Part shown: piece after piece, positions 1 through 56,121 of the stretch | Numbering within the stretch: position 1 is the first letter of the stretch | Layout of the letters: every line of letters begins with the position of its first letter | Notes under the pieces: generated by a model | Told to the model about the DNA's origin: nothing | Databases searched by the model: none | The model's input: only the letters and a program-made list of their open reading frames with translations | Source: a virus | Virus record (IMG/VR): IMGVR_UViG_3300037507_003763 | Coordinates: 1-56,121 of that record | Direction: 5' to 3' (one strand) | Length of the DNA: 56,121 nt | Program-made: the position numbers and the translations under genes

Positions 1-108
1 AGAACCAGGAAATTTCCATTCCAACATTCTCACAAGGCCAGCAGCAAGCCATGTGCCTATGCCACCAGCTCCAACCATTACAATTCTTTTTACATTTTCT
101 TCAGACAT
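1..108 (-). CDS. ThiF/E1-like adenylating enzyme, N-terminal fragment
   Basis: Only the first 36 residues are inside the window; the gene runs off the left edge. After a short start (MSEENVKR) there is a hydrophobic strand and a glycine-rich loop, VMVGAGGIGTWLAAGL, the typical nucleotide-binding Rossmann motif of ThiF/MoeB/E1 enzymes, which adenylate the C-terminus of ubiquitin-like proteins. A NAD-binding dehydrogenase cannot be excluded from this fragment alone. It follows the JAB peptidase gene by 24 bp in the same operon, and that neighbour plus the E2-like gene make the E1 reading the best one. Confidence 0.6.
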   Translation of the reverse strand, partial: MSEENVKRIVMVGAGGIGTWLAAGLVRMLEWKFPGS

Positions 109-132
109 AAAAACCTCTTTATTGTTAAAATA

Positions 133-1836
133 CTAATCTCTAAAATGCATCGGCAAAGCGCTTATGGTATCATCGTGCTTTAAGAACTTGTGGCACTCTG
201 TTATTGAATTCTGCAAACGTTGACCAGTATTGCAGTAATCAATAATTGCATCATAATAAGAAGGACAAGTAGCTGTGTAATAATAAACGCAATTATGACA
301 TTCAGAAGTGTAAGAATATATGTCCATATCACGATGATCTAAATCAAAATCAGTGATGTCATCGAATAAGACCATTTTTTTACACATACAGTTGGTTGGA
401 AGGTCAAAACAGCAAACTGTTAAATCAGCGTCAAAACCATCTTCACTTGCAGTTTTTAAAAGATAATCATCATCGTCATCGTAAGGTGCGTAGGTTTCTA
501 CAATTGTTGCAGATGATTTAGTGAGTGAAGAATCATAATGATTTTCAGATCCATATATCTTAAGAACTTGCTGTTCACCATTTTTTGGATCAATAGTCCA
601 AAGATAAACAGATCTCTTTCCTGTGATATACCTGTCAGTCATGTATTTCTCAGCTTTAATCATGACTTCTTTAAAATCATCAGTCATTGAAACTACTGGA
701 ATGTCGCAAATAGGACATGAGCCAGCAGTCAAATCATAATCAGCCATAGTATACTCGCAAGAAGGACAAATGATATCTCTTGCAACAGGATCAAGTTCAG
801 CTAAGATAATATGCGGAGTTGGATCATTTATAACTGGTATATTTAGAAGACCTTTTTTAGTAGTACCAACTGGAGTAGATCCCAGCGTTACTTGTTGAGA
901 GAGAGTTAGTGGTTGATCCGTTAGTGGTTTGTGGTTGTGCTGTGACGCCACCAGCGAAGCCGAACCCCCCGTAGGGGGTTGTACTTTTTTTACTTTAGTA
1001 GACCACTCTACTACTAAAGAATCTGGAGCTTTATTTGAAACAAAACCCTCAAAAACATCTTCAGGCTTTAATGTCCAAGAGTTGCCAGCCATCTGCATTT
1101 CAATGTAATATTGAGTTGCACCACCGTTTACTGATTTCTGCCATCCATAAGTAATATGGATGCCATCAAAGTCTGCTTGGTCGGCGTGATCTGTCCCAGA
1201 CGCATAGGCTGCCATTCCAGGATGAGAGTGGACTGAGCCAACAATCAAAACATCTTCAGGTTTTTCTTCAACGATAGAATCAGGATTGTAGTTGCAGTGA
1301 ACAGAAGTATTAGTCTGCTCAGGAACAAGAACACCCCATCCTGAAGAATCTTTTTTGCTTGGGTCAAAAGTCAAAAGAACGATTGACTCAGTGCCGTGTT
1401 GAGCATCGACTAATCTAAAGAAATCATCAAGTCTATTTACAATTTCCATAGGTATACCAGGAAGATTGTATTCTGCTGTTTCGCGCACAGGAGCAAGATC
1501 AGCTATGTCAGCACTAACTGCGCTTACAGCACGACCAATTATATTATTAACAACTTTAACAATAGAAGTTGTTTTCTCTGTTATATAAGTTGACTGATTG
1601 TTAGCAGGAGGAGTGCCTACAGTATAGGTGTTATTGTAATGGGTGGTAGAAGAGCTAGAATAAGTCTTCGTTTCAACTTTCTTATCTTCTGCAATATTGC
1701 AAATAAGATAATAAATGGAAAATCCAAGGTCTTCAATGATGTCTTCAATATCATCACGATCTGCGTAAAATATTGGAAGGCCATCAGAAGCCCAAAAATA
1801 ATTCAAATCATCTAATGTAACTTTTTTGTCAGACAT
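133..1836 (-). CDS. JAB/MPN-domain metallopeptidase (deubiquitinase-like)
   Basis: Protein of 567 aa. Residues 203-216 read HSHPGMAAYASGTD, a complete JAMM zinc motif (H-x-H-x7-S-x2-D), so a zinc isopeptidase of the JAB/MPN family, which removes ubiquitin-like modifiers, is likely. The first 100 residues contain an Ser/Thr/Asn-rich stretch. The C-terminal half carries Cys pairs (CPSC and CPIC near 357-377, then a second Cys-rich part near 470-540) that look like zinc ribbons, unusual for a simple JAB protein. It lies between the E2-like gene upstream (32 bp) and the ThiF-like gene downstream (24 bp), so it probably belongs to one conjugation/deconjugation cassette. The fold call is from the motif; the substrate is unknown. 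Confidence 0.75.
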   Translation of the reverse strand: MSDKKVTLDDLNYFWASDGLPIFYADRDDIEDIIEDLGFSIYYLICNIAEDKKVETKTYSSSSTTHYNNTYTVGTPPANNQSTYITEKTTSIVKVVNNIIGRAVSAVSADIADLAPVRETAEYNLPGIPMEIVNRLDDFFRLVDAQHGTESIVLLTFDPSKKDSSGWGVLVPEQTNTSVHCNYNPDSIVEEKPEDVLIVGSVHSHPGMAAYASGTDHADQADFDGIHITYGWQKSVNGGATQYYIEMQMAGNSWTLKPEDVFEGFVSNKAPDSLVVEWSTKVKKVQPPTGGSASLVASQHNHKPLTDQPLTLSQQVTLGSTPVGTTKKGLLNIPVINDPTPHIILAELDPVARDIICPSCEYTMADYDLTAGSCPICDIPVVSMTDDFKEVMIKAEKYMTDRYITGKRSVYLWTIDPKNGEQQVLKIYGSENHYDSSLTKSSATIVETYAPYDDDDDYLLKTASEDGFDADLTVCCFDLPTNCMCKKMVLFDDITDFDLDHRDMDIYSYTSECHNCVYYYTATCPSYYDAIIDYCNTGQRLQNSITECHKFLKHDDTISALPMHFRD

Positions 1837-1868
1837 AAAACTCCTATATCTTATATTCGGTATTTTGT

Positions 1869-3752
1869 TTAAAATTGAACCTTATCATAATCAATGTGGA
1901 CAGATATCCCAACCATAGAATTAGAATTACCTGGTATTGCATTCTCAATAGTGAAATTAGAAAGCTCTTTAGAAAACGGAACATATTCACCTTCTAAAAT
2001 TCCGTTGGAATTAAGAGACAAATTGCCTATACACTTAGCGCAACATTCTGTAATCTCTGCTTTAATTTCAGAATCTTTTCCAGCAATAATAGTTGTTTTA
2101 ACACATGGTTTAATTTCAGATTTATTACTCTGCAATGCTCCACATGGGCAAACAACAGCTTTTGAAAGACTAAATAAACCTTTTTCAATGCATGTAGCGC
2201 ACGAAACAATGGTTTCTTTCTTAAATGCAAGATTATTGGAATCATCAAAGTAAGCAGTTGTATGATTCAGTGTGTAAAACATATCTGGCAAAGAAGGACA
2301 ATTCTTTATAACCGTAGTCTCACATGAATAACACTTGCCAATATAGTCTTCGTAGCCTTGATCTTTTACAAAAGAGGTAATACAATGAGCGCAAACAGTA
2401 TTGTATTCGTTACCATGATCATCAAGATAAGGAGTAGGAAGATTGTAAATCGGAAGAGTTTTGTTCTGTCCATGAGCACCCCAAGAAAACTGGCATTTTT
2501 CGCACTGCTTCCAAGTGTCATGTTCGATATGAACAGCGCAGTCTAAATTGTCTGCAAAACAAATATCCATATGATCAGATGGATAATAAATAGAAACGCT
2601 CTCTATGTAGACATAATGCTCTGATGTACAACCAGAGCAAATTGTATTGCCGTCATAGTCTGCTATATTGTCTTCAGTTCCATCATATACTTCTTCGCAA
2701 GAATAGCAAATCCAATTATCTTCAGATTCATCCTGTTCATCATCAAAACTCAATTGAGGCTGGACTTTGCTCGCAACTGCTTCCCGATGTGAATCAGAAA
2801 ATTGAAAAGGATTATCTTTTTTCTCAAACGTTACAACAGCGGGTGCAGAAGCAAAAGAAGACTTAAACATAGAAGCAACTTTATCATTTGAAAAGTTTAG
2901 ATCTTCTCTAGCAAGGATATTATAAAGCTTTGGAATTTCTTTGTCAGTATAATAAGCCTGGTAATTGCCCAGCAAAGCCATTGAAAGAGTAAGTGGTACT
3001 CCTTTTTCATTATGGGAACCTTGCGAATCAATGCCCTCAACTTTGACAGGAATCCAAAGATCAGGATCTAAAGTCCAGTCAAATCCATCAAACTCAGTTT
3101 TTTTCTGCCAAGCTTGTGGATTATAAGTATAATTAGGTTTACCAAAAGCCTCGTAGAAACGAGGTCCATCAGTTTCACTCATGTTCGCGTCGTTGTAAGT
3201 CTCAACTCCGCTGCACCGTTCAATAAGTCTAGAAACTTTTTCATTAAAAGAAAAAGTAGACCAATCCTCTTTTAGATACAAGCAAATCCAACCTACGCCA
3301 TTACCACGGTAACCTTTACAGTTGATATTAGGAAGATTGACATGGTACAAGGGCATTCCTGGATGAGTTATTGGATACGGAGAATAAAACATTCTGGCAC
3401 CGAGAAGGTTGCCGTTAACAAAATCTCCAATAACAATGCGATAAGGCTGGGCTAGATAAAAAGTATTCGCGTGCCTGTCACCTTCATGATCGCCCCAATT
3501 GATATGATAGGTTCCAGGCTTGTGCTGGACAGTAATTTGCATATGGTGTCCAGCAGAACGAATTGACAGAACTCCAGTACCATCTAAGGGAAGAAGTCCT
3601 GTGTCGATTGAAGAAGAGCTTGAAAAGTGTTTATAAAAAGAAACAATATCTTTTTCAACAACTTGATTTAAATTAAAAGAAGAAACTGTAGACTGGATTA
3701 CATAAGCTCCGTCTTCCCTCTTCTTAAGGGCATAATTAAACGAATCAACCAT
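1869..3752 (-). CDS. E2-like (UBC-fold) protein with C-terminal zinc fingers
   Basis: Protein of 627 aa. Start at 3752 has GGAG six bases upstream and overlaps the previous gene by 8 bp; the open frame continues further upstream but lacks a better start. Residues 140-164 show LPNIN, then a Gly-rich turn, then W-ICL-YLKEDW. This matches the E2 signature HPNIN..G.ICL...W, with C157 in the place of the catalytic cysteine. It is followed by a helix and a PRFYEAF segment resembling the E2 C-terminal helices. From residue 349 on there are many CxxC pairs (CYSC, CSGC, CEKC, CAHC, CYSC, CATC, CAKC), so about half the protein is a chain of zinc ribbons. Neighbours are a JAB peptidase and a ThiF-like enzyme. 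The fold is inferred from motif and context, not from a search. Confidence 0.5.
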   Translation of the reverse strand: MVDSFNYALKKREDGAYVIQSTVSSFNLNQVVEKDIVSFYKHFSSSSSIDTGLLPLDGTGVLSIRSAGHHMQITVQHKPGTYHINWGDHEGDRHANTFYLAQPYRIVIGDFVNGNLLGARMFYSPYPITHPGMPLYHVNLPNINCKGYRGNGVGWICLYLKEDWSTFSFNEKVSRLIERCSGVETYNDANMSETDGPRFYEAFGKPNYTYNPQAWQKKTEFDGFDWTLDPDLWIPVKVEGIDSQGSHNEKGVPLTLSMALLGNYQAYYTDKEIPKLYNILAREDLNFSNDKVASMFKSSFASAPAVVTFEKKDNPFQFSDSHREAVASKVQPQLSFDDEQDESEDNWICYSCEEVYDGTEDNIADYDGNTICSGCTSEHYVYIESVSIYYPSDHMDICFADNLDCAVHIEHDTWKQCEKCQFSWGAHGQNKTLPIYNLPTPYLDDHGNEYNTVCAHCITSFVKDQGYEDYIGKCYSCETTVIKNCPSLPDMFYTLNHTTAYFDDSNNLAFKKETIVSCATCIEKGLFSLSKAVVCPCGALQSNKSEIKPCVKTTIIAGKDSEIKAEITECCAKCIGNLSLNSNGILEGEYVPFSKELSNFTIENAIPGNSNSMVGISVHIDYDKVQF

Positions 3753-4143
3753 TGTTATCTCCAAGTATATGTTGTATCTGATTATCAAGATCTTCACTAA
3801 AGTCACCAAAAGTAGATGCAAACCAAGAAGGATCTGTTTCTGCATGTTCGATAACTTTTAGTTTTGCAAGAAGATTATCCTTAACCTCTACTAAGTCAGC
3901 AACCCGATCAAGAGCTTTGGAAAGACCCTTGAGGGTTTCTTTGTCATGAGTCATGTTCAAGAGAACTTGAACTACTGGAAAATCATCTATTTGAAAATGT
4001 TCTATGATTTTAGATATCCGCTCATCAATAGATGAGAGTTGAGACTTTATTTCCTTTTTAGTTTCATTGGAAGAATCTAAATTGAACTGAAAAGTCTTTA
4101 TAGGAAAAGAACTTTTAGATTGTCTGTTTGAAGATTCAGACAT
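3745..4143 (-). CDS. Small coiled-coil protein, unknown function
   Basis: Protein of 132 aa, first gene of the group leading into the E2/JAB/E1 cassette; its stop overlaps the start of the E2-like gene, so the two are probably translationally coupled. A polar N-terminus is followed by helices with heptad-like spacing (KKEIKSQLSSIDERISKII and LSKALDRVADLVEVKDN). It contains two in-frame CGG codons (3904-3906 and 4018-4020), both read as Arg without a shift. It ends in DNNG; not a convincing ubiquitin-like fold. Function unknown. Confidence 0.75.
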   Translation of the reverse strand: MSESSNRQSKSSFPIKTFQFNLDSSNETKKEIKSQLSSIDERISKIIEHFQIDDFPVVQVLLNMTHDKETLKGLSKALDRVADLVEVKDNLLAKLKVIEHAETDPSWFASTFGDFSEDLDNQIQHILGDNNG

Positions 4144-4152
4144 AAAAACCCC

Positions 4153-4542
4153 TTACTGTTGAAGTATCTCTGCGGCTTTTTGTATTTGAGAATTAGTAAA
4201 AAGAAGTTTTTCTAATTCATTGTTCCAGATCGTGGGATCTAGTCCTTGAGCAGAAATATAGTTTTTAAATTTTTTCCAAAACATTCTTCTTTGACGTGGA
4301 GTTAGTCCACCCCAAACTCCGTGATCTTCAGAAGATACAAGTGCGGTGTACAAGCATTGTTTTTGAACTGGACAGGAATAACAGTACTTAATAGCGTTTT
4401 GTTTAAGAACAACATCTTCTGGATCGTAAAAAGAATCAACGCCAACAGATTTGCATTTTGCGTCATTTGACCATCTGGTCATATTTGACGATACACGAAT
4501 CTGATGCTGAACAAATTGTTCATTGTTGGTTCTAAAGTTCAT
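4153..4542 (-). CDS. WhiB-family iron-sulfur transcription regulator
   Basis: Protein of 129 aa with the WhiB pattern: C30, then C54-x2-C57-x5-C63, which would hold a [4Fe-4S] cluster, followed by GVWGG at residues 75-79 and a basic stretch (LTPRQRRMFWKKF) that binds sigma factor or DNA. WhiB proteins occur only in actinobacteria and their phages, so this is the best single host clue. Phage WhiB proteins can dampen host WhiB genes or redirect RNA polymerase. The start codon overlaps the stop of the upstream gene by one base (TAATG). Confidence 0.93.
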   Translation of the reverse strand: MNFRTNNEQFVQHQIRVSSNMTRWSNDAKCKSVGVDSFYDPEDVVLKQNAIKYCYSCPVQKQCLYTALVSSEDHGVWGGLTPRQRRMFWKKFKNYISAQGLDPTIWNNELEKLLFTNSQIQKAAEILQQ

Positions 4543-5180
4543 TAAGCTGGGTATCCTAAACTTTTTCTAATGGATGAGAAAGTGTTGAATATGTAAGCAT
4601 TGCTGTCCAGTAGAATTGGATCAATTCCATCAACATTTCTGTCAACAATACATGATAGTGTAGGCCTATTAATGGATTGACATATCTTGACATAGATATC
4701 AAGATTATAGTTGATAGTGTGATCAAGCAGTTCCATCATTGAATAAAGATAAGTATTAAAGAAAAAATCATCAACACTTATATCAAGTTTAGATTTTAAA
4801 AAATCTAGTACTCTTTTATTATTGGAACTAGAAGCTACTGACTTAATAAAGTCAAAAACAACAAGACGTTTTGCAATACTTTCTTCTAAAACATCGGCAT
4901 AAAGATTTACTGAAAACTTATTGTCCGTTAGAAGGTTCAAAGTATTAAAAATAGTTCTGTTATAAGAATCAGTAGAAAAAATAAAGTTATTAGCAGTGTC
5001 GTAAAGAGTATGCGCCAACTTTGTTCTAACAATAACTGACTCTACGCCAGAAGGATTCTTTTTGTTCAAATAAGCTTCAACATCGTCTAATATAGAATCA
5101 AAAGACTGGTTGGTTTTCTTTGGAGTTTCAGAACTATTTGAAAACAAATCGTCATCATTAGACGATATATTGGAATACAT
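4542..5180 (-). CDS. Hypothetical protein, mostly helical
   Basis: Protein of 212 aa, not recognised. It begins with a Ser/Asn/Asp-rich segment, then looks helical with many Leu, Ile and Phe. A clear ribosome site (AGGAG) precedes ATG 5180. It is coupled to whiB downstream by a one-base overlap and lies directly after the tRNA-Ile gene in the direction of transcription. Confidence 0.75.
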   Translation of the reverse strand: MYSNISSNDDDLFSNSSETPKKTNQSFDSILDDVEAYLNKKNPSGVESVIVRTKLAHTLYDTANNFIFSTDSYNRTIFNTLNLLTDNKFSVNLYADVLEESIAKRLVVFDFIKSVASSSNNKRVLDFLKSKLDISVDDFFFNTYLYSMMELLDHTINYNLDIYVKICQSINRPTLSCIVDRNVDGIDPILLDSNAYIFNTFSSIRKSLGYPA

Positions 5181-5214
5181 AAAATCTCCTCATTTTTTTA
5201 TTTTGAGAACACAG

Positions 5215-5289
5215 TACCGCACCTGGGAATTGAACCCAGCAAATGGATGTTTATAAGACATCTGTGTTCAACCAGCTCACCCGTGCGGT
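5215..5289 (-). tRNA. tRNA-Ile(UAU)
   Basis: The 75-nt sequence folds as a tRNA: perfect 7-bp acceptor stem (ACCGCAC with GTGCGGT), T arm CTGGG-TTCAATT-CCCAG, and anticodon stem GATGT-ACATC around the loop CTTATAA, giving anticodon UAU. It reads AUA, a frequent Ile codon in the AT-rich late genes. No CCA is encoded. The anticodon loop has the normal 7 bases. Confidence 0.85.
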
Positions 5290-5349
5290 GAGCTATCATA
5301 TTCGAACAGATGCCTGTATAAATCCATTTCGGTTCATAATCATTTCTCC

Positions 5350-5355
5350 ATTATA
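5350..5355 (-). promoter_or_regulatory. Possible -10 box for the tRNA-Ile/WhiB transcript
   Basis: On the minus strand this is a perfect TATAAT. No good -35 is present at 16-18 bp. A 15-codon reading frame starting MIMNRNG, with GGAG before it, follows immediately and ends before the tRNA; it may be a leader peptide or chance. Confidence 0.4.
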
Positions 5356-5420
5356 GCAGATTAATTGGTGATAGTGATGACAGGCGATATGTAGGCCACG
5401 TGCTTATTATCATCATTGAC

Positions 5421-5442
5421 GTTCCCCAATGTTAATTGGAAC
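5421..5442 (-). terminator. Hairpin downstream of the MGMDVYG gene
   Basis: GTTCC..CAAT and ATTGGAAC can pair (8 bp with a two-base bulge) just after the stop of the gene at 5449-5973. There is no strong T run, so this may be a weak terminator or a processing hairpin. Confidence 0.35.
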
Positions 5443-5448
5443 ACGCTA

Positions 5449-5973
5449 TCACCAAATCTTAAAACCTCCACACTTAGACAAGAATTCAGCAAATTCTTTT
5501 ATATCATCTAAATCAAGATAATAATAAGTGAGAAAGCTTTTTCTAGATCCTGTACCTTGACAACCATTACAATCTATGACAATTTCTCCATCAGAGTTAA
5601 TTTCATAAGGTTGTTCGTTGTTTTTGACAACACTGCTTACGGCCATATGATTTTTGGACCAAGCTCTTTTTCCAGTTTTTTGACAATATTCGCAGTCTTC
5701 TAAGGGAAGACTTTTCAACATTTCGTTTCTTTGATCTATATACTCTTGAGCTTTTCCTGAATCAATATCTTTTTTGAGTCTTACAGAAAGCTTTTTGGAA
5801 TCGATGGAATTTAAACCATCTCCGTCGTTACTGTGGCCATATTCAACCTTAGAAGCAATGTCTTCGTGGTTGTCTTCACAATAACCCCATAACGGACGCC
5901 AGCCCCAAACGTTCCTTCTAAAATATTCGCCTACTTCACTTTTTGGATTATTACCATATACATCCATGCCCAT
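5449..5973 (-). CDS. Phage protein with DnaJ-like zinc knuckle
   Basis: Protein of 174 aa starting MGMDVYGNNP and continuing GEYFRRNVWGWRPLW, a pattern I associate with a family of small phage and bacterial proteins of unknown role. The C-terminal half has CEYCQKTG and CNGCQGTG, which resemble the CxxCxGxG zinc knuckles of DnaJ. AGGAG lies 9 bases before the ATG. Function unknown. Confidence 0.75.
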   Translation of the reverse strand: MGMDVYGNNPKSEVGEYFRRNVWGWRPLWGYCEDNHEDIASKVEYGHSNDGDGLNSIDSKKLSVRLKKDIDSGKAQEYIDQRNEMLKSLPLEDCEYCQKTGKRAWSKNHMAVSSVVKNNEQPYEINSDGEIVIDCNGCQGTGSRKSFLTYYYLDLDDIKEFAEFLSKCGGFKIW

Positions 5974-5984
5974 AAAGTATTCTC

Positions 5985-6230
5985 CTATTTAGAACTTAAT
6001 TCTTTGAATTGAGCAGGAAACCAATGCTCTTCAAAGAAGATTTCTTCAGCTTTATCATAATCAGTGTTTTCTTCAGCAATTACACCTTCGTCGTCAGTGT
6101 AACCTTGTTCGTAATAATACTCTTGAAGATGACCTTCAGAAATCCAACGATCAACCATAGAACTCTTTTCTTCTTCAGAAATAGAATCCCATTTATCGTA
6201 GATTATTTCAAGCTTGTCTTGATCGGTCAT
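5985..6230 (-). CDS. Small acidic protein
   Basis: Protein of 81 aa with a very high Asp/Glu content and several Tyr/Trp residues (DKWDSISEEEKSSM, EEIFFEEHWFP). Not recognised. It lies 11 bp upstream of the MGMDVYG gene in the same string. A DNA-mimic or inhibitor role is possible for such a composition but is only a guess. Confidence 0.65.
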   Translation of the reverse strand: MTDQDKLEIIYDKWDSISEEEKSSMVDRWISEGHLQEYYYEQGYTDDEGVIAEENTDYDKAEEIFFEEHWFPAQFKELSSK

Positions 6231-6244
6231 AAAAAATAACGCCT

Positions 6245-6487
6245 TTACGTTGTTTTATATTGCACTCTTGTCAGGGGGTAAGCCAAGAGTACAGCCTTGT
6301 CAGTGTGAATTTCGTAGCATTTTAAAGAATCGTTTTTGGAAAACTTTTGAATAGTCATTGGCTCGGTTACACGAGACTGCCCAACAAACAAAGTCATGCC
6401 TACAGTAAGATTTTCCACAGTAATGGAAGAACCATAATAATGATCTGGGTTGTGTGGCAACATGATTTCTGGCTTGATATCAGACAT
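6245..6487 (-). CDS. Small hypothetical protein
   Basis: Protein of 80 aa with predicted beta structure (SSITVENLTVGMTLFVG). Ribosome site TAGGAG seven bases before ATG 6487. Not recognised. It is in a run of short same-strand early genes. Confidence 0.65.
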   Translation of the reverse strand: MSDIKPEIMLPHNPDHYYGSSITVENLTVGMTLFVGQSRVTEPMTIQKFSKNDSLKCYEIHTDKAVLLAYPLTRVQYKTT

Positions 6488-6509
6488 AAATATCTCCTAA
6501 AGTTTAAAT

Positions 6510-6734
6510 TTATGATTCTATTTGTTGAGACTGTTGTTTATCATACAGTTGTTCAGCAAGTATTTCTAAAATAGATTCTAAAGAACACGCAATGCGTTCC
6601 AATTGTCTAGTTTTTATATGATCCATTTCTTGAATGCTAGGAATCCTATGGCTAGTCTTTGTATGAGGACCAGTATAGTTTTCAAAAGAAATCCTATATT
6701 GGTCTTCTGAATGGTCATAATAATATCTAGACAT
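6510..6734 (-). CDS. Small hypothetical protein
   Basis: Protein of 74 aa. It has a Tyr/His-rich N-terminus and a helical, probably coiled-coil C-terminal half (KTRQLERIACSLESILEIL). Not recognised. Its ATG lies just downstream of the stop of a membrane microprotein. Confidence 0.65.
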   Translation of the reverse strand: MSRYYYDHSEDQYRISFENYTGPHTKTSHRIPSIQEMDHIKTRQLERIACSLESILEILAEQLYDKQQSQQIES

Positions 6735-6736
6735 AA

Positions 6737-6820
6737 TTAAATCTTTCTTTTAAAAATAATTCCAAGAATAATTCCAACAGCAGCAACAATAGCAAGAACA
6801 GAAAAAGAATTAAGCATCAT
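6737..6820 (-). CDS. Single-pass membrane microprotein (27 aa)
   Basis: MMLNSFSVL then AIVAAVGIILGIIF and KRKI: one hydrophobic helix with a positive C-terminal end, so an Nout/Cin membrane peptide is expected. AAAGGA is upstream of the start. Its stop is 2 bp from the next gene, as expected for a real gene in this string. Confidence 0.5.
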   Translation of the reverse strand: MMLNSFSVLAIVAAVGIILGIIFKRKI

Positions 6821-6926
6821 CTGAGAATCCTTTGTTGTAAAATCTTGTCGAAGGCTGTTTTAAGGATAAAGCAAAAAAATTAAATATAAGTATAAAAGAA
6901 ATCTGAACGAATAAAGACTCTGTCAT
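6810..6926 (-). CDS. Possible hydrophobic microprotein (38 aa)
   Basis: Reads MTESLFVQISFILIFNFFAL followed by a polar tail ending GFSDDA. The stop overlaps the start of the next microprotein (ATGATGCTTAA), which would couple them. No ribosome site is evident, so this call is weak. Confidence 0.3.
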   Translation of the reverse strand: MTESLFVQISFILIFNFFALSLKQPSTRFYNKGFSDDA

Positions 6927-6967
6927 AGATATATAGAATAAATGAAGTAAATCAATAACAAACATAA

Positions 6968-7252
6968 TTAATAATTGTCGTCATTCAAAAACTTTTGAAC
7001 TTCTTGGTCATTGTCTAATATCTTAGCTTGTTCTTGAGAGTATTGTTTTTCATATTCCAAAACAGCTTCTTCAATTACTGCATTAAGCATACTAGCAACT
7101 GCAAGAGTAGTTTTCATCTCATCGCTATCTAACATGTTTTTTGCGATAAGAGAAGAAACTCTTGCGCATAAAGCTTTATGAGTTTCAAGCATCTGATCAT
7201 AATTAAAAACAAACTGATGCTTAAAGTCTAAGGCAAAGTTAGTTATTGGCAT
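6968..7252 (-). CDS. Hypothetical helical protein
   Basis: Protein of 94 aa, helical, ending in a Glu/Gln/Asp-rich stretch (EYEKQYSQEQAKILDNDQEV). GAGG before ATG 7252. Overlaps the preceding gene by 10 bp. Not recognised. Confidence 0.65.
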   Translation of the reverse strand: MPITNFALDFKHQFVFNYDQMLETHKALCARVSSLIAKNMLDSDEMKTTLAVASMLNAVIEEAVLEYEKQYSQEQAKILDNDQEVQKFLNDDNY

Positions 7253-7641
7253 AATACCTCGGGATAAAGTAAGGTAACATCAGAATTGTTTTCAACTAAA
7301 AATTGATTTAATTTAACTAAATCATAATTTAAAGAAACTTGTATAAGTTTTTTAACTTGAGGAAAACTAAGAATTGTTTCAACGTACTTTTTATAAGAAG
7401 TATAAGTTAAACGAGGATGCAAAAAGTCATCACCGTACTTTTCATATATGTGAGATGAAAGTTCAAAATTTGAACTTATAAAATTACGATAATGATAAAG
7501 AATGACAGCTTCCAAATCAGTGCAGCCTACCGATCTGAGCATGCTGATTTTTTCAGAATTTAATTTTTTAAACTGAGAAGGTACATTAAAATTAGTATAA
7601 GATTTTTCAGGATATATAAAAAAATCTTTAAACAATTCCAT
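7243..7641 (-). CDS. Hypothetical protein
   Basis: Protein of 132 aa starting MELFKDFF. I chose ATG 7641 because GGAG lies six bases before it; a farther ATG at 7668 would overlap the upstream gene. Rich in Tyr, Phe and Lys, with no motif I recognise. Confidence 0.65.
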   Translation of the reverse strand: MELFKDFFIYPEKSYTNFNVPSQFKKLNSEKISMLRSVGCTDLEAVILYHYRNFISSNFELSSHIYEKYGDDFLHPRLTYTSYKKYVETILSFPQVKKLIQVSLNYDLVKLNQFLVENNSDVTLLYPEVLCQ

Positions 7642-7651
7642 AACTACTCCA

Positions 7652-7999
7652 TTAAAGTTCGTCTTCATCCAATTCTATATCTGGATAAAGGTTTTCTTCT
7701 TCGTCTTCATCAAATGATTCTTGAATTTGATCTAATCTTTTAAATTCCTCGTCATCTTTAAGGGATTGAAGACTATAATGAGAATTCTCAATAGTATTAG
7801 CACAAGCATACATGCAAGCTTTAGAAACTACTGAAACACCTTCTTCGTCGAAGTCTTCGTAAGACAACTGCATAAGCTTTAGACCAGCATTAGCCAAAAG
7901 ATCCAACAAATCAAAAGAATTATTAATTTTTAAATCAAGTTGAAAATCTACTAATAAATTAGCATTTTTGTATTGTTGAATAATATCTTCAGGTTTCAT
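7652..7999 (-). CDS. Hypothetical acidic protein
   Basis: Protein of 115 aa. Helical N-terminus (KPEDIIQQYKNANLLVDF) and a strongly acidic C-terminal tail (SFDDEDEEENLYPDIELDEDEL on translation, in short runs of Asp/Glu). AAGGA lies upstream. Not recognised. Confidence 0.65.
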   Translation of the reverse strand: MKPEDIIQQYKNANLLVDFQLDLKINNSFDLLDLLANAGLKLMQLSYEDFDEEGVSVVSKACMYACANTIENSHYSLQSLKDDEEFKRLDQIQESFDEDEEENLYPDIELDEDEL

Positions 8000-8024
8000 T
8001 GTTATGTTTCCTTAAAAATGTAAG

Positions 8025-8198
8025 TTACTTTACAAGTTTTCCTTGTTTATTATATATGTCTCCGCAATCATCACATGTATATCCATCTGGATAACCAGTA
8101 GACAAAGCCCATTCATCAATTATGTGATTGTTGAATACTGCGCATTGTTTACATACAAGGCTAGGTACTTTTGTGATTACGCCAATTTTTTTATTCAC
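8025..8198 (-). CDS. Small zinc-ribbon protein, GTG start
   Basis: Protein of 57 aa starting at GTG 8198, which overlaps the stop of the upstream gene (GTGA). CKQC and CDDC about 28 residues apart would bind one zinc. No other motif. The GTG overlap and zinc pattern support a real gene although it has no ATG start. Confidence 0.6.
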   Translation of the reverse strand: MNKKIGVITKVPSLVCKQCAVFNNHIIDEWALSTGYPDGYTCDDCGDIYNKQGKLVK

Positions 8199-8380
8199 AA
8201 AACTACTTTCTGTAGTAAGTTTCCATCATCATCAGTATAAAGATTTGTATAAATAATGATCTGACCTTCATTATCATAATCAAAATCAGCTGATGGAATA
8301 AAAGTTGCAATAAGTGTTTCTAAAGAATACACATTTTCAACAAAGGGTTTGTCTGATTGTTTCTTAGATTTATTTTTCAT
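8195..8380 (-). CDS. Small hypothetical protein after tRNA
   Basis: Protein of 61 aa starting MKNKSKKQSDKPF. The open frame continues back into the tRNA gene, but the first ATG after the tRNA (8380) is the sensible start. Acidic, beta-like C-terminus (DNEGQIIIYTNLYTDDDGN). Not recognised. Confidence 0.55.
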   Translation of the reverse strand: MKNKSKKQSDKPFVENVYSLETLIATFIPSADFDYDNEGQIIIYTNLYTDDDGNLLQKVVL

Positions 8381-8382
8381 AG

Positions 8383-8455
8383 TGGGCCGTGTAGGGATCG
8401 AACCTACGGCCAAGGCATTATGAGTGCCCTGCTCTAACCGCTGAGCTAACGGCCC
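8383..8455 (-). tRNA. tRNA with anticodon CAU (Ile2 or elongator Met)
   Basis: 73 nt, acceptor stem GGGCCGT/ACGGCCC, anticodon loop CTCATAA (7 nt), discriminator A. The D arm and the context GUUAGAGCAGGG resemble tRNA-Ile2, whose CAU is modified to lysidine to read AUA, more than tRNA-Met. Given the Ile(UAU) gene nearby this could be a second AUA reader. Sequence alone does not settle Ile2 versus Met. Confidence 0.85.
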
Positions 8456-8467
8456 GTAATAATAGAC

Positions 8468-8815
8468 TTATCTGATTGCCTGCCACCAGGCATCTTCTAA
8501 GTCTTGCTTGGACTGAAGTTCTGTATCTTCTTTAGATTTTAGACGAGAACGAACTTTGTCATATAAGCCATCAAAAACATCTTCGTAGGTTACTTGTGCG
8601 TAATCAATATTACCCAATTCTATTGCAAAAGCTTCAGCTACTTGTTTCCAATCTTCTGAACACTTTTTCAAACGTTCAATTTCATTAGCAGCTTCAATAA
8701 TAAAATCTTCAGCCCATTTAGCATCTTTGCAAGAACATTCATATGGATGTCTAGCAGAACATTTACAGCCTAAACCTTTATAATTTCTAAGCTTATAAAC
8801 AATGTCTTCAGACAT
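8468..8815 (-). CDS. Phage protein with Cys cluster and helical core
   Basis: Protein of 115 aa. The N-terminus has CKCSARHPYECSCKDAKW, a possible zinc site, followed by helices with ANEIERLKK. The combination (Cys cluster, then AADEIERL-type helix) occurs in many small phage proteins of unknown role. TAGGAG precedes ATG 8815. Confidence 0.65.
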   Translation of the reverse strand: MSEDIVYKLRNYKGLGCKCSARHPYECSCKDAKWAEDFIIEAANEIERLKKCSEDWKQVAEAFAIELGNIDYAQVTYEDVFDGLYDKVRSRLKSKEDTELQSKQDLEDAWWQAIR

Positions 8816-8827
8816 AAATCTCCTAAT

Positions 8828-9157
8828 TTAATCTTCGTCTACAATCTTAGCGGATTTTGAACTTCTCCTGTGCTCAGCTAAGATGTAAGGAACTCTGTAT
8901 CCTAAATCAGTAATTGAGTATGTATTGTTTTTGTGCGAAGATGCATATTTGTATGTAACAAGATTTTGCAAAGCTTTTGATACAATCTCTATCTTTTTAA
9001 ATCTATTAGGAGCTAAATCAAATATTTCTTCTATTGTTGCAGATGGTTTGCGAGCGCGCCAACGCATTGAAAGATAGTTTAAAACAACTTCTTCATTAGA
9101 AGATGGTTTTATCTTACAGCGTAAAATTGAGGATGTTTTATTAACTTTGCGAGTCAT
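8828..9157 (-). CDS. Winged-helix-like hypothetical protein
   Basis: Protein of 109 aa from ATG 9157 (an alternative ATG at 9184 adds MDILQLKIK). Order of elements: NYLSMRWRA helix, ATIEEIFDLA, KIEIVSKALQNLVTYKYA, then a beta hairpin (NTYSITDLGYRVP). This is the usual pattern of a winged helix-turn-helix with recognition helix and wing. Inference only; possible DNA-binding regulator. Confidence 0.5.
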   Translation of the reverse strand: MTRKVNKTSSILRCKIKPSSNEEVVLNYLSMRWRARKPSATIEEIFDLAPNRFKKIEIVSKALQNLVTYKYASSHKNNTYSITDLGYRVPYILAEHRRSSKSAKIVDED

Positions 9158-9494
9158 CTTTATCTTTAGTTGTAAAATATCCATTTAAGGATTCTATTAC
9201 ATTTCTCCATTTTGGATCATAGTTATCGGCAAAATAATTAAAATCAAACATTAACTTTTCTTTAAGACCTTTTTGAGAAAGCTCATAAATCATTTCAAAG
9301 AAAGAAGGTTCATTAGTAGAAAGGTGATGGTCTTTGCCAGTCAATGGGTTTCTTAAACGAACATAGGCAGCATTAACCATGGGTATCATAATATGATGAT
9401 TGGAATTAGCAGCAGATTGAATAGCAATCTCTTCAGGACTGCGAGTGTCTTTAACGGCTGCAGCTTTCTTTTGGGCATTCTTTAGTGGTGGCAT
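9141..9494 (-). CDS. Hypothetical protein
   Basis: Protein of 117 aa with a Lys/Ala-rich start (KNAQKKAAAVKD) and a conserved-looking core (MVNAAYVRLRNPLTGKDHHL). ATG overlaps the stop of the upstream gene. Not recognised. Confidence 0.65.
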   Translation of the reverse strand: MPPLKNAQKKAAAVKDTRSPEEIAIQSAANSNHHIMIPMVNAAYVRLRNPLTGKDHHLSTNEPSFFEMIYELSQKGLKEKLMFDFNYFADNYDPKWRNVIESLNGYFTTKDKDDSQS

Positions 9495-9694
9495 TAGTCG
9501 TTCTTTCTATGCTTGTTTTTGGACTTCTGTTTTTTTCTCTCAATCTTTTCATTGAGAGTATTTATAGCATATGTAATAGCTTGTTCATAACCATGCCAAA
9601 AACCCTCATTCCATTCATCGTCAGAATGAGATTGAGATTCAATAGCCATTTTCTTTGCTTTTTCAAAAGCAGAAACGGTATTAGTCAAGTTCAT
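9494..9694 (-). CDS. Small basic protein
   Basis: Protein of 66 aa: a helix around FWHGYEQAITYAINTLNEK and a very basic C-terminus (KKQKSKNKHRKND). GGAAG upstream of ATG 9694. It is the first gene after a strong terminator, so it needs its own promoter, which I could not identify. Confidence 0.6.
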   Translation of the reverse strand: MNLTNTVSAFEKAKKMAIESQSHSDDEWNEGFWHGYEQAITYAINTLNEKIERKKQKSKNKHRKND

Positions 9695-9751
9695 GTTCTT
9701 CCAATTCTTTGGATGATTGTTTGTTTTATGGCAGATTTTTATACAAACATT

Positions 9752-9808
9752 AAAAAAATTGCTATGTCAGAAAGACATGTCTCAGCATGAGTTTATTTCC
9801 GACATAGC
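9752..9808 (-). terminator. Rho-independent terminator after tRNA-Lys
   Basis: On the minus strand GCTATGTCGGAAA pairs with TTTCTGACATAGC (one mismatch), followed at once by AA and seven T. This ends the tRNA-Lys transcript. Confidence 0.8.
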
Positions 9809-9811
9809 TAG

Positions 9812-9884
9812 TGCGCCCTCCGAGGATCGAACTCGGGACCAACGGATTAAAAGTCCGGTGCTCTACCAGCTGAGCTAAAGGCGC
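9812..9884 (-). tRNA. tRNA-Lys(UUU)
   Basis: 73 nt. Acceptor GCGCCTT/AGGGCGC, D arm AGCTCAGCTGGTAGAGC, anticodon loop CTTTTAA (UUU), T arm with GTTCGATCC. Reads AAA, the dominant Lys codon in this AT-rich genome. Confidence 0.93.
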
Positions 9885-9890
9885 TAATTG

Positions 9891-10076
9891 TTACCAACAA
9901 CGGTCACAAGTGCAATGGTTGTATCTACCAGAGCCGCATTGCCATCTAGCTGTATGAGGTGGAAAGTGTTTAGAATTTTGTTGTCTTTGTTCGTCACAAT
10001 AGGAGCATTCTCCGATTGGAGCAAACTGCATAAAAATATAATCTTCTGGTTGAGAGGAAGCAGCTTCTCTAAACAT
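9891..10076 (-). CDS. Small Cys-rich protein
   Basis: Protein of 61 aa starting MFREAASSQ at ATG 10076, overlapping the upstream stop by 8 bp. CSYC and later CGSG..HCTCDRC suggest one or two zinc sites. The C-terminus ends directly before tRNA-Lys. Not recognised. Confidence 0.55.
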   Translation of the reverse strand: MFREAASSQPEDYIFMQFAPIGECSYCDEQRQQNSKHFPPHTARWQCGSGRYNHCTCDRCW

Positions 10077-10227
10077 AAAGTTCCTGAGTTTTGTCAGCTT
10101 CTTCTTCAACCATAAGGTGAAGTCTTATATCTAAAAGAAGATCAGTCATCTCAGCAGAAGAAACAAGTTCTCTTCCGCTTATTTGTGTAATGGCATTGTC
10201 TATGAGTTTTAATATTGGTTTTGTCAT
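10069..10227 (-). CDS. Small helical protein
   Basis: Protein of 52 aa starting MTKPILKLIDNAI. The frame is open into the tRNA-Asn gene, but the ATG just after the tRNA (10227) is the realistic start. Acidic C-terminus (MVEEEADKTQE). Not recognised. Confidence 0.5.
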   Translation of the reverse strand: MTKPILKLIDNAITQISGRELVSSAEMTDLLLDIRLHLMVEEEADKTQELYV

Positions 10228-10229
10228 AG

Positions 10230-10302
10230 CTGGCGAGGCAGGGCTCGAACCTGCGACCCAGGGATTAACAGTCCCTTGCTCTGCCAACTGAGCTACTCGC
10301 CA
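10230..10302 (-). tRNA. tRNA-Asn(GUU)
   Basis: 73 nt. Perfect acceptor TGGCGAG/CTCGCCA, AGCTCAGTTGGCAGAGC D arm, anticodon loop CTGTTAA (GUU), discriminator G. Confidence 0.93.
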
Positions 10303-10314
10303 TTACATGTTTAA

Positions 10315-10704
10315 CTATATTTGAGACTGAACGTAAGACATGTGCTCAGGGCAGATATGCTTGACAGAACCAAGAATAATTCCTGCAAAAAGCTCATCGT
10401 CGTATGATCCGCTTGAATAGTCTGACATAATATTAATAATGGAATCAAGAGTGTTTCCAGTATCAAGAGCGTCGCAAACTACCGTGCCAAACTTCAAAAG
10501 ATCTGCTTCATCCCAAGACCTAGCTTGGGCAGAAAAAGCATATAGCTCTTCCAAGTACAAATCGTATTTGTTTGTCACTGGAGCTTCTGTAACAGCAGGA
10601 GCCTCAGTAGGGGGAGTTGTGACAAGAACTTCTTTTATTACTGTCTCTTTACCACAAGCGGCAAGAGATAGAATTGCAAGAGAAGTTATAATTAACTTTT
10701 TCAT
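10315..10704 (-). CDS. Secreted lipoprotein, DUF732-like
   Basis: Protein of 129 aa. The signal peptide MKKLIITSLAILSLAAC ends in a lipobox (LAAC), so it should be lipid-anchored on the outside of the cell membrane. A Thr/Pro/Ala linker (PPTEAPAVTEAPVT) leads to a helical domain with conserved Cys in VVCDALDTG and a final HICPEH, the pattern of the DUF732 family known from mycobacteria. Prophage and phage lipoproteins of this kind often act in superinfection exclusion; that role is a guess here. It follows the Xre gene by no gap (10704/10705). Confidence 0.7.
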   Translation of the reverse strand: MKKLIITSLAILSLAACGKETVIKEVLVTTPPTEAPAVTEAPVTNKYDLYLEELYAFSAQARSWDEADLLKFGTVVCDALDTGNTLDSIINIMSDYSSGSYDDELFAGIILGSVKHICPEHMSYVQSQI

Positions 10705-10962
10705 TTATTTACCTTGTGCTTTGAATAGTTTGTTAGGACTCAATTCTAGCACAGTCATAAGACGAATAACAGTATCTAGGTTGGGAGAAAAGTGTCCATT
10801 CTCGATTCTGTTGATTGTCTTTCGATCAACTCCAGCAATGTAAGCTAAAGTAGATTGACTGATTCCTTTAGCAATTCGTTTATCACGAACAGTTTCAGCA
10901 AAACGATCTTTTGCTTTCTTAACTTCACTTGATCTTGGTTTAATAAAGAATTGAATAGTCAT
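10705..10962 (-). CDS. Xre-family HTH transcription regulator
   Basis: Protein of 85 aa with a complete HTH_3 domain: RDKRIAKGISQSTLAYIAG (helices 1-2), VDRKTINRIENGHFSP (recognition helix), LDTVIRLMTVLELSPNKLF. AAAGGA is placed well before ATG 10962. It likely acts as a repressor or regulator and forms an operon with the lipoprotein gene. Nothing suggests an integrase beside it, so there is no direct support for lysogeny. Confidence 0.88.
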   Translation of the reverse strand: MTIQFFIKPRSSEVKKAKDRFAETVRDKRIAKGISQSTLAYIAGVDRKTINRIENGHFSPNLDTVIRLMTVLELSPNKLFKAQGK

Positions 10963-10999
10963 GTTTTAATATCCTTTGTTGTTGTTTGTTTTTGTGGGG

Positions 11000-11085
11000 T
11001 GCCCAAGACGGGAATCGAACCCGTACGGCCATTTCTGACCGAGGGGGTTTAAGCCCCTTGCGTCTACCAATTCCGCCACCTGGGC
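11000..11085 (-). tRNA. tRNA-Leu(UAA)
   Basis: 86 nt with a long variable arm. Acceptor GCCCAGG/CTTGGGC, D arm GGTGGCGGAATTGGTAGACGC typical of class II Leu, anticodon loop CTTAAAC (UAA). Reads UUA, common in late genes. Confidence 0.93.
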
Positions 11086-11091
11086 GAATTG

Positions 11092-11268
11092 TTATTCTGT
11101 TGCAAAAGCAACATTATTATAAGACCCGTCCAAAATATCAAGAGCATTTTGTACAAGTCTTAAAGCTGTTTGCATCTCTTCAGAACCATCACCATTTTCT
11201 CTAATGATAAATGAGATATACTTTAGTTGTTCTAAATTTTCTGGGGTTAACATAAATGCAATAGTCAT
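11092..11268 (-). CDS. Small hypothetical protein
   Basis: Protein of 58 aa: MTIAFMLTPENLEQL, a helical middle and an acidic end (ALDILDGSYNNVAFATE). ATG overlaps the upstream stop (TAATG), which supports it. Ends just before tRNA-Leu. Confidence 0.6.
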   Translation of the reverse strand: MTIAFMLTPENLEQLKYISFIIRENGDGSEEMQTALRLVQNALDILDGSYNNVAFATE

Positions 11269-11429
11269 TAGTTATTCTCCTTGTTCGTATTTGTTATAGC
11301 TTGAATTAAACAATCAAGACAGTAGTTATTTCCATCGAAATGAGATTTAGAAACTTCTTTGGAAACAACACCGCAAGTCGTGCATTTTAATGGTCTTATA
11401 TAATTGCTATGGTACGTATTTTGAGGCAT
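11268..11429 (-). CDS. Small zinc-ribbon protein
   Basis: Protein of 53 aa starting MPQNTYHSNYIRP. CTTC and CLDC 22 residues apart form a zinc ribbon (LKCTTCGVVSKEV ... GNNYCLDC). Overlaps the end of the upstream gene by 23 bp. Not assigned to a family. Confidence 0.6.
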   Translation of the reverse strand: MPQNTYHSNYIRPLKCTTCGVVSKEVSKSHFDGNNYCLDCLIQAITNTNKENN

Positions 11430-11799
11430 GTAAATCTCTTGTAAAAGTATGAATAATTGATTCAATTGACTCTTGTGAAAGAGATGTAAATTCAGAATCA
11501 AATTCTTCATCTGGTTTACCAACCATCAAAACAGGACCATAAACTAAATCATGAAAAGAAGTTTCAGATGGATTGAAAGATCGATAAACAGTTGTAGCAA
11601 AAAGATTTACTTGAGAATGATCGTTAAAATATTGTGGAGAAACGATCATAAAATCTTTTTCATTTAAAGATACACAGTGTACAACTTTATTTGTAAAATA
11701 AGTTCTAACCACATCTTCGTAAGAATCTCTTACAATAAGTGGCATACCGTGCATCGGTATTGCAACTATTTTGATCTCTTCTTTAATTGTTTGGTCCAT
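11407..11799 (-). CDS. Hypothetical protein
   Basis: Protein of 130 aa with mixed alpha/beta character (EIKIVAIPMHGMPLIVRD at the start; SLSQESIESIIHTFTRDL near the end). Starts 5 bp downstream of the subtilisin gene in map order but is transcribed after it. No motif recognised. Confidence 0.65.
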   Translation of the reverse strand: MDQTIKEEIKIVAIPMHGMPLIVRDSYEDVVRTYFTNKVVHCVSLNEKDFMIVSPQYFNDHSQVNLFATTVYRSFNPSETSFHDLVYGPVLMVGKPDEEFDSEFTSLSQESIESIIHTFTRDLHASKYVP

Positions 11800-11804
11800 T
11801 AGGT

Positions 11805-13265
11805 CTACTTATTTCTAGGATAGATTCTGACAAACATGGAAGGATCAGACTCTCTTCCATATATGTCAATTGCTGTCATATAACAATAATTAATTTCCTT
11901 AGAAGGAACTTGTAACTTGTATGTATCAACGGTCCATCGAGTCTGATGAGGAATCACATAAGTCTTAGGACCATTGCAATAGAGATTGTAATGAGAAACT
12001 ATGTTTCTACCCATTACAGGAACTCTATACTTTACATATACAAAGTCGCTAAAGCGACCATCAAGTTCGAAAAGTAGTGGTTTAGTTAAAGTCGGATAAA
12101 ATCTTGGAGGCGTAACTGTAGTCGTAGGAGAAGGAACAGTAGTAACTGGTGGTGTCAGAGTAGTTGTAGTAGGAGAAGGAACGGTTGTAGTAGTTGTAAC
12201 TACAGTTGTAGATGTAGTTGAAGTAGTAGTAGTTACAACAGTACCTGAGTCTGCAAATAGCGCAGCAAAATCAATACGATTAATATAAATACCAGTATAA
12301 TCATCATATGCCTTTTTAGAAGTAGCAGCAAAGTCAGAAATAACTTTAGATACTTCTTGTTTGCCGAACTTAGAATAATAAACGGCAAATGCTCCAGTAA
12401 CATGAGGAGAGGCCATAGATGTTCCTGAAGCAGTTCTATAAGAACCCATAAGAGCAGCAGAGTTGATTATGTTACCAGGAGCAGCAAATGTAGTAAGATT
12501 ATTGATATTTGAAAAGGTAGTGACATTGTCATCTGCAGCATTTGTGGCAGCAACAGATACAGCAAAGCTGATACATGCTGGAGCACTCATTCCATTTGCG
12601 TAACTATTGCCAGAAGAAATAACAGTCGCAATCTTTTTAGTGCGAAGATTTCGAATAGCATCTGTCATCTCTGGAATATATCCATCGCAAGTGGAATTAA
12701 ATACTTGAGTACCACCTAAAGACATGTTTACGGCAACAATGTTGTATTCAGAAGAAATGGAGTTTACCCAGTTTAAAGCTTTAGTAATGTCACTGTCATA
12801 AGCTCCACCATAAATGTCAAAAACATTTACGGCAATAATTTTAGCTTCAGGTGCAACACCAACAAAAGATGAGTTAGCACCTGCAGCAATACCTGCTACG
12901 TGAGTACCATGCCAGTGCATTGGCTTTGCTGCACCTGGGCCAACCATTTCTTTTTGGCCATTAGGACATCTAGCTGAAAAGCATGCCTCTAAGGCTACCC
13001 GACCACCAAAAAATGGATGGGAAGATTCAATTCCAGTGTCAATAATAACTACATAGGATCCTTGTCCCTTGTAGTTTGATTGATGCGCTAAGTTAGCAGA
13101 GATATGAGGAATGCTTTTAGTTAGAGTATATTTAAAACGAATTTCGGTAGTAGCAGGAGCAACGTCATTGTATTTAAACTTATTGGTAGCTGACACTACT
13201 TTGTACGAACTAAAAGAAAAGATTGAAACAAAAACTATAAAAATATTAAAGTATTTTTTACGCAT
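11805..13265 (-). CDS. Secreted subtilisin-like serine protease (peptidase S8)
   Basis: Protein of 486 aa from ATG 13265 (GGAG upstream). Signal peptide at residues 1-26 (basic start, hydrophobic IFIVFVSIFSF, VVSA cleavage). Catalytic triad visible: D76 in VVIIDTGIE, H119 in HGTHVAG, S283 in GTSMASPHVTGA; N220 in SSGN is the oxyanion Asn. A Thr/Val/Pro linker (about 355-410) leads to a beta-rich C-terminal domain with two or more Cys. Such linkers are common in secreted actinobacterial proteins. A secreted protease is unusual phage cargo; it may act on the host envelope, on competitors or on nutrients. Contains one in-frame CGG (12999-13001) read as Arg. Confidence 0.92.
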   Translation of the reverse strand: MRKKYFNIFIVFVSIFSFSSYKVVSATNKFKYNDVAPATTEIRFKYTLTKSIPHISANLAHQSNYKGQGSYVVIIDTGIESSHPFFGGRVALEACFSARCPNGQKEMVGPGAAKPMHWHGTHVAGIAAGANSSFVGVAPEAKIIAVNVFDIYGGAYDSDITKALNWVNSISSEYNIVAVNMSLGGTQVFNSTCDGYIPEMTDAIRNLRTKKIATVISSGNSYANGMSAPACISFAVSVAATNAADDNVTTFSNINNLTTFAAPGNIINSAALMGSYRTASGTSMASPHVTGAFAVYYSKFGKQEVSKVISDFAATSKKAYDDYTGIYINRIDFAALFADSGTVVTTTTSTTSTTVVTTTTTVPSPTTTTLTPPVTTVPSPTTTVTPPRFYPTLTKPLLFELDGRFSDFVYVKYRVPVMGRNIVSHYNLYCNGPKTYVIPHQTRWTVDTYKLQVPSKEINYCYMTAIDIYGRESDPSMFVRIYPRNK

Positions 13266-13716
13266 AACGACTCCATTTGACGGATGATATATAAAAAGAT
13301 TCGGCTGACTCATGGCCAGTTGTATACACAACCTTGTCGATACCCGACTCCATTATTTTTTGCATACACCATGAGCAAGGCTTTGCCATTGCATTGGTAT
13401 CTGCAGAATTAAGTCTAGCCACATAAAGGGTTGCACCATCTGTATCAGATGCTACTTTAATAGCAGCTATCTCAGCGTGAGTAGAAAACCTATTGGGAGG
13501 AGTACTTGGTGATCTTCTAGTTATATTAGAGCTACCACCAAGAACTCGTCTAGATTTTACTACGATTGCACCGACTCTAAAACGATTGTCAGAAGTAAAA
13601 GCTAGTTTAGTAGCAACAGATAAAAATTTTTGATCATTGTTGGATATATGATCGTATATCTCGTATTCATAATCTTCGTATGGGTTAATGACTTTTCGAG
13701 AATAATAACGAATCAT
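13258..13716 (-). CDS. Cytidine/deoxycytidylate deaminase-like protein
   Basis: Protein of 152 aa with the zinc deaminase signature: HAEIAAI (H80, E82) and PCSWC (C114, C117). This could convert dCMP to dUMP or act on cytidine or a modified base. The size fits dCMP or CMP deaminases, but dCMP-deaminase-specific elements are not obvious. Tail overlaps the subtilisin start by 8 bp; head is 3 bp from the helicase stop. Confidence 0.8.
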   Translation of the reverse strand: MIRYYSRKVINPYEDYEYEIYDHISNNDQKFLSVATKLAFTSDNRFRVGAIVVKSRRVLGGSSNITRRSPSTPPNRFSTHAEIAAIKVASDTDGATLYVARLNSADTNAMAKPCSWCMQKIMESGIDKVVYTTGHESAESFYISSVKWSRYA

Positions 13717-13719
13717 AAA

Positions 13720-15417
13720 CTATTTAAACTTGTTAGACCTGTTCTTCCAATATTGTCTTTGCTTTGCGCGTTTGGCATGGTCTGGATCGTTTTGGATAAT
13801 ACGATCAATAATCATGCTGGCTGTTCCTTTTGTCATATCAGAAGTGACTGGAACGCCCATTGTTTTCAATAAACGCTTTTGCTTGTCTGTTGGAGCATCT
13901 GCTCTCCAGACAGCACTAGAATCAATTAAATTAACAGAATTAGATCTGTTGTTCATGATCCATTTGTCTGTGCGAGCAAAAGCTTCTCTAATAGTTTCTA
14001 CATGTCCAAGAAGCTTCTCAGTTAAAACTGTAAATTCACTTCGTGTTATAAGTTTTACTGTCCATCTGCCAAGAGTGTCAAGATAAATTTTCATAGATTC
14101 AGTATTGTTAATACTCAATCTGTATTCATTCTCAGCAATCTCAGCCCAAATAAACTTAGAATATTGTGTAATAAATTCATTTGGAGGAGGAGGCATAAAG
14201 AGATTGATTCTCTTGTAAGCTAATTTGATATCTTCTGGATTAAGAACCCTGACAGCTTCACCAGGGCAATAAGCCTGAAGCTCCTCATATTCTTCTGCTA
14301 CTTCGGTAAAAGACTTGCCCTGAAGGTCAAAGTCTGGAGGAAGACCAAGAAGAGTGGGAAGACCAACAGGCTTCTTTCCTTTGGTTGTGTCTGAAATATC
14401 AATGATAGTGCAATGTTGTTTGCCATTATAAAGCCTTGTTCCTCGACCAACAATTTGAGTATACAAAAGTGTTGATCTAGTGGGTTTGGCAATAATGATT
14501 GTCTCCAAAGAAGGTTCATCAAAACCTTCAGTTAGAACTCCAACATTGACTATTACTTTTACTTTGCCAGAACGAAAATCAGAGAGTATCTGCTGTCGTT
14601 CTTCAGACGGTGTAGTGCCGAGTATTACTCGTACAGGGGTCCCGTTTTTCGCAAAGGATGCGGATAAGTCGTTTGCGTGATTGACTCCAGCGGCGAAAAC
14701 AATGGTTTTCGTAGCATTAGCCAGATTATTATAACTGGCAACAATACAAGAATTGCGCTCAGCATTATTAATTTCATCTTCCAATTGAGACTGGTTATAT
14801 TCGCCATTTTGTAGCTCCACTTTGCTAATGTCTGTCTTTGTACTTACTCTGTATCCGATTAGAGGACAAAGCCATCCTTCTCCAATAAGATCTTGTATAG
14901 ACTTGTAATAGACTATTTCCTGAAATACATCAGTAAGTCTAGTAGAGTCTGATCTTTGAGGAGTAGCAGTTACTCCCAATAAGAATTTTGGATTAAAATA
15001 ATCTACAATTCTCCTATAACTGGGAGCAGCCGCGTGGTGGGCTTCATCAATAATAATAGTATTAAAGTAATCTTTAGAATAATCTAGAATACGTGGGGTG
15101 TTGTTTCTTCCTAATGTAGCAACAGAAGCAACAACAACATCAACGTTACCAGCCTTGTTTTCGGCTTGTTCAATGCCTACTGTAAGGTTTGGATTAGAAT
15201 CCAAAATTTTGTTCTTTGCTTGATGCAAAAGCTCTTCTCTATGAGCTAAAACAAGCATGGGTAAAGTATTAGGTCTAATTAAAGGTAGATGTGAAAATAA
15301 AATTGTTTTACCAGCTCCAGTTGGAAGGACTACCAACTGTCTTGTTATATTGTTATTTTCAGAATTTATAACAGCATCAAGTGCCTCCTGTTGATAAGGA
15401 CGCAAAGATACAGTCAT
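13720..15417 (-). CDS. Superfamily 2 DEAH-box helicase (SSL2/UvsW-like)
   Basis: Protein of 565 aa. Motifs in order: RPYQQEALDAV (Q-type region), LPTGAGKT (Walker A), IIDEAHH (DEAH box), VTATPQR (motif III), GFDEPSLETIII (motif V) and QIVGRGTRL (motif VI). It has the layout of type III restriction-like or RAD25/UvsW helicases; the C-terminal 180 residues are not nuclease-like to my eye. Likely acts in recombination or replication-fork repair. AAAGGA before ATG 15417. Confidence 0.9.
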   Translation of the reverse strand: MTVSLRPYQQEALDAVINSENNNITRQLVVLPTGAGKTILFSHLPLIRPNTLPMLVLAHREELLHQAKNKILDSNPNLTVGIEQAENKAGNVDVVVASVATLGRNNTPRILDYSKDYFNTIIIDEAHHAAAPSYRRIVDYFNPKFLLGVTATPQRSDSTRLTDVFQEIVYYKSIQDLIGEGWLCPLIGYRVSTKTDISKVELQNGEYNQSQLEDEINNAERNSCIVASYNNLANATKTIVFAAGVNHANDLSASFAKNGTPVRVILGTTPSEERQQILSDFRSGKVKVIVNVGVLTEGFDEPSLETIIIAKPTRSTLLYTQIVGRGTRLYNGKQHCTIIDISDTTKGKKPVGLPTLLGLPPDFDLQGKSFTEVAEEYEELQAYCPGEAVRVLNPEDIKLAYKRINLFMPPPPNEFITQYSKFIWAEIAENEYRLSINNTESMKIYLDTLGRWTVKLITRSEFTVLTEKLLGHVETIREAFARTDKWIMNNRSNSVNLIDSSAVWRADAPTDKQKRLLKTMGVPVTSDMTKGTASMIIDRIIQNDPDHAKRAKQRQYWKNRSNKFK

Positions 15418-15428
15418 AAATATTTCCT

Positions 15429-15608
15429 TTAGAAACCGAATAAATCTATATCACCATAAAAGGGTTCAGCAAGCATCTTGCTTTCAACTCTTTCAAAGTA
15501 ATCTACATTCTTGATTTTACCACAGATACGAGTGTTGGATTCATACCAACAAACTTGATTATTGTCTTTTTTAGTTTTAGTTTTAGGGGGTTTTTCTAGT
15601 GTTAACAT
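15429..15608 (-). CDS. Small hypothetical protein
   Basis: Protein of 59 aa starting MLTLEKPPKTKTKKDNN, then CWYESNTRICGKIKNV. Fits between two genes with 8-12 bp gaps, as expected for a real gene. Not recognised. Confidence 0.55.
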   Translation of the reverse strand: MLTLEKPPKTKTKKDNNQVCWYESNTRICGKIKNVDYFERVESKMLAEPFYGDIDLFGF

Positions 15609-15616
15609 AATAATAA

Positions 15617-16312
15617 TTAATCTATTAGGGATGATACCATAACGGGAATTCCAATATGGTTTTCTTCAATTGCGGATTGGTCTATGATTTCAAACTCAAA
15701 TCCGTTGTTTTTGAAGAAATCTAAAATTTCATGATAGTTGAACGGACCGTTTGAGTCCATGTGAGAAAAAATGAACATAAGTTCGATCATGTCTCCACGA
15801 GAGACAGATTCAGTAGTTCCATCTGATTGTGCTATTGAATTCAGGTAAGCAGAATCATAATCATAAGAAACAATATTATTTTCATCAACAGAATAAGGAA
15901 CAGAAAATACAACACAGTTTTGTCTTGTAACATAAGTTAAAACAAGAGCGTCAGTTTTTTCTGGTTCCGAAGAACTATCTTTAGGATTGTATTTTGTTAT
16001 TCTAGCATCTTGAGCAAGAATAAACAAACCAGAATTCAAAGATGCTGGGAGAAATAGCATTTGAGCTAAAGCTCTATACATTTCGTCTTTGCCATCAATT
16101 GGCTTACAAGTAACGATACCAATTAACTTTTTGTTTTTACTAAAAACAACTAAAGTACTTCTAAAAGTATCTGGTCCATTGTTTTTAATAACCTCAGAAA
16201 AGTATTTAGAAATTTTTACAAATTCCTGATAAGCATCATCTTTGATATGTGAAAGGAGATCGTTGAATTGATCAACGCTTTCAAATGTAACTACATCTCC
16301 ATTTTTAAACAT
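15617..16312 (-). CDS. Hypothetical protein
   Basis: Protein of 231 aa, mixed alpha/beta, with strands TFRSTLVVFSKNKKLIGIV and DALVLTYVTRQNCVVFSVP. No active-site motif I recognise. ATG overlaps the preceding membrane-protein gene by 8 bp. Confidence 0.65.
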   Translation of the reverse strand: MFKNGDVVTFESVDQFNDLLSHIKDDAYQEFVKISKYFSEVIKNNGPDTFRSTLVVFSKNKKLIGIVTCKPIDGKDEMYRALAQMLFLPASLNSGLFILAQDARITKYNPKDSSSEPEKTDALVLTYVTRQNCVVFSVPYSVDENNIVSYDYDSAYLNSIAQSDGTTESVSRGDMIELMFIFSHMDSNGPFNYHEILDFFKNNGFEFEIIDQSAIEENHIGIPVMVSSLID

Positions 16313-16679
16313 TTTTTAACATTCCTGAGTAGTAGTTAAAGATAGTATCTTTGATAATAGCGGATACTGCTGTAGCAGTAAGATCGGTATAGATAGCGAT
16401 AATTGCACCAAATGCAATAAATGCAAGTAGTGAGCCAGAAGCAACGGCAGTGATAATCCAAGACGCAACAAAGACAGCCCAGAACAACACAAGATTAATT
16501 ACTTTAACTTGCGGAGAACGCATAAATTTAAAGAATCTTGATGTGCTCTTTCCTATCTTATAAGTAAGATACTCTGTCTTAGTATGAGTTTTCTTATAGA
16601 TGTCATCAACATTTACAATAACACTATTGAGCATATCAACGATCTGCTGGCGTGTTATTGGTTCGGTTACAGTATTCAT
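16305..16679 (-). CDS. Small membrane protein with two helices
   Basis: Protein of 124 aa. Two hydrophobic segments: VINLVLFWAVFVASWIITAV and LLAFIAFGAIIAIY, with a basic cytosolic N-terminal half. AAAGGA before ATG 16679. It is the first gene downstream of the terminator. Could be a holin-like or anchoring protein; no evidence decides. Confidence 0.65.
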   Translation of the reverse strand: MNTVTEPITRQQIVDMLNSVIVNVDDIYKKTHTKTEYLTYKIGKSTSRFFKFMRSPQVKVINLVLFWAVFVASWIITAVASGSLLAFIAFGAIIAIYTDLTATAVSAIIKDTIFNYYSGMLKNV

Positions 16680-16703
16680 TGGTGTCCTTTAGGGTTATTG
16701 GGT

Positions 16704-16747
16704 AAAAAGGGGGGACACCACACATTGTGTGGTGCCCCCCTAGTTTT
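16704..16747. terminator. Strong bidirectional hairpin terminator
   Basis: GGGGGGACACCACAC pairs with GTGTGGTGCCCCCC (one bulge), loop ATT. On the minus strand it is followed by TTTTT and on the plus strand by TAGTTTTTTG. It ends the large 851-aa gene. Confidence 0.88.
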
Positions 16748-16750
16748 TTG

Positions 16751-19306
16751 TTAAAACTCCGCCTTCAGTCGGCGTTGGTTTCTGATCTGTGTTTCAGAAG
16801 TGGTATGAACAATTGGTGAGAATTGAGCATGATACTTTTGATACTCAAGAGCATCAGTAAACTCAATCATTTCACCATCTTCGTTTGGATAGCTCCAAGT
16901 CTTTGCTTGGCGTTCAGTAAGATTAACTTCGCCATTTTCAAAGACCATGACTACCTTGTTGCCAATGCCATAATGAATCAATGCAGATTCAAGATACGGA
17001 TAGACAATTCGGTTCATAACAATCTGATCAGTCACCTTACCATTGCTGGTTGGGTTCTTGATAGATGCAGAATACAACGACAGAATAAAGTCGTATTGAT
17101 CCTGGAGACGCTCGAATGACTCGATCTTTTCGACAATAGAGCCGTAAAGACCTTCCCATTCGTTACGCTTAATACCGTTGGATACTTGAACAACCTCAGA
17201 AGAGTTTGCGTTGAAAATGTTCATTCTGAAGTTACGCAGAGCTGGCAGTGCATGATAATACAAGCGCTGACCAATCTCATGGATAACTTCAAGAGGACGA
17301 ACATTTTCTTGCGAATACTTGATTACTCGTTGAACGTAACGATTGTAATACTCGTTGCATAGTGCATTCAACTGAGTAATCTTGCCTTCATAGGTTTCAA
17401 CCTCAGGATGTTTTGCAGCAAGTGCACGGAAACGACCATGCCAGAAGTCACGATCAATGGGTTTGCCAGAAGCAAGAGCTTCAGCAATCATTACATCGGC
17501 TTCTGAGTCGATAGCCGTACGATCTTCAGGATCGCTCGTTTGAGTGCAACCGTCGATTGCTTTCTCCAACGAACAAAGCTGAACAGGGCGATGTTTAGAT
17601 ATCACCATGGAATGCAGCATAGCAGCATTAACATAGCGACCAACATTACCGCCCTTCATAGCGATCTGCACATCGTGCATCACATCAGCAACGGAATACT
17701 CTTCAGTAACAGGACGAGTCTCATCAACACGATGAGAACCTGGAAGTCCAAGATATGCGACTGAACCAGTTCTAATCGCACTGGAAAGACGCTCTGGCCA
17801 ACCACGACCATTTACTTCTGGAAAAGAAACTTCTTCTCCATTAGCCTTGGTCCAGGTTGGAAACCATTGTCCTTCAACATACTTGAAGATGGAATACTCA
17901 CCAAAACCATTTGGAGAGCGTGCAACGATGACAACTTTCTTGCCATCGAGCGGACCAGATTCCATTGTACGATAAAAAAGTTTGAAGAAGTCGTCTTCAT
18001 CATGACCGCCATGAGATTCATACATCTCAAGCCAGTCAAAGTCATTGACGACATGAACACCAATGTTATTAATACGTTGGATTGTTCCTTCTTCAACATT
18101 CATATCGTAGCCAGCCATACGGGCAAGTGATTCTGGAATCACTTGCTCATAGACTGAACAAGGAATAGGAATACGCTTTTGTAACGGTTTTGCATGTGAG
18201 ACTGCAAGGGTTTCAAAGAGCCATGGGGAATTTGTGATTGAAAGACCCATGCTTACCCAACGATAACCAACATAGCTGATGCGAGACTGTGCTTCGACAT
18301 CTTCAATATCTTGGTTTTCGCGTGAGAAGTTACGCATGAATACGGACTTCCAATCAGTAATCAAATGACCCTGAATGGCTTTATCAAACATTTTATCATA
18401 CTCTTCCTTGAGCCACATTTCCATATCAGACTTACGGAAAAGCTTGGGAAGATTGATAACAGTTTGATCGTCGGTGATAACACGACTCTTTGGACCTTGA
18501 GGCTCAGCCAAAAGACGATAGCCCTTTGTATAAGTGATTTCTTTCTTCAAGTTTTCACGAGAAGAAATAATATCAATACCTTCTGGAAGATCATCTCGAA
18601 CAAACATATTGCCCTTGATGATGCCCTCAGAAGTAAATATACGGGCATTAAAGACTTTTGACTTCAACAAGAAATGAGTAAGTTGCTTACGAACGGTAGG
18701 ATCGTAATAATACTCGTTGGTGTCAAGAGTATTGCCTGGTTCATAGATAGGCAAATTCTTGACTGCTTCTTGGATAAGGCGGTTAGATACTACAAAACCA
18801 CCGTCAAGAAGCCGTGCTTTGGTTGCTGGATCAAGCATCCATCCGCCCCAACCTTCTTCTTCGTTAAACTTGTAACGACTGAAATCGGTTGATTCAACCC
18901 AACGAATATTGAGATCGTCAAAATGGGCATTGATAAGACTTGCGCGATGAAAAGACTTCATACGCTTAGCAGTCTTACCGCCACCTTTGACATGAAATCC
19001 CATGTCGTTCAGGACATTCATCCAGCCATGATTGTCTTGAATAATGGTGCAAACCACCTTATTCTTGTCGACAATGGCGTATTGAACTCTGGGATTAGAA
19101 ATGATCTTCTCAAGATCAGAAAGATCAAATTCGTTGGTTGGGATAGGAAGGGCAGCAACACGATACTCTGGAGAACCAGAGTGCTCTAGAGCGTGGCGAA
19201 GAACGCCAATATCATAGAAACCGAACTGATAATTGTTGTTTGAACGCAACGGACCATTAGCCATTGCTTTCAAACGAACATTAGGTCGGTATGTTTCAAA
19301 TGCCAT
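16751..19306 (-). CDS. Very large phage protein, paralogue of the 869-aa protein
   Basis: Protein of 851 aa, function unknown. It aligns by eye with the 869-aa protein at 32839-35448: IFTSEGIIKGNMFVRDDLPEG matches VLTPSGLIKGNAIIVKDEM; ESHGGHDEDDFF matches ENHGGFDLDDTI; VARSPNGFGEYSIF matches LRNPNDFGEWSVI. The conserved HGGxDxDD acidic cluster could bind metal. The motifs recall catalytic loops of two-barrel RNA polymerases (DxDGD and RxP), but the order and the missing Gly do not fit well. Strong ribosome site AAAGGAGAAAATAA, nearly identical to that of its paralogue, and a strong terminator: expect high expression. Confidence 0.85.
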   Translation of the reverse strand: MAFETYRPNVRLKAMANGPLRSNNNYQFGFYDIGVLRHALEHSGSPEYRVAALPIPTNEFDLSDLEKIISNPRVQYAIVDKNKVVCTIIQDNHGWMNVLNDMGFHVKGGGKTAKRMKSFHRASLINAHFDDLNIRWVESTDFSRYKFNEEEGWGGWMLDPATKARLLDGGFVVSNRLIQEAVKNLPIYEPGNTLDTNEYYYDPTVRKQLTHFLLKSKVFNARIFTSEGIIKGNMFVRDDLPEGIDIISSRENLKKEITYTKGYRLLAEPQGPKSRVITDDQTVINLPKLFRKSDMEMWLKEEYDKMFDKAIQGHLITDWKSVFMRNFSRENQDIEDVEAQSRISYVGYRWVSMGLSITNSPWLFETLAVSHAKPLQKRIPIPCSVYEQVIPESLARMAGYDMNVEEGTIQRINNIGVHVVNDFDWLEMYESHGGHDEDDFFKLFYRTMESGPLDGKKVVIVARSPNGFGEYSIFKYVEGQWFPTWTKANGEEVSFPEVNGRGWPERLSSAIRTGSVAYLGLPGSHRVDETRPVTEEYSVADVMHDVQIAMKGGNVGRYVNAAMLHSMVISKHRPVQLCSLEKAIDGCTQTSDPEDRTAIDSEADVMIAEALASGKPIDRDFWHGRFRALAAKHPEVETYEGKITQLNALCNEYYNRYVQRVIKYSQENVRPLEVIHEIGQRLYYHALPALRNFRMNIFNANSSEVVQVSNGIKRNEWEGLYGSIVEKIESFERLQDQYDFILSLYSASIKNPTSNGKVTDQIVMNRIVYPYLESALIHYGIGNKVVMVFENGEVNLTERQAKTWSYPNEDGEMIEFTDALEYQKYHAQFSPIVHTTSETQIRNQRRLKAEF

Positions 19307-19370
19307 TTATTTTCTCCTTTGCATGGTTTATATTTCCCTTTTTTTCTTTATAAACTATAATTTAGTTTCA

Positions 19371-19455
19371 TGATTCATTCGTGCACGATGGTACTAATCG
19401 GTTGGGCTGATTCAATCATGTACTTTGTTACAATCGCTAGACCTGATTCATTTAA
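19371..19455. repeat. Degenerate 36-37 bp tandem repeats, array 1
   Basis: Three imperfect units with the core GATTCATTC begin at 19371, 19408 and 19444. Two of them continue to a TACTAATC or TGTTACAATC end. The same unit recurs five times at 21071-21244. It lies between the start of the 851-aa gene and the stop of the metalloprotease gene, in a 188-bp gap. Confidence 0.65.
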
Positions 19456-19494
19456 ATTAAAATGGTACTCTTGATAATAAAGATTATTGCAATA

Positions 19495-20841
19495 TTAAGA
19501 AACTGACACAGTAAATGTATCCCATTGGTTCTTAGATGTATAAGTTATAGAAAGATTTTGATAAACAAGAGTTTCTCCAACTTTCATTAACGCATCAAGA
19601 TATGGGGGATTGCCAGGAAATTGAAGGAATGAAGTATTCCTAAGAGGAAGTATCATTCCATCTCCATGGCCATATGTAGTGTCAACTTCATAGACAAGAA
19701 GTCCTTCATCAAGTCTTGCGTCGTCAATATTAAATTGAGTTTCTCTACGAGATTCAATAACAATTGACTTGGTAGAACTTAATGGTATCATGACTACTTT
19801 GATTCCTTCAAAAGAAGATTCATTTGGAGAAATCATAAAAGTAGAATTCTTCATGTTTGATATTTTATTACACCAAACCTGAGAATCATCAACCCATCCT
19901 GCAAGCCATCTTGTCCACATACTTGTTGAACGAGATGGTCCATCTTGATTTGCCATAAGATCCCAGCCATTAAATGGGCCTGGGCTATTTTCCCAACCTG
20001 GTCTTTCAGAAGGAAGCCAAGGTTGTATGTACAAATCAGGAAGAAGAAACATATGCCCTGCTTCGTGTGCCCAATAAGAAAAGTAATCTTTTCCTTGAGC
20101 ATCGAAGTAATTACCAGGAAGCATGTAGTTTAAAATGGATGACTCATTAGTTTGAAATGGGTTTCTTACATTAAGTTTGTAAAAACCCTGTAAACTTACT
20201 CTTATAATTCTTTGATCTTTTGGCAACAGAAATGCAACAGTTTGCACTCCTGTAAAATCAAAGTATGGATCTGCAGCAGCCAAAGCAATGGAAGCAAAGT
20301 TATTGTTTCCATTGGATTCGTGTTGATAATAGGAAGAAGAAATTCCTGGCATTAAAATGCTGGATTCAGAAGTGACCCATTCAAATCTTACTTTACCGCC
20401 AGAGACAGTAAAGTAATAATCTGTGAACTTCTTCATCTGATCACGAACACGAGACAAGGGTTCTTTATCTGCTGGCAAATCAGAGAAATGCAATGGAATC
20501 ATTGCAATTTTATGAACACCAGTAAGAGATAGATTACCAGTGACTACAGGCCAAGCACTAAATATAGAGTTAGGCCAATTGTTACGTTGATAACTTTTGT
20601 CTTCAAGTTTACAATAATCCAAAGAATCAGACTGATTAGTTGGAGGATAATATGTAACTTTAGGTAAAGTAGTAGTGGTAGTATTAGAAATTGATTTTAA
20701 ATTGTTTTTGCATCGCTTTGTTTGCTTCTGTTTCTTTGTTACGCAAACAGGTTTCTTCTCAATATGAGAAGTGTTTGTAAAAGCACCAGAAGAAAAAAGT
20801 AAAGATGCTGATAAAAACAATGATGAAAATATATTAAACAT
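19495..20841 (-). CDS. Secreted M6-type metalloprotease (immune-inhibitor-A-like)
   Basis: Protein of 448 aa. Signal peptide at 1-22 (SSLFLSASLLFSSGAFT). Zinc site HEAGH at residues 259-263, followed by MFLLPDLY, the HExxHxxxxxD context of the M6 family. Preceding segments KIAMIPLHFSDLPA and a YYFTVSGGKVRFEW region also fit M6 proteases. Its role in a phage is unclear; with the subtilisin it is the second secreted protease here. ATG overlaps the upstream stop by 8 bp. Confidence 0.82.
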   Translation of the reverse strand: MFNIFSSLFLSASLLFSSGAFTNTSHIEKKPVCVTKKQKQTKRCKNNLKSISNTTTTTLPKVTYYPPTNQSDSLDYCKLEDKSYQRNNWPNSIFSAWPVVTGNLSLTGVHKIAMIPLHFSDLPADKEPLSRVRDQMKKFTDYYFTVSGGKVRFEWVTSESSILMPGISSSYYQHESNGNNNFASIALAAADPYFDFTGVQTVAFLLPKDQRIIRVSLQGFYKLNVRNPFQTNESSILNYMLPGNYFDAQGKDYFSYWAHEAGHMFLLPDLYIQPWLPSERPGWENSPGPFNGWDLMANQDGPSRSTSMWTRWLAGWVDDSQVWCNKISNMKNSTFMISPNESSFEGIKVVMIPLSSTKSIVIESRRETQFNIDDARLDEGLLVYEVDTTYGHGDGMILPLRNTSFLQFPGNPPYLDALMKVGETLVYQNLSITYTSKNQWDTFTVSVS

Positions 20842-21040
20842 TAGCTAAAAGCCTATTCGATTGTATGGACTTATCAAGACAATCATCACAGATGATGCCA
20901 TTGTAAATGTTGTCTTCAAAGTTAGATGGATAAACAGATTTAATTACAAGATAACTAGCAGCAGCAACAGTGCCTGTTGTTGGTGCATAGTATACAACTG
21001 CCTTTTCACATATAAGACATGGAACAAGGTCTTGAAGCAT
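20834..21040 (-). CDS. Small zinc-ribbon protein
   Basis: Protein of 68 aa with CLIC and CDDC about 40 residues apart, the same general build as the proteins at 8025 and 11268. GGGG before ATG 21040. Coupled to the metalloprotease gene. Confidence 0.65.
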   Translation of the reverse strand: MLQDLVPCLICEKAVVYYAPTTGTVAAASYLVIKSVYPSNFEDNIYNGIICDDCLDKSIQSNRLLANV

Positions 21041-21070
21041 AGGTTATCCCCTTTCAAATTTTTTTTAATA

Positions 21071-21244
21071 TTTCACTCATTGGTTGTGTTACAATTACGG
21101 GTCAATGGTTCATTCATTTTCAATGTTAATATCGCGTGCGGTGATTCATTCATCACATATGTTACATATCATTTCGGTTGATTCATTTCGCTGCCAAGGT
21201 ACACTGTACTGGGTTGATTCATTCGTCCACTCTGTTACAATCAG
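21071..21244. repeat. Degenerate 36-37 bp tandem repeats, array 2
   Basis: Five units. Cores aligned on TTCATT fall at 21076 (CTCATT), 21109, 21145, 21182 and 21218, a spacing of 33, 36, 37 and 36 bp. Best unit: GGTTGATTCATTCG followed by about 10 bp and TGTTACAATC. The best unit also resembles a plus-strand promoter (TTGATT, 16 bp, TACAAT) although no plus-strand gene follows. Possible operator or iteron array. Confidence 0.65.
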
Positions 21245-21254
21245 TGACGATGAT

Positions 21255-21476
21255 TTAAATAGCTCTGTTTTCAAGAATAAGTGAAAACAAAGCGTAAGTG
21301 CTATAAAGCTGAACAGCTACAAGCAAAGAAGCAGTAGCAACAGCTCCAGTAGCAACTAACAAACCAAATGATTGGAATAAAACAACGCTTTCTACAGCCC
21401 ATGCGGAGATGAGCCAGAAAGAACGTGTTTCTTTACGGGTAAAAAAGTTTTTTACTTTAGATAATAGTTTACGCAT
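21255..21476 (-). CDS. Small membrane protein
   Basis: Protein of 73 aa: basic N-terminus (MRKLLSKVKNFFTRKETR) and two hydrophobic helices (AWAVESVVLFQSFGLLVA, AVATASLLVAVQLYSTYALF). AAAGG before ATG 21476. Not recognised. Confidence 0.65.
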   Translation of the reverse strand: MRKLLSKVKNFFTRKETRSFWLISAWAVESVVLFQSFGLLVATGAVATASLLVAVQLYSTYALFSLILENRAI

Positions 21477-21536
21477 AATGCCTTTCCATAATTATAAAAG
21501 TGCGTTGGTAAACCAGTCGCACCCCTGGTGTGAGTA

Positions 21537-21824
21537 TTACTTTCGGTCAAGGTAACCGACAACGGTATTGAGCACGTTGGTAAGACCAACGACTGCAAGA
21601 CCTGTGCCGACAACATCAACCCACTGATCACCGTTTCCAATACCGTAAGTAGCAAGAACCGAAGTATCGGTCAGCCAAACGATAAGGATGGTGAGGGCAA
21701 TGAACAGATTGTCTCCCTTACCGATGACCGGGATACGGCCAACGACAGGAAGATTGTCAATGACAAGGTTAGTTACCTGAGCGGCAACAAACCCAATGAA
21801 CATTGCAAGTGCAAGGGTATACAT
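21537..21824 (-). CDS. Small membrane protein
   Basis: Protein of 95 aa with three hydrophobic segments (LALAMFIGFVAAQVTNLVI, NLFIALTILIVWLTD, VVGTGLAVVGLTNVL). Codons are more GC-rich than neighbours (AAG, GTC, ACC), as in other presumably abundant proteins of this block. AAGGAG before ATG. A holin role is possible given the transglycosylase gene nearby but unproven. Confidence 0.68.
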   Translation of the reverse strand: MYTLALAMFIGFVAAQVTNLVIDNLPVVGRIPVIGKGDNLFIALTILIVWLTDTSVLATYGIGNGDQWVDVVGTGLAVVGLTNVLNTVVGYLDRK

Positions 21825-21908
21825 GATGTATTTCTCCTTATTATTGTTGTTATTATGTTGTGTGGATTATGTTATTTCTTTAACGTAGGAGCCACGCTAC
21901 GCTAAACC

Positions 21909-22775
21909 TTATGACAATGGTGTATAGTTTGGAACATCAATCTGATGGACATGGTCCATGTGTGCAATCGTGTAGGGCGTAGGCGCCTTACGATTAAAAT
22001 GAGTTTCAAACCATACAGTGTGAAAGTGCGACAAGAAAATCTTGACAGCAAATCGTCTTGCTTGAGCATCAATCTGTGCAGCAGGGAGCTTTCCAGATTT
22101 GAGTGTATCGCTAGACTTGTTTGCTTTCCAATTCTTGGTAGTCAAAATTTCTTTAGCCCTATCAGCATAAGCGCCTGATTCGTTGAGTTCAACTCGGCGC
22201 TGTTTGTCTTGTAGGTAAAGCTTACCATAGAAGCACTGGTCACGACCAGAGAACTTCATAAAGCTTTGACCAATTTTCCAAGACAATACTTTAAGTTCAG
22301 CATTGAATGGACGCTTGCTGCCTTTTTCCCACTTCATTGTGGGATCAAGACCAGCATAACGCCAAACTGAACCTGCAGTAGAAGCTTTCTCAATATCAAT
22401 ATGAGCAATCAAGCCAGCAGTGATGACTGGCCCGATGCCATATTGTGACAAAGCCCATTGTCCAACAGGATACGATTCGGCAAACACTTTGAGAGGATTC
22501 TTCAAAGAGTTTTCCATGTAGTTGAGTTGATCAGAAAGATATTCAACAAGCTCATGAGGAGAACCAGCAGACTGTAGTTCTCGAGCTTGTGCAGCTAAAG
22601 CAATTCTATCTTCTTGAATACGATAGTATGTAGAGACCAACTCTTTTACAGAGCTTTTATCGAAGTTCACCGCAAGAGACCGAACATCTTTTCGCATTTT
22701 ATCCCAAAGTGGGAATTGGTGGATGTTGGTAGTATCTTCTGGTGAAAGATCGAAATCAACAGAATTTTCATTCAT
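21909..22775 (-). CDS. IS110/IS116 C-terminal-like helix-hairpin-helix protein
   Basis: Protein of 288 aa. Near the middle it has SQYGIGPVITAGLIAHID, then SVWRYAGLDPTMKW, which matches the transposase-20 domain of IS110 elements (GIGPxxAxxLxAxIxD...AAYAGLxP). After it come helices with FYGKLYLQDKQR. The N-terminal RuvC-like DEDD domain of real IS110 transposases is absent and there are no element ends, so it is more likely a phage-domesticated DNA-binding protein than a mobile element. Confidence 0.65.
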   Translation of the reverse strand: MNENSVDFDLSPEDTTNIHQFPLWDKMRKDVRSLAVNFDKSSVKELVSTYYRIQEDRIALAAQARELQSAGSPHELVEYLSDQLNYMENSLKNPLKVFAESYPVGQWALSQYGIGPVITAGLIAHIDIEKASTAGSVWRYAGLDPTMKWEKGSKRPFNAELKVLSWKIGQSFMKFSGRDQCFYGKLYLQDKQRRVELNESGAYADRAKEILTTKNWKANKSSDTLKSGKLPAAQIDAQARRFAVKIFLSHFHTVWFETHFNRKAPTPYTIAHMDHVHQIDVPNYTPLS

Positions 22776-22816
22776 GATATAAAATTATCCTTTATGATTT
22801 AGGTGATTAAATGTGA

Positions 22817-23245
22817 TTATTTCTTGATCTTACGATATATTTTACGAGGAATCCAAATTGGAGCTGTGATAGTTCTGCCAGTAAACCAGCCGATCTTCAC
22901 AAGATCTCCGCCAAGTTCTTTGGCTTTTTCATACTTTGGTTTAGCTTGCGCTTTAGCGTGGGCATAGCGATTGCCACCGACAGACTGAGCTTTAGGTGTG
23001 TCATAATTCCAATTAAGGAATGCATAACCAGGAATGGTCATGAAGGTAGACACAAAACCAGCAGTCATGGCAATCAAGCCCTGAGCACCAAATGCAATAC
23101 CAATAATGTATGAGAGGAACATGGAGTTAATAAGATTAAAGAGTTTACTCTTATGACTCCATTGTCTCCAAAGCGGAACTTGAGCAGCGATCATTAGCTC
23201 CAAAGCAGTTGACGCTATTGCAAGCAATAATACCATAGTTAGCAT
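22817..23245 (-). CDS. Membrane protein
   Basis: Protein of 142 aa with about three membrane helices (MVLLLAIASTALELMIAA, FLSYIIGIAFGAQGLIAM, FVSTFMTIPGYAFL) and a basic C-terminal tail (PRKIYRKIKK). TAGGAG before ATG 23245. Not recognised; the small helix number and basic tail are seen in holins and in anchoring proteins. Confidence 0.65.
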   Translation of the reverse strand: MLTMVLLLAIASTALELMIAAQVPLWRQWSHKSKLFNLINSMFLSYIIGIAFGAQGLIAMTAGFVSTFMTIPGYAFLNWNYDTPKAQSVGGNRYAHAKAQAKPKYEKAKELGGDLVKIGWFTGRTITAPIWIPRKIYRKIKK

Positions 23246-23310
23246 TGTATTAGTCTCCTATGTAGATAAATCTTGGTGTATATTTTGAATGAACTTTTTT
23301 AGAAAAGTTG

Positions 23311-23796
23311 TTATTCTGCTTGAACCCATTCAAGCTTGCCAGTGTCTGGATTTTTACAAGGTTCATATTGCACGATATCATCTTCAAAATATGGTGATCT
23401 TTTGAAGTGATAAGAATACATGCAACAAGGAACTTCATCCATACAAGGATGATGGGCCATGGATCCTGGGTTAATGATACCAACAGCACGAGCAAGATGT
23501 GGGAAGGTGTCAAAAAGTCTTATGCAACAGTTGTGGCAGAACCAGGCATTGTTGTGAGATTCGGATTCTTTGACATCTTCTTCAGTGACAGAATAACCGT
23601 CAAAGAATGAAGGATGAGTGTAATCTGTGAATCCGCCGTAGTATCCGGCGAATCCAGTGAGATGCAACCCATTATCAGGACCATTGCCACATGTTTCAAC
23701 TGGAGTTAGCCTGCCGCAAGCAGTACAGTGAAGTTCACTTTTAAAGTAAACTTTGTTCTTCTCCAATTGCTTATATGGATAGATCTTCATCTTCAT
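23311..23796 (-). CDS. Zinc-binding hypothetical protein
   Basis: Protein of 161 aa starting MKMKIYPYKQLEKNK at 23796; the frame is open further but overlaps the upstream gene. CTAC, CHNC and a CxxxxxCC pattern near the end (HPCMDEVPCCMY) suggest zinc binding. A Gly/Tyr-rich loop (GFAGYYGGFTDY) is present. Not recognised. Confidence 0.6.
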   Translation of the reverse strand: MKMKIYPYKQLEKNKVYFKSELHCTACGRLTPVETCGNGPDNGLHLTGFAGYYGGFTDYTHPSFFDGYSVTEEDVKESESHNNAWFCHNCCIRLFDTFPHLARAVGIINPGSMAHHPCMDEVPCCMYSYHFKRSPYFEDDIVQYEPCKNPDTGKLEWVQAE

Positions 23797-24043
23797 CATC
23801 GTCCTCAAGTTCTGGAAACATAAGCTTCCAGCACTCGGGATGAGTGCCAGTAAGCAGCATTTCTCGTTGCGGAGCATCGAGATGGGGAAACACATCTTGA
23901 ATGTAGTTTCCGTCTTCCTGCCACAACTTCCATTCTGTCATAGTTATATACTGATCATGGATTACTTTACAGTGATTACACTGAGAAGTAATCTTCATTT
24001 GATCAGTAGAAGGTACTTCTTCAAATCCAAGTGCAAGTAGCAT
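23771..24043 (-). CDS. Small hypothetical protein
   Basis: Protein of 90 aa with a CxxC pair (SQCNHCKV) and a strongly acidic tail (PELEDDDEDEDLSI). GAAAGG before ATG 24043. Overlaps the next gene by 26 bp. Confidence 0.62.
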   Translation of the reverse strand: MLLALGFEEVPSTDQMKITSQCNHCKVIHDQYITMTEWKLWQEDGNYIQDVFPHLDAPQREMLLTGTHPECWKLMFPELEDDDEDEDLSI

Positions 24044-24070
24044 AAAAGCCTTTCAAATAGTTGATATTGT

Positions 24071-24102
24071 CCCTTCTTTTTTGAATGAACTAAAAAAGAA
24101 GT
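24071..24102. repeat. Inverted-repeat element with GAATGAA core, copy 1
   Basis: TTCTTTTTT and AAAAAAGAA flank GAATGAACT. A near copy (TTTTTTGAATGAATTAAAAAAGAAG) is at 28283-28308 and a partial copy near 23286-23306. Each lies in a gap before a minus-strand gene. The minus-strand reading contains AAAAAAGAAGGG, a word that recurs upstream of other genes. Confidence 0.5.
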
Positions 24103-24117
24103 TTTATAAATACTTGG

Positions 24118-24155
24118 CGCCCCTAGATGGCAGAAAGGGTTTCCACCTAGGGGCT
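24118..24155 (-). terminator. Hairpin after the 113-aa basic protein gene
   Basis: CCCCTAG-A-TGG pairs with CCA-C-CTAGGGG, 14 bp beyond the stop codon of the gene at 24169-24510. No immediate T run; a T-rich stretch follows about 20 bases later. Confidence 0.55.
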
Positions 24156-24168
24156 AAACCCAGTATTA

Positions 24169-24510
24169 TTAGCTTACCATGACCCAAAGGTCATAAAGCT
24201 TGGTACGCTCATTAAAGAGCGACCGTGTAGACAAGGACAAATTGTCCTTCATTGTGCGAGAGTAGAGGCTAGCAATGATGCTAGTCTTCTGCTTCTTGCT
24301 GGTGATTGGGATGTTAACATGAGCCCAAGTGCCACGGTTAGTTATCAGGTTAGAGTAGATCTCTGTGATAACTGGGTTTGCACGACGACCCTTGCCGCTT
24401 ACAGCAGGTGGTTCGCCATTAATGAATGTAACCACCTTGGTGGTGTCGTTTAGTGCAAACTTCCGTGGGGAAAGTTCCACCTTGGTCTCGTCACTGAGTT
24501 GCAGTGCCAT
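24169..24510 (-). CDS. Small basic protein, unknown
   Basis: Protein of 113 aa, basic and Thr/Ser-rich (KFALNDTTKVVTFINGE; KGRRANPVITEIYSNL). The codon use is GC-richer than its neighbours and it has its own hairpin, so it may be abundant. Possibly a nucleic-acid-binding protein; no fold recognised. Confidence 0.65.
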   Translation of the reverse strand: MALQLSDETKVELSPRKFALNDTTKVVTFINGEPPAVSGKGRRANPVITEIYSNLITNRGTWAHVNIPITSKKQKTSIIASLYSRTMKDNLSLSTRSLFNERTKLYDLWVMVS

Positions 24511-24608
24511 ATTGGTACCTCGTAATTTCTTGATGGGGATTGGAATGAAATTCCAGTATTTGGAATATACAATAAAGGTATCAAAATATGGTATAAAATA
24601 TTAAAGTA

Positions 24609-25232
24609 TTAATCGTTAACATTCTTGGGTTTCTTGCAACGGGAGGGGTCCCAATTGCAAGCGTTCCAAGGTTGCCATCCTGCAGCCTCAAACAGTGCAC
24701 GACCTACTTTTAGGTTGTTGAGAGGATCAAGGAGTGGTTCTTGGGAACAGAAGCCAAATTTAACGCAAGCAATTGCGTTCTTGTTTCTGCTCAAGTCCCA
24801 GTTAACACCGTTGATCTGCAACAGACCTGAGTCGGACTTGTTTGTTGCTTTAGTGTATCCAGTGATGTTGCAATTCTTGTCAACGATTGAACTGCCGATG
24901 CGGTTTGGACAACCGCCAGATTCTCTGAGGATAATCCTACCAAGTCGTTTCCAAGTGTGCTCTGGCCATCCTGCTTGAGCTGCCAAGGCAGGAAGCCAGG
25001 ATATGTCACCATGCTTGTATTGAATAGTTCTGTGATCAAATTTAGGATCAGCGTTCGTAATACTGCGCTTATCAGCCAAATCTGCAGAATTATTCAAATA
25101 AAGAGCTTTAGCCTCTTGGGAAGGAAAAGTCTTATCATCAGGGCCTTTAAAGGCGTGGACATATTGAACACTGACCCAAAGGGTACAGTATACAATGAGG
25201 GTATTAATAAATAGCTTTTTAATTGTGTGCAT
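24609..25232 (-). CDS. Secreted lysozyme/lytic transglycosylase-like protein
   Basis: Protein of 207 aa from ATG 25232 (an upstream ATG at 25283 gives a 17-residue extension). The start MHTIKKLFINTLIVYCTLW is a signal peptide or anchor. The catalytic domain shows RIILRESGG (probable catalytic Glu) and SDSGLLQINGVNW, the standard SLT transglycosylase/lysozyme motifs. Several Cys residues (CPN, CNITG, CVKFGFC, CNWDPSRC) could form disulfides outside the cell. Likely cuts peptidoglycan during lysis or entry. Confidence 0.82.
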   Translation of the reverse strand: MHTIKKLFINTLIVYCTLWVSVQYVHAFKGPDDKTFPSQEAKALYLNNSADLADKRSITNADPKFDHRTIQYKHGDISWLPALAAQAGWPEHTWKRLGRIILRESGGCPNRIGSSIVDKNCNITGYTKATNKSDSGLLQINGVNWDLSRNKNAIACVKFGFCSQEPLLDPLNNLKVGRALFEAAGWQPWNACNWDPSRCKKPKNVND

Positions 25233-25452
25233 TGGTTGCTCACTTTCGTCTTTGTTTGCTAAGCCGTGTATAGAACTTAACATTAGTATGGCGCTAATGA
25301 GAAACCGAAGATTGTGAGGACTTACGATGCCCTAACGATTGGCAGTGATAGCCATCTCCGACTTCCTAGATACTAAACAGTATCTTCGTATTTCTTTGAT
25401 TCCTATTTTCTGCCCGCGTCAACGGGCATTACATGTATTAATCATTACTTCT

Positions 25453-25458
25453 AGTATA
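25453..25458 (-). promoter_or_regulatory. Extended -10 promoter for the transglycosylase gene
   Basis: On the minus strand TGT-TATACT, an extended -10. No clear -35. The leader to ATG 25232 would be about 210 nt. Confidence 0.45.
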
Positions 25459-25491
25459 ACACATTTACTCTCATTTTTGCTTCCACCAACC

Positions 25492-25517
25492 ACTGTGCAG
25501 TTTAATCACTGCACAGT
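25492..25517. repeat. Perfect 9-bp inverted repeat
   Basis: ACTGTGCAG, 8-base loop TTTAATCA, CTGCACAGT. Stable hairpin or dimeric operator directly upstream of the minus promoter at 25453. It could also act as the terminator of the 79-aa HTH gene. Confidence 0.6.
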
Positions 25518-25622
25518 AGCTGGAGAAACAAAAACTTCGTGTCCTAATCCGAAGTTATATAAATAGTAACGTCAGATTAGTATTAAACGAATTTTTATAT
25601 AGGTTTTATTTCAGGATTATAA

Positions 25623-25862
25623 TTAGGCTGTTACAGTGCTGGTGCTGGCGTTGGTGCCAGAAGCTGAAGAAACAGCTGGACTAATTTTATATACGCCTCT
25701 ACGTACTTGAGAGAATCTTGAAGGATTCTTTCTAATGTAGATATAAACGTTTTGAACAGTGCATCCAACTTCTGTCGCAAGTTGCTTAACCGTGACTTCA
25801 GCTGCTCCTGCGTATTTTCCGTTAATAAGCTGTTCAATTGCATTTGTTTTACCTCTTGGCAT
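25623..25862 (-). CDS. Small HTH-like DNA-binding protein
   Basis: Protein of 79 aa. TVKQLATEVGCTVQNVYIYI is a typical helix-turn-helix, followed by a wing (RRGVYKISP) and a Ser/Thr/Ala tail. GAGGAG before ATG 25862. Probably a regulator. Confidence 0.7.
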   Translation of the reverse strand: MPRGKTNAIEQLINGKYAGAAEVTVKQLATEVGCTVQNVYIYIRKNPSRFSQVRRGVYKISPAVSSASGTNASTSTVTA

Positions 25863-26058
25863 TTTATGTTCTCCTCTATGAGGTTTTTTGGTTTAATTTA
25901 TCCATACATTGGTTATATAAAGATATATAATCTTAGTATGAAAAAATGGATATTTCTGTAAATATCTTAACTTTTTCAGAAACTATGATTACAAATCATA
26001 TATATTATATAGTATAAATCAAGCCCAACATATATAAAATGAAGGGTTTAACAAATTT

Positions 26059-26310
26059 TTAAGCTAATGGTACAGACTTTAACTGGCAAAGAGCAACCAT
26101 GGATTGCTGCATTAGCTGAAGGCCCTCTGTCAAAGTTTTAAAACCACTCATAAAATTGATCACTGCCTCCTGATTGTCGGCACTGATTTCAAGAGTGGGA
26201 AACTTATCGAGGTACATGTCAAAAGTATCTTTATAGAAGTTCATCGCATCGAACAAGTCGGCTTCAAGTTGAAGCACTTCAAGATCCATCTTTTTAGTAG
26301 GGTAGGACAT
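26059..26310 (-). CDS. Small helical protein
   Basis: Protein of 83 aa, long amphipathic helices (LQLEADLFDAMNFYKDTF, FKTLTEGLQLMQQSM). Starts at ATG 26310, 1 bp from the upstream stop. Not recognised. An AT-rich gap of about 195 bp (25863-26058) downstream holds nothing I can identify. Confidence 0.62.
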   Translation of the reverse strand: MSYPTKKMDLEVLQLEADLFDAMNFYKDTFDMYLDKFPTLEISADNQEAVINFMSGFKTLTEGLQLMQQSMVALCQLKSVPLA

Positions 26311-26311
26311 A

Positions 26312-26782
26312 TTAAAATTCTGCCTCTCTGGTAACAGCTGCTTTATTGGTGGACCATACGATTTCTTTACCAAGGTCATCGTATATTTCTATCGCACCAT
26401 AAATCAGTATACCTTCTTTAGAAGTTGTAGTGATGTTGGATCGGTATTCAAATCCACCATTCTTGGTGTCAACTACCCAGGTTATTCTATGGTCTTCACC
26501 GTGCTCTTGAGCACGTTTAATTGCCAAGGTTCCGTAAGTAGACTTATGTAGATTTTGGGTAATCCACATAAACTTAGAACCTTTAGAATTAGGAAGAAGA
26601 ACTGAAGCATAGCCTGGGAAGATATCCCAGCCATCAACCTGTTTGGTCGGTGGCTTTTGAATGGTGTAGGTTTGGCCGCAATACTGTAAAGAATGATAAG
26701 ATGAATCAGTATCATATACAGCATTCCAAAGGGCGTGATGAACCCTTAGGATATCGCTGGCCTTGTCATCTGTAAGTTTCAT
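26312..26782 (-). CDS. Hypothetical protein
   Basis: Protein of 156 aa starting MKLTDDKASDILRVHHALW. Beta-rich middle with GYASVLLPNSKGSKFMWITQNLHK and KRAQEHGEDHRITWVVD. No family recognised. Start chosen at the first ATG that gives a helical, non-shadow N-terminus. Confidence 0.62.
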   Translation of the reverse strand: MKLTDDKASDILRVHHALWNAVYDTDSSYHSLQYCGQTYTIQKPPTKQVDGWDIFPGYASVLLPNSKGSKFMWITQNLHKSTYGTLAIKRAQEHGEDHRITWVVDTKNGGFEYRSNITTTSKEGILIYGAIEIYDDLGKEIVWSTNKAAVTREAEF

Positions 26783-26956
26783 AGTTTCACTTTCTTGTGC
26801 CTTTTGAAAAAAATGTGTGCCCCTACCACAATGCTCACCAAAGGGGGTAGGGAGCAAAGGGTAGGGGACTTGTACACATTTAAAGGACACTAAGTCTGGG
26901 GGGACATCCGAACCTATGAAAGGAGTTAAGTTGAGGTTGGTAGCGTCCTGTGTGTA

Positions 26957-27172
26957 TTAGACCCGAAGGTCTTGAATTTTGTAGGAACTATCTTTTTCTA
27001 GCTCAATGATCATTTGTTCGCAATAGTGTAGTAGATCACGTATCATGAGTTTATCGCTATTGGTAACCGTTATGTCTTCTAAGAGTTCTTTATAGTGTTT
27101 ATATTGATTAGCCAGCGCTTCGTGGAGGATAGATCGAGATGTCGTATTGTTAAAAGGGTTTAAGCTCAACAC
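26957..27172 (-). CDS. Small helical protein, probable GTG start
   Basis: About 71 aa. The open frame allows TTG at 27199, but GTG at 27172 has AGGAG six bases upstream and is preferred. Helical with LHEALANQYKHYKELLED. Not recognised. Confidence 0.55.
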   Translation of the reverse strand: MLSLNPFNNTTSRSILHEALANQYKHYKELLEDITVTNSDKLMIRDLLHYCEQMIIELEKDSSYKIQDLRV

Positions 27173-27238
27173 AACATCTCCTGACGAAATCGCCGACAAT
27201 TATTTTTTTATTTTGGGTTAGAATAATGCTGGACTTTG

Positions 27239-27322
27239 TTAAAACCACTGAAGTAGCTTTAAGACTACTAAGGTAGCAAAAGCCAGGGTAAAGATTTTCA
27301 TGAAGGGTGAAAAGTGAGACAT
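27239..27322 (-). CDS. Possible membrane microprotein (27 aa)
   Basis: MSHFSPFMK followed by IFTLAFATLVVLKLLQWF: one membrane helix. AAAGGA is 14 bases upstream, rather far. Weak call, supported by the many similar microproteins in this genome. Confidence 0.35.
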   Translation of the reverse strand: MSHFSPFMKIFTLAFATLVVLKLLQWF

Positions 27323-27826
27323 GGGGTGTAATAGATCCTTTCTTGGAATAATTTAAAAATTATAATAGATTGCCCGCAAATATAAAGGGTGCTTGTATAT
27401 AAGGATAGAGATAATAGAGATAAGGATAGATAGAGAGGAAGTAGAGGATATAACCAACTGTCCCTAGGGGCTAGGCTAGTTCATTGCTATATCAGGAAGA
27501 TATTAGGCATTGTTGGCAATGCTAGAGTGTAGCAGTGGGGGAATGTGGTGGGAAGTGGAGAGTAAGATATAGGATTATAGATTATTATATAAGTTTTATC
27601 TGGGCCCACCCTTGAAAAAGACTGTTAAAGTATATTTCGTTAACAAATTTTCTAGGCTAGTCCTTAGTAAAACTTTAAATTATAATAATATAACCTTGCT
27701 TTCTCTCTACTGTGTTCTCTATATTAGTATAAATAATATACTGAAGCATGTTGTTGATTTGCGGCGATTTTGAATCTATTTTAAAATTAAAATATTAGAG
27801 TGGTGGATCGACCGCAAGATTGGAGC
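27323..27826. other. 500-bp gene-free AT-rich region
   Basis: No plausible gene on either strand. It contains a purine-rich stretch with repeated GATAGA/GATAGAGA words (about 27405-27455) and several TATAAT-like words. It could be an untranslated RNA, a replication region or a long leader; nothing decides. Confidence 0.4.
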
Positions 27827-27864
27827 GGATGGGGTAGGCCCAACCACAAAGCCTACTCCCATCC
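27827..27864 (-). terminator. 13-bp hairpin after the 71-aa gene
   Basis: GGATGGGGTAGGC pairs with GCCTACTCCCATCC (one bulged base), 9 bp past the stop of the next gene. No T run, so perhaps a stabilising hairpin. Confidence 0.5.
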
Positions 27865-27873
27865 TAATCAGAC

Positions 27874-28089
27874 TCAAACATGGAGTGTTACGTTATACAT
27901 TCGCTTGAAGTCCCGTCTCATTGGATGCAGAGCGGACTCTGTTCCGTGAGTTATGTACATCGGACCTTTAATAGTAGAAGGGGGTACTATTTTAAAGACT
28001 CCTGATTTACTTCGGTTGACTTCGAAGCCTAACCGCTTCAATTCGGCTAGAATCTTCTTCATACTGGAAGATTGATGTTGGCGAGGCAT
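27874..28089 (-). CDS. Small HicA-like double-stranded-RNA-binding-fold protein
   Basis: Protein of 71 aa. The order helix (MKKILAELKRLGFEV), hairpin (NRSKSGVFKIVPP), strand with YITHGTES and helix (PMRRDFKRMYNV) resembles the HicA mRNA-interferase fold, with the His of THG in the usual place. No HicB partner is adjacent, so if related it may be a lone domain with another role. Confidence 0.45.
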   Translation of the reverse strand: MPRQHQSSSMKKILAELKRLGFEVNRSKSGVFKIVPPSTIKGPMYITHGTESALHPMRRDFKRMYNVTLHV

Positions 28090-28282
28090 CGCTCGTATTT
28101 CTCCTTCTGTGTGTTTGTTTGTCTGACTGCATACATGTTAGCACATGGCTGCAGCAAACACAACCTCACAGCGGAAAATATTTGAGCGGATAACACGCCT
28201 CATAAATTCGGCGGTTCCCGCTCTAAATTAAAAAAAGTTAGTTACTTCTGTATAGAGAGATAACATAGAGAGTTATTATTAT

Positions 28283-28308
28283 TTTTTGAATGAATTAAAA
28301 AAGAAGTT
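28283..28308. repeat. GAATGAA element, copy 2
   Basis: TTTTTTGAATGAATTAAAAAAGAAG, nearly identical to 24079-24102, again next to a terminator hairpin. The rest of the gap 28090-28363 has an inverted pair GAGCGG/CCGCTC and no gene. Confidence 0.5.
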
Positions 28309-28314
28309 TTGTAG

Positions 28315-28350
28315 AGTGCCCCCCAAGGGAATATTCCCAAGGGGGACACT
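28315..28350 (-). terminator. Hairpin terminator of the SSB-like gene
   Basis: AGTG-CCCCC and GGGGG-A-CACT flank the inner palindrome GGGAATATTCCC. Lies 14 bp beyond the stop of the 334-aa gene and is followed on the minus strand by T-rich sequence. Confidence 0.75.
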
Positions 28351-28363
28351 GCTACTGTTTGAT

Positions 28364-29368
28364 TCAGAAGGGGTCTTCCAAATTCGCGTCAGCAGATGCC
28401 GACACTGGTCCGTTGGCCTGAGCCGAGTTTGACCAAAGGTCACAGGCTACATCGCTTCCATTCACCGACAAGGTGAAACGACCACAAGGGGCGTTTACTG
28501 GATCGTAGATGTCCTGCTTTTCTTTGGCACCCGACGGGGTGACGGTGATGCGCTGCTGGCTGCCAGCCCAGTTGGAAACCCATTGACGGGAAAGCTGCAT
28601 GAGCTTATCCTTCTTCTCTTGGGCATCCTTGATCTTGGCTTGTGGCAGATCAGCCATCTTGGTCTCGATGATGTTTGCCTGCAGGCGCAGAGCAGTGACA
28701 CGCTGATAGGTATCAAATGCCGCGTCGACCAAGTTGATGAAACCTTGGTTTGTGCGGGACTTGCTACGGTCAGTGGTGCCAAGCTCGAAAGCCGTTACAG
28801 GAACACCAGTCTTGTGCTGATAGGCAGCAACGATGCGACCTGGGTTCTCAATGCGACCCGTGACATCGACTGCACCAGCAGCCTTGAAGGCGTTGATGGC
28901 GTGCTTGAAGCCGTCTTCGTTTGCACCGAACTGGTGGAAGAACAACGGCATACCGTTGGTGAAGTTCAAGCCAAGGCCAGCCAAGTGCTGGAGTTCGAAC
29001 TTGTCACGGTCAACCGTCTTGCCACCTTCAGTGACGAACTTGTAAAGCAAGTCTGTGATGGACATTTCCTGACCATCCAAAGTGACGCTAAGGTCGAGCT
29101 TGACAGGGTTCATCACACCAGTAACAAGGTAGTATTCCTTGCCAGTGTACGGTGACTTCTGACGAAGAACCGAGATGCGGCTGAGGCTTGCTTCACGCAG
29201 CGTGACCGAGGAGGGGATTTCCACTCCGTTGATCGAGCCCTTGAAGTTGACCTTCTTGTTGACACCGAGCATTTGAGTCCGTGCGGTGGACTGCAGATTG
29301 TCGATGTTGTCTGCAATCTGGTCGAACAAGTTCGTATCCAGATTGAATTTGCTGATGGTAGTTGCCAT
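28364..29368 (-). CDS. Probable abundant single-stranded-DNA-binding-like protein
   Basis: Protein of 334 aa. The last residues ANLEDPF look like the acidic-Pro-Phe tip of SSB proteins that recruits partner enzymes. The N-terminal two thirds do not show a clear OB fold by eye. Codon use (CGT, AAG, GAC, CTC) is far GC-richer than most neighbours, as expected for a very highly expressed gene or a recent arrival. It has its own strong terminator. The genome needs an SSB and none else is visible here. Function is inference. Confidence 0.5.
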   Translation of the reverse strand: MATTISKFNLDTNLFDQIADNIDNLQSTARTQMLGVNKKVNFKGSINGVEIPSSVTLREASLSRISVLRQKSPYTGKEYYLVTGVMNPVKLDLSVTLDGQEMSITDLLYKFVTEGGKTVDRDKFELQHLAGLGLNFTNGMPLFFHQFGANEDGFKHAINAFKAAGAVDVTGRIENPGRIVAAYQHKTGVPVTAFELGTTDRSKSRTNQGFINLVDAAFDTYQRVTALRLQANIIETKMADLPQAKIKDAQEKKDKLMQLSRQWVSNWAGSQQRITVTPSGAKEKQDIYDPVNAPCGRFTLSVNGSDVACDLWSNSAQANGPVSASADANLEDPF

Positions 29369-29419
29369 GGTATACTTTCTGTGTGATATTGTGAATAAGG
29401 GTGATTACTTTGATTTTGG

Positions 29420-29431
29420 ACGGATGTCCGT
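29420..29431. promoter_or_regulatory. Short inverted repeat upstream of the SSB-like gene
   Basis: ACGGA-TG-TCCGT, perfect. Position 50 bp before ATG 29368 and 23 bp past the previous stop fits an operator or small attenuator hairpin. Confidence 0.4.
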
Positions 29432-29453
29432 TATTTTATACGAACCGTAGAGA

Positions 29454-29630
29454 TTAGATCTCTGGAACGGTTGGCGTATCCTGAGGCTTCTCAGCGTTGA
29501 GACCTTCTACGAAGGCATCCTTGAGATCCTTAGTCTTTTCTACGGTCTTCTTCGGTGCGCTTTTGACGACCTTGAAGGTTGTGCCAGTGAACTTGCCAAG
29601 TCCACGGACTGCTTTGTCCATGATTGCCAT
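29454..29630 (-). CDS. Small basic protein, GC-rich codons
   Basis: Protein of 58 aa: Lys-rich helix (VVKSAPKKTVEKTKDLKDAF) and a Pro/Thr tail (PQDTPTVPEI). AAGGAGAAAACAC before ATG 29630. GC-rich codons like the SSB-like gene next to it, so probably abundant and co-expressed. Not recognised. Confidence 0.7.
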   Translation of the reverse strand: MAIMDKAVRGLGKFTGTTFKVVKSAPKKTVEKTKDLKDAFVEGLNAEKPQDTPTVPEI

Positions 29631-29684
29631 GTGTTTTCTCCTTGTTGTTTATTATGGTGTTTGATATTCGATATGTAAAAAAAT

Positions 29685-29759
29685 TTATTCTACATAATTG
29701 TCGCTTGGGAAGAGAACTTGAAGAATCTCTTCTATCATGTCGAAGAACCAGTCAAGCAT
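29685..29759 (-). CDS. Amphipathic microprotein (24 aa)
   Basis: MLDWFFDMIEEILQVLFPSD then NYVE. AGGGGGTGACAA before the ATG is a strong ribosome site. One amphipathic helix; it may bind the membrane surface. Confidence 0.45.
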   Translation of the reverse strand: MLDWFFDMIEEILQVLFPSDNYVE

Positions 29760-29841
29760 TTGTCACCCCCTATCCCTTCTTTTTTGTGTAAACCATAGTG
29801 GTTTGGGTCGGGATGAGTGAGATGACAAATGCCGCTGGTGA

Positions 29842-29988
29842 TCAACGATCAACCCAGTAACCATCTCTCCCAGCTGGGTGATTGGCGTAGGATGATCCAC
29901 GCTTGAAGTTATTTTGCTCTTTAACATAAATGTAAAGAGTTGCCATAACTGAATAGCTTGTTACGAATCCGAGGAGGAACTGTAACAT
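29842..29988 (-). CDS. Membrane microprotein (48 aa)
   Basis: MLQFLLGFVTSYSVMATLYIYV forms a membrane helix, followed by a polar tail with RDGYWVDR. AGGTAGGTAATAA precedes ATG, 3 bp after the stop of another microprotein. Confidence 0.55.
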   Translation of the reverse strand: MLQFLLGFVTSYSVMATLYIYVKEQNNFKRGSSYANHPAGRDGYWVDR

Positions 29989-29991
29989 TTA

Positions 29992-30075
29992 TTACCTACC
30001 TTTCCTGTAGATGAACCCACCTACAAAGAATGCTAGAGTTGTGATGATGATACCAATTGTTGTTTTCTTTCTCAT
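29992..30075 (-). CDS. Membrane microprotein (27 aa)
   Basis: MRKKTTIGIIITTLAFFVGG then FIYRKGR: a helix with basic ends. The ATG overlaps the upstream stop (ATGA), which strongly supports translation. Confidence 0.6.
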   Translation of the reverse strand: MRKKTTIGIIITTLAFFVGGFIYRKGR

Positions 30076-30404
30076 GAGTAGAGGTATTCCTTTTTCTCTT
30101 GAGCTTCGCGCCCATCCATGAGAACTTCAACAGCCAGGTACTGCTCAAGCACGATTTGCTTTGCTTGATTGAAATCAATGCAAGGGATCGTGAAGTGATG
30201 ATGGTCTGATGAATCACCAGTTGGAGATTGGATACCGAACTCAATCCATGCGGCAAGCTCTACTTCATTTTCAAGCCGGCGATATGCATTGTAGGAAGTG
30301 ATCCAGCCTTTGGGCATGGAGCGTCCATCTGTTCGGTATGCCATGAAGCCGTAGCACTCTGACTGGTCAGTCTTGTGCTGGTGCAGTTCAAGTTTGAACA
30401 ACAT
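30072..30404 (-). CDS. Hypothetical protein
   Basis: Protein of 110 aa. Segments GFMAYRTDGRSMPKGW and DHHHFTIPCIDFNQAKQIV. GGAG before ATG 30404. Sits in a tight string of overlapping genes. Not recognised. Confidence 0.68.
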   Translation of the reverse strand: MLFKLELHQHKTDQSECYGFMAYRTDGRSMPKGWITSYNAYRRLENEVELAAWIEFGIQSPTGDSSDHHHFTIPCIDFNQAKQIVLEQYLAVEVLMDGREAQEKKEYLYS

Positions 30405-30544
30405 TACTTATTCTCCTTCTTCTTGGATTGACTGCGTGGGTTGTGAACTCCAGGATTGTCTTTACGACGCTGTGAACGCCGTGCATTCTTTTCCTTGAGT
30501 CGGGTGGATTCATTCCACCACTTTGTGTTTTCAGGCGATGCCAT
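30404..30544 (-). CDS. Small very basic protein (46 aa)
   Basis: MASPENTKWWNESTRLKEKN then RSQRRKDNPG and a KKKENK end. AAGGAGAAAAGCA before the ATG and a TAATG overlap with the next gene mark this frame, not the longer overlapping frame, as real. Likely nucleic-acid binding. Confidence 0.65.
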   Translation of the reverse strand: MASPENTKWWNESTRLKEKNARRSQRRKDNPGVHNPRSQSKKKENK

Positions 30545-30662
30545 TGCTTTTCTCCTTGTCGTTGGTTAGAAACCAGCCGGCAATAAGAGTGATCCCCATT
30601 ATAATGAGGCTCCATATTGCTTGGGCTGTCATGATTGCTCTTACTGTTTTACCGAATGACAT
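30531..30662 (-). CDS. Membrane microprotein (43 aa)
   Basis: One membrane helix (WSLIIMGITLIAGWFL) with basic N-terminal and polar C-terminal ends. Start overlaps upstream stop (TAATG) and its tail overlaps the next gene by 14 bp, which contains that gene's ribosome site. Confidence 0.6.
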   Translation of the reverse strand: MSFGKTVRAIMTAQAIWSLIIMGITLIAGWFLTNDKEKSNGIA

Positions 30663-30871
30663 TACTTTCCCCTTTTGAAGTTGTCAATTATTGATAGGAA
30701 CTTTTCATCCATCTCCACATCGTATGGATACATGTTTTCTCGTACCATAGGTTTAGAAGAGATGATTTGAATTTGAACTTCTTGATTTCTGATTAACTTT
30801 GCCGTGAGCTTGGAACCAATTAAAGTACCAAGCCAGAAGGCAAATGGAATTGCGGTGATGAGCCAAAACAC
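30662..30871 (-). CDS. Membrane-anchored small protein, GTG start
   Basis: Protein of 69 aa starting at GTG 30871 with AGGAG seven bases upstream. N-terminal helix FWLITAIPFAFWLGTLIG, then a basic/polar domain. Not recognised. Confidence 0.62.
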   Translation of the reverse strand: MFWLITAIPFAFWLGTLIGSKLTAKLIRNQEVQIQIISSKPMVRENMYPYDVEMDEKFLSIIDNFKRGK

Positions 30872-31071
30872 TACTTGTTCTCCTTTAGCTTGTCTTCTAG
30901 GACTGTGATTCGTGCGATGATGTTCTTCAATTGAAGAGCAATCTCATCGTTCATTGTGGTTTGTGCGTGATTGATGTCGGACTGATCGTGCAAGATTTCA
31001 GTGATCTTTCCGATTGTGGTGCTGATGAGCTTGAAGTTTTTGGCTGCAAGCTGTGTGGGTGTTTCTTCCAT
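30871..31071 (-). CDS. Small coiled-coil protein
   Basis: Protein of 66 aa with heptads (FKLISTTIGKITEILHD; LQLKNIIARITVLEDKLKE). AAGGGAGATAGCAATC before ATG. Perhaps a partner of the anchored protein that follows it. Confidence 0.65.
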   Translation of the reverse strand: MEETPTQLAAKNFKLISTTIGKITEILHDQSDINHAQTTMNDEIALQLKNIIARITVLEDKLKENK

Positions 31072-31380
31072 GATTGCTATCTCCCTTTGGGTTTGTGGTT
31101 TTCTAATTGAAATAAAAAAATTATAATAACATTACTACCCCTTCTTTTCAAGGCTAGGGTAGAGTCGCGCAAGCAACCACTCTCACAACGACCCTACCCT
31201 AGCATATCCAATTGGGGATAGCAGAACTGGTGCCCTGTTATCAACTTTGCTACGGCTGGGCAAACCGATAGTGTTTTTAGGTGTTGACTACCCACCTAGC
31301 TATAGCTAGGATCTGTAGCGTCACAAGATCACGTATTGATCCCAACCTAATGATTGGGTACTTCTCTTGCGCGCAACATC
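31072..31380. other. Structured non-coding gap
   Basis: 309 bp without a gene but with much symmetry: a 15-bp near-perfect inverted repeat (31153-31167 with 31189-31203), a perfect 16-base palindrome CCTAGCTATAGCTAGG (31295-31310), and a CCCAA/TTGGG hairpin near 31345-31362. Candidate non-coding RNA or regulatory region. Confidence 0.5.
31123..31151 (-). promoter_or_regulatory. Promoter of the microprotein operon
   Basis: Minus strand TTGAAA, 17 bp, TATTAT. The start point would be about 45 nt before ATG 31071. The word AAAAGAAGGGG fills the start of the spacer, as at other minus promoters here. Confidence 0.55.
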
Positions 31381-31704
31381 TTATGACTTGCTCTTGTCAA
31401 TGATGGTGTCAATGGCAATGAGCTCAGCCAAGTGTTCGCGTGCCTTAGTGTCGAACTCACCTTCGGTCATTTGGAACAGCCATTCTGCAGCTCTTGGGAC
31501 TCTGTTGAATCCCTTGAAGATTTGCACATAGGTGCTGTCGTTGTCTGTAAGGTTGTACTGCACTGTGACACGCAAGGCCATCCTCTTGTGAAGTTGACCG
31601 TTTTGTTCGATATCACCTGCTTCTACAGTGAAGTGTCCACCGGTGAAATCAATGATGCAAACGTACTTGAAGGTATCCAGTAGGATACGGTTGGTGAATG
31701 ACAT
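31381..31704 (-). CDS. Hypothetical protein
   Basis: Protein of 107 aa starting MSFTNRILLDTFKYV; the frame is open a little further but the next gene ends there. Beta-rich (HFTVEAGDIEQNGQLH; MALRVTVQYNL) with a helical end. GC-richer codons. Not recognised. Confidence 0.68.
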   Translation of the reverse strand: MSFTNRILLDTFKYVCIIDFTGGHFTVEAGDIEQNGQLHKRMALRVTVQYNLTDNDSTYVQIFKGFNRVPRAAEWLFQMTEGEFDTKAREHLAELIAIDTIIDKSKS

Positions 31705-31721
31705 TACGAGACTCCAGTCTA

Positions 31722-31892
31722 TTAGCAATCTGTCCGGTGATTGTCTTCGTAGTACGATCCAACAGCCATTGCTGACTCTAGTGTTGGGCCGGACGTTAAC
31801 ATCACCAATTCTAGTTTTGCTCTTGACTGCTCGTGCAGCTCAAAAGCTTTATCTAGAAGATTGCGGAGGTGAATTACATTTCTTTCTGGCAT
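31722..31892 (-). CDS. Small helical protein (56 aa)
   Basis: MPERNVIHLRNLLDKAFEL then a helix ending YYEDNHRTDC. Contains one CGG (31734-31736) read as Arg. AGGGAGTAATC before the ATG. Not recognised. Confidence 0.6.
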   Translation of the reverse strand: MPERNVIHLRNLLDKAFELHEQSRAKLELVMLTSGPTLESAMAVGSYYEDNHRTDC

Positions 31893-31913
31893 GATTACTC
31901 CCTTGTTGGTTGA

Positions 31914-31942
31914 TAATTATTACTAGAACCCTTCTTTTCCAA
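31914..31942 (-). promoter_or_regulatory. Promoter before the 56-aa gene
   Basis: Minus strand TTGGAA, 17 bp, TAATTA, with AAAGAAGGG inside the spacer as at 31123-31151. Ends 22 bp before ATG 31892. Confidence 0.45.
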
Positions 31943-32143
31943 GTTCTGTTCGTGTTTCTAGAAGAAAGGGGGAGAACCCCGCGTACCGAGTCCACAACCA
32001 CAAACTGGGCGTGGGGTGCGGGGCGTAGCCCTGCGCAGGATGCGAACCCCCAAGGGGGTGAGCAGCCTGCAGAAAAAGGGGGGAATCGGTGAGTCCCGCC
32101 CGTCCAATAAAGGAACGAACGAGACCCACCGAATCGGGGGACT
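31943..32143. other. GC-rich non-coding stretch
   Basis: Around 200 bp, much richer in G and C than its surroundings, with two G/C hairpins (GGGG-AGAA-CCCC near 31968-31980 and CCCCC-AA-GGGGG near 32048-32059). No gene with a ribosome site found on either strand. Probably terminator plus leader of neighbouring genes. Confidence 0.4.
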
Positions 32144-32563
32144 TCAGAACGCTTCGTCAGCGCTCATGTCAGTCGAGGCGATGGCCTTGGCGTCCACACG
32201 AGAGGCGTAGACACGGGCTTCCTCGGTGACACTGAACTCCGCAGTCGGAACTGGGTCCGAAGCAGGAGCGTCAACTGTCACCTTCCCACCGAGGAACACC
32301 TGTCGCTTTGGAACCTTGAGTTCCGTCACAACACCGTCCTTGGTGTAGGTCGTCTCGACTTTCGATGCCCGCGACACGACTTCAGCCGAAATGACTGAGC
32401 CAGCACGAACATGCGAGGCGATTTGGTTGGGCAGCCAGCACCACTCACGGACACCATTGGAATCCTTGAGCAGATTGACTGCAGTGGCCTTGGGACCAGC
32501 ACCACCGATGCCAGCCACTACGAGTTTGACGGTCGTAGTCACCGCGTTGAGCATTTCGCTCAT
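32144..32563 (-). CDS. GC-rich abundant-type protein, unknown
   Basis: Protein of 139 aa. GC-rich codons like the SSB-like gene. Starts MSEMLNAVTTTVKLVVAGIG and has a beta-rich core. The end STDMSADEAF is acidic with a terminal Phe, similar in style to the LEDPF end of the 334-aa protein. GGGGG before the ATG. Function unknown; may be a replication-associated protein. Confidence 0.68.
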   Translation of the reverse strand: MSEMLNAVTTTVKLVVAGIGGAGPKATAVNLLKDSNGVREWCWLPNQIASHVRAGSVISAEVVSRASKVETTYTKDGVVTELKVPKRQVFLGGKVTVDAPASDPVPTAEFSVTEEARVYASRVDAKAIASTDMSADEAF

Positions 32564-32773
32564 ACCAATACCCCCTTAGGTAAGGTAGTAGTTGTGGGAT
32601 GGCGGGATTGCCAACCCTTCTTTTCCAAGTCAAATTGACATGGAAACCTGACCGTCAGCGACGAATCGCTTATAATATGGGGGACGGTGAGCGCCCCAAA
32701 CCTTTCTTTTCCCGCTGAAACAAGTTTATTTTGTATAAACCGTTTAGAAGCCAGCACATCAGCAAGGGAATCA

Positions 32774-32787
32774 GAGTTCTAGAACTC
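32774..32787. repeat. 14-bp perfect palindrome in a 275-bp gap
   Basis: GAGTTCTAGAACTC. Followed by two small hairpins (AGACTT/AAGTCT; CACTT/AAGTG) up to the stop of the 869-aa gene; together they may form its terminator. The rest of 32564-32838 holds AAAAGAAGGG words and no gene. Confidence 0.45.
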
Positions 32788-32838
32788 CAAAGACTTTTGT
32801 TTAGAAGTCTAAATACACTTCTTTACTATAAAAGTGAA

Positions 32839-35448
32839 TCATCCAATTCGCTTGTATGCACGGACTACCCAGTCCATTGGGAGTTGATCGAGGTTTGCGT
32901 TTACAACAAACAGCCACTTGTCCCAGTTAGCTTGTGGCTTAACCCGCTTCATTGCGAATGCGTGAGCCCACAACCTGAGGATCTTGCGGTCTGTGTATTC
33001 TTCTCCTTTGTTGATATCTGACTCAATCAGCTTACCGACAAAGAACTCAGCCCAAGAAGCTATAGTGCCTGTGCTTGTAATGGCATTATACTGTGCCAAG
33101 AGCTTGTTGAACTCTTCTGCACTACTATCCATTTCTTCTTTAGTGAACTGGACAGTGGTCAGTTTGCTTGGCATGTACGGGGTATTGCACCACTTCAAGA
33201 GCTCTGAGTACTTAGCCCTGATCATTTCTTCCCTCACATGGAGGAATTCCACAAGCAGAGGTGACTCATCGTTCTTTAGTGTGAAGTGCTGGAACCCACC
33301 AGTTATATTGATCTTCTTAGGAATTCTTGTCGTAGACCAGTACGAGTCAATCCAAATTGGATCTGCATTTGGATCCTCATGAGATACGCTCAAGAACTGA
33401 GAAATGTTCTCATAGATATCCTTTGAGGCTTCCCTGATCTCGTACGCATCTTCCATGGTGATCATGCACTGTTGGACTGCGTCAATCAACTTCTCGTTTG
33501 ATACCAGTTGGTTGCCAAGGTACGTGCCCAAGATGGCATAGTAAATGATCTTCGGCAATACGGTTGCACCAGTGCCACCAGGCAAACTCATAGATGCAGT
33601 ACGGTTCCTCTTCTCGTCTTCTGGGCTATATACATCTGCAAGCCTTATTGCTGATGCACCTGGCATTTCTTCATACTTATACTGGATCATGTTGCTAGCC
33701 AGTAGGTTGCTTAGCTGAGGAACTTTATTATTAAGCTCTTCCCAACTTACTGAAGGAACTTCACCATATACATGGTAGCAGTTCTTGATTTCCTTTGGAG
33801 AAACAGGAATCACACTCCACTCACCGAAGTCATTAGGGTTCCTGAGCAAGAACGCACAGAGAGTCTTTTGACCATCTTCGGTGTAAAAGTCACGGATCAT
33901 GACATTGATGGTGTCATCCAGGTCAAATCCACCATGGTTCTCATAGTTGGCAATAAAGAATTCACTTGGCACCACAAAGCAGTGACTTTCTTCGTGGTAG
34001 AATCCTTCATAGCTCTTGTTCTTGAACTTGAAGCCAAACAGCTCAAGGGCTTTCTTGGTCATAATGTGTGCACGGAATCCGTAAGGCACTGGCATCCAGG
34101 CACCGTTGTCTTGCTTGAATGCAAACTTGTTGGCCACAGGTTGAGATAGTGGATCAACAACTCCGTACATCATTGCAAAGCTATTGGCCTTGAGGTACAT
34201 CAGTAGTTGACTTGATTCAATTGAAAGACCAATCTCTTCAAGTTTGTCTACCAATTGGTCAATCCTCTTCAGGGTAGACCTGGTGTTCTTGTCGTTGCTA
34301 TCAGCCTCAGAGTTTTGTATGACTTGCTTCAACCAGTCGTTTGGATCACCGTTGATCATCTTGTCAACTTGATCATCAGTGCTGGACTTCAATGTGCTTA
34401 GCAAGAGGTCCTTGTCGATTATGCCTGCCACCTTATGGTAGATTGCCAAAGTAAGGTCATCAGTCTTAAGCGGTAGACGTCCATAGCTTGGCTCAATTGT
34501 TGTCCAATACCAACCATTAGTCTTTAGTTCAGGCTTGATGTTTGGAGTGAACGTCTTGATGTCGTAACCATTGATCATTTCATCCTTGACAATGATCGCA
34601 TTGCCTTTGATCAATCCGCTCGGAGTCAACACCCTGAGGCTGACAACAGTAGTTTTCCCACTCTTGACATCCTTGATCTTGGCATCAATCCATTCCCTGG
34701 ATGCATGTTTGTTATTTTCAAACAGCTTAATCGCAAAGGAACGACTGATCGCACTGATACCATCGACTTCTTTATCATCAATCCCAAGATCTGTTGGGTT
34801 CACGATATCAATGTTCAGTGTTTCTGCATACATATACGCAGCCGTCTGCCTGACCAACTCTTGAAGTCTCTTGGCCATTTTCTTGCTGTTTCCAACAGTC
34901 AGACCAATCTTGTTGAGACTATCAAGCCAGCCAGTGTTGCCTAGCACTCTGAGCACAAAGTGGAAGTCAGAAGTACTCCACCTGATAGCTACATTGTCTT
35001 TCATTGGGTTCTCAGATGGATCATAAGCCTCAGCCCCCATCTTTGTCTTCTTGAACAAAGGATGGATTTCAACTCGATACTTGGTATCACCAAAGAAGTG
35101 ATCCAGGAATGGGAATGAGTATGCGCCAGACGGATACTCTTTGTAGTCAGAGCTGCTCCTATCCCTTTCCGGTGCTTGTGTATTCGTGATTACACGGATG
35201 CTACTCCGCGGACCACTTGTCTTGTAGTGTATCTGTTTGCTTATAGTTTCCACCGCATCACCTCCTGTGGTTGTTTGTGGAATTGGTTTTGGGTTCTCAT
35301 TCATGGATGGCTCCTCCTGTGGAATTGATGTTCTAATCTTGCCTGACTTGCCTTCAGCCCTAAGCTGATTTGCAATTTCTATACTGCTCTCTGCCTGAAC
35401 TTCGAACCACATATCGGTTCCGTTCAGCTTGACGTAGTATGTTTTCAT
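32839..35448 (-). CDS. Very large phage protein, paralogue of the 851-aa protein
   Basis: Protein of 869 aa, function unknown. Shares with the protein at 16751-19306 the blocks VLTPSGLIKGNAIIVKDE, ENHGGFDLDDTIN and LRNPNDFGEWSVIPV, in the same order and at similar spacing, so the two are ancient duplicates. An acidic cluster DLDD preceded by HGG may bind Mg. Divergence is high outside these blocks. Ribosome site AAAGGAGAAAATAAA as in its paralogue. GC-richer codons than the late genes. I considered a two-barrel RNA polymerase relationship and could not support it. Confidence 0.85.
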   Translation of the reverse strand: MKTYYVKLNGTDMWFEVQAESSIEIANQLRAEGKSGKIRTSIPQEEPSMNENPKPIPQTTTGGDAVETISKQIHYKTSGPRSSIRVITNTQAPERDRSSSDYKEYPSGAYSFPFLDHFFGDTKYRVEIHPLFKKTKMGAEAYDPSENPMKDNVAIRWSTSDFHFVLRVLGNTGWLDSLNKIGLTVGNSKKMAKRLQELVRQTAAYMYAETLNIDIVNPTDLGIDDKEVDGISAISRSFAIKLFENNKHASREWIDAKIKDVKSGKTTVVSLRVLTPSGLIKGNAIIVKDEMINGYDIKTFTPNIKPELKTNGWYWTTIEPSYGRLPLKTDDLTLAIYHKVAGIIDKDLLLSTLKSSTDDQVDKMINGDPNDWLKQVIQNSEADSNDKNTRSTLKRIDQLVDKLEEIGLSIESSQLLMYLKANSFAMMYGVVDPLSQPVANKFAFKQDNGAWMPVPYGFRAHIMTKKALELFGFKFKNKSYEGFYHEESHCFVVPSEFFIANYENHGGFDLDDTINVMIRDFYTEDGQKTLCAFLLRNPNDFGEWSVIPVSPKEIKNCYHVYGEVPSVSWEELNNKVPQLSNLLASNMIQYKYEEMPGASAIRLADVYSPEDEKRNRTASMSLPGGTGATVLPKIIYYAILGTYLGNQLVSNEKLIDAVQQCMITMEDAYEIREASKDIYENISQFLSVSHEDPNADPIWIDSYWSTTRIPKKINITGGFQHFTLKNDESPLLVEFLHVREEMIRAKYSELLKWCNTPYMPSKLTTVQFTKEEMDSSAEEFNKLLAQYNAITSTGTIASWAEFFVGKLIESDINKGEEYTDRKILRLWAHAFAMKRVKPQANWDKWLFVVNANLDQLPMDWVVRAYKRIG

Positions 35449-35496
35449 TTTATTTTCTCCTTTAACTAGCCCATTGTGGGATCTATTTTCTAGTCA

Positions 35497-35539
35497 TAAA
35501 AAAAAGACCCCCCAAGGAGTAAATACTCCCCAGGGGGTC
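35497..35539 (-). terminator. Strong rho-independent terminator
   Basis: GACCCCCC...GGAGTAAATACTCC...GGGGGTC with an AAGG/CC inner bulge; on the minus strand it runs into about nine T. Ends the transcript of the 109-aa gene and insulates the 869-aa gene. Confidence 0.88.
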
Positions 35540-35582
35540 CTTTATAACAATCAACTTAGGGTAGGCCTTTACCCCAAGTCAA

Positions 35583-35912
35583 CTATTTGACGATGACCGT
35601 GTAGGTCTTGGTTGTCACCATCTGGTAGGACTGGGTGTCCTCAATCCAGGTGTTGACGCTCTTTACCTTGACGGTCCCAGTCAGCTGAGAGTTAGGGGTG
35701 CTCTTGACGAACTCCTCTGCCTCTTGCTTGCTGGTGAAGGTCTCGACCTTGTAGCTCTTTGCTACAGGAGCGAGTGCCTTCTTCTGAACCTTGGCATTTG
35801 GTGCCATGGTCCGGGACTCATCAACAAAGACATTCTTCTGCATGTGGCAGAGCTTGACCTCGTTGACGGTGGAGTGGCTCTTGTTGCAAGCCACGCACTT
35901 GATTGATGCCAT
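35583..35912 (-). CDS. Zinc-finger plus beta-strand protein
   Basis: Protein of 109 aa starting MASIKCVACNKSH (GAGGAGGACATC before the ATG). A CxxC...H/C finger (CVACNKSHSTVNEVKLCH) at the N-terminus, basic linker, then repeats of beta strands (SQLTGTVKVKSVNTW, YQMVTTKTYTVIV). GC-rich codons and a strong terminator suggest high expression. Not recognised. Confidence 0.7.
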   Translation of the reverse strand: MASIKCVACNKSHSTVNEVKLCHMQKNVFVDESRTMAPNAKVQKKALAPVAKSYKVETFTSKQEAEEFVKSTPNSQLTGTVKVKSVNTWIEDTQSYQMVTTKTYTVIVK

Positions 35913-36068
35913 GATGTCCTCCTCGGAAACCATGTTAGTGATGATACTTTTGCGGGATCATCATTGCCGCTTGCAGTCAAAGGCCTGACTGACTGATCAT
36001 GTGTTTTACAACCTCGTGACCAACGGTTGGTTCATGGACATTTAACGTCGATCCAATCAGACGGATTA

Positions 36069-36398
36069 TTAGTCTTGCGGTAGGATAATCAACTGGCTTG
36101 GCTGAATGTTGCTTCCATTCAACTTCACAAGTTGATCACGAACAGCTTCCATGTTGACTTCGTTGCCACCACAGTGCTTGTACCCAATGTCCCAAAGAGT
36201 GTCACCCGACTGGGCAACAACACTAGGAACATCACAGGTAACCTTTGACACTTGGTTCATCCGCATGCCAAAAAGTACCATGCCGACTATGATCATTGCG
36301 ATCAAAGCCACGGTCAGCTTGATGTTCTTCTTCATTTCACCTCCTTTAATGTTGTAGGGAATGTGGTTGATTACAATCGGATTAGGATTGCGTTTCAT
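36069..36398 (-). CDS. Membrane-anchored LysM-domain protein, two possible starts
   Basis: 109 aa from ATG 36398 or 88 aa from the in-frame ATG 36335. Both starts have excellent ribosome sites (AGGAGGAAAGTAATA and AAAGGAGGTGAA), so two forms may be made. After the second start comes a membrane helix (LTVALIAMIIVGMVLFGM), then a LysM domain (VVAQSGDTLWDIGYKHC ... IQPSQLIILPQD) that binds peptidoglycan. It could link envelope and virion or help lysis. Confidence 0.78.
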   Translation of the reverse strand: MKRNPNPIVINHIPYNIKGGEMKKNIKLTVALIAMIIVGMVLFGMRMNQVSKVTCDVPSVVAQSGDTLWDIGYKHCGGNEVNMEAVRDQLVKLNGSNIQPSQLIILPQD

Positions 36399-36400
36399 TA

Positions 36401-36691
36401 TTACTTTCCTCCTGTGCATCCGCACGGTAGTGGCTTGATTACCTGGTATTCAAACAAGGGCTTAGGCTTGGCGTCATTCTTCTTCTTCAACGCCTGCTTT
36501 CTTTCCCTGGTTGCTTTCCTTACTGCCTGCTCAGCTGCATCGCATACTGCGCACAGGAAGTAGTATGACTTGTTCGGTCCACGCAAACCATGGAAGAATC
36601 CTTGGCCTGCAGGTATCGAACGTCCACCAGGAACAGAGCAATCTCTTGCACTGCACCGGGCAGAATAGCTGTTTGTTTTCCTTGCTTTCAT
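36401..36691 (-). CDS. Small basic Cys-containing protein
   Basis: Protein of 96 aa: CSARDCSVPGG, CAVC and a CGCTGGK end, with a long basic helix (ATRERKQALKKKNDAK). Likely zinc- and nucleic-acid-binding. GGAGG before ATG. Its stop is 2 bp from the LysM gene's first start. Confidence 0.62.
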   Translation of the reverse strand: MKARKTNSYSARCSARDCSVPGGRSIPAGQGFFHGLRGPNKSYYFLCAVCDAAEQAVRKATRERKQALKKKNDAKPKPLFEYQVIKPLPCGCTGGK

Positions 36692-36728
36692 TACGGTCAG
36701 ACCTCCAGTCTGGTTAGTTGTTATAGGT

Positions 36729-36751
36729 GGGGTAGTTTAATGACATACCCC
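36729..36751 (-). terminator. Small hairpin GGGGTA/TACCCC
   Basis: Six-bp stem, 22 bp past the stop of the 121-aa gene. No T run. Possible weak terminator. Confidence 0.35.
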
Positions 36752-36772
36752 AGGTCAATTACCACTAATTAC

Positions 36773-37138
36773 TTAGCAATTGGTACCACACATGGCAAGG
36801 ACTTTGTGGTCGGCATCCTTAACCATGTTGTCCCATACATTTACTGCATGGAGTGTCCAACGGTATCCCCACATTTGCTCACGATAATCCCATGAGCGCT
36901 CACCCATAAGACGTACAATCTTGCCCTTATACATCTTTGTGATGTACTCAGGTATATTGTGCCTATGTGTGAATGTGTGACTGTCAGATGCACCGCATCC
37001 TGCAAGCTCCAACCAGACAGCATTACCGTCATGGCAAATGAACTTACCAATCACTTCTGCATAAGGGGCATGAGCCTCGTATGCTTTGGCTATTTCTTCG
37101 CAGGTAGTCATAAAGACCCCTGTTTGGTTTGTGAACAT
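36773..37138 (-). CDS. Hypothetical protein
   Basis: About 121 aa starting MFTNQTGVFMTTCEE (AAGGAG 11 bases upstream; ATG 37111 with AGGGG is an alternative). Core resembles a small nucleic-acid-binding barrel (KGKIVRLMGERSWDYREQMWGYRWTL in parts). Cys residues at both ends. Not recognised. Confidence 0.6.
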   Translation of the reverse strand: MFTNQTGVFMTTCEEIAKAYEAHAPYAEVIGKFICHDGNAVWLELAGCGASDSHTFTHRHNIPEYITKMYKGKIVRLMGERSWDYREQMWGYRWTLHAVNVWDNMVKDADHKVLAMCGTNC

Positions 37139-37352
37139 CTCTCGACGTTCTCCTTTCCCAGTCATTGACTGGCTTGTGGTTGGATGGGACCCCCATCCCT
37201 GGGTGGGCGTGTTAAAGGCAATTTAATGACAATAACATCCCATAGAACCCCCCTATAAATTTTCCTATATTTTTAATACTTTAGAGATTTAGACAAGTTT
37301 ATATAAGTGACTTAGGTCTCAAAAATTTTTTCCTAAAATTATGCCCTATAGG

Positions 37353-37381
37353 TTGTTTTTGATACTCACCTGTGCTAGCGT
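37353..37381 (+). promoter_or_regulatory. Candidate plus-strand promoter
   Basis: TTGTTT, 17 bp, TAGCGT with an extended TGC before the -10; TAnnnT -10 boxes are normal in actinobacteria. It would start transcription about 50 nt before the small gene at 37439. The gap 37139-37438 otherwise shows AT-rich sequence. Confidence 0.5.
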
Positions 37382-37438
37382 ATCGCCCGCTGATCAAAAG
37401 GTCGGCTAAAACCAACAAACACAATAGGAGAAAACAAA

Positions 37439-37615
37439 ATGCCACGTAAGCCCAACTACTCAATCGATGAGTCAAATCTTGCTGAGCTACATACATCACA
37501 AGAGATTGCTGAGTTCCAAGAGACATACTCAATCGGAGGCTTTGACCTGGATGACAACAGACAAGACTGGGAATGGGATTCAGACAACTACGGATACGAC
37601 GATTACAGCTACTGA
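37439..37615 (+). CDS. Small acidic protein (58 aa)
   Basis: MPRKPNYSIDESNLAELHTS, then SIGGFDLDDNRQDWEWDSD and a Tyr/Asp end (NYGYDDYSY). AGGAG 8 bases before ATG. Very acidic C-terminus suggests a DNA-mimic or protein inhibitor. It contains GGFDLDD, the same string as in the 869-aa protein; with such a short string this may be chance. Confidence 0.65.
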   Translation: MPRKPNYSIDESNLAELHTSQEIAEFQETYSIGGFDLDDNRQDWEWDSDNYGYDDYSY

Positions 37616-37672
37616 TACATTTTATTATTATATTTTAAAAACTCATTCAACTACAAAGGAACAACTACACAA

Positions 37673-38230
37673 ATGACAAATCCAACAATGCCAAATAACT
37701 TATTGGTATGTTCAGAAAAGCTTCTGAGAACAAAAACACCATGGAAGCTAGATACATCCATACTGGGACTACTCTCTAATGATCACTACATTGTGAGTTT
37801 CAATACACCTGATATGGATAATATTGAAGAATCCATAAATGATATCTCTAAGCCTTTGCGAGCATTCGTCAAAGACAAAGATATTGACAAGCGTGTTTTT
37901 ATCGGGTACGGTAAAGACTGTTCTTTGCTTCCTCTTCTTAACAAGAATCTAAACACAAAATTTGATGTTGCGGTTTTTGTCAATAACACAGAACCACAGG
38001 AAGTTTACAAGTCATTATCTAAAACATGTGTTGTTTACAATATCTTTACAAAGCCCCAGTTGTTTAACAACGCTATATCGTGGGCAAGAGTAAATCAATA
38101 CGTGGCAACAAAGCTTCCAGCGTACATGTCATCCAAAGTATCTTTGGAAGTCGCGGGATTGCTGATGTATGACTTCTACGCAGTAAACTTCTTCAATAAC
38201 ACTGAAAAGGTTCTAGTAGAGCTTAACTAG
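37673..38230 (+). CDS. Hypothetical protein
   Basis: Protein of 185 aa, alpha/beta (LLVCSEKLLRTKTPWKLD; KRVFIGYGKDCSLLPLLN; FDVAVFVNNTEPQEVY). Alternating strands and helices recall a Rossmann-like fold but no motif decides. AAAGGA upstream. Tail-to-tail overlap of 8 bp with the minus-strand gene that follows. Confidence 0.65.
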   Translation: MTNPTMPNNLLVCSEKLLRTKTPWKLDTSILGLLSNDHYIVSFNTPDMDNIEESINDISKPLRAFVKDKDIDKRVFIGYGKDCSLLPLLNKNLNTKFDVAVFVNNTEPQEVYKSLSKTCVVYNIFTKPQLFNNAISWARVNQYVATKLPAYMSSKVSLEVAGLLMYDFYAVNFFNNTEKVLVELN

Positions 38231-38519
38231 AGGGGTCTAAATCATCCCTAGTGAACTTTAGGATATTTGGTGCGCTGGCATCTAGTGATCGAACAACCTC
38301 TTCGGGAGATTGGTTGGTAAGGTCACAGATGTCAGTCACCATTGTCCATTGGTCGTGATCAAAGATAGACATAGTAAAATTATAGTCATCTTCTGTATGG
38401 ACAGTGACAATGAGATTGTCTAAGCCGTCCATCTCTTCAAACTCAAAATCTAGCTGTGGCTCAGACGCATTCTTTCTAGACTCCAGGAATTGGTTGATGA
38501 GTCTAAAAAAGATATCCAT
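38223..38519 (-). CDS. Small hypothetical protein
   Basis: Protein of 98 aa, acidic (EPQLDFEFEEMDGLDN; HTEDDYNFTMSIFDHDQW). AAGGAT before ATG. Converges with the plus-strand gene at 37673. Not recognised. Confidence 0.65.
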   Translation of the reverse strand: MDIFFRLINQFLESRKNASEPQLDFEFEEMDGLDNLIVTVHTEDDYNFTMSIFDHDQWTMVTDICDLTNQSPEEVVRSLDASAPNILKFTRDDLDPSS

Positions 38520-38550
38520 CTGTATATCCTTATCTAATTTTTAAAAAATA

Positions 38551-38587
38551 AATTGAAAAAATTTCTGGCGAAAAAATTTCGGTCGCC
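38551..38587 (-). terminator. Terminator after the coiled-coil gene
   Basis: On the minus strand GGCGA and TCGCC flank a T-rich loop and are followed by AGAAATTTTTT. It ends the recA-containing minus transcript. Confidence 0.55.
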
Positions 38588-38623
38588 GCGTTTTCAGTAT
38601 AGTAACTTAACTTTAACAATAAG

Positions 38624-38872
38624 CTATTGTTTCTTCAAACGTCTTCTTAACTGAGACAGTTCAAAAGAAAGATCGTCTAAGGCAATTGAAATGTCTGAAA
38701 CTCTTTCTTCTAAAGCTTTAATATCCAATTCAAATCTTAAAGTTATTGGAAACTCTATAATATTATCTTCTACTTCTTGACTTTCTTTTATTTTAGCTTC
38801 AAAGAATTCTTTATCTTGTTTTTGTTCTTCGTAAGCTTCCCAAAAAGCCTCTGGATCAAATTCTTCATTCAT
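38624..38872 (-). CDS. Small coiled-coil protein
   Basis: Protein of 82 aa, acidic, with a C-terminal coiled coil (ALEERVSDISIALDDLSFEL then SQLRRRLKKQ). Start overlaps the stop of the zinc-finger gene. Not recognised. Confidence 0.65.
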   Translation of the reverse strand: MNEEFDPEAFWEAYEEQKQDKEFFEAKIKESQEVEDNIIEFPITLRFELDIKALEERVSDISIALDDLSFELSQLRRRLKKQ

Positions 38873-39032
38873 CCCAAATTTCCTCTATCCACTTCTCTCC
38901 GCACTCTCTGCACTCTATACCAATTCGAGTGCAGGGATCTGTTTTTTTGGTTAAATCATTACTTATTACGTTCATTGGCACTGGGCATTCTGAACACGGT
39001 TCTAATATATTATGGATATTATTAATATGCAC
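38865..39032 (-). CDS. Small zinc-finger protein, GTG start
   Basis: Protein of 55 aa starting at GTG 39032: CSECPVPMN and CRECGEKW bracket a possible zinc site with one further Cys. Lies 9 bp after recA and overlaps the next gene, so it fits the operon. Confidence 0.5.
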   Translation of the reverse strand: MHINNIHNILEPCSECPVPMNVISNDLTKKTDPCTRIGIECRECGEKWIEEIWDE

Positions 39033-39041
39033 TTAAAAACC

Positions 39042-40034
39042 CTATTGAGATATGTTTTTGATCTTGTCCTTTATGGCAAGGAACACTTCTTCGTTTTCTC
39101 TTAGTTGATTAATTGCATTTTCTCTTCCCTGAGAAAAGAGTTCACCATCATAATAAATCCATGCACCCTTTTGGGTGAGGATACCAGTTTCGATGGCAAC
39201 GTCTAAAACGCAACCATATTCGTCAATACCTTTTCCGTACATGATTGAAAACTCGGTAACTTTCATAGGCGGAGCCATTTTATTTTTAATGACCTTGACT
39301 TTTGATACAATGCCCATTGAATTACCAGACTTGTCTTTGATATCTTCTTTCTTTCTAATATCAATTCTTACCGAGGCTGCATACTTAAGAGCCATGCCAC
39401 CAGGAGTAGTCTCTGGATTTCCAAACATAATACCAATTTTGTTACGCAATTGGTTAATGAATACTAGCAGAGTTTTATGCGTATTGGCTTGACCAACTAG
39501 TTTGCGCATTGCTTTAGCCATCATGCGAGCTTGAAGACCCATTTGAGCCGACTCCATATCTCCTTCAAGTTCCGCTTTTGGAATGAGTGACGCAACTGAG
39601 TCAATAATTACTACGCCGAGTTCTCCTGAAGAAACTAGCTTGTCTACAATCTCCAAGGCTTCTTCACCATATGAAGGTTGAGCAAAAACTAGCTCGTCAA
39701 CATCAACACCAACAGCGTTCATATAAACTGGATCCAATGCGTGTTCAGCATCGACATATGCGCACGTGATGCCCTGCTTTTGTGCTTGGGCCACAATTGA
39801 TAATGCCAAGGTAGACTTACCAGATGACTCTGGTCCGTATATCTCAACAATTCTACCTCTGGGTAAACCACCGATTCCAAGAATTCTATCTAGGGACATA
39901 GCTCCTGTTGGAACGGAAGGCCATGGTTCAAAATTCTCAGAACCGAGTTTCATAACTGAACCAGCACCAAACTGTCTTTCGATCTGAGCAATTGCTAGTT
40001 CTAATTGCTTAGAGTCTTTTTTAGAATCTGTCAT
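39042..40034 (-). CDS. recA: RecA recombinase
   Basis: Protein of 330 aa, close to full RecA length. Walker A GPESSGKST at 67-75, YVDAEHALDP, VVIIDSVASLIPKAE (Walker B), loop L1 and L2 (QARMMAKAMRKL, FINQLRNKIG...GNPETTPGG), and the C-terminal KVKVIKNK. Catalyses strand exchange in recombination and repair of phage DNA. No ribosome site before ATG 40034; the promoter lies right next to it, so the mRNA is probably leaderless. Confidence 0.97.
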   Translation of the reverse strand: MTDSKKDSKQLELAIAQIERQFGAGSVMKLGSENFEPWPSVPTGAMSLDRILGIGGLPRGRIVEIYGPESSGKSTLALSIVAQAQKQGITCAYVDAEHALDPVYMNAVGVDVDELVFAQPSYGEEALEIVDKLVSSGELGVVIIDSVASLIPKAELEGDMESAQMGLQARMMAKAMRKLVGQANTHKTLLVFINQLRNKIGIMFGNPETTPGGMALKYAASVRIDIRKKEDIKDKSGNSMGIVSKVKVIKNKMAPPMKVTEFSIMYGKGIDEYGCVLDVAIETGILTQKGAWIYYDGELFSQGRENAINQLRENEEVFLAIKDKIKNISQ

Positions 40035-40040
40035 TCGTAT

Positions 40041-40069
40041 ATTCTACCATCTCAGCAGTTATATTTCAA
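40041..40069 (-). promoter_or_regulatory. recA promoter giving a leaderless mRNA
   Basis: Minus strand TTGAAA, 17 bp, TAGAAT; the -10 ends 6 bases before ATG 40034, so transcription should begin at or next to the start codon. Leaderless mRNAs are common in actinobacteria. Confidence 0.65.
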
Positions 40070-40096
40070 CCAATAATCATGCGACGTTTACGCTGG

Positions 40097-40102
40097 TATA
40101 AT
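40097..40102 (+). promoter_or_regulatory. TATAAT box before the 51-aa gene
   Basis: Perfect -10 with no good -35; leader to ATG 40135 would be about 25 nt. Confidence 0.4.
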
Positions 40103-40134
40103 GTATCAGAACAAAAACGAAACGGATAAAAAAT

Positions 40135-40290
40135 ATGAACAAAAAAATAGACATGAACCCAGATTATCTGCGCGCAATGCATTTGTTAAAGACACGAATT
40201 AAATATCCGATTGATCTCATTAACATTTGGAGTGTATTTGGTCCTTGCGTAGAGCCTCATCCGGCAATTGAAAATTTAAGAAGAAAGTAA
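40135..40290 (+). CDS. Small hypothetical protein (51 aa)
   Basis: MNKKIDMNPDYLRAMHLLKT then IKYPIDLINIWSVFGP and a basic end. A -10 box lies upstream. It stands at the head of the late strand and ends at the late promoter. Not recognised. Confidence 0.5.
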   Translation: MNKKIDMNPDYLRAMHLLKTRIKYPIDLINIWSVFGPCVEPHPAIENLRRK

Positions 40291-40291
40291 C

Positions 40292-40329
40292 TTGACAGGA
40301 CTTGACAGCATGTGTATACTGGATATAAG
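40292..40329 (+). promoter_or_regulatory. Strong overlapping late promoters
   Basis: Two TTGACA boxes 10 bp apart (40292 and 40302). The first pairs with TATACT at 40315-40320 (17-bp spacer, ideal), the second with TATAAG at 40324-40329 (16 bp). This is the best promoter in the window and stands at the head of the late gene block; an identical TTGACA-17-TATACT occurs at 55842. Confidence 0.85.
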
Positions 40330-40366
40330 CAAGACTATAAAGTATATCCGTAAGTATAATAATAAT

Positions 40367-40380
40367 GTGTATACATACAC
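40367..40380. promoter_or_regulatory. Inverted repeat in the late leader
   Basis: GTGTAT-AC-ATACAC, about 40 bp after the start point of the late promoter and 65 bp before the first late gene. Looks like an operator for a dimeric regulator. Confidence 0.5.
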
Positions 40381-40445
40381 TGTAGCATTTGCTCATAAAA
40401 CTCCTATTCAGGGTACTATTTTATTATAGATAGAATAGAGGCTTT

Positions 40446-41934
40446 ATGAAAATATATCAGATATATATTCCAGAGCTTGCAACCTATGCAAAGTTCAAGG
40501 TATTTGAGCCAGAACAAATTGAACAGTTTGTAGTTTCTTTCAAAAAAGAAAATAAAGATCCAGATCTTTTAACTTTTAGAAAAAAAGTTGTAGAAACTTT
40601 TGTATTTAATCTTAAATCTGATATAACAGATTCTCTTCGCATGATGAGTAGGCAAGCAGCAGAGTCATGCATAGACGCATTATTTAACGGATGCATAATG
40701 CTCAATCCAGGTCTAGATATAGACCTTTGGTTGAGTATAGCCTATACGGGAATACTTGAGGATATTGATGCGCTCAAGGACATTGATTTTTCTAATAAAG
40801 ATTCTGCTTTTATCGAATCACTAAGGAATATGAAAAAGACTAGCAAAAAATTTCCTAAGATTGATTTTGACGATTTTCCATTTGATATGAATCCAAAAGA
40901 AAAAATTAAACCAAAGATAAAGCAGATATCTAAACAAAAATATCTTGGACTAGAAAACCATCTTAAAACAAATGTCATAGGTCAAGATCAAGCTGTTGAG
41001 AATATAGTCTCTTCCTTACGAAGGTCTCAAGCTGGATTATCAGATACCGACAGGCCACTTGGCGTTTTTATGTTTGCTGGATCATCTGGAGTAGGGAAAA
41101 CACACCTGGCAACAGTGCTACATAAATATTTATTTGGAAATGACTATCCTTTAGTAAGAATAGATTGTGGAGAATTTCAACACAAACATGAGAACCAAAA
41201 ACTGATAGGATCTCCTCCACGGATATGTTGGTCACGATGAAGGTGGTCAATTAGTAAATCAAATAAAACAGTATCCCTCAAGCGTAGTTTTGCTAGACGA
41301 AGTTGAAAAGGCACATCCAGATCTATGGAGTACATTTTTAAGAGTTTTTGATAATGGAGTTTTGACAGATTCCAAGGGTGAAGTTGTAAACTTCAGAAAT
41401 ACAATTATTATTTTAACAACAAATTTAGGAAACGATAAAACTACAGAACATCTTCTAGCTGGAGGAACTGGATTTAATAGAGATATTAATTACAAAAACT
41501 CTACTAAAAAAATCCCAGAAAGATCCATGCTAGAAAAAAATACTAATGAAGCTATCCGCAAACATTTTAAACCAGAATTTCTAAACAGAATAGATAAAGT
41601 AGTTGTCTTTAATTACCTTTCACAAAAAGACTGCAATACGATAGCCAAGTTAGAGATGTCTATTACGGCAGAAAAATTGAGAAAAAAGGGTTATTCATTC
41701 GAATATTCTCAAGATGTAATAGATAATTTAATAGAAAGAGGGATAGATAGCGTTAAGGGGGCAAGAGGTCTTTCTCAAATTAGAAGAGAGCAAATTGAGT
41801 CACCAATAGCTGATAGTATAATAAATGAGCCAATTCCAAGGGGTAGCATATTTGAGCTTTACTTTGAGGATGAGATTTTTAAGTTCAGCGTCAAAAAACC
41901 CAAGAAGCAAACAGGGTTGTTAAAAGAAGTTTAG
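40446..41934 (+). CDS. Clp-type AAA+ ATPase, needs +1 shift at CGG
   Basis: 495 aa when the C of CGG 41220 is skipped. About 165 N-terminal residues are unique; then a ClpA/ClpB second-ring AAA+ domain: NVIGQDQAVENIV, Walker A GSSGVGKT (212-219), RIDCGEF.., GSPP then, in the shifted frame, GYVGHDEGGQLV, Walker B LLDEVEKAH, LTDSKGEVVNFRNTIIIL (sensor 1) and a C-terminal D2-small domain with GARGLSQ. Because the block around the break is highly conserved in Clp proteins (GxPPGYVG), the join is certain to one residue. Without the shift the protein stops 7 codons later. It may unfold proteins or help virion assembly. Confidence 0.9.
41220..41222 (+). other. +1 frameshift site CGG in the Clp-like gene
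   Basis: Zero frame reads CCA CGG ATA TGT; skipping C gives CCA GGA TAT GTT (Pro-Gly-Tyr-Val), the conserved Clp sequence. Confidence 0.85.
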
Positions 41935-41968
41935 TTTACTATATATTAAAATAGGAAAAGGAAAAAAT

Positions 41969-42223
41969 ATGCGCGTTCCAAGAACTACAGGTAGAATGCT
42001 GGGGTCGGCAAGGTCTTACTCAACTAGACTTTTAACTCCAGCAAGATCAGCCTACACTTCTAGTGGTGGAGGAGTAAGAGGTTTTGCTGCCGCTGCTGGA
42101 ACAGTTAAAAGGCCAATGATGGTCGGTGGAGGTCTTTTTGCAGGGGCATCAGTAGTTGGCTCTAGAAGAACTGGCGGATTAGATAAAACAGTTGGAAGAC
42201 CAACTGGGATGTATCAATACTAA
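41969..42223 (+). CDS. Small Arg/Gly/Ser-rich protein
   Basis: Protein of 84 aa, basic (MRVPRTTGRMLGSARSYST) with Gly/Ala runs (VRGFAAAAGTVKRPMMVGGG). AAAGGAAAAAAT before the ATG. Composition suggests a virion or DNA-packing protein, related in style to the next gene and the 527-aa protein. No CGG codon. Confidence 0.68.
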   Translation: MRVPRTTGRMLGSARSYSTRLLTPARSAYTSSGGGVRGFAAAAGTVKRPMMVGGGLFAGASVVGSRRTGGLDKTVGRPTGMYQY

Positions 42224-42231
42224 GGAGTAAC

Positions 42232-42582
42232 ATGAGAGTTTCAGGCAGGATAGTCAGCTCAGCTAGAGGTGGAATTAATAGAATAAGTAGAGCTGCATCC
42301 TCCATGTCAGGTCGCATTGGAGTAAGCGGAATTGACGATGCGTTTGCTGCAGTCGGGTCAATGACAAGACGTGGAAGAGCTGAGATGGAATTGGGTATGG
42401 GCGGAAGATTTGCCGACATAAGGAGACAGAACTTAATAGGATACGGCAGAAGAGCAACTGGTTATGCCGGAATAGGAGCGTCTGCTGTGATTGCGGCGTC
42501 TTCCAATAGATCTACTGGAGCCTATACTCCTGGACCACGTCCAGCAATGTCAGCTCCCCCAAGCATGGGACGCTTTGCTTAA
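42232..42582 (+). CDS. Arg/Gly/Ala-rich protein
   Basis: Protein of 116 aa, basic, built like the previous one (MRVSGRIVSSARGGINRIS; a hydrophobic GYAGIGASAVIAAS segment; Pro-rich end). AAGGAGTAAC before ATG. Possibly a minor virion protein. Confidence 0.68.
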   Translation: MRVSGRIVSSARGGINRISRAASSMSGRIGVSGIDDAFAAVGSMTRRGRAEMELGMGGRFADIRRQNLIGYGRRATGYAGIGASAVIAASSNRSTGAYTPGPRPAMSAPPSMGRFA

Positions 42583-42597
42583 AGTATAATATAGATC

Positions 42598-43011
42598 ATG
42601 AACAATTGGAAAATGTACATAAATGAAAATGGTGATTTTGAATTACCAAATTTTCTTTATAAAACAGTCATGGACCTAATGAAGCAATCACTGGATATGG
42701 GTACTCTTTTATCTGAGGATCAAGCAAAGTTAAGGGCCTATAAAGAGCAAACAAAAAAACTGTTTAAAAATAAATGGTATGAAATAGCAAAAGCTCTAGA
42801 AGCGTTTTCGATAATTGATCCGTGCATATGCTCCACGCAAGAAAAAGAAACTTATTGCGACATATGCAAGGGGGCTAGATATATAATAAGCTCAACTCTT
42901 ACCCCAGATCAAATGAGAGAAGTTGGCCTTTTTACTAACGCAGGAACAACCTCAGATATAATAAATAAGTTACAGAAAAGTCTAAACGAAATACTTTCTG
43001 AATATCCATAA
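42598..43011 (+). CDS. Hypothetical protein with Cys cluster
   Basis: Protein of 137 aa. Zinc-type motif DPCICSTQEKETYCDICKG in the middle. No ribosome site, but TATAAT at 42585-42590 ends 7 bp before the ATG, so a leaderless transcript could start here in addition to read-through. Not recognised. Confidence 0.65.
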   Translation: MNNWKMYINENGDFELPNFLYKTVMDLMKQSLDMGTLLSEDQAKLRAYKEQTKKLFKNKWYEIAKALEAFSIIDPCICSTQEKETYCDICKGARYIISSTLTPDQMREVGLFTNAGTTSDIINKLQKSLNEILSEYP

Positions 43012-43021
43012 AGTTGGAAAA

Positions 43022-43744
43022 ATGTCTGAAATAGAAAAAAAAGAAAAAGTTTCTTTTATGAAACAGTTTGAATCACTTAGGCCTGATTTATTTTTTCCAG
43101 AGTCATGGACTGATGATGAAAAAGAAAAAGCAGTAGAACTAATAAAGCCACAGAAAACAAGAACAGCTATGTTCTCGTCTATACCAATGAACTGCGAAGC
43201 AGAGAAATGTATCTTTGCGGATACATGTCCTCTCTTAAGGGAAAACTTAGCTCCAAGAGGAAAAGCATGTCCAATAGAGATGGGAATGGTTGCTCAGTTC
43301 ACTGCAGAATATTTAGATCAATTAGAGGTAAATCCAAATAATTTAGTGGAAGTCTCCATGGTTAGAGACTTAGTTGATCAAGAAGTCCAATATCTTAGAA
43401 AAACAAAACTTTTAGCAAAAGAACATTTTGTTCAAGAAAATATAATTGGCGTAGATCAAGACGGTAATCCAATTTTCAAAAAAGAACTTCACTTGGCTGT
43501 AGAACTAGAAGACAAATTACATAAAAGAAGAAAAGATTTAAGAAATCAACTTTTGGCCACACGTGAAGCAAAAGCAAAGGCTGGTCAAGTTCAACTTGAT
43601 ACAGCACAAGCAATATCAGATATTATAGGAAAAGTACAGTCAATAGAAAATAGTAGAGAAAAACTATTGAAACAAAAAATGGGAACTGCCGAACTAGACG
43701 AATACATCATTGATTCAGAGGTAGTCGAAGAAAAAGAAGTGTAG
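43022..43744 (+). CDS. Hypothetical late protein, possibly terminase-associated
   Basis: Protein of 240 aa. Cys cluster CEAEKCIFADTCPLL ... GKACPIE (possible zinc or Fe-S), a helix-rich C-terminal half (LEDKLHKRRKDLRNQLLA) such as small terminase subunits carry. It lies four genes before the large terminase. I would not name it. Confidence 0.6.
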   Translation: MSEIEKKEKVSFMKQFESLRPDLFFPESWTDDEKEKAVELIKPQKTRTAMFSSIPMNCEAEKCIFADTCPLLRENLAPRGKACPIEMGMVAQFTAEYLDQLEVNPNNLVEVSMVRDLVDQEVQYLRKTKLLAKEHFVQENIIGVDQDGNPIFKKELHLAVELEDKLHKRRKDLRNQLLATREAKAKAGQVQLDTAQAISDIIGKVQSIENSREKLLKQKMGTAELDEYIIDSEVVEEKEV

Positions 43745-43751
43745 GTAAAAA

Positions 43752-46700
43752 ATGCCAGAACCAGGTGGAATACCACTGAGAAGGTTTCCTGTAGTAGCTG
43801 GCTCAGGTGGAAATACTGTATTGGAACAACTCTATTCTATGTTCCAAAATCTTGGCAAATCAGTATTTGGAACTGGGGATGATGAGGCAGCTCTCAGACC
43901 ACTACTGGAAGATGCAATAACAAGAAACTTGCATCAGCCCATAGACGCCGGAGTTATTAGATCAATCTATGGAAGCTCAGAGGAGCAATTGAGTAGATAT
44001 GCTGATTTTGACCTTGCATACAGGAGAGCTGTTAGAGATGAGTTGACTAGTGGAGTTGGGATTAACGCTGCAAGAAGGGCACAATTAAGAAACGCTCTAA
44101 ATCCTAATTCTGAAATCAACCTAGGACTGATATCTTCGGTAAGAGCAAGAAGAGAACTTCAAGCAACATTCAACATTGATGTTCTTAAGGTTGGAGATTT
44201 AATAAAAAACGCACGGAGTTCCAAGCATCTTTCTTCCAACAAACAACGCAACTGGAAGAACTATGTCCATATATTCAACAAGCTCAAATGGTGGTTACGA
44301 ACCGATGCTGGATCTTTTTCAGAACGGTACATTCAGCATTGATCCAAGGTCCCAGCAAGGCGCCTTTACTCCACCAGAACTTTCGTTTAGGATGGGTACA
44401 AGTTCTCTTCCATCATTAGAAACTTTAAGAAACAGAGTTGCGCTAGGAGGAAGAAGAGGTATTCAAGACCTACCAAATGACTCTGTTCTTTATTTTTTAG
44501 ATACAGAAACTACTGGTGCAGCAAGATCGGATATAATTAGATCTATCTCCATGAGAGAAACAAGATTGTCTAATGTTTCTGGAGTTGCTCAAATATCTGA
44601 TCCATCTCCTGGAAATTTGGGAGCGAGATTTGTAACCGCTCAAATGGCTTCACTTCCAGCAGCAGATCCATCAGATTTAACAAGAACCATAAGTTTTGCA
44701 GATGCAGTAATAAAAAGGGAAACTCACTTTGGAACACCAGCAGCAAGAGGATTAACAGATAAAATTTTTGACTTAACTTCATCTGAGGGAAGAGTTTCTG
44801 CAGCAAACTATTATCAAGAAACATTTAGAAGACTAACTCAAGACAACGCGTATCTTGTTGCATATAACGCTAGATTCGACGCACAAAAATTAATGGACTC
44901 GGCTTCTTCTCTTGGAGAATTTATGGACAATCCAGAGTCAAGACAATTATTAGAAAAGCTCCAACAAAAAATAGCTAATGGCGGAGTTATTGACATATTT
45001 GAAATGGCAAAAACAAGACTAACGGACAAACTTTCTGCCAGACTTTCTGCTGCAGGAGACGACTCAGAAAGAAGGGCACTACTAGGAATAGAGTCCCTAT
45101 TGTCTCCAAGAGCATTAGGTAGAGCGCAAACAGCCGGTGAAGCGGTAAAGCCATTTGGTTTGGAAAACTTAGTCGAATCATCAAATTTATTAACCTTGAT
45201 GGCCAGATCAGGGACAACAGAGGAAATGGAGATTATTAACACTTTAGCCTCTGGGGCATCAGCTCACATTGACGTTACTGACGAAACTGTAGCAAGGCTT
45301 TTATTTAAACACATGCAAAGCCTAGACTTAAATGTGCCTGGTGCAGCTCCAGATTTTAGTGGACTAGATCCATCTGTTGTTTCAAAAATTCAAAGAGGAC
45401 AATTAAACATAGCTTCGGCAAGAGCAATGGTTTCTACTGTTAATTTGTCTGATCCAAGATATCTTACTGAAAATGTTTTGGGCCATATGATGAATGTTGA
45501 AGAAGCTTTTCAGAGAATTGAAGTGGAAGCTCCATTAAGTGCAATAATTGGAGGAGCAGCTTCAGAAAGAGGAACCCTTAGATACGACCCTTCATCTGGT
45601 CAATATAAATTTATATCACCAAGATCTGGGTTAAATGCTCCTATAGAACAAACAGTTGAAAGATCAACAGCAGAAGGTTTCATAAGAAGAGAAATAGCTG
45701 CAGTTAGATCACTTGCGCCAGACGCAAGTCTTGAGGGAAGACAAGCAATAATATCTACACTTGGCATTTCGCCTATCCAGCAAGCAAATATAGAATACAC
45801 AAATAGATTTTTGACATCTAATATAAATTCCAGAATTGCAACTGGATCAATTTCTCAGATAAGCACATCAATAGGAGAAAACGAAGAAGCATTTTTTAGA
45901 GCAATGTCTGCAACTGGAAATGTAACTGGTTTTTCTGCAGAAACAGCTCCAGATGGAAGTGGCTTTCTTGGAAGAGTTAGAGGCGCTCATCAAATAGTGG
46001 GGAGATCATCAAGAGAAGCTTATGTTAAAGCTTTATATGAGGGTGGAGTATCTTCAGCATCACTAAACCCGGAATTAAGGTCAGCAGTGGTTTCTCTTTC
46101 GGCAATGACTTCAGAGATAGGCGCAAAAAATCAATCTCTACTCAAATCCCTATTCCCCGAAATTGCAGACGCAGAAGAGTTGCAAGGAAGAGTTTCAGCT
46201 GCAGAAGGACTTGTTGCTAGAAATATTAGATCAATGAGTGACATTGGGATAACTCATATGAAGACGCAAAAAACTCTTTCAGTTGGTGAGTCTGTAATTG
46301 CACTTCCATTTAGTGTACTAAAGCAAATGAAGACACTAGATGAATCTGGAAATCAAATAGACTTTTTGAATGGATTAGGCCAAAGGTCTTCAAGGGTTAG
46401 ACTTTCTGTTGCTGCAAGAGAGCGTGGAGTAAGCGTAAATGCAATATTTGGTGGATCACTTGGCCAAAGAATGACTGAATCACAAGCTAGAGTGGCTCGA
46501 GTTGAAGCAGAGTCAGCATATGCAGCAGTCAGGGGAATGGTCCAGGGTAAGAGCCCCGAGGCGATGGTTCAAGAAGGTTTGGCGGCCTCTAGGTCTCAAG
46601 CCTTATCTACACTTGCGTCTGTTCAGGATAAAGAAAGATTTGTATCTTCATACATGGAAAGAGGATTTATAGGAGCTACTCTTGAAGCTTCAGACGATGT

Positions 46701-47391
46701 AAGTGAAAACACTGTACAGAATGTAGCAAGAGTAGTTCAAGAATTTTCTGGAGGTGTAGATAATGATTTAATCGCAGTTCAAAGGGGACTGGTGATGAAC
46801 GCTGCACAAATGGATGAAGACAGCGCAGCATTTGCCATAAGAATGTCTGATGAGGCTATGCAGGAAGCACAAAGAGCAGGACAAGCAGGGGTAGACTTGA
46901 TGGCAAGATCTTCTGCCGGCTCACAGCTAGACATATTGAGAGGAGCTTTAAGGAGAGGTGTTGATGATCCAGAATTTTTCGGAAGACTCAGAAGTTTTCT
47001 TTCAAGAGCAGAACCATCAGAAGATCTAGCTTCAGCAAGACCAGTTGCAAGAAGAGCATTTAGGGATGCAAGTATCCTAGAAAAAATGGATATTTTAAAA
47101 CCAAAAATCTACAAAGGAGCGATTGGTGTAGCAGCTCTTAGCGCTGGTTACTATTTAGCAAGAAGAGGTTCGCAAAATCAAGCCTTTGAAGAAGTAATGG
47201 AAAGGCAGCCGACTGAACAAGGCCCACTTTCAATTAAAGAATTTAACGATCTTGATCAGACTTTAGCTAGTCAAACTTCTTCTAGGAGAGATCCTTTGGT
47301 TACAGCCGGAGTTGTTGGAAATTTAGATAGAAATAAATCTAATCACCACAAAATGGGATCAGATAAATATAATCATTTATTCGGAGCATAA
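43752..47391 (+). CDS. 1212-aa virion-type protein with DnaQ-like exonuclease domain, +1 shift
   Basis: One reading frame of 1212 aa results when C 44214 is skipped (154 + 1058 residues). About 80-200 residues past the shift there is a 3'-5' exonuclease-type domain: FLDTETTGA (ExoI), then AYNARFDAQKLMD (ExoII NxxFD). The rest is long, helical and Arg/Ser/Ala/Gly-rich, as in internal virion or tape-measure-like proteins, with a short hydrophobic segment GVAALSAGYYLA near the end. Without the shift the product is 196 aa. Contains no other in-frame CGG. Confidence 0.75.
44214..44216 (+). other. +1 frameshift site CGG in the 1212-aa gene
   Basis: Zero frame GCA CGG AGT; skipping C gives GCA GGA GTT and joins the frame of the large downstream part. 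The two frames overlap for 43 codons before the zero-frame stop. Confidence 0.8.
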
Positions 47392-47393
47392 AA

Positions 47394-48044
47394 ATGCCAG
47401 CAGGAAATCCACTTGGATATTTAAGCAAAATAGGAAGAAGAGCAGCTACTACTCGGTAGAAAAATCGGCAATGTAATGAGGCACCCAACTTTTGGGGCAG
47501 GTAGATATGGTGCAGGTGCCTTAGCTCGGAACATACATAGCCTACAAGGGTTTTAAGGGAGTGTCGGATCAAGTGGTTCCAGCAGTAACAGACGCAGCTA
47601 TGGATGTAGCCTTCAACGATCCTCAAGCAGATAGAGCAGTTCTTGGAACTGATTTAACTCCAAGCATGTATCTTGGCGTTAAAGGCCCAAGCGTAATAGG
47701 ATCTTTCGCAAGAGGTCAAAACGCAGTAAGGTTTGGTGTTGGAGCTGGGACCAATCCAGTAGCAGCGTCTATGGTTCCGGGCTTACGGCGGAGCTCTTAC
47801 TGGAGCTGGACTTGGGTATAAGAGAAGTGGAGTAAAAGGAGCTATTGTTGGGGGAATAGCTGGTGGAGCAATGGGGGGAATGCTTGGCGGAGGAGCAGCT
47901 GTTGGTCAAGCAATTTCAACAGCAAGAGCAAACAGGCAAATAATATCTGAATCTCCTTTTTATAATCACTCAGCTTTAACCGCACAAAGATTAAATGCCA
48001 GTGGTAACATAGTTCTCGGAATGCACAATCAGAGGAGAGGCTAA
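47394..48044 (+). CDS. Glycine-zipper membrane protein, three +1 shifts
   Basis: 215 aa only if three CGG sites (47454, 47527, 47786) are each shifted +1; every segment alone has no start. Order: MPAGNPLGYLSKIGRR, RKIGNVMRHPTFGAG, a middle of about 86 residues with DPQADRAVLGTDL, and a glycine-zipper membrane part (GALTGAGLGYKRSG; AIVGGIAGGAMGGMLGGG). The gene ends in TAATG with the next gene. Small glycine-zipper proteins can be pore formers or membrane-interacting virion proteins. Confidence 0.75.
47454..47456 (+). other. +1 frameshift site CGG, first of three
   Basis: ACT CGG TAG in the zero frame (stop immediately after). Skipping C gives ACT GGT AGA. Confidence 0.8.
47527..47529 (+). 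other. +1 frameshift site CGG, second of three
   Basis: GCT CGG AAC ATA; skipping C gives GCT GGA ACA TAC. Zero frame stops 10 codons later. Confidence 0.8.
47786..47788 (+). other. +1 frameshift site CGG, third of three (double CGG)
   Basis: TTA CGG CGG AGC; skipping the first C gives TTA GGC GGA GCT, skipping the second gives TTA CGG GGA GCT. Only one net shift is needed. This is the only site with two CGG in a row. Confidence 0.75.
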
Positions 48045-49627
48045 TGCCATTAAATCCAATGACTGGTCAAGTGGATTATGGTGGAGCATCATACGATCCG
48101 CAAAACTTAAATGCCACAATGGGTATGCGTGCAGCAGCAAGAGCGGATGTTCAAACTCCGTTTGTTTTTGATCTATTAGAATCTCTTCCAAGCGTAACAA
48201 CATCAGCGCTGTTTAATGCAAGGAGATACGTTGGCACCTTAGAAAAAGGTGGGTTTTTTGATGTTGGATCAAGAACAACTGGGAGGCAATTAAGAAGAGC
48301 TCAAAGATATGGCTCAATGGTCGGTGGCCAACCAGCTGCTACAACAGCACAACAATTTATAGGTGGAAGATCTGGCGGTTTAATATCAAGATATGCACAA
48401 AGAAGAGTAAGACAAGGTAAAACTCCTCAATTACTTTCCGCTAGAGCGAACAATCTAACAACCAATCCAAGAGCAGTCGGAAGATTTTCTTCCTTAAGAG
48501 CTTTAGCTGGAGATACAACAAAGGGATATACTCCTTTTCAGGCAATACCAAGTGCAATAAACTCACTTGCCTCTAGGTCAGCTAGATTTAGGGGAAGATT
48601 CTTAGGATCAGATTTTGATCCAGCAACAAGTAGAGCTTACTCTGGTGGAGTACTAGGTCGAATCTCATCAATGCAAAAAGTTAATAGCTTAAATTCAAGA
48701 ATACTTAAGTTTGAAAAAGATTTTGCAAGTGCTACCGGTGGAGCAGTTAGAAGAGTTGGCTCAAAAGAAGGAGCACAAACCTTAGGCCGTTTTAGGCAAG
48801 CTAGATATACAAAAGCTCTGCAAACCAGACAAGCTATAGCGACCAATGCAGTAAGGGTTGCTAACATAACAAATCCAATTCCTACAGCAGCATCACTTGC
48901 ACGTCAAAGCCCCAGGTTTGCTGGCTCAACCATGATGACAGCATCAGAAAGAATGGCAATTGCTAGAAATGCAAGAGCTGGAATGGTTGCCGGTAGAACG
49001 CAAGCGGCATTTTCGTCAACCAGCAGATTTATAGGAAACGAAATGACTTCTGGAGTTTTAAGTAATAGAATAACTTCTTTTGTCGGTGGAGCCCTAAATA
49101 TGGCAGATGCAAGCGCATCACAAATATCTGCATTGAGAAGAGTTGCAGCTAGAACTGGTGGTGTTTCAGCTGGAAGAAACGCAGTTTCAGCTTTTAGCAT
49201 GGGCGGTCAATATGTGGGTGGATTTGCAACTGAAGTTAGGGGTGGATTTAAAATGATGGGAATGGCCACCAAATATATGAAATCTGGTGGTTCTAGGGCA
49301 GCTGGACTTAAAGTGGCTTCGATGGGCGCAGTAAAGGCAGCTTCTCCATTCCTAATGCCATTAAACGTTCTCGCAACTGGTCAATTAATATACGATATAG
49401 GTAAAGGTGTTGGAAAAATAGCATCATCTGGCGTAAACTTTGCTAAAGATGCGCTAAAATCTATGCAAGGAACTATTAATAAACCAATGTTTGGAACTGG
49501 ATTCAAAGATAACGAAGTGGCTGCTACATCAAGGGCTAGAGGCGTAATGGCAATACAAAACTCAAGGCTAAATGCAAGAAGCTTGCTTGGATCAGAAGCC
49601 GCAATGCTAGCAGCACATTTTGGATAA
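48044..49627 (+). CDS. Large structural-type protein (527 aa)
   Basis: Arg/Ala/Ser/Gly-rich (VGGQPAATTAQQFIGGRSGG; long runs with RA, SR, AG), like the small proteins at 41969 and 42232. Probably virion internal or membrane-associated. AGAGGAGAGGCTA before ATG. No CGG codon in 527 codons although Arg is abundant. Confidence 0.7.
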   Translation: MPLNPMTGQVDYGGASYDPQNLNATMGMRAAARADVQTPFVFDLLESLPSVTTSALFNARRYVGTLEKGGFFDVGSRTTGRQLRRAQRYGSMVGGQPAATTAQQFIGGRSGGLISRYAQRRVRQGKTPQLLSARANNLTTNPRAVGRFSSLRALAGDTTKGYTPFQAIPSAINSLASRSARFRGRFLGSDFDPATSRAYSGGVLGRISSMQKVNSLNSRILKFEKDFASATGGAVRRVGSKEGAQTLGRFRQARYTKALQTRQAIATNAVRVANITNPIPTAASLARQSPRFAGSTMMTASERMAIARNARAGMVAGRTQAAFSSTSRFIGNEMTSGVLSNRITSFVGGALNMADASASQISALRRVAARTGGVSAGRNAVSAFSMGGQYVGGFATEVRGGFKMMGMATKYMKSGGSRAAGLKVASMGAVKAASPFLMPLNVLATGQLIYDIGKGVGKIASSGVNFAKDALKSMQGTINKPMFGTGFKDNEVAATSRARGVMAIQNSRLNARSLLGSEAAMLAAHFG

Positions 49628-49629
49628 TT

Positions 49630-51507
49630 ATGACATCAATATTGAAACAAAAAACAAATCAATTTAGAAAAGATCTAGAAAAATTATCTAGAGAAGATCT
49701 TATTGAAATAATAAAAAATCAAGATATTGAATCCTACAAGCAAGTAAATAGAATTGAATGGGTATTCAAAAATAAGCTTAAACACTTAAACTGGGCAAGT
49801 GGTGAACCAATTGTAGAAAGGCCATTGACAAAAAGAGAGCTATCACTTTTGGTTGATGAACCATTTGAGGTTGATAATGAGCTTTTAGAGGCTGGCATAT
49901 CTGCAGAGCAACAAAGACAGATTCACATAGCTAAAGATCCATGTATATGGGCAAAACAATTTTTAGGTGCAGAGACAAGAGTTTATCAAACTTTAATTTT
50001 GCGCGATCCATCCCTTAGAAAGGTTTTGAGAGCTGGTCGTCGTCTTGGTAAAACATTTAGTATGGCGATAGCACTTCTTCATTATAGCTACACAACAAAA
50101 GATGGCAGATGCTTAGTGATCGCACCTATGAAAACGCAGGTAGAACTTATTTATCAAGAAATAGTTAGACTAGCATCAAAAAATGAGATAGTAATGAACT
50201 CGATAACAAGAAAAGTTACGAGTCCTCAATTTATGATACAGTTTTCCAATGGCTCAACAATAAGATTCTTTACATCAGGTATGAGATCTGGTGGAAAATC
50301 TGACGTAGCTCGTGGTCAAGAAGCACACATGATAGTTTTAGACGAAATGGACTACATGCACAGTGACGACCTAGATGCCCTTTACGCTATGCTTCAAAAA
50401 ACTGCAGAAGATCAACCAGACAAAGTTTTGATAGGGGCTTCAACTCCAACAGGAAGAAGAGAAAGATTTTGGGAGTGGTGCAGATCTGATAGATTTCAAG
50501 AGTTCTGGTTCCCATCCTATTGCAACCCGTTTTTTTCTAAAGAACAAGAAGACGAATTTAGGGAACAATATTCCGAAATAGGTTATAGACATGAAATAGA
50601 AGCTGACTGGGGTGAAGATTCAGAGGGTGTGTATCCAAGAAAGTTTGTTGATAAAGCATTCGTTGAACCAGGCTGGAACTATATTCCAGAACTTACTTCT
50701 GCAAGAAGTTTTCACACAATTGGTGTTGACTGGGATAAATATGGAGCTGGAACAAACATAGTGGTAGTTGAAGTTTGTGCCGATTCGTATGAAGAAGATA
50801 GATTCAGAAATAAAGTAAAACTATGCTACAGAGAAGAAATACAAAAGTCTGAATACACTTTAACAAAAGCAGTTTCTAGAATTATAGAACTAAATAACAT
50901 TTTTCATCCTAAGCATATTTATGTTGATAGGGGCTACGGTGAGGTCCAAGTAGAGCTACTGCATAAGTATGGCGTAGAAAATCCTTTAAGTGGCTTAAAG
51001 GATAAAGTTAAAGGCGTAAGCTTTAGTGAAACAATTGACATAAGAGATCCTTACACTAAACAAATTGTAAAAAAAGAAATTAAGCCATATATGGTAGACA
51101 ATTTGAGGCAGTATTTAGAAAAAGAAGTACTAGTTATTTCTGAAAAAGACGCAGAAATGTATATGCAGTTAATCTCTTATGTTGTTTTAAGAACTACACA
51201 AACTGGAAGGCCAGTTTTTGAAGCTGGCGGTTCTGCAGTAGACCATGCGCATGACGCATTAATGCTTGCGCTATTGGCAATAACAGAGAATTATAATGAT
51301 CTTCACAAGGTTAAGTTTGCTACAAAAACAGAGTCGTTTTCTAATACCTTTTTTATGCCCAAAGCCAGTGGTTCATCTGATTCAGATTTTCCTTCAGAAA
51401 CAACAACTTTATCTGGCAGAGCTGATAAACTTGCTCAAGCAAGATTTGGGGCAAAAAAAGCTTTTCTTAAAAAGCCAAATTCCTCAATAAAGAGAAAGAC
51501 TTTCTAG
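49630..51507 (+). CDS. Terminase large subunit
   Basis: Protein of 625 aa. ATPase: Walker A RAGRRLGKT (134-142), Walker B IVLDEMD (235-241), coupling motif GASTPTGRR. Nuclease: GVDWDKYGAGTN, YVDRGYGEVQ and DHAHDALMLAL supply the RNase-H-like acidic residues. It packages DNA into the capsid. No CGG and no frame break. Confidence 0.95.
   Translation: MTSILKQKTNQFRKDLEKLSREDLIEIIKNQDIESYKQVNRIEWVFKNKLKHLNWASGEPIVERPLTKRELSLLVDEPFEVDNELLEAGISAEQQRQIHIAKDPCIWAKQFLGAETRVYQTLILRDPSLRKVLRAGRRLGKTFSMAIALLHYSYTTKDGRCLVIAPMKTQVELIYQEIVRLASKNEIVMNSITRKVTSPQFMIQFSNGSTIRFFTSGMRSGGKSDVARGQEAHMIVLDEMDYMHSDDLDALYAMLQKTAEDQPDKVLIGASTPTGRRERFWEWCRSDRFQEFWFPSYCNPFFSKEQEDEFREQYSEIGYRHEIEADWGEDSEGVYPRKFVDKAFVEPGWNYIPELTSARSFHTIGVDWDKYGAGTNIVVVEVCADSYEEDRFRNKVKLCYREEIQKSEYTLTKAVSRIIELNNIFHPKHIYVDRGYGEVQVELLHKYGVENPLSGLKDKVKGVSFSETIDIRDPYTKQIVKKEIKPYMVDNLRQYLEKEVLVISEKDAEMYMQLISYVVLRTTQTGRPVFEAGGSAVDHAHDALMLALLAITENYNDLHKVKFATKTESFSNTFFMPKASGSSDSDFPSETTTLSGRADKLAQARFGAKKAFLKKPNSSIKRKTF

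Positions 51508-56121: not shown

Follow-up and report, generated by a model that had tools for sequence, protein, structure and literature searches.

A gene cassette of large phages predicted to encode a ubiquitin-like conjugation pathway related to the plasmid PRTRC cassette

The DNA analysed here (the window, 56,121 nucleotides of IMG/VR record IMGVR_UViG_3300037507_003763) comes from an uncultivated phage, of whose genome it is a fragment, and a set of adjacent minus-strand genes lies at its left end. From right to left, the direction in which they run, these encode a predicted coiled-coil protein of 132 amino acids (3745..4143, minus strand; its gene overlaps the start of the next); E2a, a protein of 627 amino acids (1869..3752, minus strand) with a UBC-like N-terminal part (residues 1 to about 320), assigned by homology to a further protein, E2b, and a C-terminal zinc (Zn) domain; a JAMM/JAB peptidase of 567 amino acids (133..1836, minus strand) that is recognised by Pfam Prok-JAB and has an N-terminal domain and a C-terminal zinc-ribbon region; and the first 36 residues of an E1-like enzyme of the ThiF family (1..108, minus strand), a gene cut by the contig end. 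The three features claimed in the initial annotation of this DNA, an E2-like protein, a JAMM peptidase and an E1-type start on one strand, are thus real. Because the genes run right to left, the left edge of the window is downstream, and the remaining pathway genes were read from relatives, which add what had not been claimed before, an AAA+ ATPase and a second and third E2-like gene. A WhiB-type protein (4153..4542, minus strand; Pfam Whib, E=3.5e-17) is encoded close to the cassette in the window and in many, not all, relatives; it is a frequent neighbour and is not thought to be a pathway member.

The cassette is carried by a group of large phages, mostly from freshwater, with most of the long related contigs measuring 146-268 kb. 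Its gene order is fixed: coiled-coil protein (no family match for the 132-residue protein, and directly upstream of E2a in every locus reaching that far, which makes it the constant first gene), E2a with its Zn domain, JAMM protease with zinc ribbons, E1, a ubiquitin-like protein (Ubl), AAA+ ATPase, E2b and E2c. All 42 Ubl loci found have E1 directly upstream and the AAA+ gene downstream (E2a-JAB-E1-Ubl-AAA+). Four divergent relatives were found with E2a; the AAA+ gene lies ~2 kb further downstream in three (L059, L062, L066), and the contig of the fourth, L064, stops before the AAA+ position. No isolated phage was found to carry the E2a of the window, and in bacterial genomes E2a occurs on one contig (L120, within an Ectothiorhodospiraceae metagenome-assembled genome), which is probably a phage. 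A ParBc_2/DUF6551 gene was seen downstream of the cassette in L120 only.

Among 25 long relatives, 21 carry the cassette, and it persists in members of the lineage whose E1 identity is as low as about 50%. Three of the four lacking it are fragments of 57-98 kb, and the fourth, G010 (162 kb), demonstrably ends before the site: a loss of E1 and Ubl in G010 was considered and rejected, because the terminase positions in G010 and in G011, a near relative, place the contig end ahead of the cassette. The cassette sits among non-structural genes, tRNA genes and the WhiB-type regulator, about 50 kb from the terminase gene in the relatives compared, with no structural genes adjacent.

The assignment of E2a as an E2-like protein, initially based on an LPNIN..ICL motif around Cys157 and on zinc ribbons, begins with a predicted active-site segment, YHVNLPNINCKGYRGNGVGWICLY (3276..3347, minus strand), which is followed by seven CxxC pairs. 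The predicted catalytic residue, Cys157 (3282-3284, minus strand), aligns with the catalytic cysteine column of E2b and is invariant in 27/27 diverse relatives. A pattern for the E2 active site matched 32 of 39 E2a proteins and one of 759 other proteins, itself a second E2-like protein; a stricter first pattern matched 27/39, and the alignment is the better evidence. Profile comparison (hhalign) linked E2a to E2b (E=1.2e-4; 0/150 shuffles), E2b to prokaryotic E2 family D (Prok-E2_D; E=1.5e-6; 0/200) and E2b to eukaryotic E2s (E=4.9e-4; 0/150), each time with the catalytic cysteines aligned, the controls being column shuffles of the profiles (150-200 each). Pfam Prok-E2_D exceeds its cut-off in two divergent relatives and in none of 14 control genomes, and an active-site cysteine is present in every E2b and E2c sequence aligned. 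By sequence, E2b is a homologue of both prokaryotic E2 family D and eukaryotic E2s and bridges E2a to both; E2b and E2c are predicted to have the UBC domain with active-site cysteine that defines an E2, to which E2a is linked through E2b. Direct searches with E2a gave less: it is not recognised by Pfam, its profile matched nothing among PDB sequences, and comparisons with PRTRC protein B and with eukaryotic E2s (18/300 shuffles reach the score) were not significant. The UBC fold initially proposed for E2a is supported indirectly, through its profile links to E2b, whereas the AlphaFold model yielded no significant Foldseek match; VIA-align placed several E2 enzymes at Z 2.8-3.3, rows that we do not take as proof because unrelated ones scored equally weakly.

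The Zn-binding region of E2a, with its seven CxxC pairs, spans 2031..2708 (minus strand), and four of the pairs are invariant across 14 full-length relatives; a match to IBR/RING domains is weak and confined to L120. The zinc arrays described initially on both the E2-like protein and the peptidase are present in the window and variable among relatives. The Zn domain is absent from the E2-like protein of L058, and Zn domains are apparently separate genes in L059, L062, L066 and L120, and probably also in L060. Likewise, the Cys-rich region of the JAB protein (289..768, minus strand; three CxxC pairs) has its counterpart in a separate gene in L059, L062, L066 and L120. The peptidase itself scores 25.4 bits with Pfam Prok-JAB (E=1.4e-5), over the cut-off of 25, and the metal-binding motif noted at the outset, H-x-H-x7-S-x2-D (residues 203-216; 1189..1230, minus strand), is intact in 36/36 distinct relatives, as is the upstream glutamate, E150, in the window's protein. 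Searched against the PDB, the family profile hit AMSH best, but not significantly (E=0.7), and the L004 homologue matched NCBIfam PRTRC_A weakly (E=0.0027). These features point to a Ubl-processing and deconjugating enzyme.

The E1-like gene, starting at 108 on the minus strand, has the N-terminal sequence MSEENVKRIVMVGAGGIGTWLAAGLVRMLEWKFPGS with a GxGGxG start, and 27 of 35 residues are identical to a complete relative of 251 amino acids (L003:10609-11364). For another complete relative (L004:10541-11290) the matches are ThiF in Pfam (E=1.5e-13) and PRTRC_ThiF in NCBIfam (E=1.1e-10), and profile comparison shows homology to PRTRC ThiF (hhalign, E=8.8e-8). The E1 proteins of the relatives are about 250 amino acids long with a single ThiF match, conserve the ATP-site and Ser-Cys motifs (31/31) and, like ThiF and MoeB, have no separate catalytic-Cys domain. 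The adenylating identity proposed for this gene is borne out by a ThiF-type gene in all relatives whose contigs reach that far, so the lack of an adenylation domain, which had been named as evidence against the proposal, was not encountered.

The Ubl gene had been expected to the left of the window, that is downstream, since the genes run leftwards; a small protein ending in glycine does follow E1 in all 42 loci. In these relatives the Ubl is 81-89 amino acids long, with a predicted single-domain beta-grasp fold (AF2; core pLDDT about 85-90) for which nearly all of the 50 best Foldseek matches in the PDB belong to the ubiquitin family (TM 0.5-0.7; lowest E=3.2e-4). The C-terminal EFHR[RK]xGEKG is conserved in all of the distinct sequences (31/31), whose codons differ synonymously at each of its positions. 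In a few phages two residues (SL, NI, LA or SK) follow the terminal glycine, as in a precursor that requires maturation. The AAA+ ATPase is of the NSF/PAN type, with Walker A motif and aromatic pore loop in 33/33 sequences; PAN and CDC48 are its best named models, both below their cut-offs. It may be a mere neighbour, because phages in which no comparable cassette was noticed also encode relatives of it.

Sets of proteins for ubiquitin-like tagging are normally tied to eukaryotic cells, and among bacteria to a small number of operons for defence or on plasmids. Of the systems to which the cassette was initially likened (Bil, CBASS and PRTRC), the plasmid PRTRC cassette is the closest known relative; Bil and CBASS are not the nearest. 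PRTRC, the ParB-Related, ThiF-Related Cassette, is operon type 6d of Iyer et al. 2006 (PMC1779556). The two share the order E2-JAB-ThiF (B-A-ThiF on plasmid pENH92, E2a-JAB-E1 in the phages), a small Ubl ending in GxKG with or without extra residues (protein C in PRTRC), an E1 whose best NCBIfam match is PRTRC_ThiF, and Prok-E2_D, the family used for protein B and matched by E2b. In contrast to PRTRC, the phages place the Ubl after E1 with an AAA+ ATPase beside it, have three E2-like genes rather than one, bear Zn domains on E2a and JAB, and are large phages, not plasmids. The phages stay below the curated cut-offs for PRTRC and E2_D, apart from E2_D in the two divergent ones: the L004 E1 scores 41.3 bits against 144.75 (TIGR03736) and its JAB 17.3 against 101.8 (protein A, TIGR03735). 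Across 14 phage genomes, PRTRC_C (TIGR03738) gave no match at the Ubl gene, a profile comparison of the two was weak (E=0.046), and they share the GxKG end only. PRTRC ParB (TIGR03734) was found in 0/14 phages, as was protein F (TIGR03742), for which control genomes were likewise silent.

Partial sets occur in other phages: Bacillus phage vB_BauM_KLEB27-3 encodes Prok-E2_D-like and Prok-JAB proteins side by side, along with an E1 (gp196-gp194); in Vibrio phage D69 a JAB protein adjoins an E2_D-like protein; and human gut record MT835919 has JAB and E1. Unlike in the cassette described here, no Zn domains were noticed in these and no AAA+ ATPase is listed beside the genes, and inspection by eye revealed no Ubl gene in either KLEB27-3 or D69. 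The anti-phage Bil operon (BilABCD), in which the JAMM protease exposes the C-terminal glycine of the Ubl (PMC11354881), shares the gene set of E1, E2, JAMM protease and Ubl. It differs in that BilA has two Ubl domains (one in the phage Ubl) and BilD a double adenylation domain plus Cys domain (a single ThiF domain in the phage E1), while the phages have several E2s. In type II CBASS (Cap2/Cap3), too, a single operon provides the activities of E1, E2 and JAB, with Cap2 an E2-E1 fusion; no CD-NTase, the CBASS conjugation target, was recognised among the cassette genes searched. In lambda, tail proteins I and K also pair a Ub-like domain with a JAB peptidase (PMC1779556), but within a tail-assembly module and without E1 or E2.

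All components generally expected of Ubl conjugation are present: a beta-grasp protein ending in glycine, an E1 with an ATP site, an E2 cysteine and a JAMM peptidase. On the basis of this gene content, the fixed order, the homologies, the intact catalytic motifs, the predicted ubiquitin fold and the precursor tails, we consider it likely that the cassette is a complete phage-borne ubiquitin-like conjugation pathway, whose activity and targets we infer. In such a pathway, the JAMM protease would trim the two-residue tail after ...GEKG, where present, to expose the terminal glycine; the ThiF-type E1 would use ATP to adenylate this glycine, and its invariant Ser-Cys cysteine may hold the Ubl; and an E2-like protein would receive the Ubl on its own invariant cysteine, from where it would reach a lysine of the target. 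E2a (with its Zn domain), E2b and E2c could direct it to different targets, the Zn domains of E2a and the JAMM protein could help in target choice, and the JAMM protease would remove the Ubl again. Unfolding of tagged proteins could fall to the AAA+ protein, whose aromatic pore loop is that of motors that thread proteins, so that the pathway is possibly coupled to an unfoldase.

The minimal ThiF-like E1, with no separate Cys domain, would also suit a ThiS/MoaD-like sulfur carrier, adenylated by E1 and converted by a sulfur donor to a thiocarboxylate that serves biosynthesis, the E2-like proteins then not being conjugating enzymes; we regard this as very unlikely, given that no sulfur-transfer or cofactor-synthesis gene was recognised beside the cassette, whereas three E2-like proteins with invariant active-site cysteine and a JAMM protease are present. 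Rather improbable, too, is that E2a is a phage protein that binds Zn, has no relation to E2s and shows the PN...ICL motif by chance, leaving E2b and E2c as the only true E2s: the missing Pfam and structural matches and the non-significant direct comparison with eukaryotic E2s favour it, but the E2a-E2b profile match with aligned cysteines and the motif's rarity in background proteins argue against it.

If the cassette does conjugate its Ubl, the targets might be host proteins, tagged mainly to counter host defence or to take over the host. We hold this only tentatively: the non-structural setting with tRNA genes and a WhiB-type regulator, far from terminase, agrees with it, but presence in 21/25 long relatives does not, since genes for counter-defence tend to be patchily distributed. 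Such chemistry is known from host-phage conflict: Ubl-like conjugation in CBASS acts on an immune enzyme (PMC10097602). Conjugation to the phage's own proteins, in virion assembly, replication or genome partition, is a possibility to which we give similarly modest weight; it accords with retention across the lineage, with PRTRC as nearest relative (on plasmids with a ParB-family gene) and with the lambda-type pairing of Ub-like tail protein and JAB protease (PMC1779556), but structural genes are not adjacent, with some 50 kb to terminase, and PRTRC ParB was not found in the phages searched. Because every long relative examined that covers the region has the cassette, a core role in infection is favoured over occasional counter-defence, and the conjugation pathway probably serves a core infection step, remodelling host or phage proteins. 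More speculatively, a core branched pathway (one Ubl, one E1, three E2s and one deconjugase) may work with the Cdc48/PAN-like unfoldase to remodel or extract tagged proteins.

Defence systems and plasmids were already known to have prokaryotic E1-E2-Ubl-JAB operons, but the literature searched contained no complete phage version present throughout a lineage. The combination of three E2-like proteins with a single E1 and a single Ubl resembles the branching of eukaryotic ubiquitination, and the precursor tails offer a simple handle for testing the protease. The poorly understood PRTRC family gains relatives, including the cultivated Bacillus phage KLEB27-3, which is open to genetics. Were the coupling to the unfoldase true, it would constitute a viral parallel to the eukaryotic ubiquitin-Cdc48 route during infection.

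The 56,121-bp window, a fragment of an IMG/VR virus, contains all three adjacent genes that the initial annotation had likened to a ubiquitin-like conjugation cassette, consecutive on the minus strand: a gene for an E2-like protein with a zinc domain (E2a; 1869-3752), the most upstream of the three, with no match in a Pfam search; a JAMM/JAB peptidase gene (JAB; 133-1836), with a Pfam Prok-JAB hit above cut-off; and, most downstream, a ThiF-type adenylating enzyme gene (E1), running from 108 to the contig edge. Directly upstream on the same strand, the 3′ end of a gene for a 132-amino-acid protein of coiled-coil appearance (3745-4143) overlaps the start of E2a. Of the pathway enzymes, the window itself holds E2a, JAB and only the N-terminal 36 residues of E1; the other genes were read from relatives, and the window's phage is taken to have them as well.

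Viral contigs were scanned for the E2-like, JAB and small ubiquitin-like protein (Ubl) families; this recovered 7-42 loci per family, mostly on long contigs (146-268 kb), with a constant gene order: coiled-coil protein, E2a, JAB, E1, Ubl, an NSF/PAN-type AAA+ ATPase, and proteins of 205 and 129 amino acids. The 205-amino-acid protein (L004:13315-13932 and homologues) is strongly conserved (59-98%) and has no family match. In four divergent relatives E2a measures 445-518 amino acids and the JAB zinc region is partly a separate gene. In L059, L062 and L066, ∼3-4 additional genes (∼2 kb) separate Ubl from the ATPase; elsewhere, E2a lacks the zinc region (L058), or E2a and JAB are separated by a cysteine-rich open reading frame (L060). 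One contig (G014, IMGVR_UViG_3300042868_009074, 267,766 bp) carries two different cassette copies, with two E1 and two Ubl genes (L015, ∼19.6 kb into the contig, and L090, at ∼235 kb), reflecting either an assembly join of two phages or a real duplication.

Independent relatives were sought with the window's terminase (49630-51507). Among 25 long records taken from this search and from the cassette loci, E1 is present in 21, and Ubl in 21 of the 23 tested; because many were chosen for carrying the cassette, 21/25 describes retention along the lineage, not a frequency. The four records lacking E1 are all fragments (57-162 kb), and comparison of the 162-kb record with a near relative (G011) shows that its contig stops before the cassette site.

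In E1, each ATP-site motif is intact and a Ser-Cys is invariant in 31/31 sequences; the JAMM motif is intact in 36/36 JAB sequences. Pfam assigns ThiF to the complete E1 of a relative, and the family matches the ThiF of PRTRC (the plasmid ParB-Related, ThiF-Related Cassette) by both model and profile. Ubl (81-89 amino acids), encoded directly after E1, is predicted to adopt a beta-grasp fold, the nearest PDB structures being ubiquitin, NEDD8, ISG15 and other ubiquitin-like domains. Its most conserved part is the last ten conserved residues, EFHR[RK]xGEKG; since synonymous codon changes occur at each position, this conservation reflects selection on the protein. The terminal glycine is the exact end of Ubl in most phages, and is followed by SL, NI, LA or SK in a few, from at least two separate branches. 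The plasmid PRTRC protein C has GTKG or GAKG at its C-terminal end, in some cases with extra residues after it. The N-terminal stretch of a JAB protein from Alicyclobacillus plasmid p1 (L115:5045-5986) resembles protein C; judged from its sequence, with this stretch ending ...HKKGATRG ahead of the JAB part, it is possibly a Ubl-JAB fusion.

Two further E2-like genes lie downstream of Ubl: E2b, at ∼4-5 kb, found as the sole background match of the E2 active-site regular expression, and E2c, next after it. E2b matches profiles of Prok-E2_D (E=1.5e-6), E2a (E=1.2e-4) and eukaryotic E2s (E=4.9e-4; four sequences, of which UBE2D2 was checked against the PDB), scores equalled in none of 150-200 column shuffles. 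Pfam E2_D exceeds its cut-off in two divergent phages and in 0/14 control genomes, and the active-site position is occupied by cysteine in every aligned E2b/E2c sequence. In one divergent phage, a possible fourth E2-like gene (L204:9019-9909) coincides with the strongest Prok-E2_D match (E=3.4e-10).

Walker A is conserved in the AAA+ ATPase, as is an aromatic pore loop (both 33/33); its nearest named models are PAN and CDC48, with scores below their cut-offs. Because it has relatives in other phages, its link to Ubl is only by association.

Compared feature by feature, the cassette shares the gene order of PRTRC and resembles its families, but the curated PRTRC cut-offs are not reached and ParB was not found, so we call the cassette PRTRC-related rather than PRTRC. 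A ParBc_2/DUF6551 gene (L120:8446-9363) lies a few genes downstream of Ubl in one divergent cassette; PRTRC operons likewise carry a ParB-family gene. The literature searched, largely outside subscription journals and preprints, describes such systems in bacteria, on plasmids and in CBASS/Bil, as well as the Ub-JAB pair of the lambda tail; no account of a complete cassette in a phage turned up.

A WhiB-type gene in the window hints at an actinobacterial host. Upstream of the cassette, five tRNA genes (Ile, Met, Lys, Asn, Leu; 5214-11085, minus strand) lie amid small unknown genes, and a subtilisin-family (S8) protease is encoded at 11805-13331 (minus strand; Pfam E=7.3e-36). Ubl would presumably be conjugated, and the ATPase may act on tagged proteins; the E2s may differ in their tasks, and what the zinc domains bind and how the pathway serves the phage are likewise inferred. 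Isolated phages KLEB27-3 and D69 and one gut virus record carry similar combinations of two or three of these genes, and phage-borne E2-JAB-E1 genes may therefore extend beyond this lineage.

Follow-up and report, generated by a model that had tools for sequence, protein, structure and literature searches.

The genes A and B of the viral DNA analysed here (a 56-kb IMG/VR virus record, called the window in the following) very probably encode jumbo-phage RNA polymerases, paralogous to each other and of the single-chain two-barrel type, most likely non-virion, DNA-dependent enzymes that transcribe the phage genome. All cellular transcriptases belong to the two-barrel RNA polymerases. The assignment of A and B to this superfamily rests on predicted structure and active-site residues, since neither protein has a sequence-level match to known polymerases. 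The first-pass annotation had suggested a new phage enzyme family that possibly polymerises nucleic acids. The predicted fold and the active-site blocks fit this suggestion, with the family being new and the superfamily known, and we infer the activity from them.

Both reading frames were present on the minus strand at the annotated positions, each with an ATG start: gene A at 16751..19306 (851 aa) and gene B at 32839..35448 (869 aa). The proteins had been called giant, for which sizes of this order are too small; they are large. In a BLASTP comparison A and B were 24% identical over 628 aa (E 4e-25), and a profile-profile comparison gave an E value of 5e-32 with a probability of 99.9%, which places their paralogy well above chance. 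The three blocks IKGN, HGGxDxDD, and R[NS]PNxFGE are common to both proteins and occur in the order described before. Residues 1-66 of B (window 35251-35448) form a β-α domain of ~40 aa (MKTYYVKLNGTDMWFEVQ...) followed by a disordered linker. This N-terminal domain, which is also found in the B protein of genome G006 and is missing from most other B orthologues, is a swappable domain.

No true match for A or B was found in Pfam, PHROGs, NCBIfam or PDB-sequence profiles. This includes the absence of a Pfam match to RNA polymerase β/β′ and, for the cellular RNA-dependent RNA polymerase family, of any Pfam RdRP match or PDB RdRP chain detected by profile. Neither a tblastn search of the INPHARED phages with A and B nor the A alignment scanned against GTDB genome contigs gave a relative, so that no host or provirus emerged. 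Relatives were present in IMG/VR, with 31 A loci and 30 B loci on contigs of up to 268 kb. These contig sizes indicate a jumbo-phage lineage, and the window most likely covers just part of such a genome. One 268-kb genome, G014, carries two A-type genes (G014:C1:1858-4062 and 210220-212769), the second of which has the sequence HGGCDGDD. In UniProt, A0A6J5NTF7 of an uncultured Caudovirales phage is an A orthologue with 82% identity and a TM score of 0.97, and A0A6J5M9G6, likewise from an uncultured Caudovirales phage, matches at 18% identity with a Foldseek E value of 5e-38. Both entries are labelled just "Uncharacterized protein," and the A/B family is not covered by a model in Pfam, PHROGs or NCBIfam.

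Structure prediction and fold search, which had been recommended for both proteins, led to a single fold class, the single-chain two-barrel (double-psi β-barrel [DPBB]) RNA polymerases. The AlphaFold models were calculated with orthologue alignments from IMG/VR of 21 rows for A (pLDDT 84.3, pTM 0.81) and 19 rows for B (pLDDT 81.6, pTM 0.75), and both contain two DPBBs in one chain with the overall fold of QDE-1 and gp64. In Foldseek searches against the PDB, the A model matched QDE-1 (E 3.1e-9) and the P23-45-type gp64 (E 4.5e-6), with all else at 0.15 or above. The B model matched QDE-1 (3.4e-8 to 3.0e-6) and then crAss gp66 (0.016), with all else at 0.09 or above. VIA-align gave Z scores for A of 12.2 with RDR2 (570 residues), 10.2 with QDE-1, 9.6 with gp64, 7.2 with gp96, and 5.4 with gp66, and for B of 12.0 with RDR2 (577 residues), 9.8 with gp64, 9.7 with QDE-1, and 5.7 with gp66. 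The full-length matches of both models (560-600 residues) were two-barrel RNA polymerases only, and most of the next-ranked matches were lone DPBBs (formate dehydrogenase, the p97 N-domain, designed DPBBs) aligned to the first barrel. A match to a non-enzymatic virion protein, which would have spoken against an enzyme, did not appear. As A and B were predicted separately and reached the same fold class, an accidental match is unlikely.

In QDE-1 the first barrel carries the invariant lysines K743 and K767, which are 24 residues apart, and the second barrel carries D1007, D1009, and D1011 (PMC1750930). The catalytic loop of A, HGGHDEDD (residues 432-439; 17990..18013, minus strand), provides three catalytic-type aspartates, D436, D438, and D439, in the barrel equivalent to DPBB-A, and that of B, HGGFDLDD (residues 505-512; 33913..33936, minus strand), provides D509, D511, and D512. 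The basic residues come from the other barrel, DPBB-B: K231 of the IKGN block and K254 of NLKKE in A (18545..18616, minus strand; spacing 23), and K281 of LIKGN and K305 of NIKPE in B (34534..34608, minus strand; spacing 24). These lysines are invariant in the respective alignments. The aspartates do not vary among 21 A and 19 B sequences, so that the loss of the cluster in homologues, named earlier as a possible objection, was not seen in any aligned orthologue. Even with the sister group B′ (described below) included, at about 20% identity, the patterns K, K-x-E, D-x-D, and R-x-P-N persist, the invariant positions including residues K231, K254, E256, D436, D438, D439, R463, P465, and N466 of A. 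The blocks shared by A and B stand at the positions of the active site in two-barrel polymerases; judged by order, spacing, and fold or secondary structure in the models, their Asp and Lys residues would overlay those of QDE-1. After the catalytic barrel follows a conserved helical segment, GGNVG..VNA..H in A and GG.G..VLPK in B, a possible bridge-helix or trigger-loop element.

The superfamily is defined in published descriptions by the metal-binding motif DxDxD, which is taken to be a fixed signature (PMC10770324; PMC7824862). This strict spacing was not found in A, in B, or in a third paralogue, C (see below), all of which have DxDD: the motif reads HGG[HMP]D[EQA]DD in every aligned A sequence and GGxD[LE]DD in every aligned B sequence. 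As the strict DxDxD test failed, we class A and B as variant rather than standard two-barrel polymerases. Some relatives contain at the position of B a diverged homologue, B′, with the canonical LHDxxD[QS]DGD (nine distinct B′ sequences), and it is in this sister clade only that DxDGD occurs. Profile comparison of B with B′ gave an E value of 3e-34, with DLD-D pairing with DQDGD, and that of A with B′ gave 1.4e-19. From the alignments, either A and B may have shed one glycine from the standard motif or B′ may have regained one; the divergence among A, B, B′, and C is too great for a trustworthy tree root.

Whether DxDD enzymes are active is the main doubt about our explanation. It is conceivable that A, B, or both have kept the two-barrel fold and lost catalysis, serving as a transcription regulator or as an accessory subunit of an RNA polymerase complex, and the change from DxDxD to DxDD in A and B, whereas B′ keeps DxDGD, is what such a loss might look like. 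Dead enzymes usually lose catalytic residues, however, and in A and B all three aspartates and both lysines are invariant in every aligned sequence despite wide divergence, which is our reason to argue for activity. C has the same DxDD, and every tabulated record has two such genes, which indicates that neither is freely lost. We consider inactive proteins unlikely on these grounds and favor active polymerases. If active, DxDD would shorten by one residue a signature that is otherwise taken to define the two-barrel polymerases. Three paralogous groups that have the three aspartates minus the spacer, with a sister group retaining the spacer at the same locus, represent a natural experiment on variation of the catalytic center. 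Since signature searches look for DxDxD, similar enzymes have probably been missed.

The third paralogue was found by a whole-genome search of relatives and comprises about 1,250-2,070 aa in its longer reading frames with the pattern KG..GGFDLDD..RQP. Profile comparison relates it to B (E 2.4e-8) and, with less significance, to A (E 4.9e-5, probability 68%). C is absent from the 56-kb window, and 14 out of 18 records contain it. At least 108 IMG/VR stretches with C came from a scan that was seeded on, and thus biased to, GGFDLDD. In genome G010, C (G010:C1:185906-189973, locus L051) lies on the TerL strand within the tail gene block, and TerL (140 kb), portal (147 kb), major head protein (152 kb), tail sheath (172-175 kb; two genes), and C (186-190 kb) follow each other on one strand. 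C is thus encoded in the virion gene block of this genome, where it adjoins a giant lysin-containing protein. The C-terminal module (GPPLLPGGSAYE) forms a separate 387-aa ORF in G010 (190002-191162), and C of G002 and G014 has a similar module fused to it. No transmembrane segments were found in C at a strict hydropathy threshold. Two C frames were broken, G027:C1:164814-168891 by a TAA and a frame change and G001:C1:126627-128807 by a TGA, possibly due to assembly errors, split genes, or introns. C is a candidate virion polymerase that is likely injected.

All 13 tabulated records have B or B′ 9-14 kb ahead of A, with both genes on one strand; wherever TerL was located, it was on the other strand. 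In the window TerL lies at 49630-51507 on the plus strand, its closest named phages being Moorella phage MTATph1 (37%) and Bacillus phage KLEB27-3 (33%). The shared position of A and B outside the late virion block, on the strand that does not carry the packaging gene, makes it most likely that they are non-virion proteins.

Comparison of the regions upstream of A across relatives revealed a common, conserved, non-sigma70 motif, TAGTTYATWCAAAAARRA (also given as TAGTTYATWCAAAA), which on the A/B strand recurs ~30 nt ahead of start codons throughout the lineage (loci L005-L090). With the TAGTTYATWCAAAAARRA matrix and the loci of 14 relatives, 26 intergenic sites were obtained, each no more than 90 nt from the start codon downstream of it; 25 lie on the strand of A, 8 of the 26 are training sites, and 12 column-permuted controls gave 0-2 sites. 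In the window, the copy upstream of A (TAGTTTATAAAGAAAAAA) is located at 19340..19357, and further promoter-like copies are located at 23279-23296, 24075-24092, 26973-26990, 28280-28297, and 32725-32742, all on the minus strand. A blind search for motifs within the window had at first landed on terminator-like G-rich stems rather than a promoter motif and was discarded. A sigma-70 promoter scan of the region was near background (48 versus 39.3 expected, standard deviation 5.6). TAGTTYATWCAAAA is a candidate cognate promoter, and a promoter-like motif on the A/B strand is as expected for a phage with its own polymerase.

The lineage resembles a phage transcription cascade of three polymerases with a candidate promoter. 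In this cascade, C, from the tail gene block, would be injected with the virion and start transcription, and A and B would be made after infection and may read different promoter classes, each polymerase recognizing its own promoters. The three aspartates of A and B would bind the catalytic Mg2+, the lysines would hold the primer end and the incoming NTP, and RNA would be synthesized in a template-directed manner, most likely on phage DNA. The full scheme, in which three active paralogous polymerases (two non-virion, one virion) share DxDD and an altered but working metal-binding geometry and use TAGTTYATWCAAAA as a dedicated non-sigma promoter, is one that we regard as somewhat more likely than not. 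A and B might instead be polymerases that do not transcribe phage DNA, either RNA-dependent RNA polymerases like RDR2 and QDE-1 or a primase of phage replication. The eukaryotic RDR2 and QDE-1 are the top structural matches by Z score, QDE-1 works on both RNA and DNA templates (PMC2950127), and helicase and RecA genes lie within the same window. The phage relatives of the fold that have been tested (YonO, PMC5467207; gp64 and gp96, PMC10770324) are nevertheless DNA-dependent RNA polymerases, and two to three paralogues, one of them in the virion block, together with a promoter-like motif fit a transcription cascade better; we regard this alternative as quite improbable. That A and B are non-enzymatic virion or tail proteins with an accidental or structural resemblance in HGGxDxDD, a reading favored by the homologue C in the tail block, is highly improbable, as polymerases are the only full-length matches of either fold, both genes lie on the opposite strand outside the late block, and the conserved residues are those of an active site.

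Among known systems, that of Thermus phage P23-45 is close to A and B; in this phage gp64 is the non-virion RNA polymerase and gp96 a virion RNA polymerase fused to the tail tape (PMC10770324). Common to both are the single-chain two-barrel fold, the Asp cluster, and duplicated RNA polymerases in one phage, one of them associated with virion or tail genes. Gp64 and gp96 differ from A and B in having DYDGD and DFDGD, respectively, instead of DxDD, the A/B lineage has three paralogues rather than two, and the hosts and types of genome are different. B′ was also compared directly with gp64 by profile and showed no detectable similarity, as is expected at such divergence with one template sequence. 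QDE-1 and RDR2 (7y7t, 2j7n, 7w84, 7eu1) are cell-encoded RNA-dependent RNA polymerases of gene silencing in fungi and plants, to which A and B would be distantly related. They provided the best fold matches over 560-600 residues, and in QDE-1, as in A and B, two lysines precede three aspartates, with spacings of 24 (QDE-1), 23 (A), and 24 (B). Unlike these enzymes, which show the D1007/D1009/D1011 spacing, A and B have DxDD, share about 10% identity with them, and are phage encoded and presumably DNA templated.

YonO of the SP-β prophage is a phage-type single-chain RNA polymerase (PMC5467207), and YonO-like proteins have also been named for 0305phi8-36 and c-st (PMC7824862). By description only, A and B are like YonO in being single-chain two-barrel proteins of about 100 kDa with few recognizable residues beyond the active site, and unlike it in that YonO has the catalytic Asp triad of the cellular type. 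Acinetobacter phage ME3, a TerL relative of the lineage, is annotated with TerL homology to 0305phi8-36, so a link is possible. A search of the named phages nearest by TerL (Moorella MTATph1, Bacillus KLEB27-3, and Acinetobacter ME3) for counterparts of the B′ profile and of C gave none, which at the low sensitivity of this search shows little. The crAss-like virion RNA polymerase phi14:2 gp66 (6vr4) is also a two-barrel single chain (Z 5.4 with A and 5.7 with B), but it is much larger (2166 residues), is packaged in the virion, and is a weaker structural match. Jumbo phages like PhiKZ and AR9 (PMC7598289) likewise have separate virion and non-virion RNA polymerases. Theirs are split into β/β′-like subunits close to cellular RNA polymerase, whereas A and B carry both barrels in one chain of 851 or 869 aa, as in the QDE-1/gp64 type.

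The near-identical ribosome sites reported for the two genes are in fact identical over 15 nt (AAAGGAGAAAATAAA; 19306..19320 for A and 35449..35463 for B, both minus strand), and with up to two mismatches this sequence has five matches in the window versus 0.59 expected. Strong terminators had been attributed to both genes. This is correct for A, which has an intrinsic terminator directly downstream of its 3′ end (16710..16740, minus strand; -29 kcal/mol, z -4.7). For B the strong terminator is located directly upstream (35502..35543, minus strand; -31 kcal/mol, z -5.8), where it ends the preceding transcription unit, and the 3′ end of B has no clear one. A 24-nt repeat, GTAACANNGTNNAYGAWTGAATCA, also occurs twice in the upstream region of A, at a distance of 37 nt (19371..19431, minus strand). 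In total, five copies occur in two intergenic regions, this one and 21106-21238 (minus strand), with 0.06 expected by chance, and an array resembling the GTAACANNGTNNAYGAWTGAATCA repeats is found upstream of A in L005 and L006. These repeats may be operator or iteron-like.

Of the neighboring genes, the 334-aa ORF at 28364-29368 had been described as SSB-like, which found no support in Pfam, PHROGs or NCBIfam. For the transglycosylase-like ORF at 24609-25283 a weak lysozyme-like match (E 0.04) was obtained and nothing stronger. The gene adjoining A (19495-20841, minus strand) encodes an M6-type metalloprotease (TIGR03296, E 4e-16, below the cut-off), and a subtilase gene is located at 11805-13331 on the minus strand. 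On the plus strand, eight overlapping 124-nt copies with 33-nt spacing (54854-55208) form an array with an 11-aa period inside the ORF 54533-55423.
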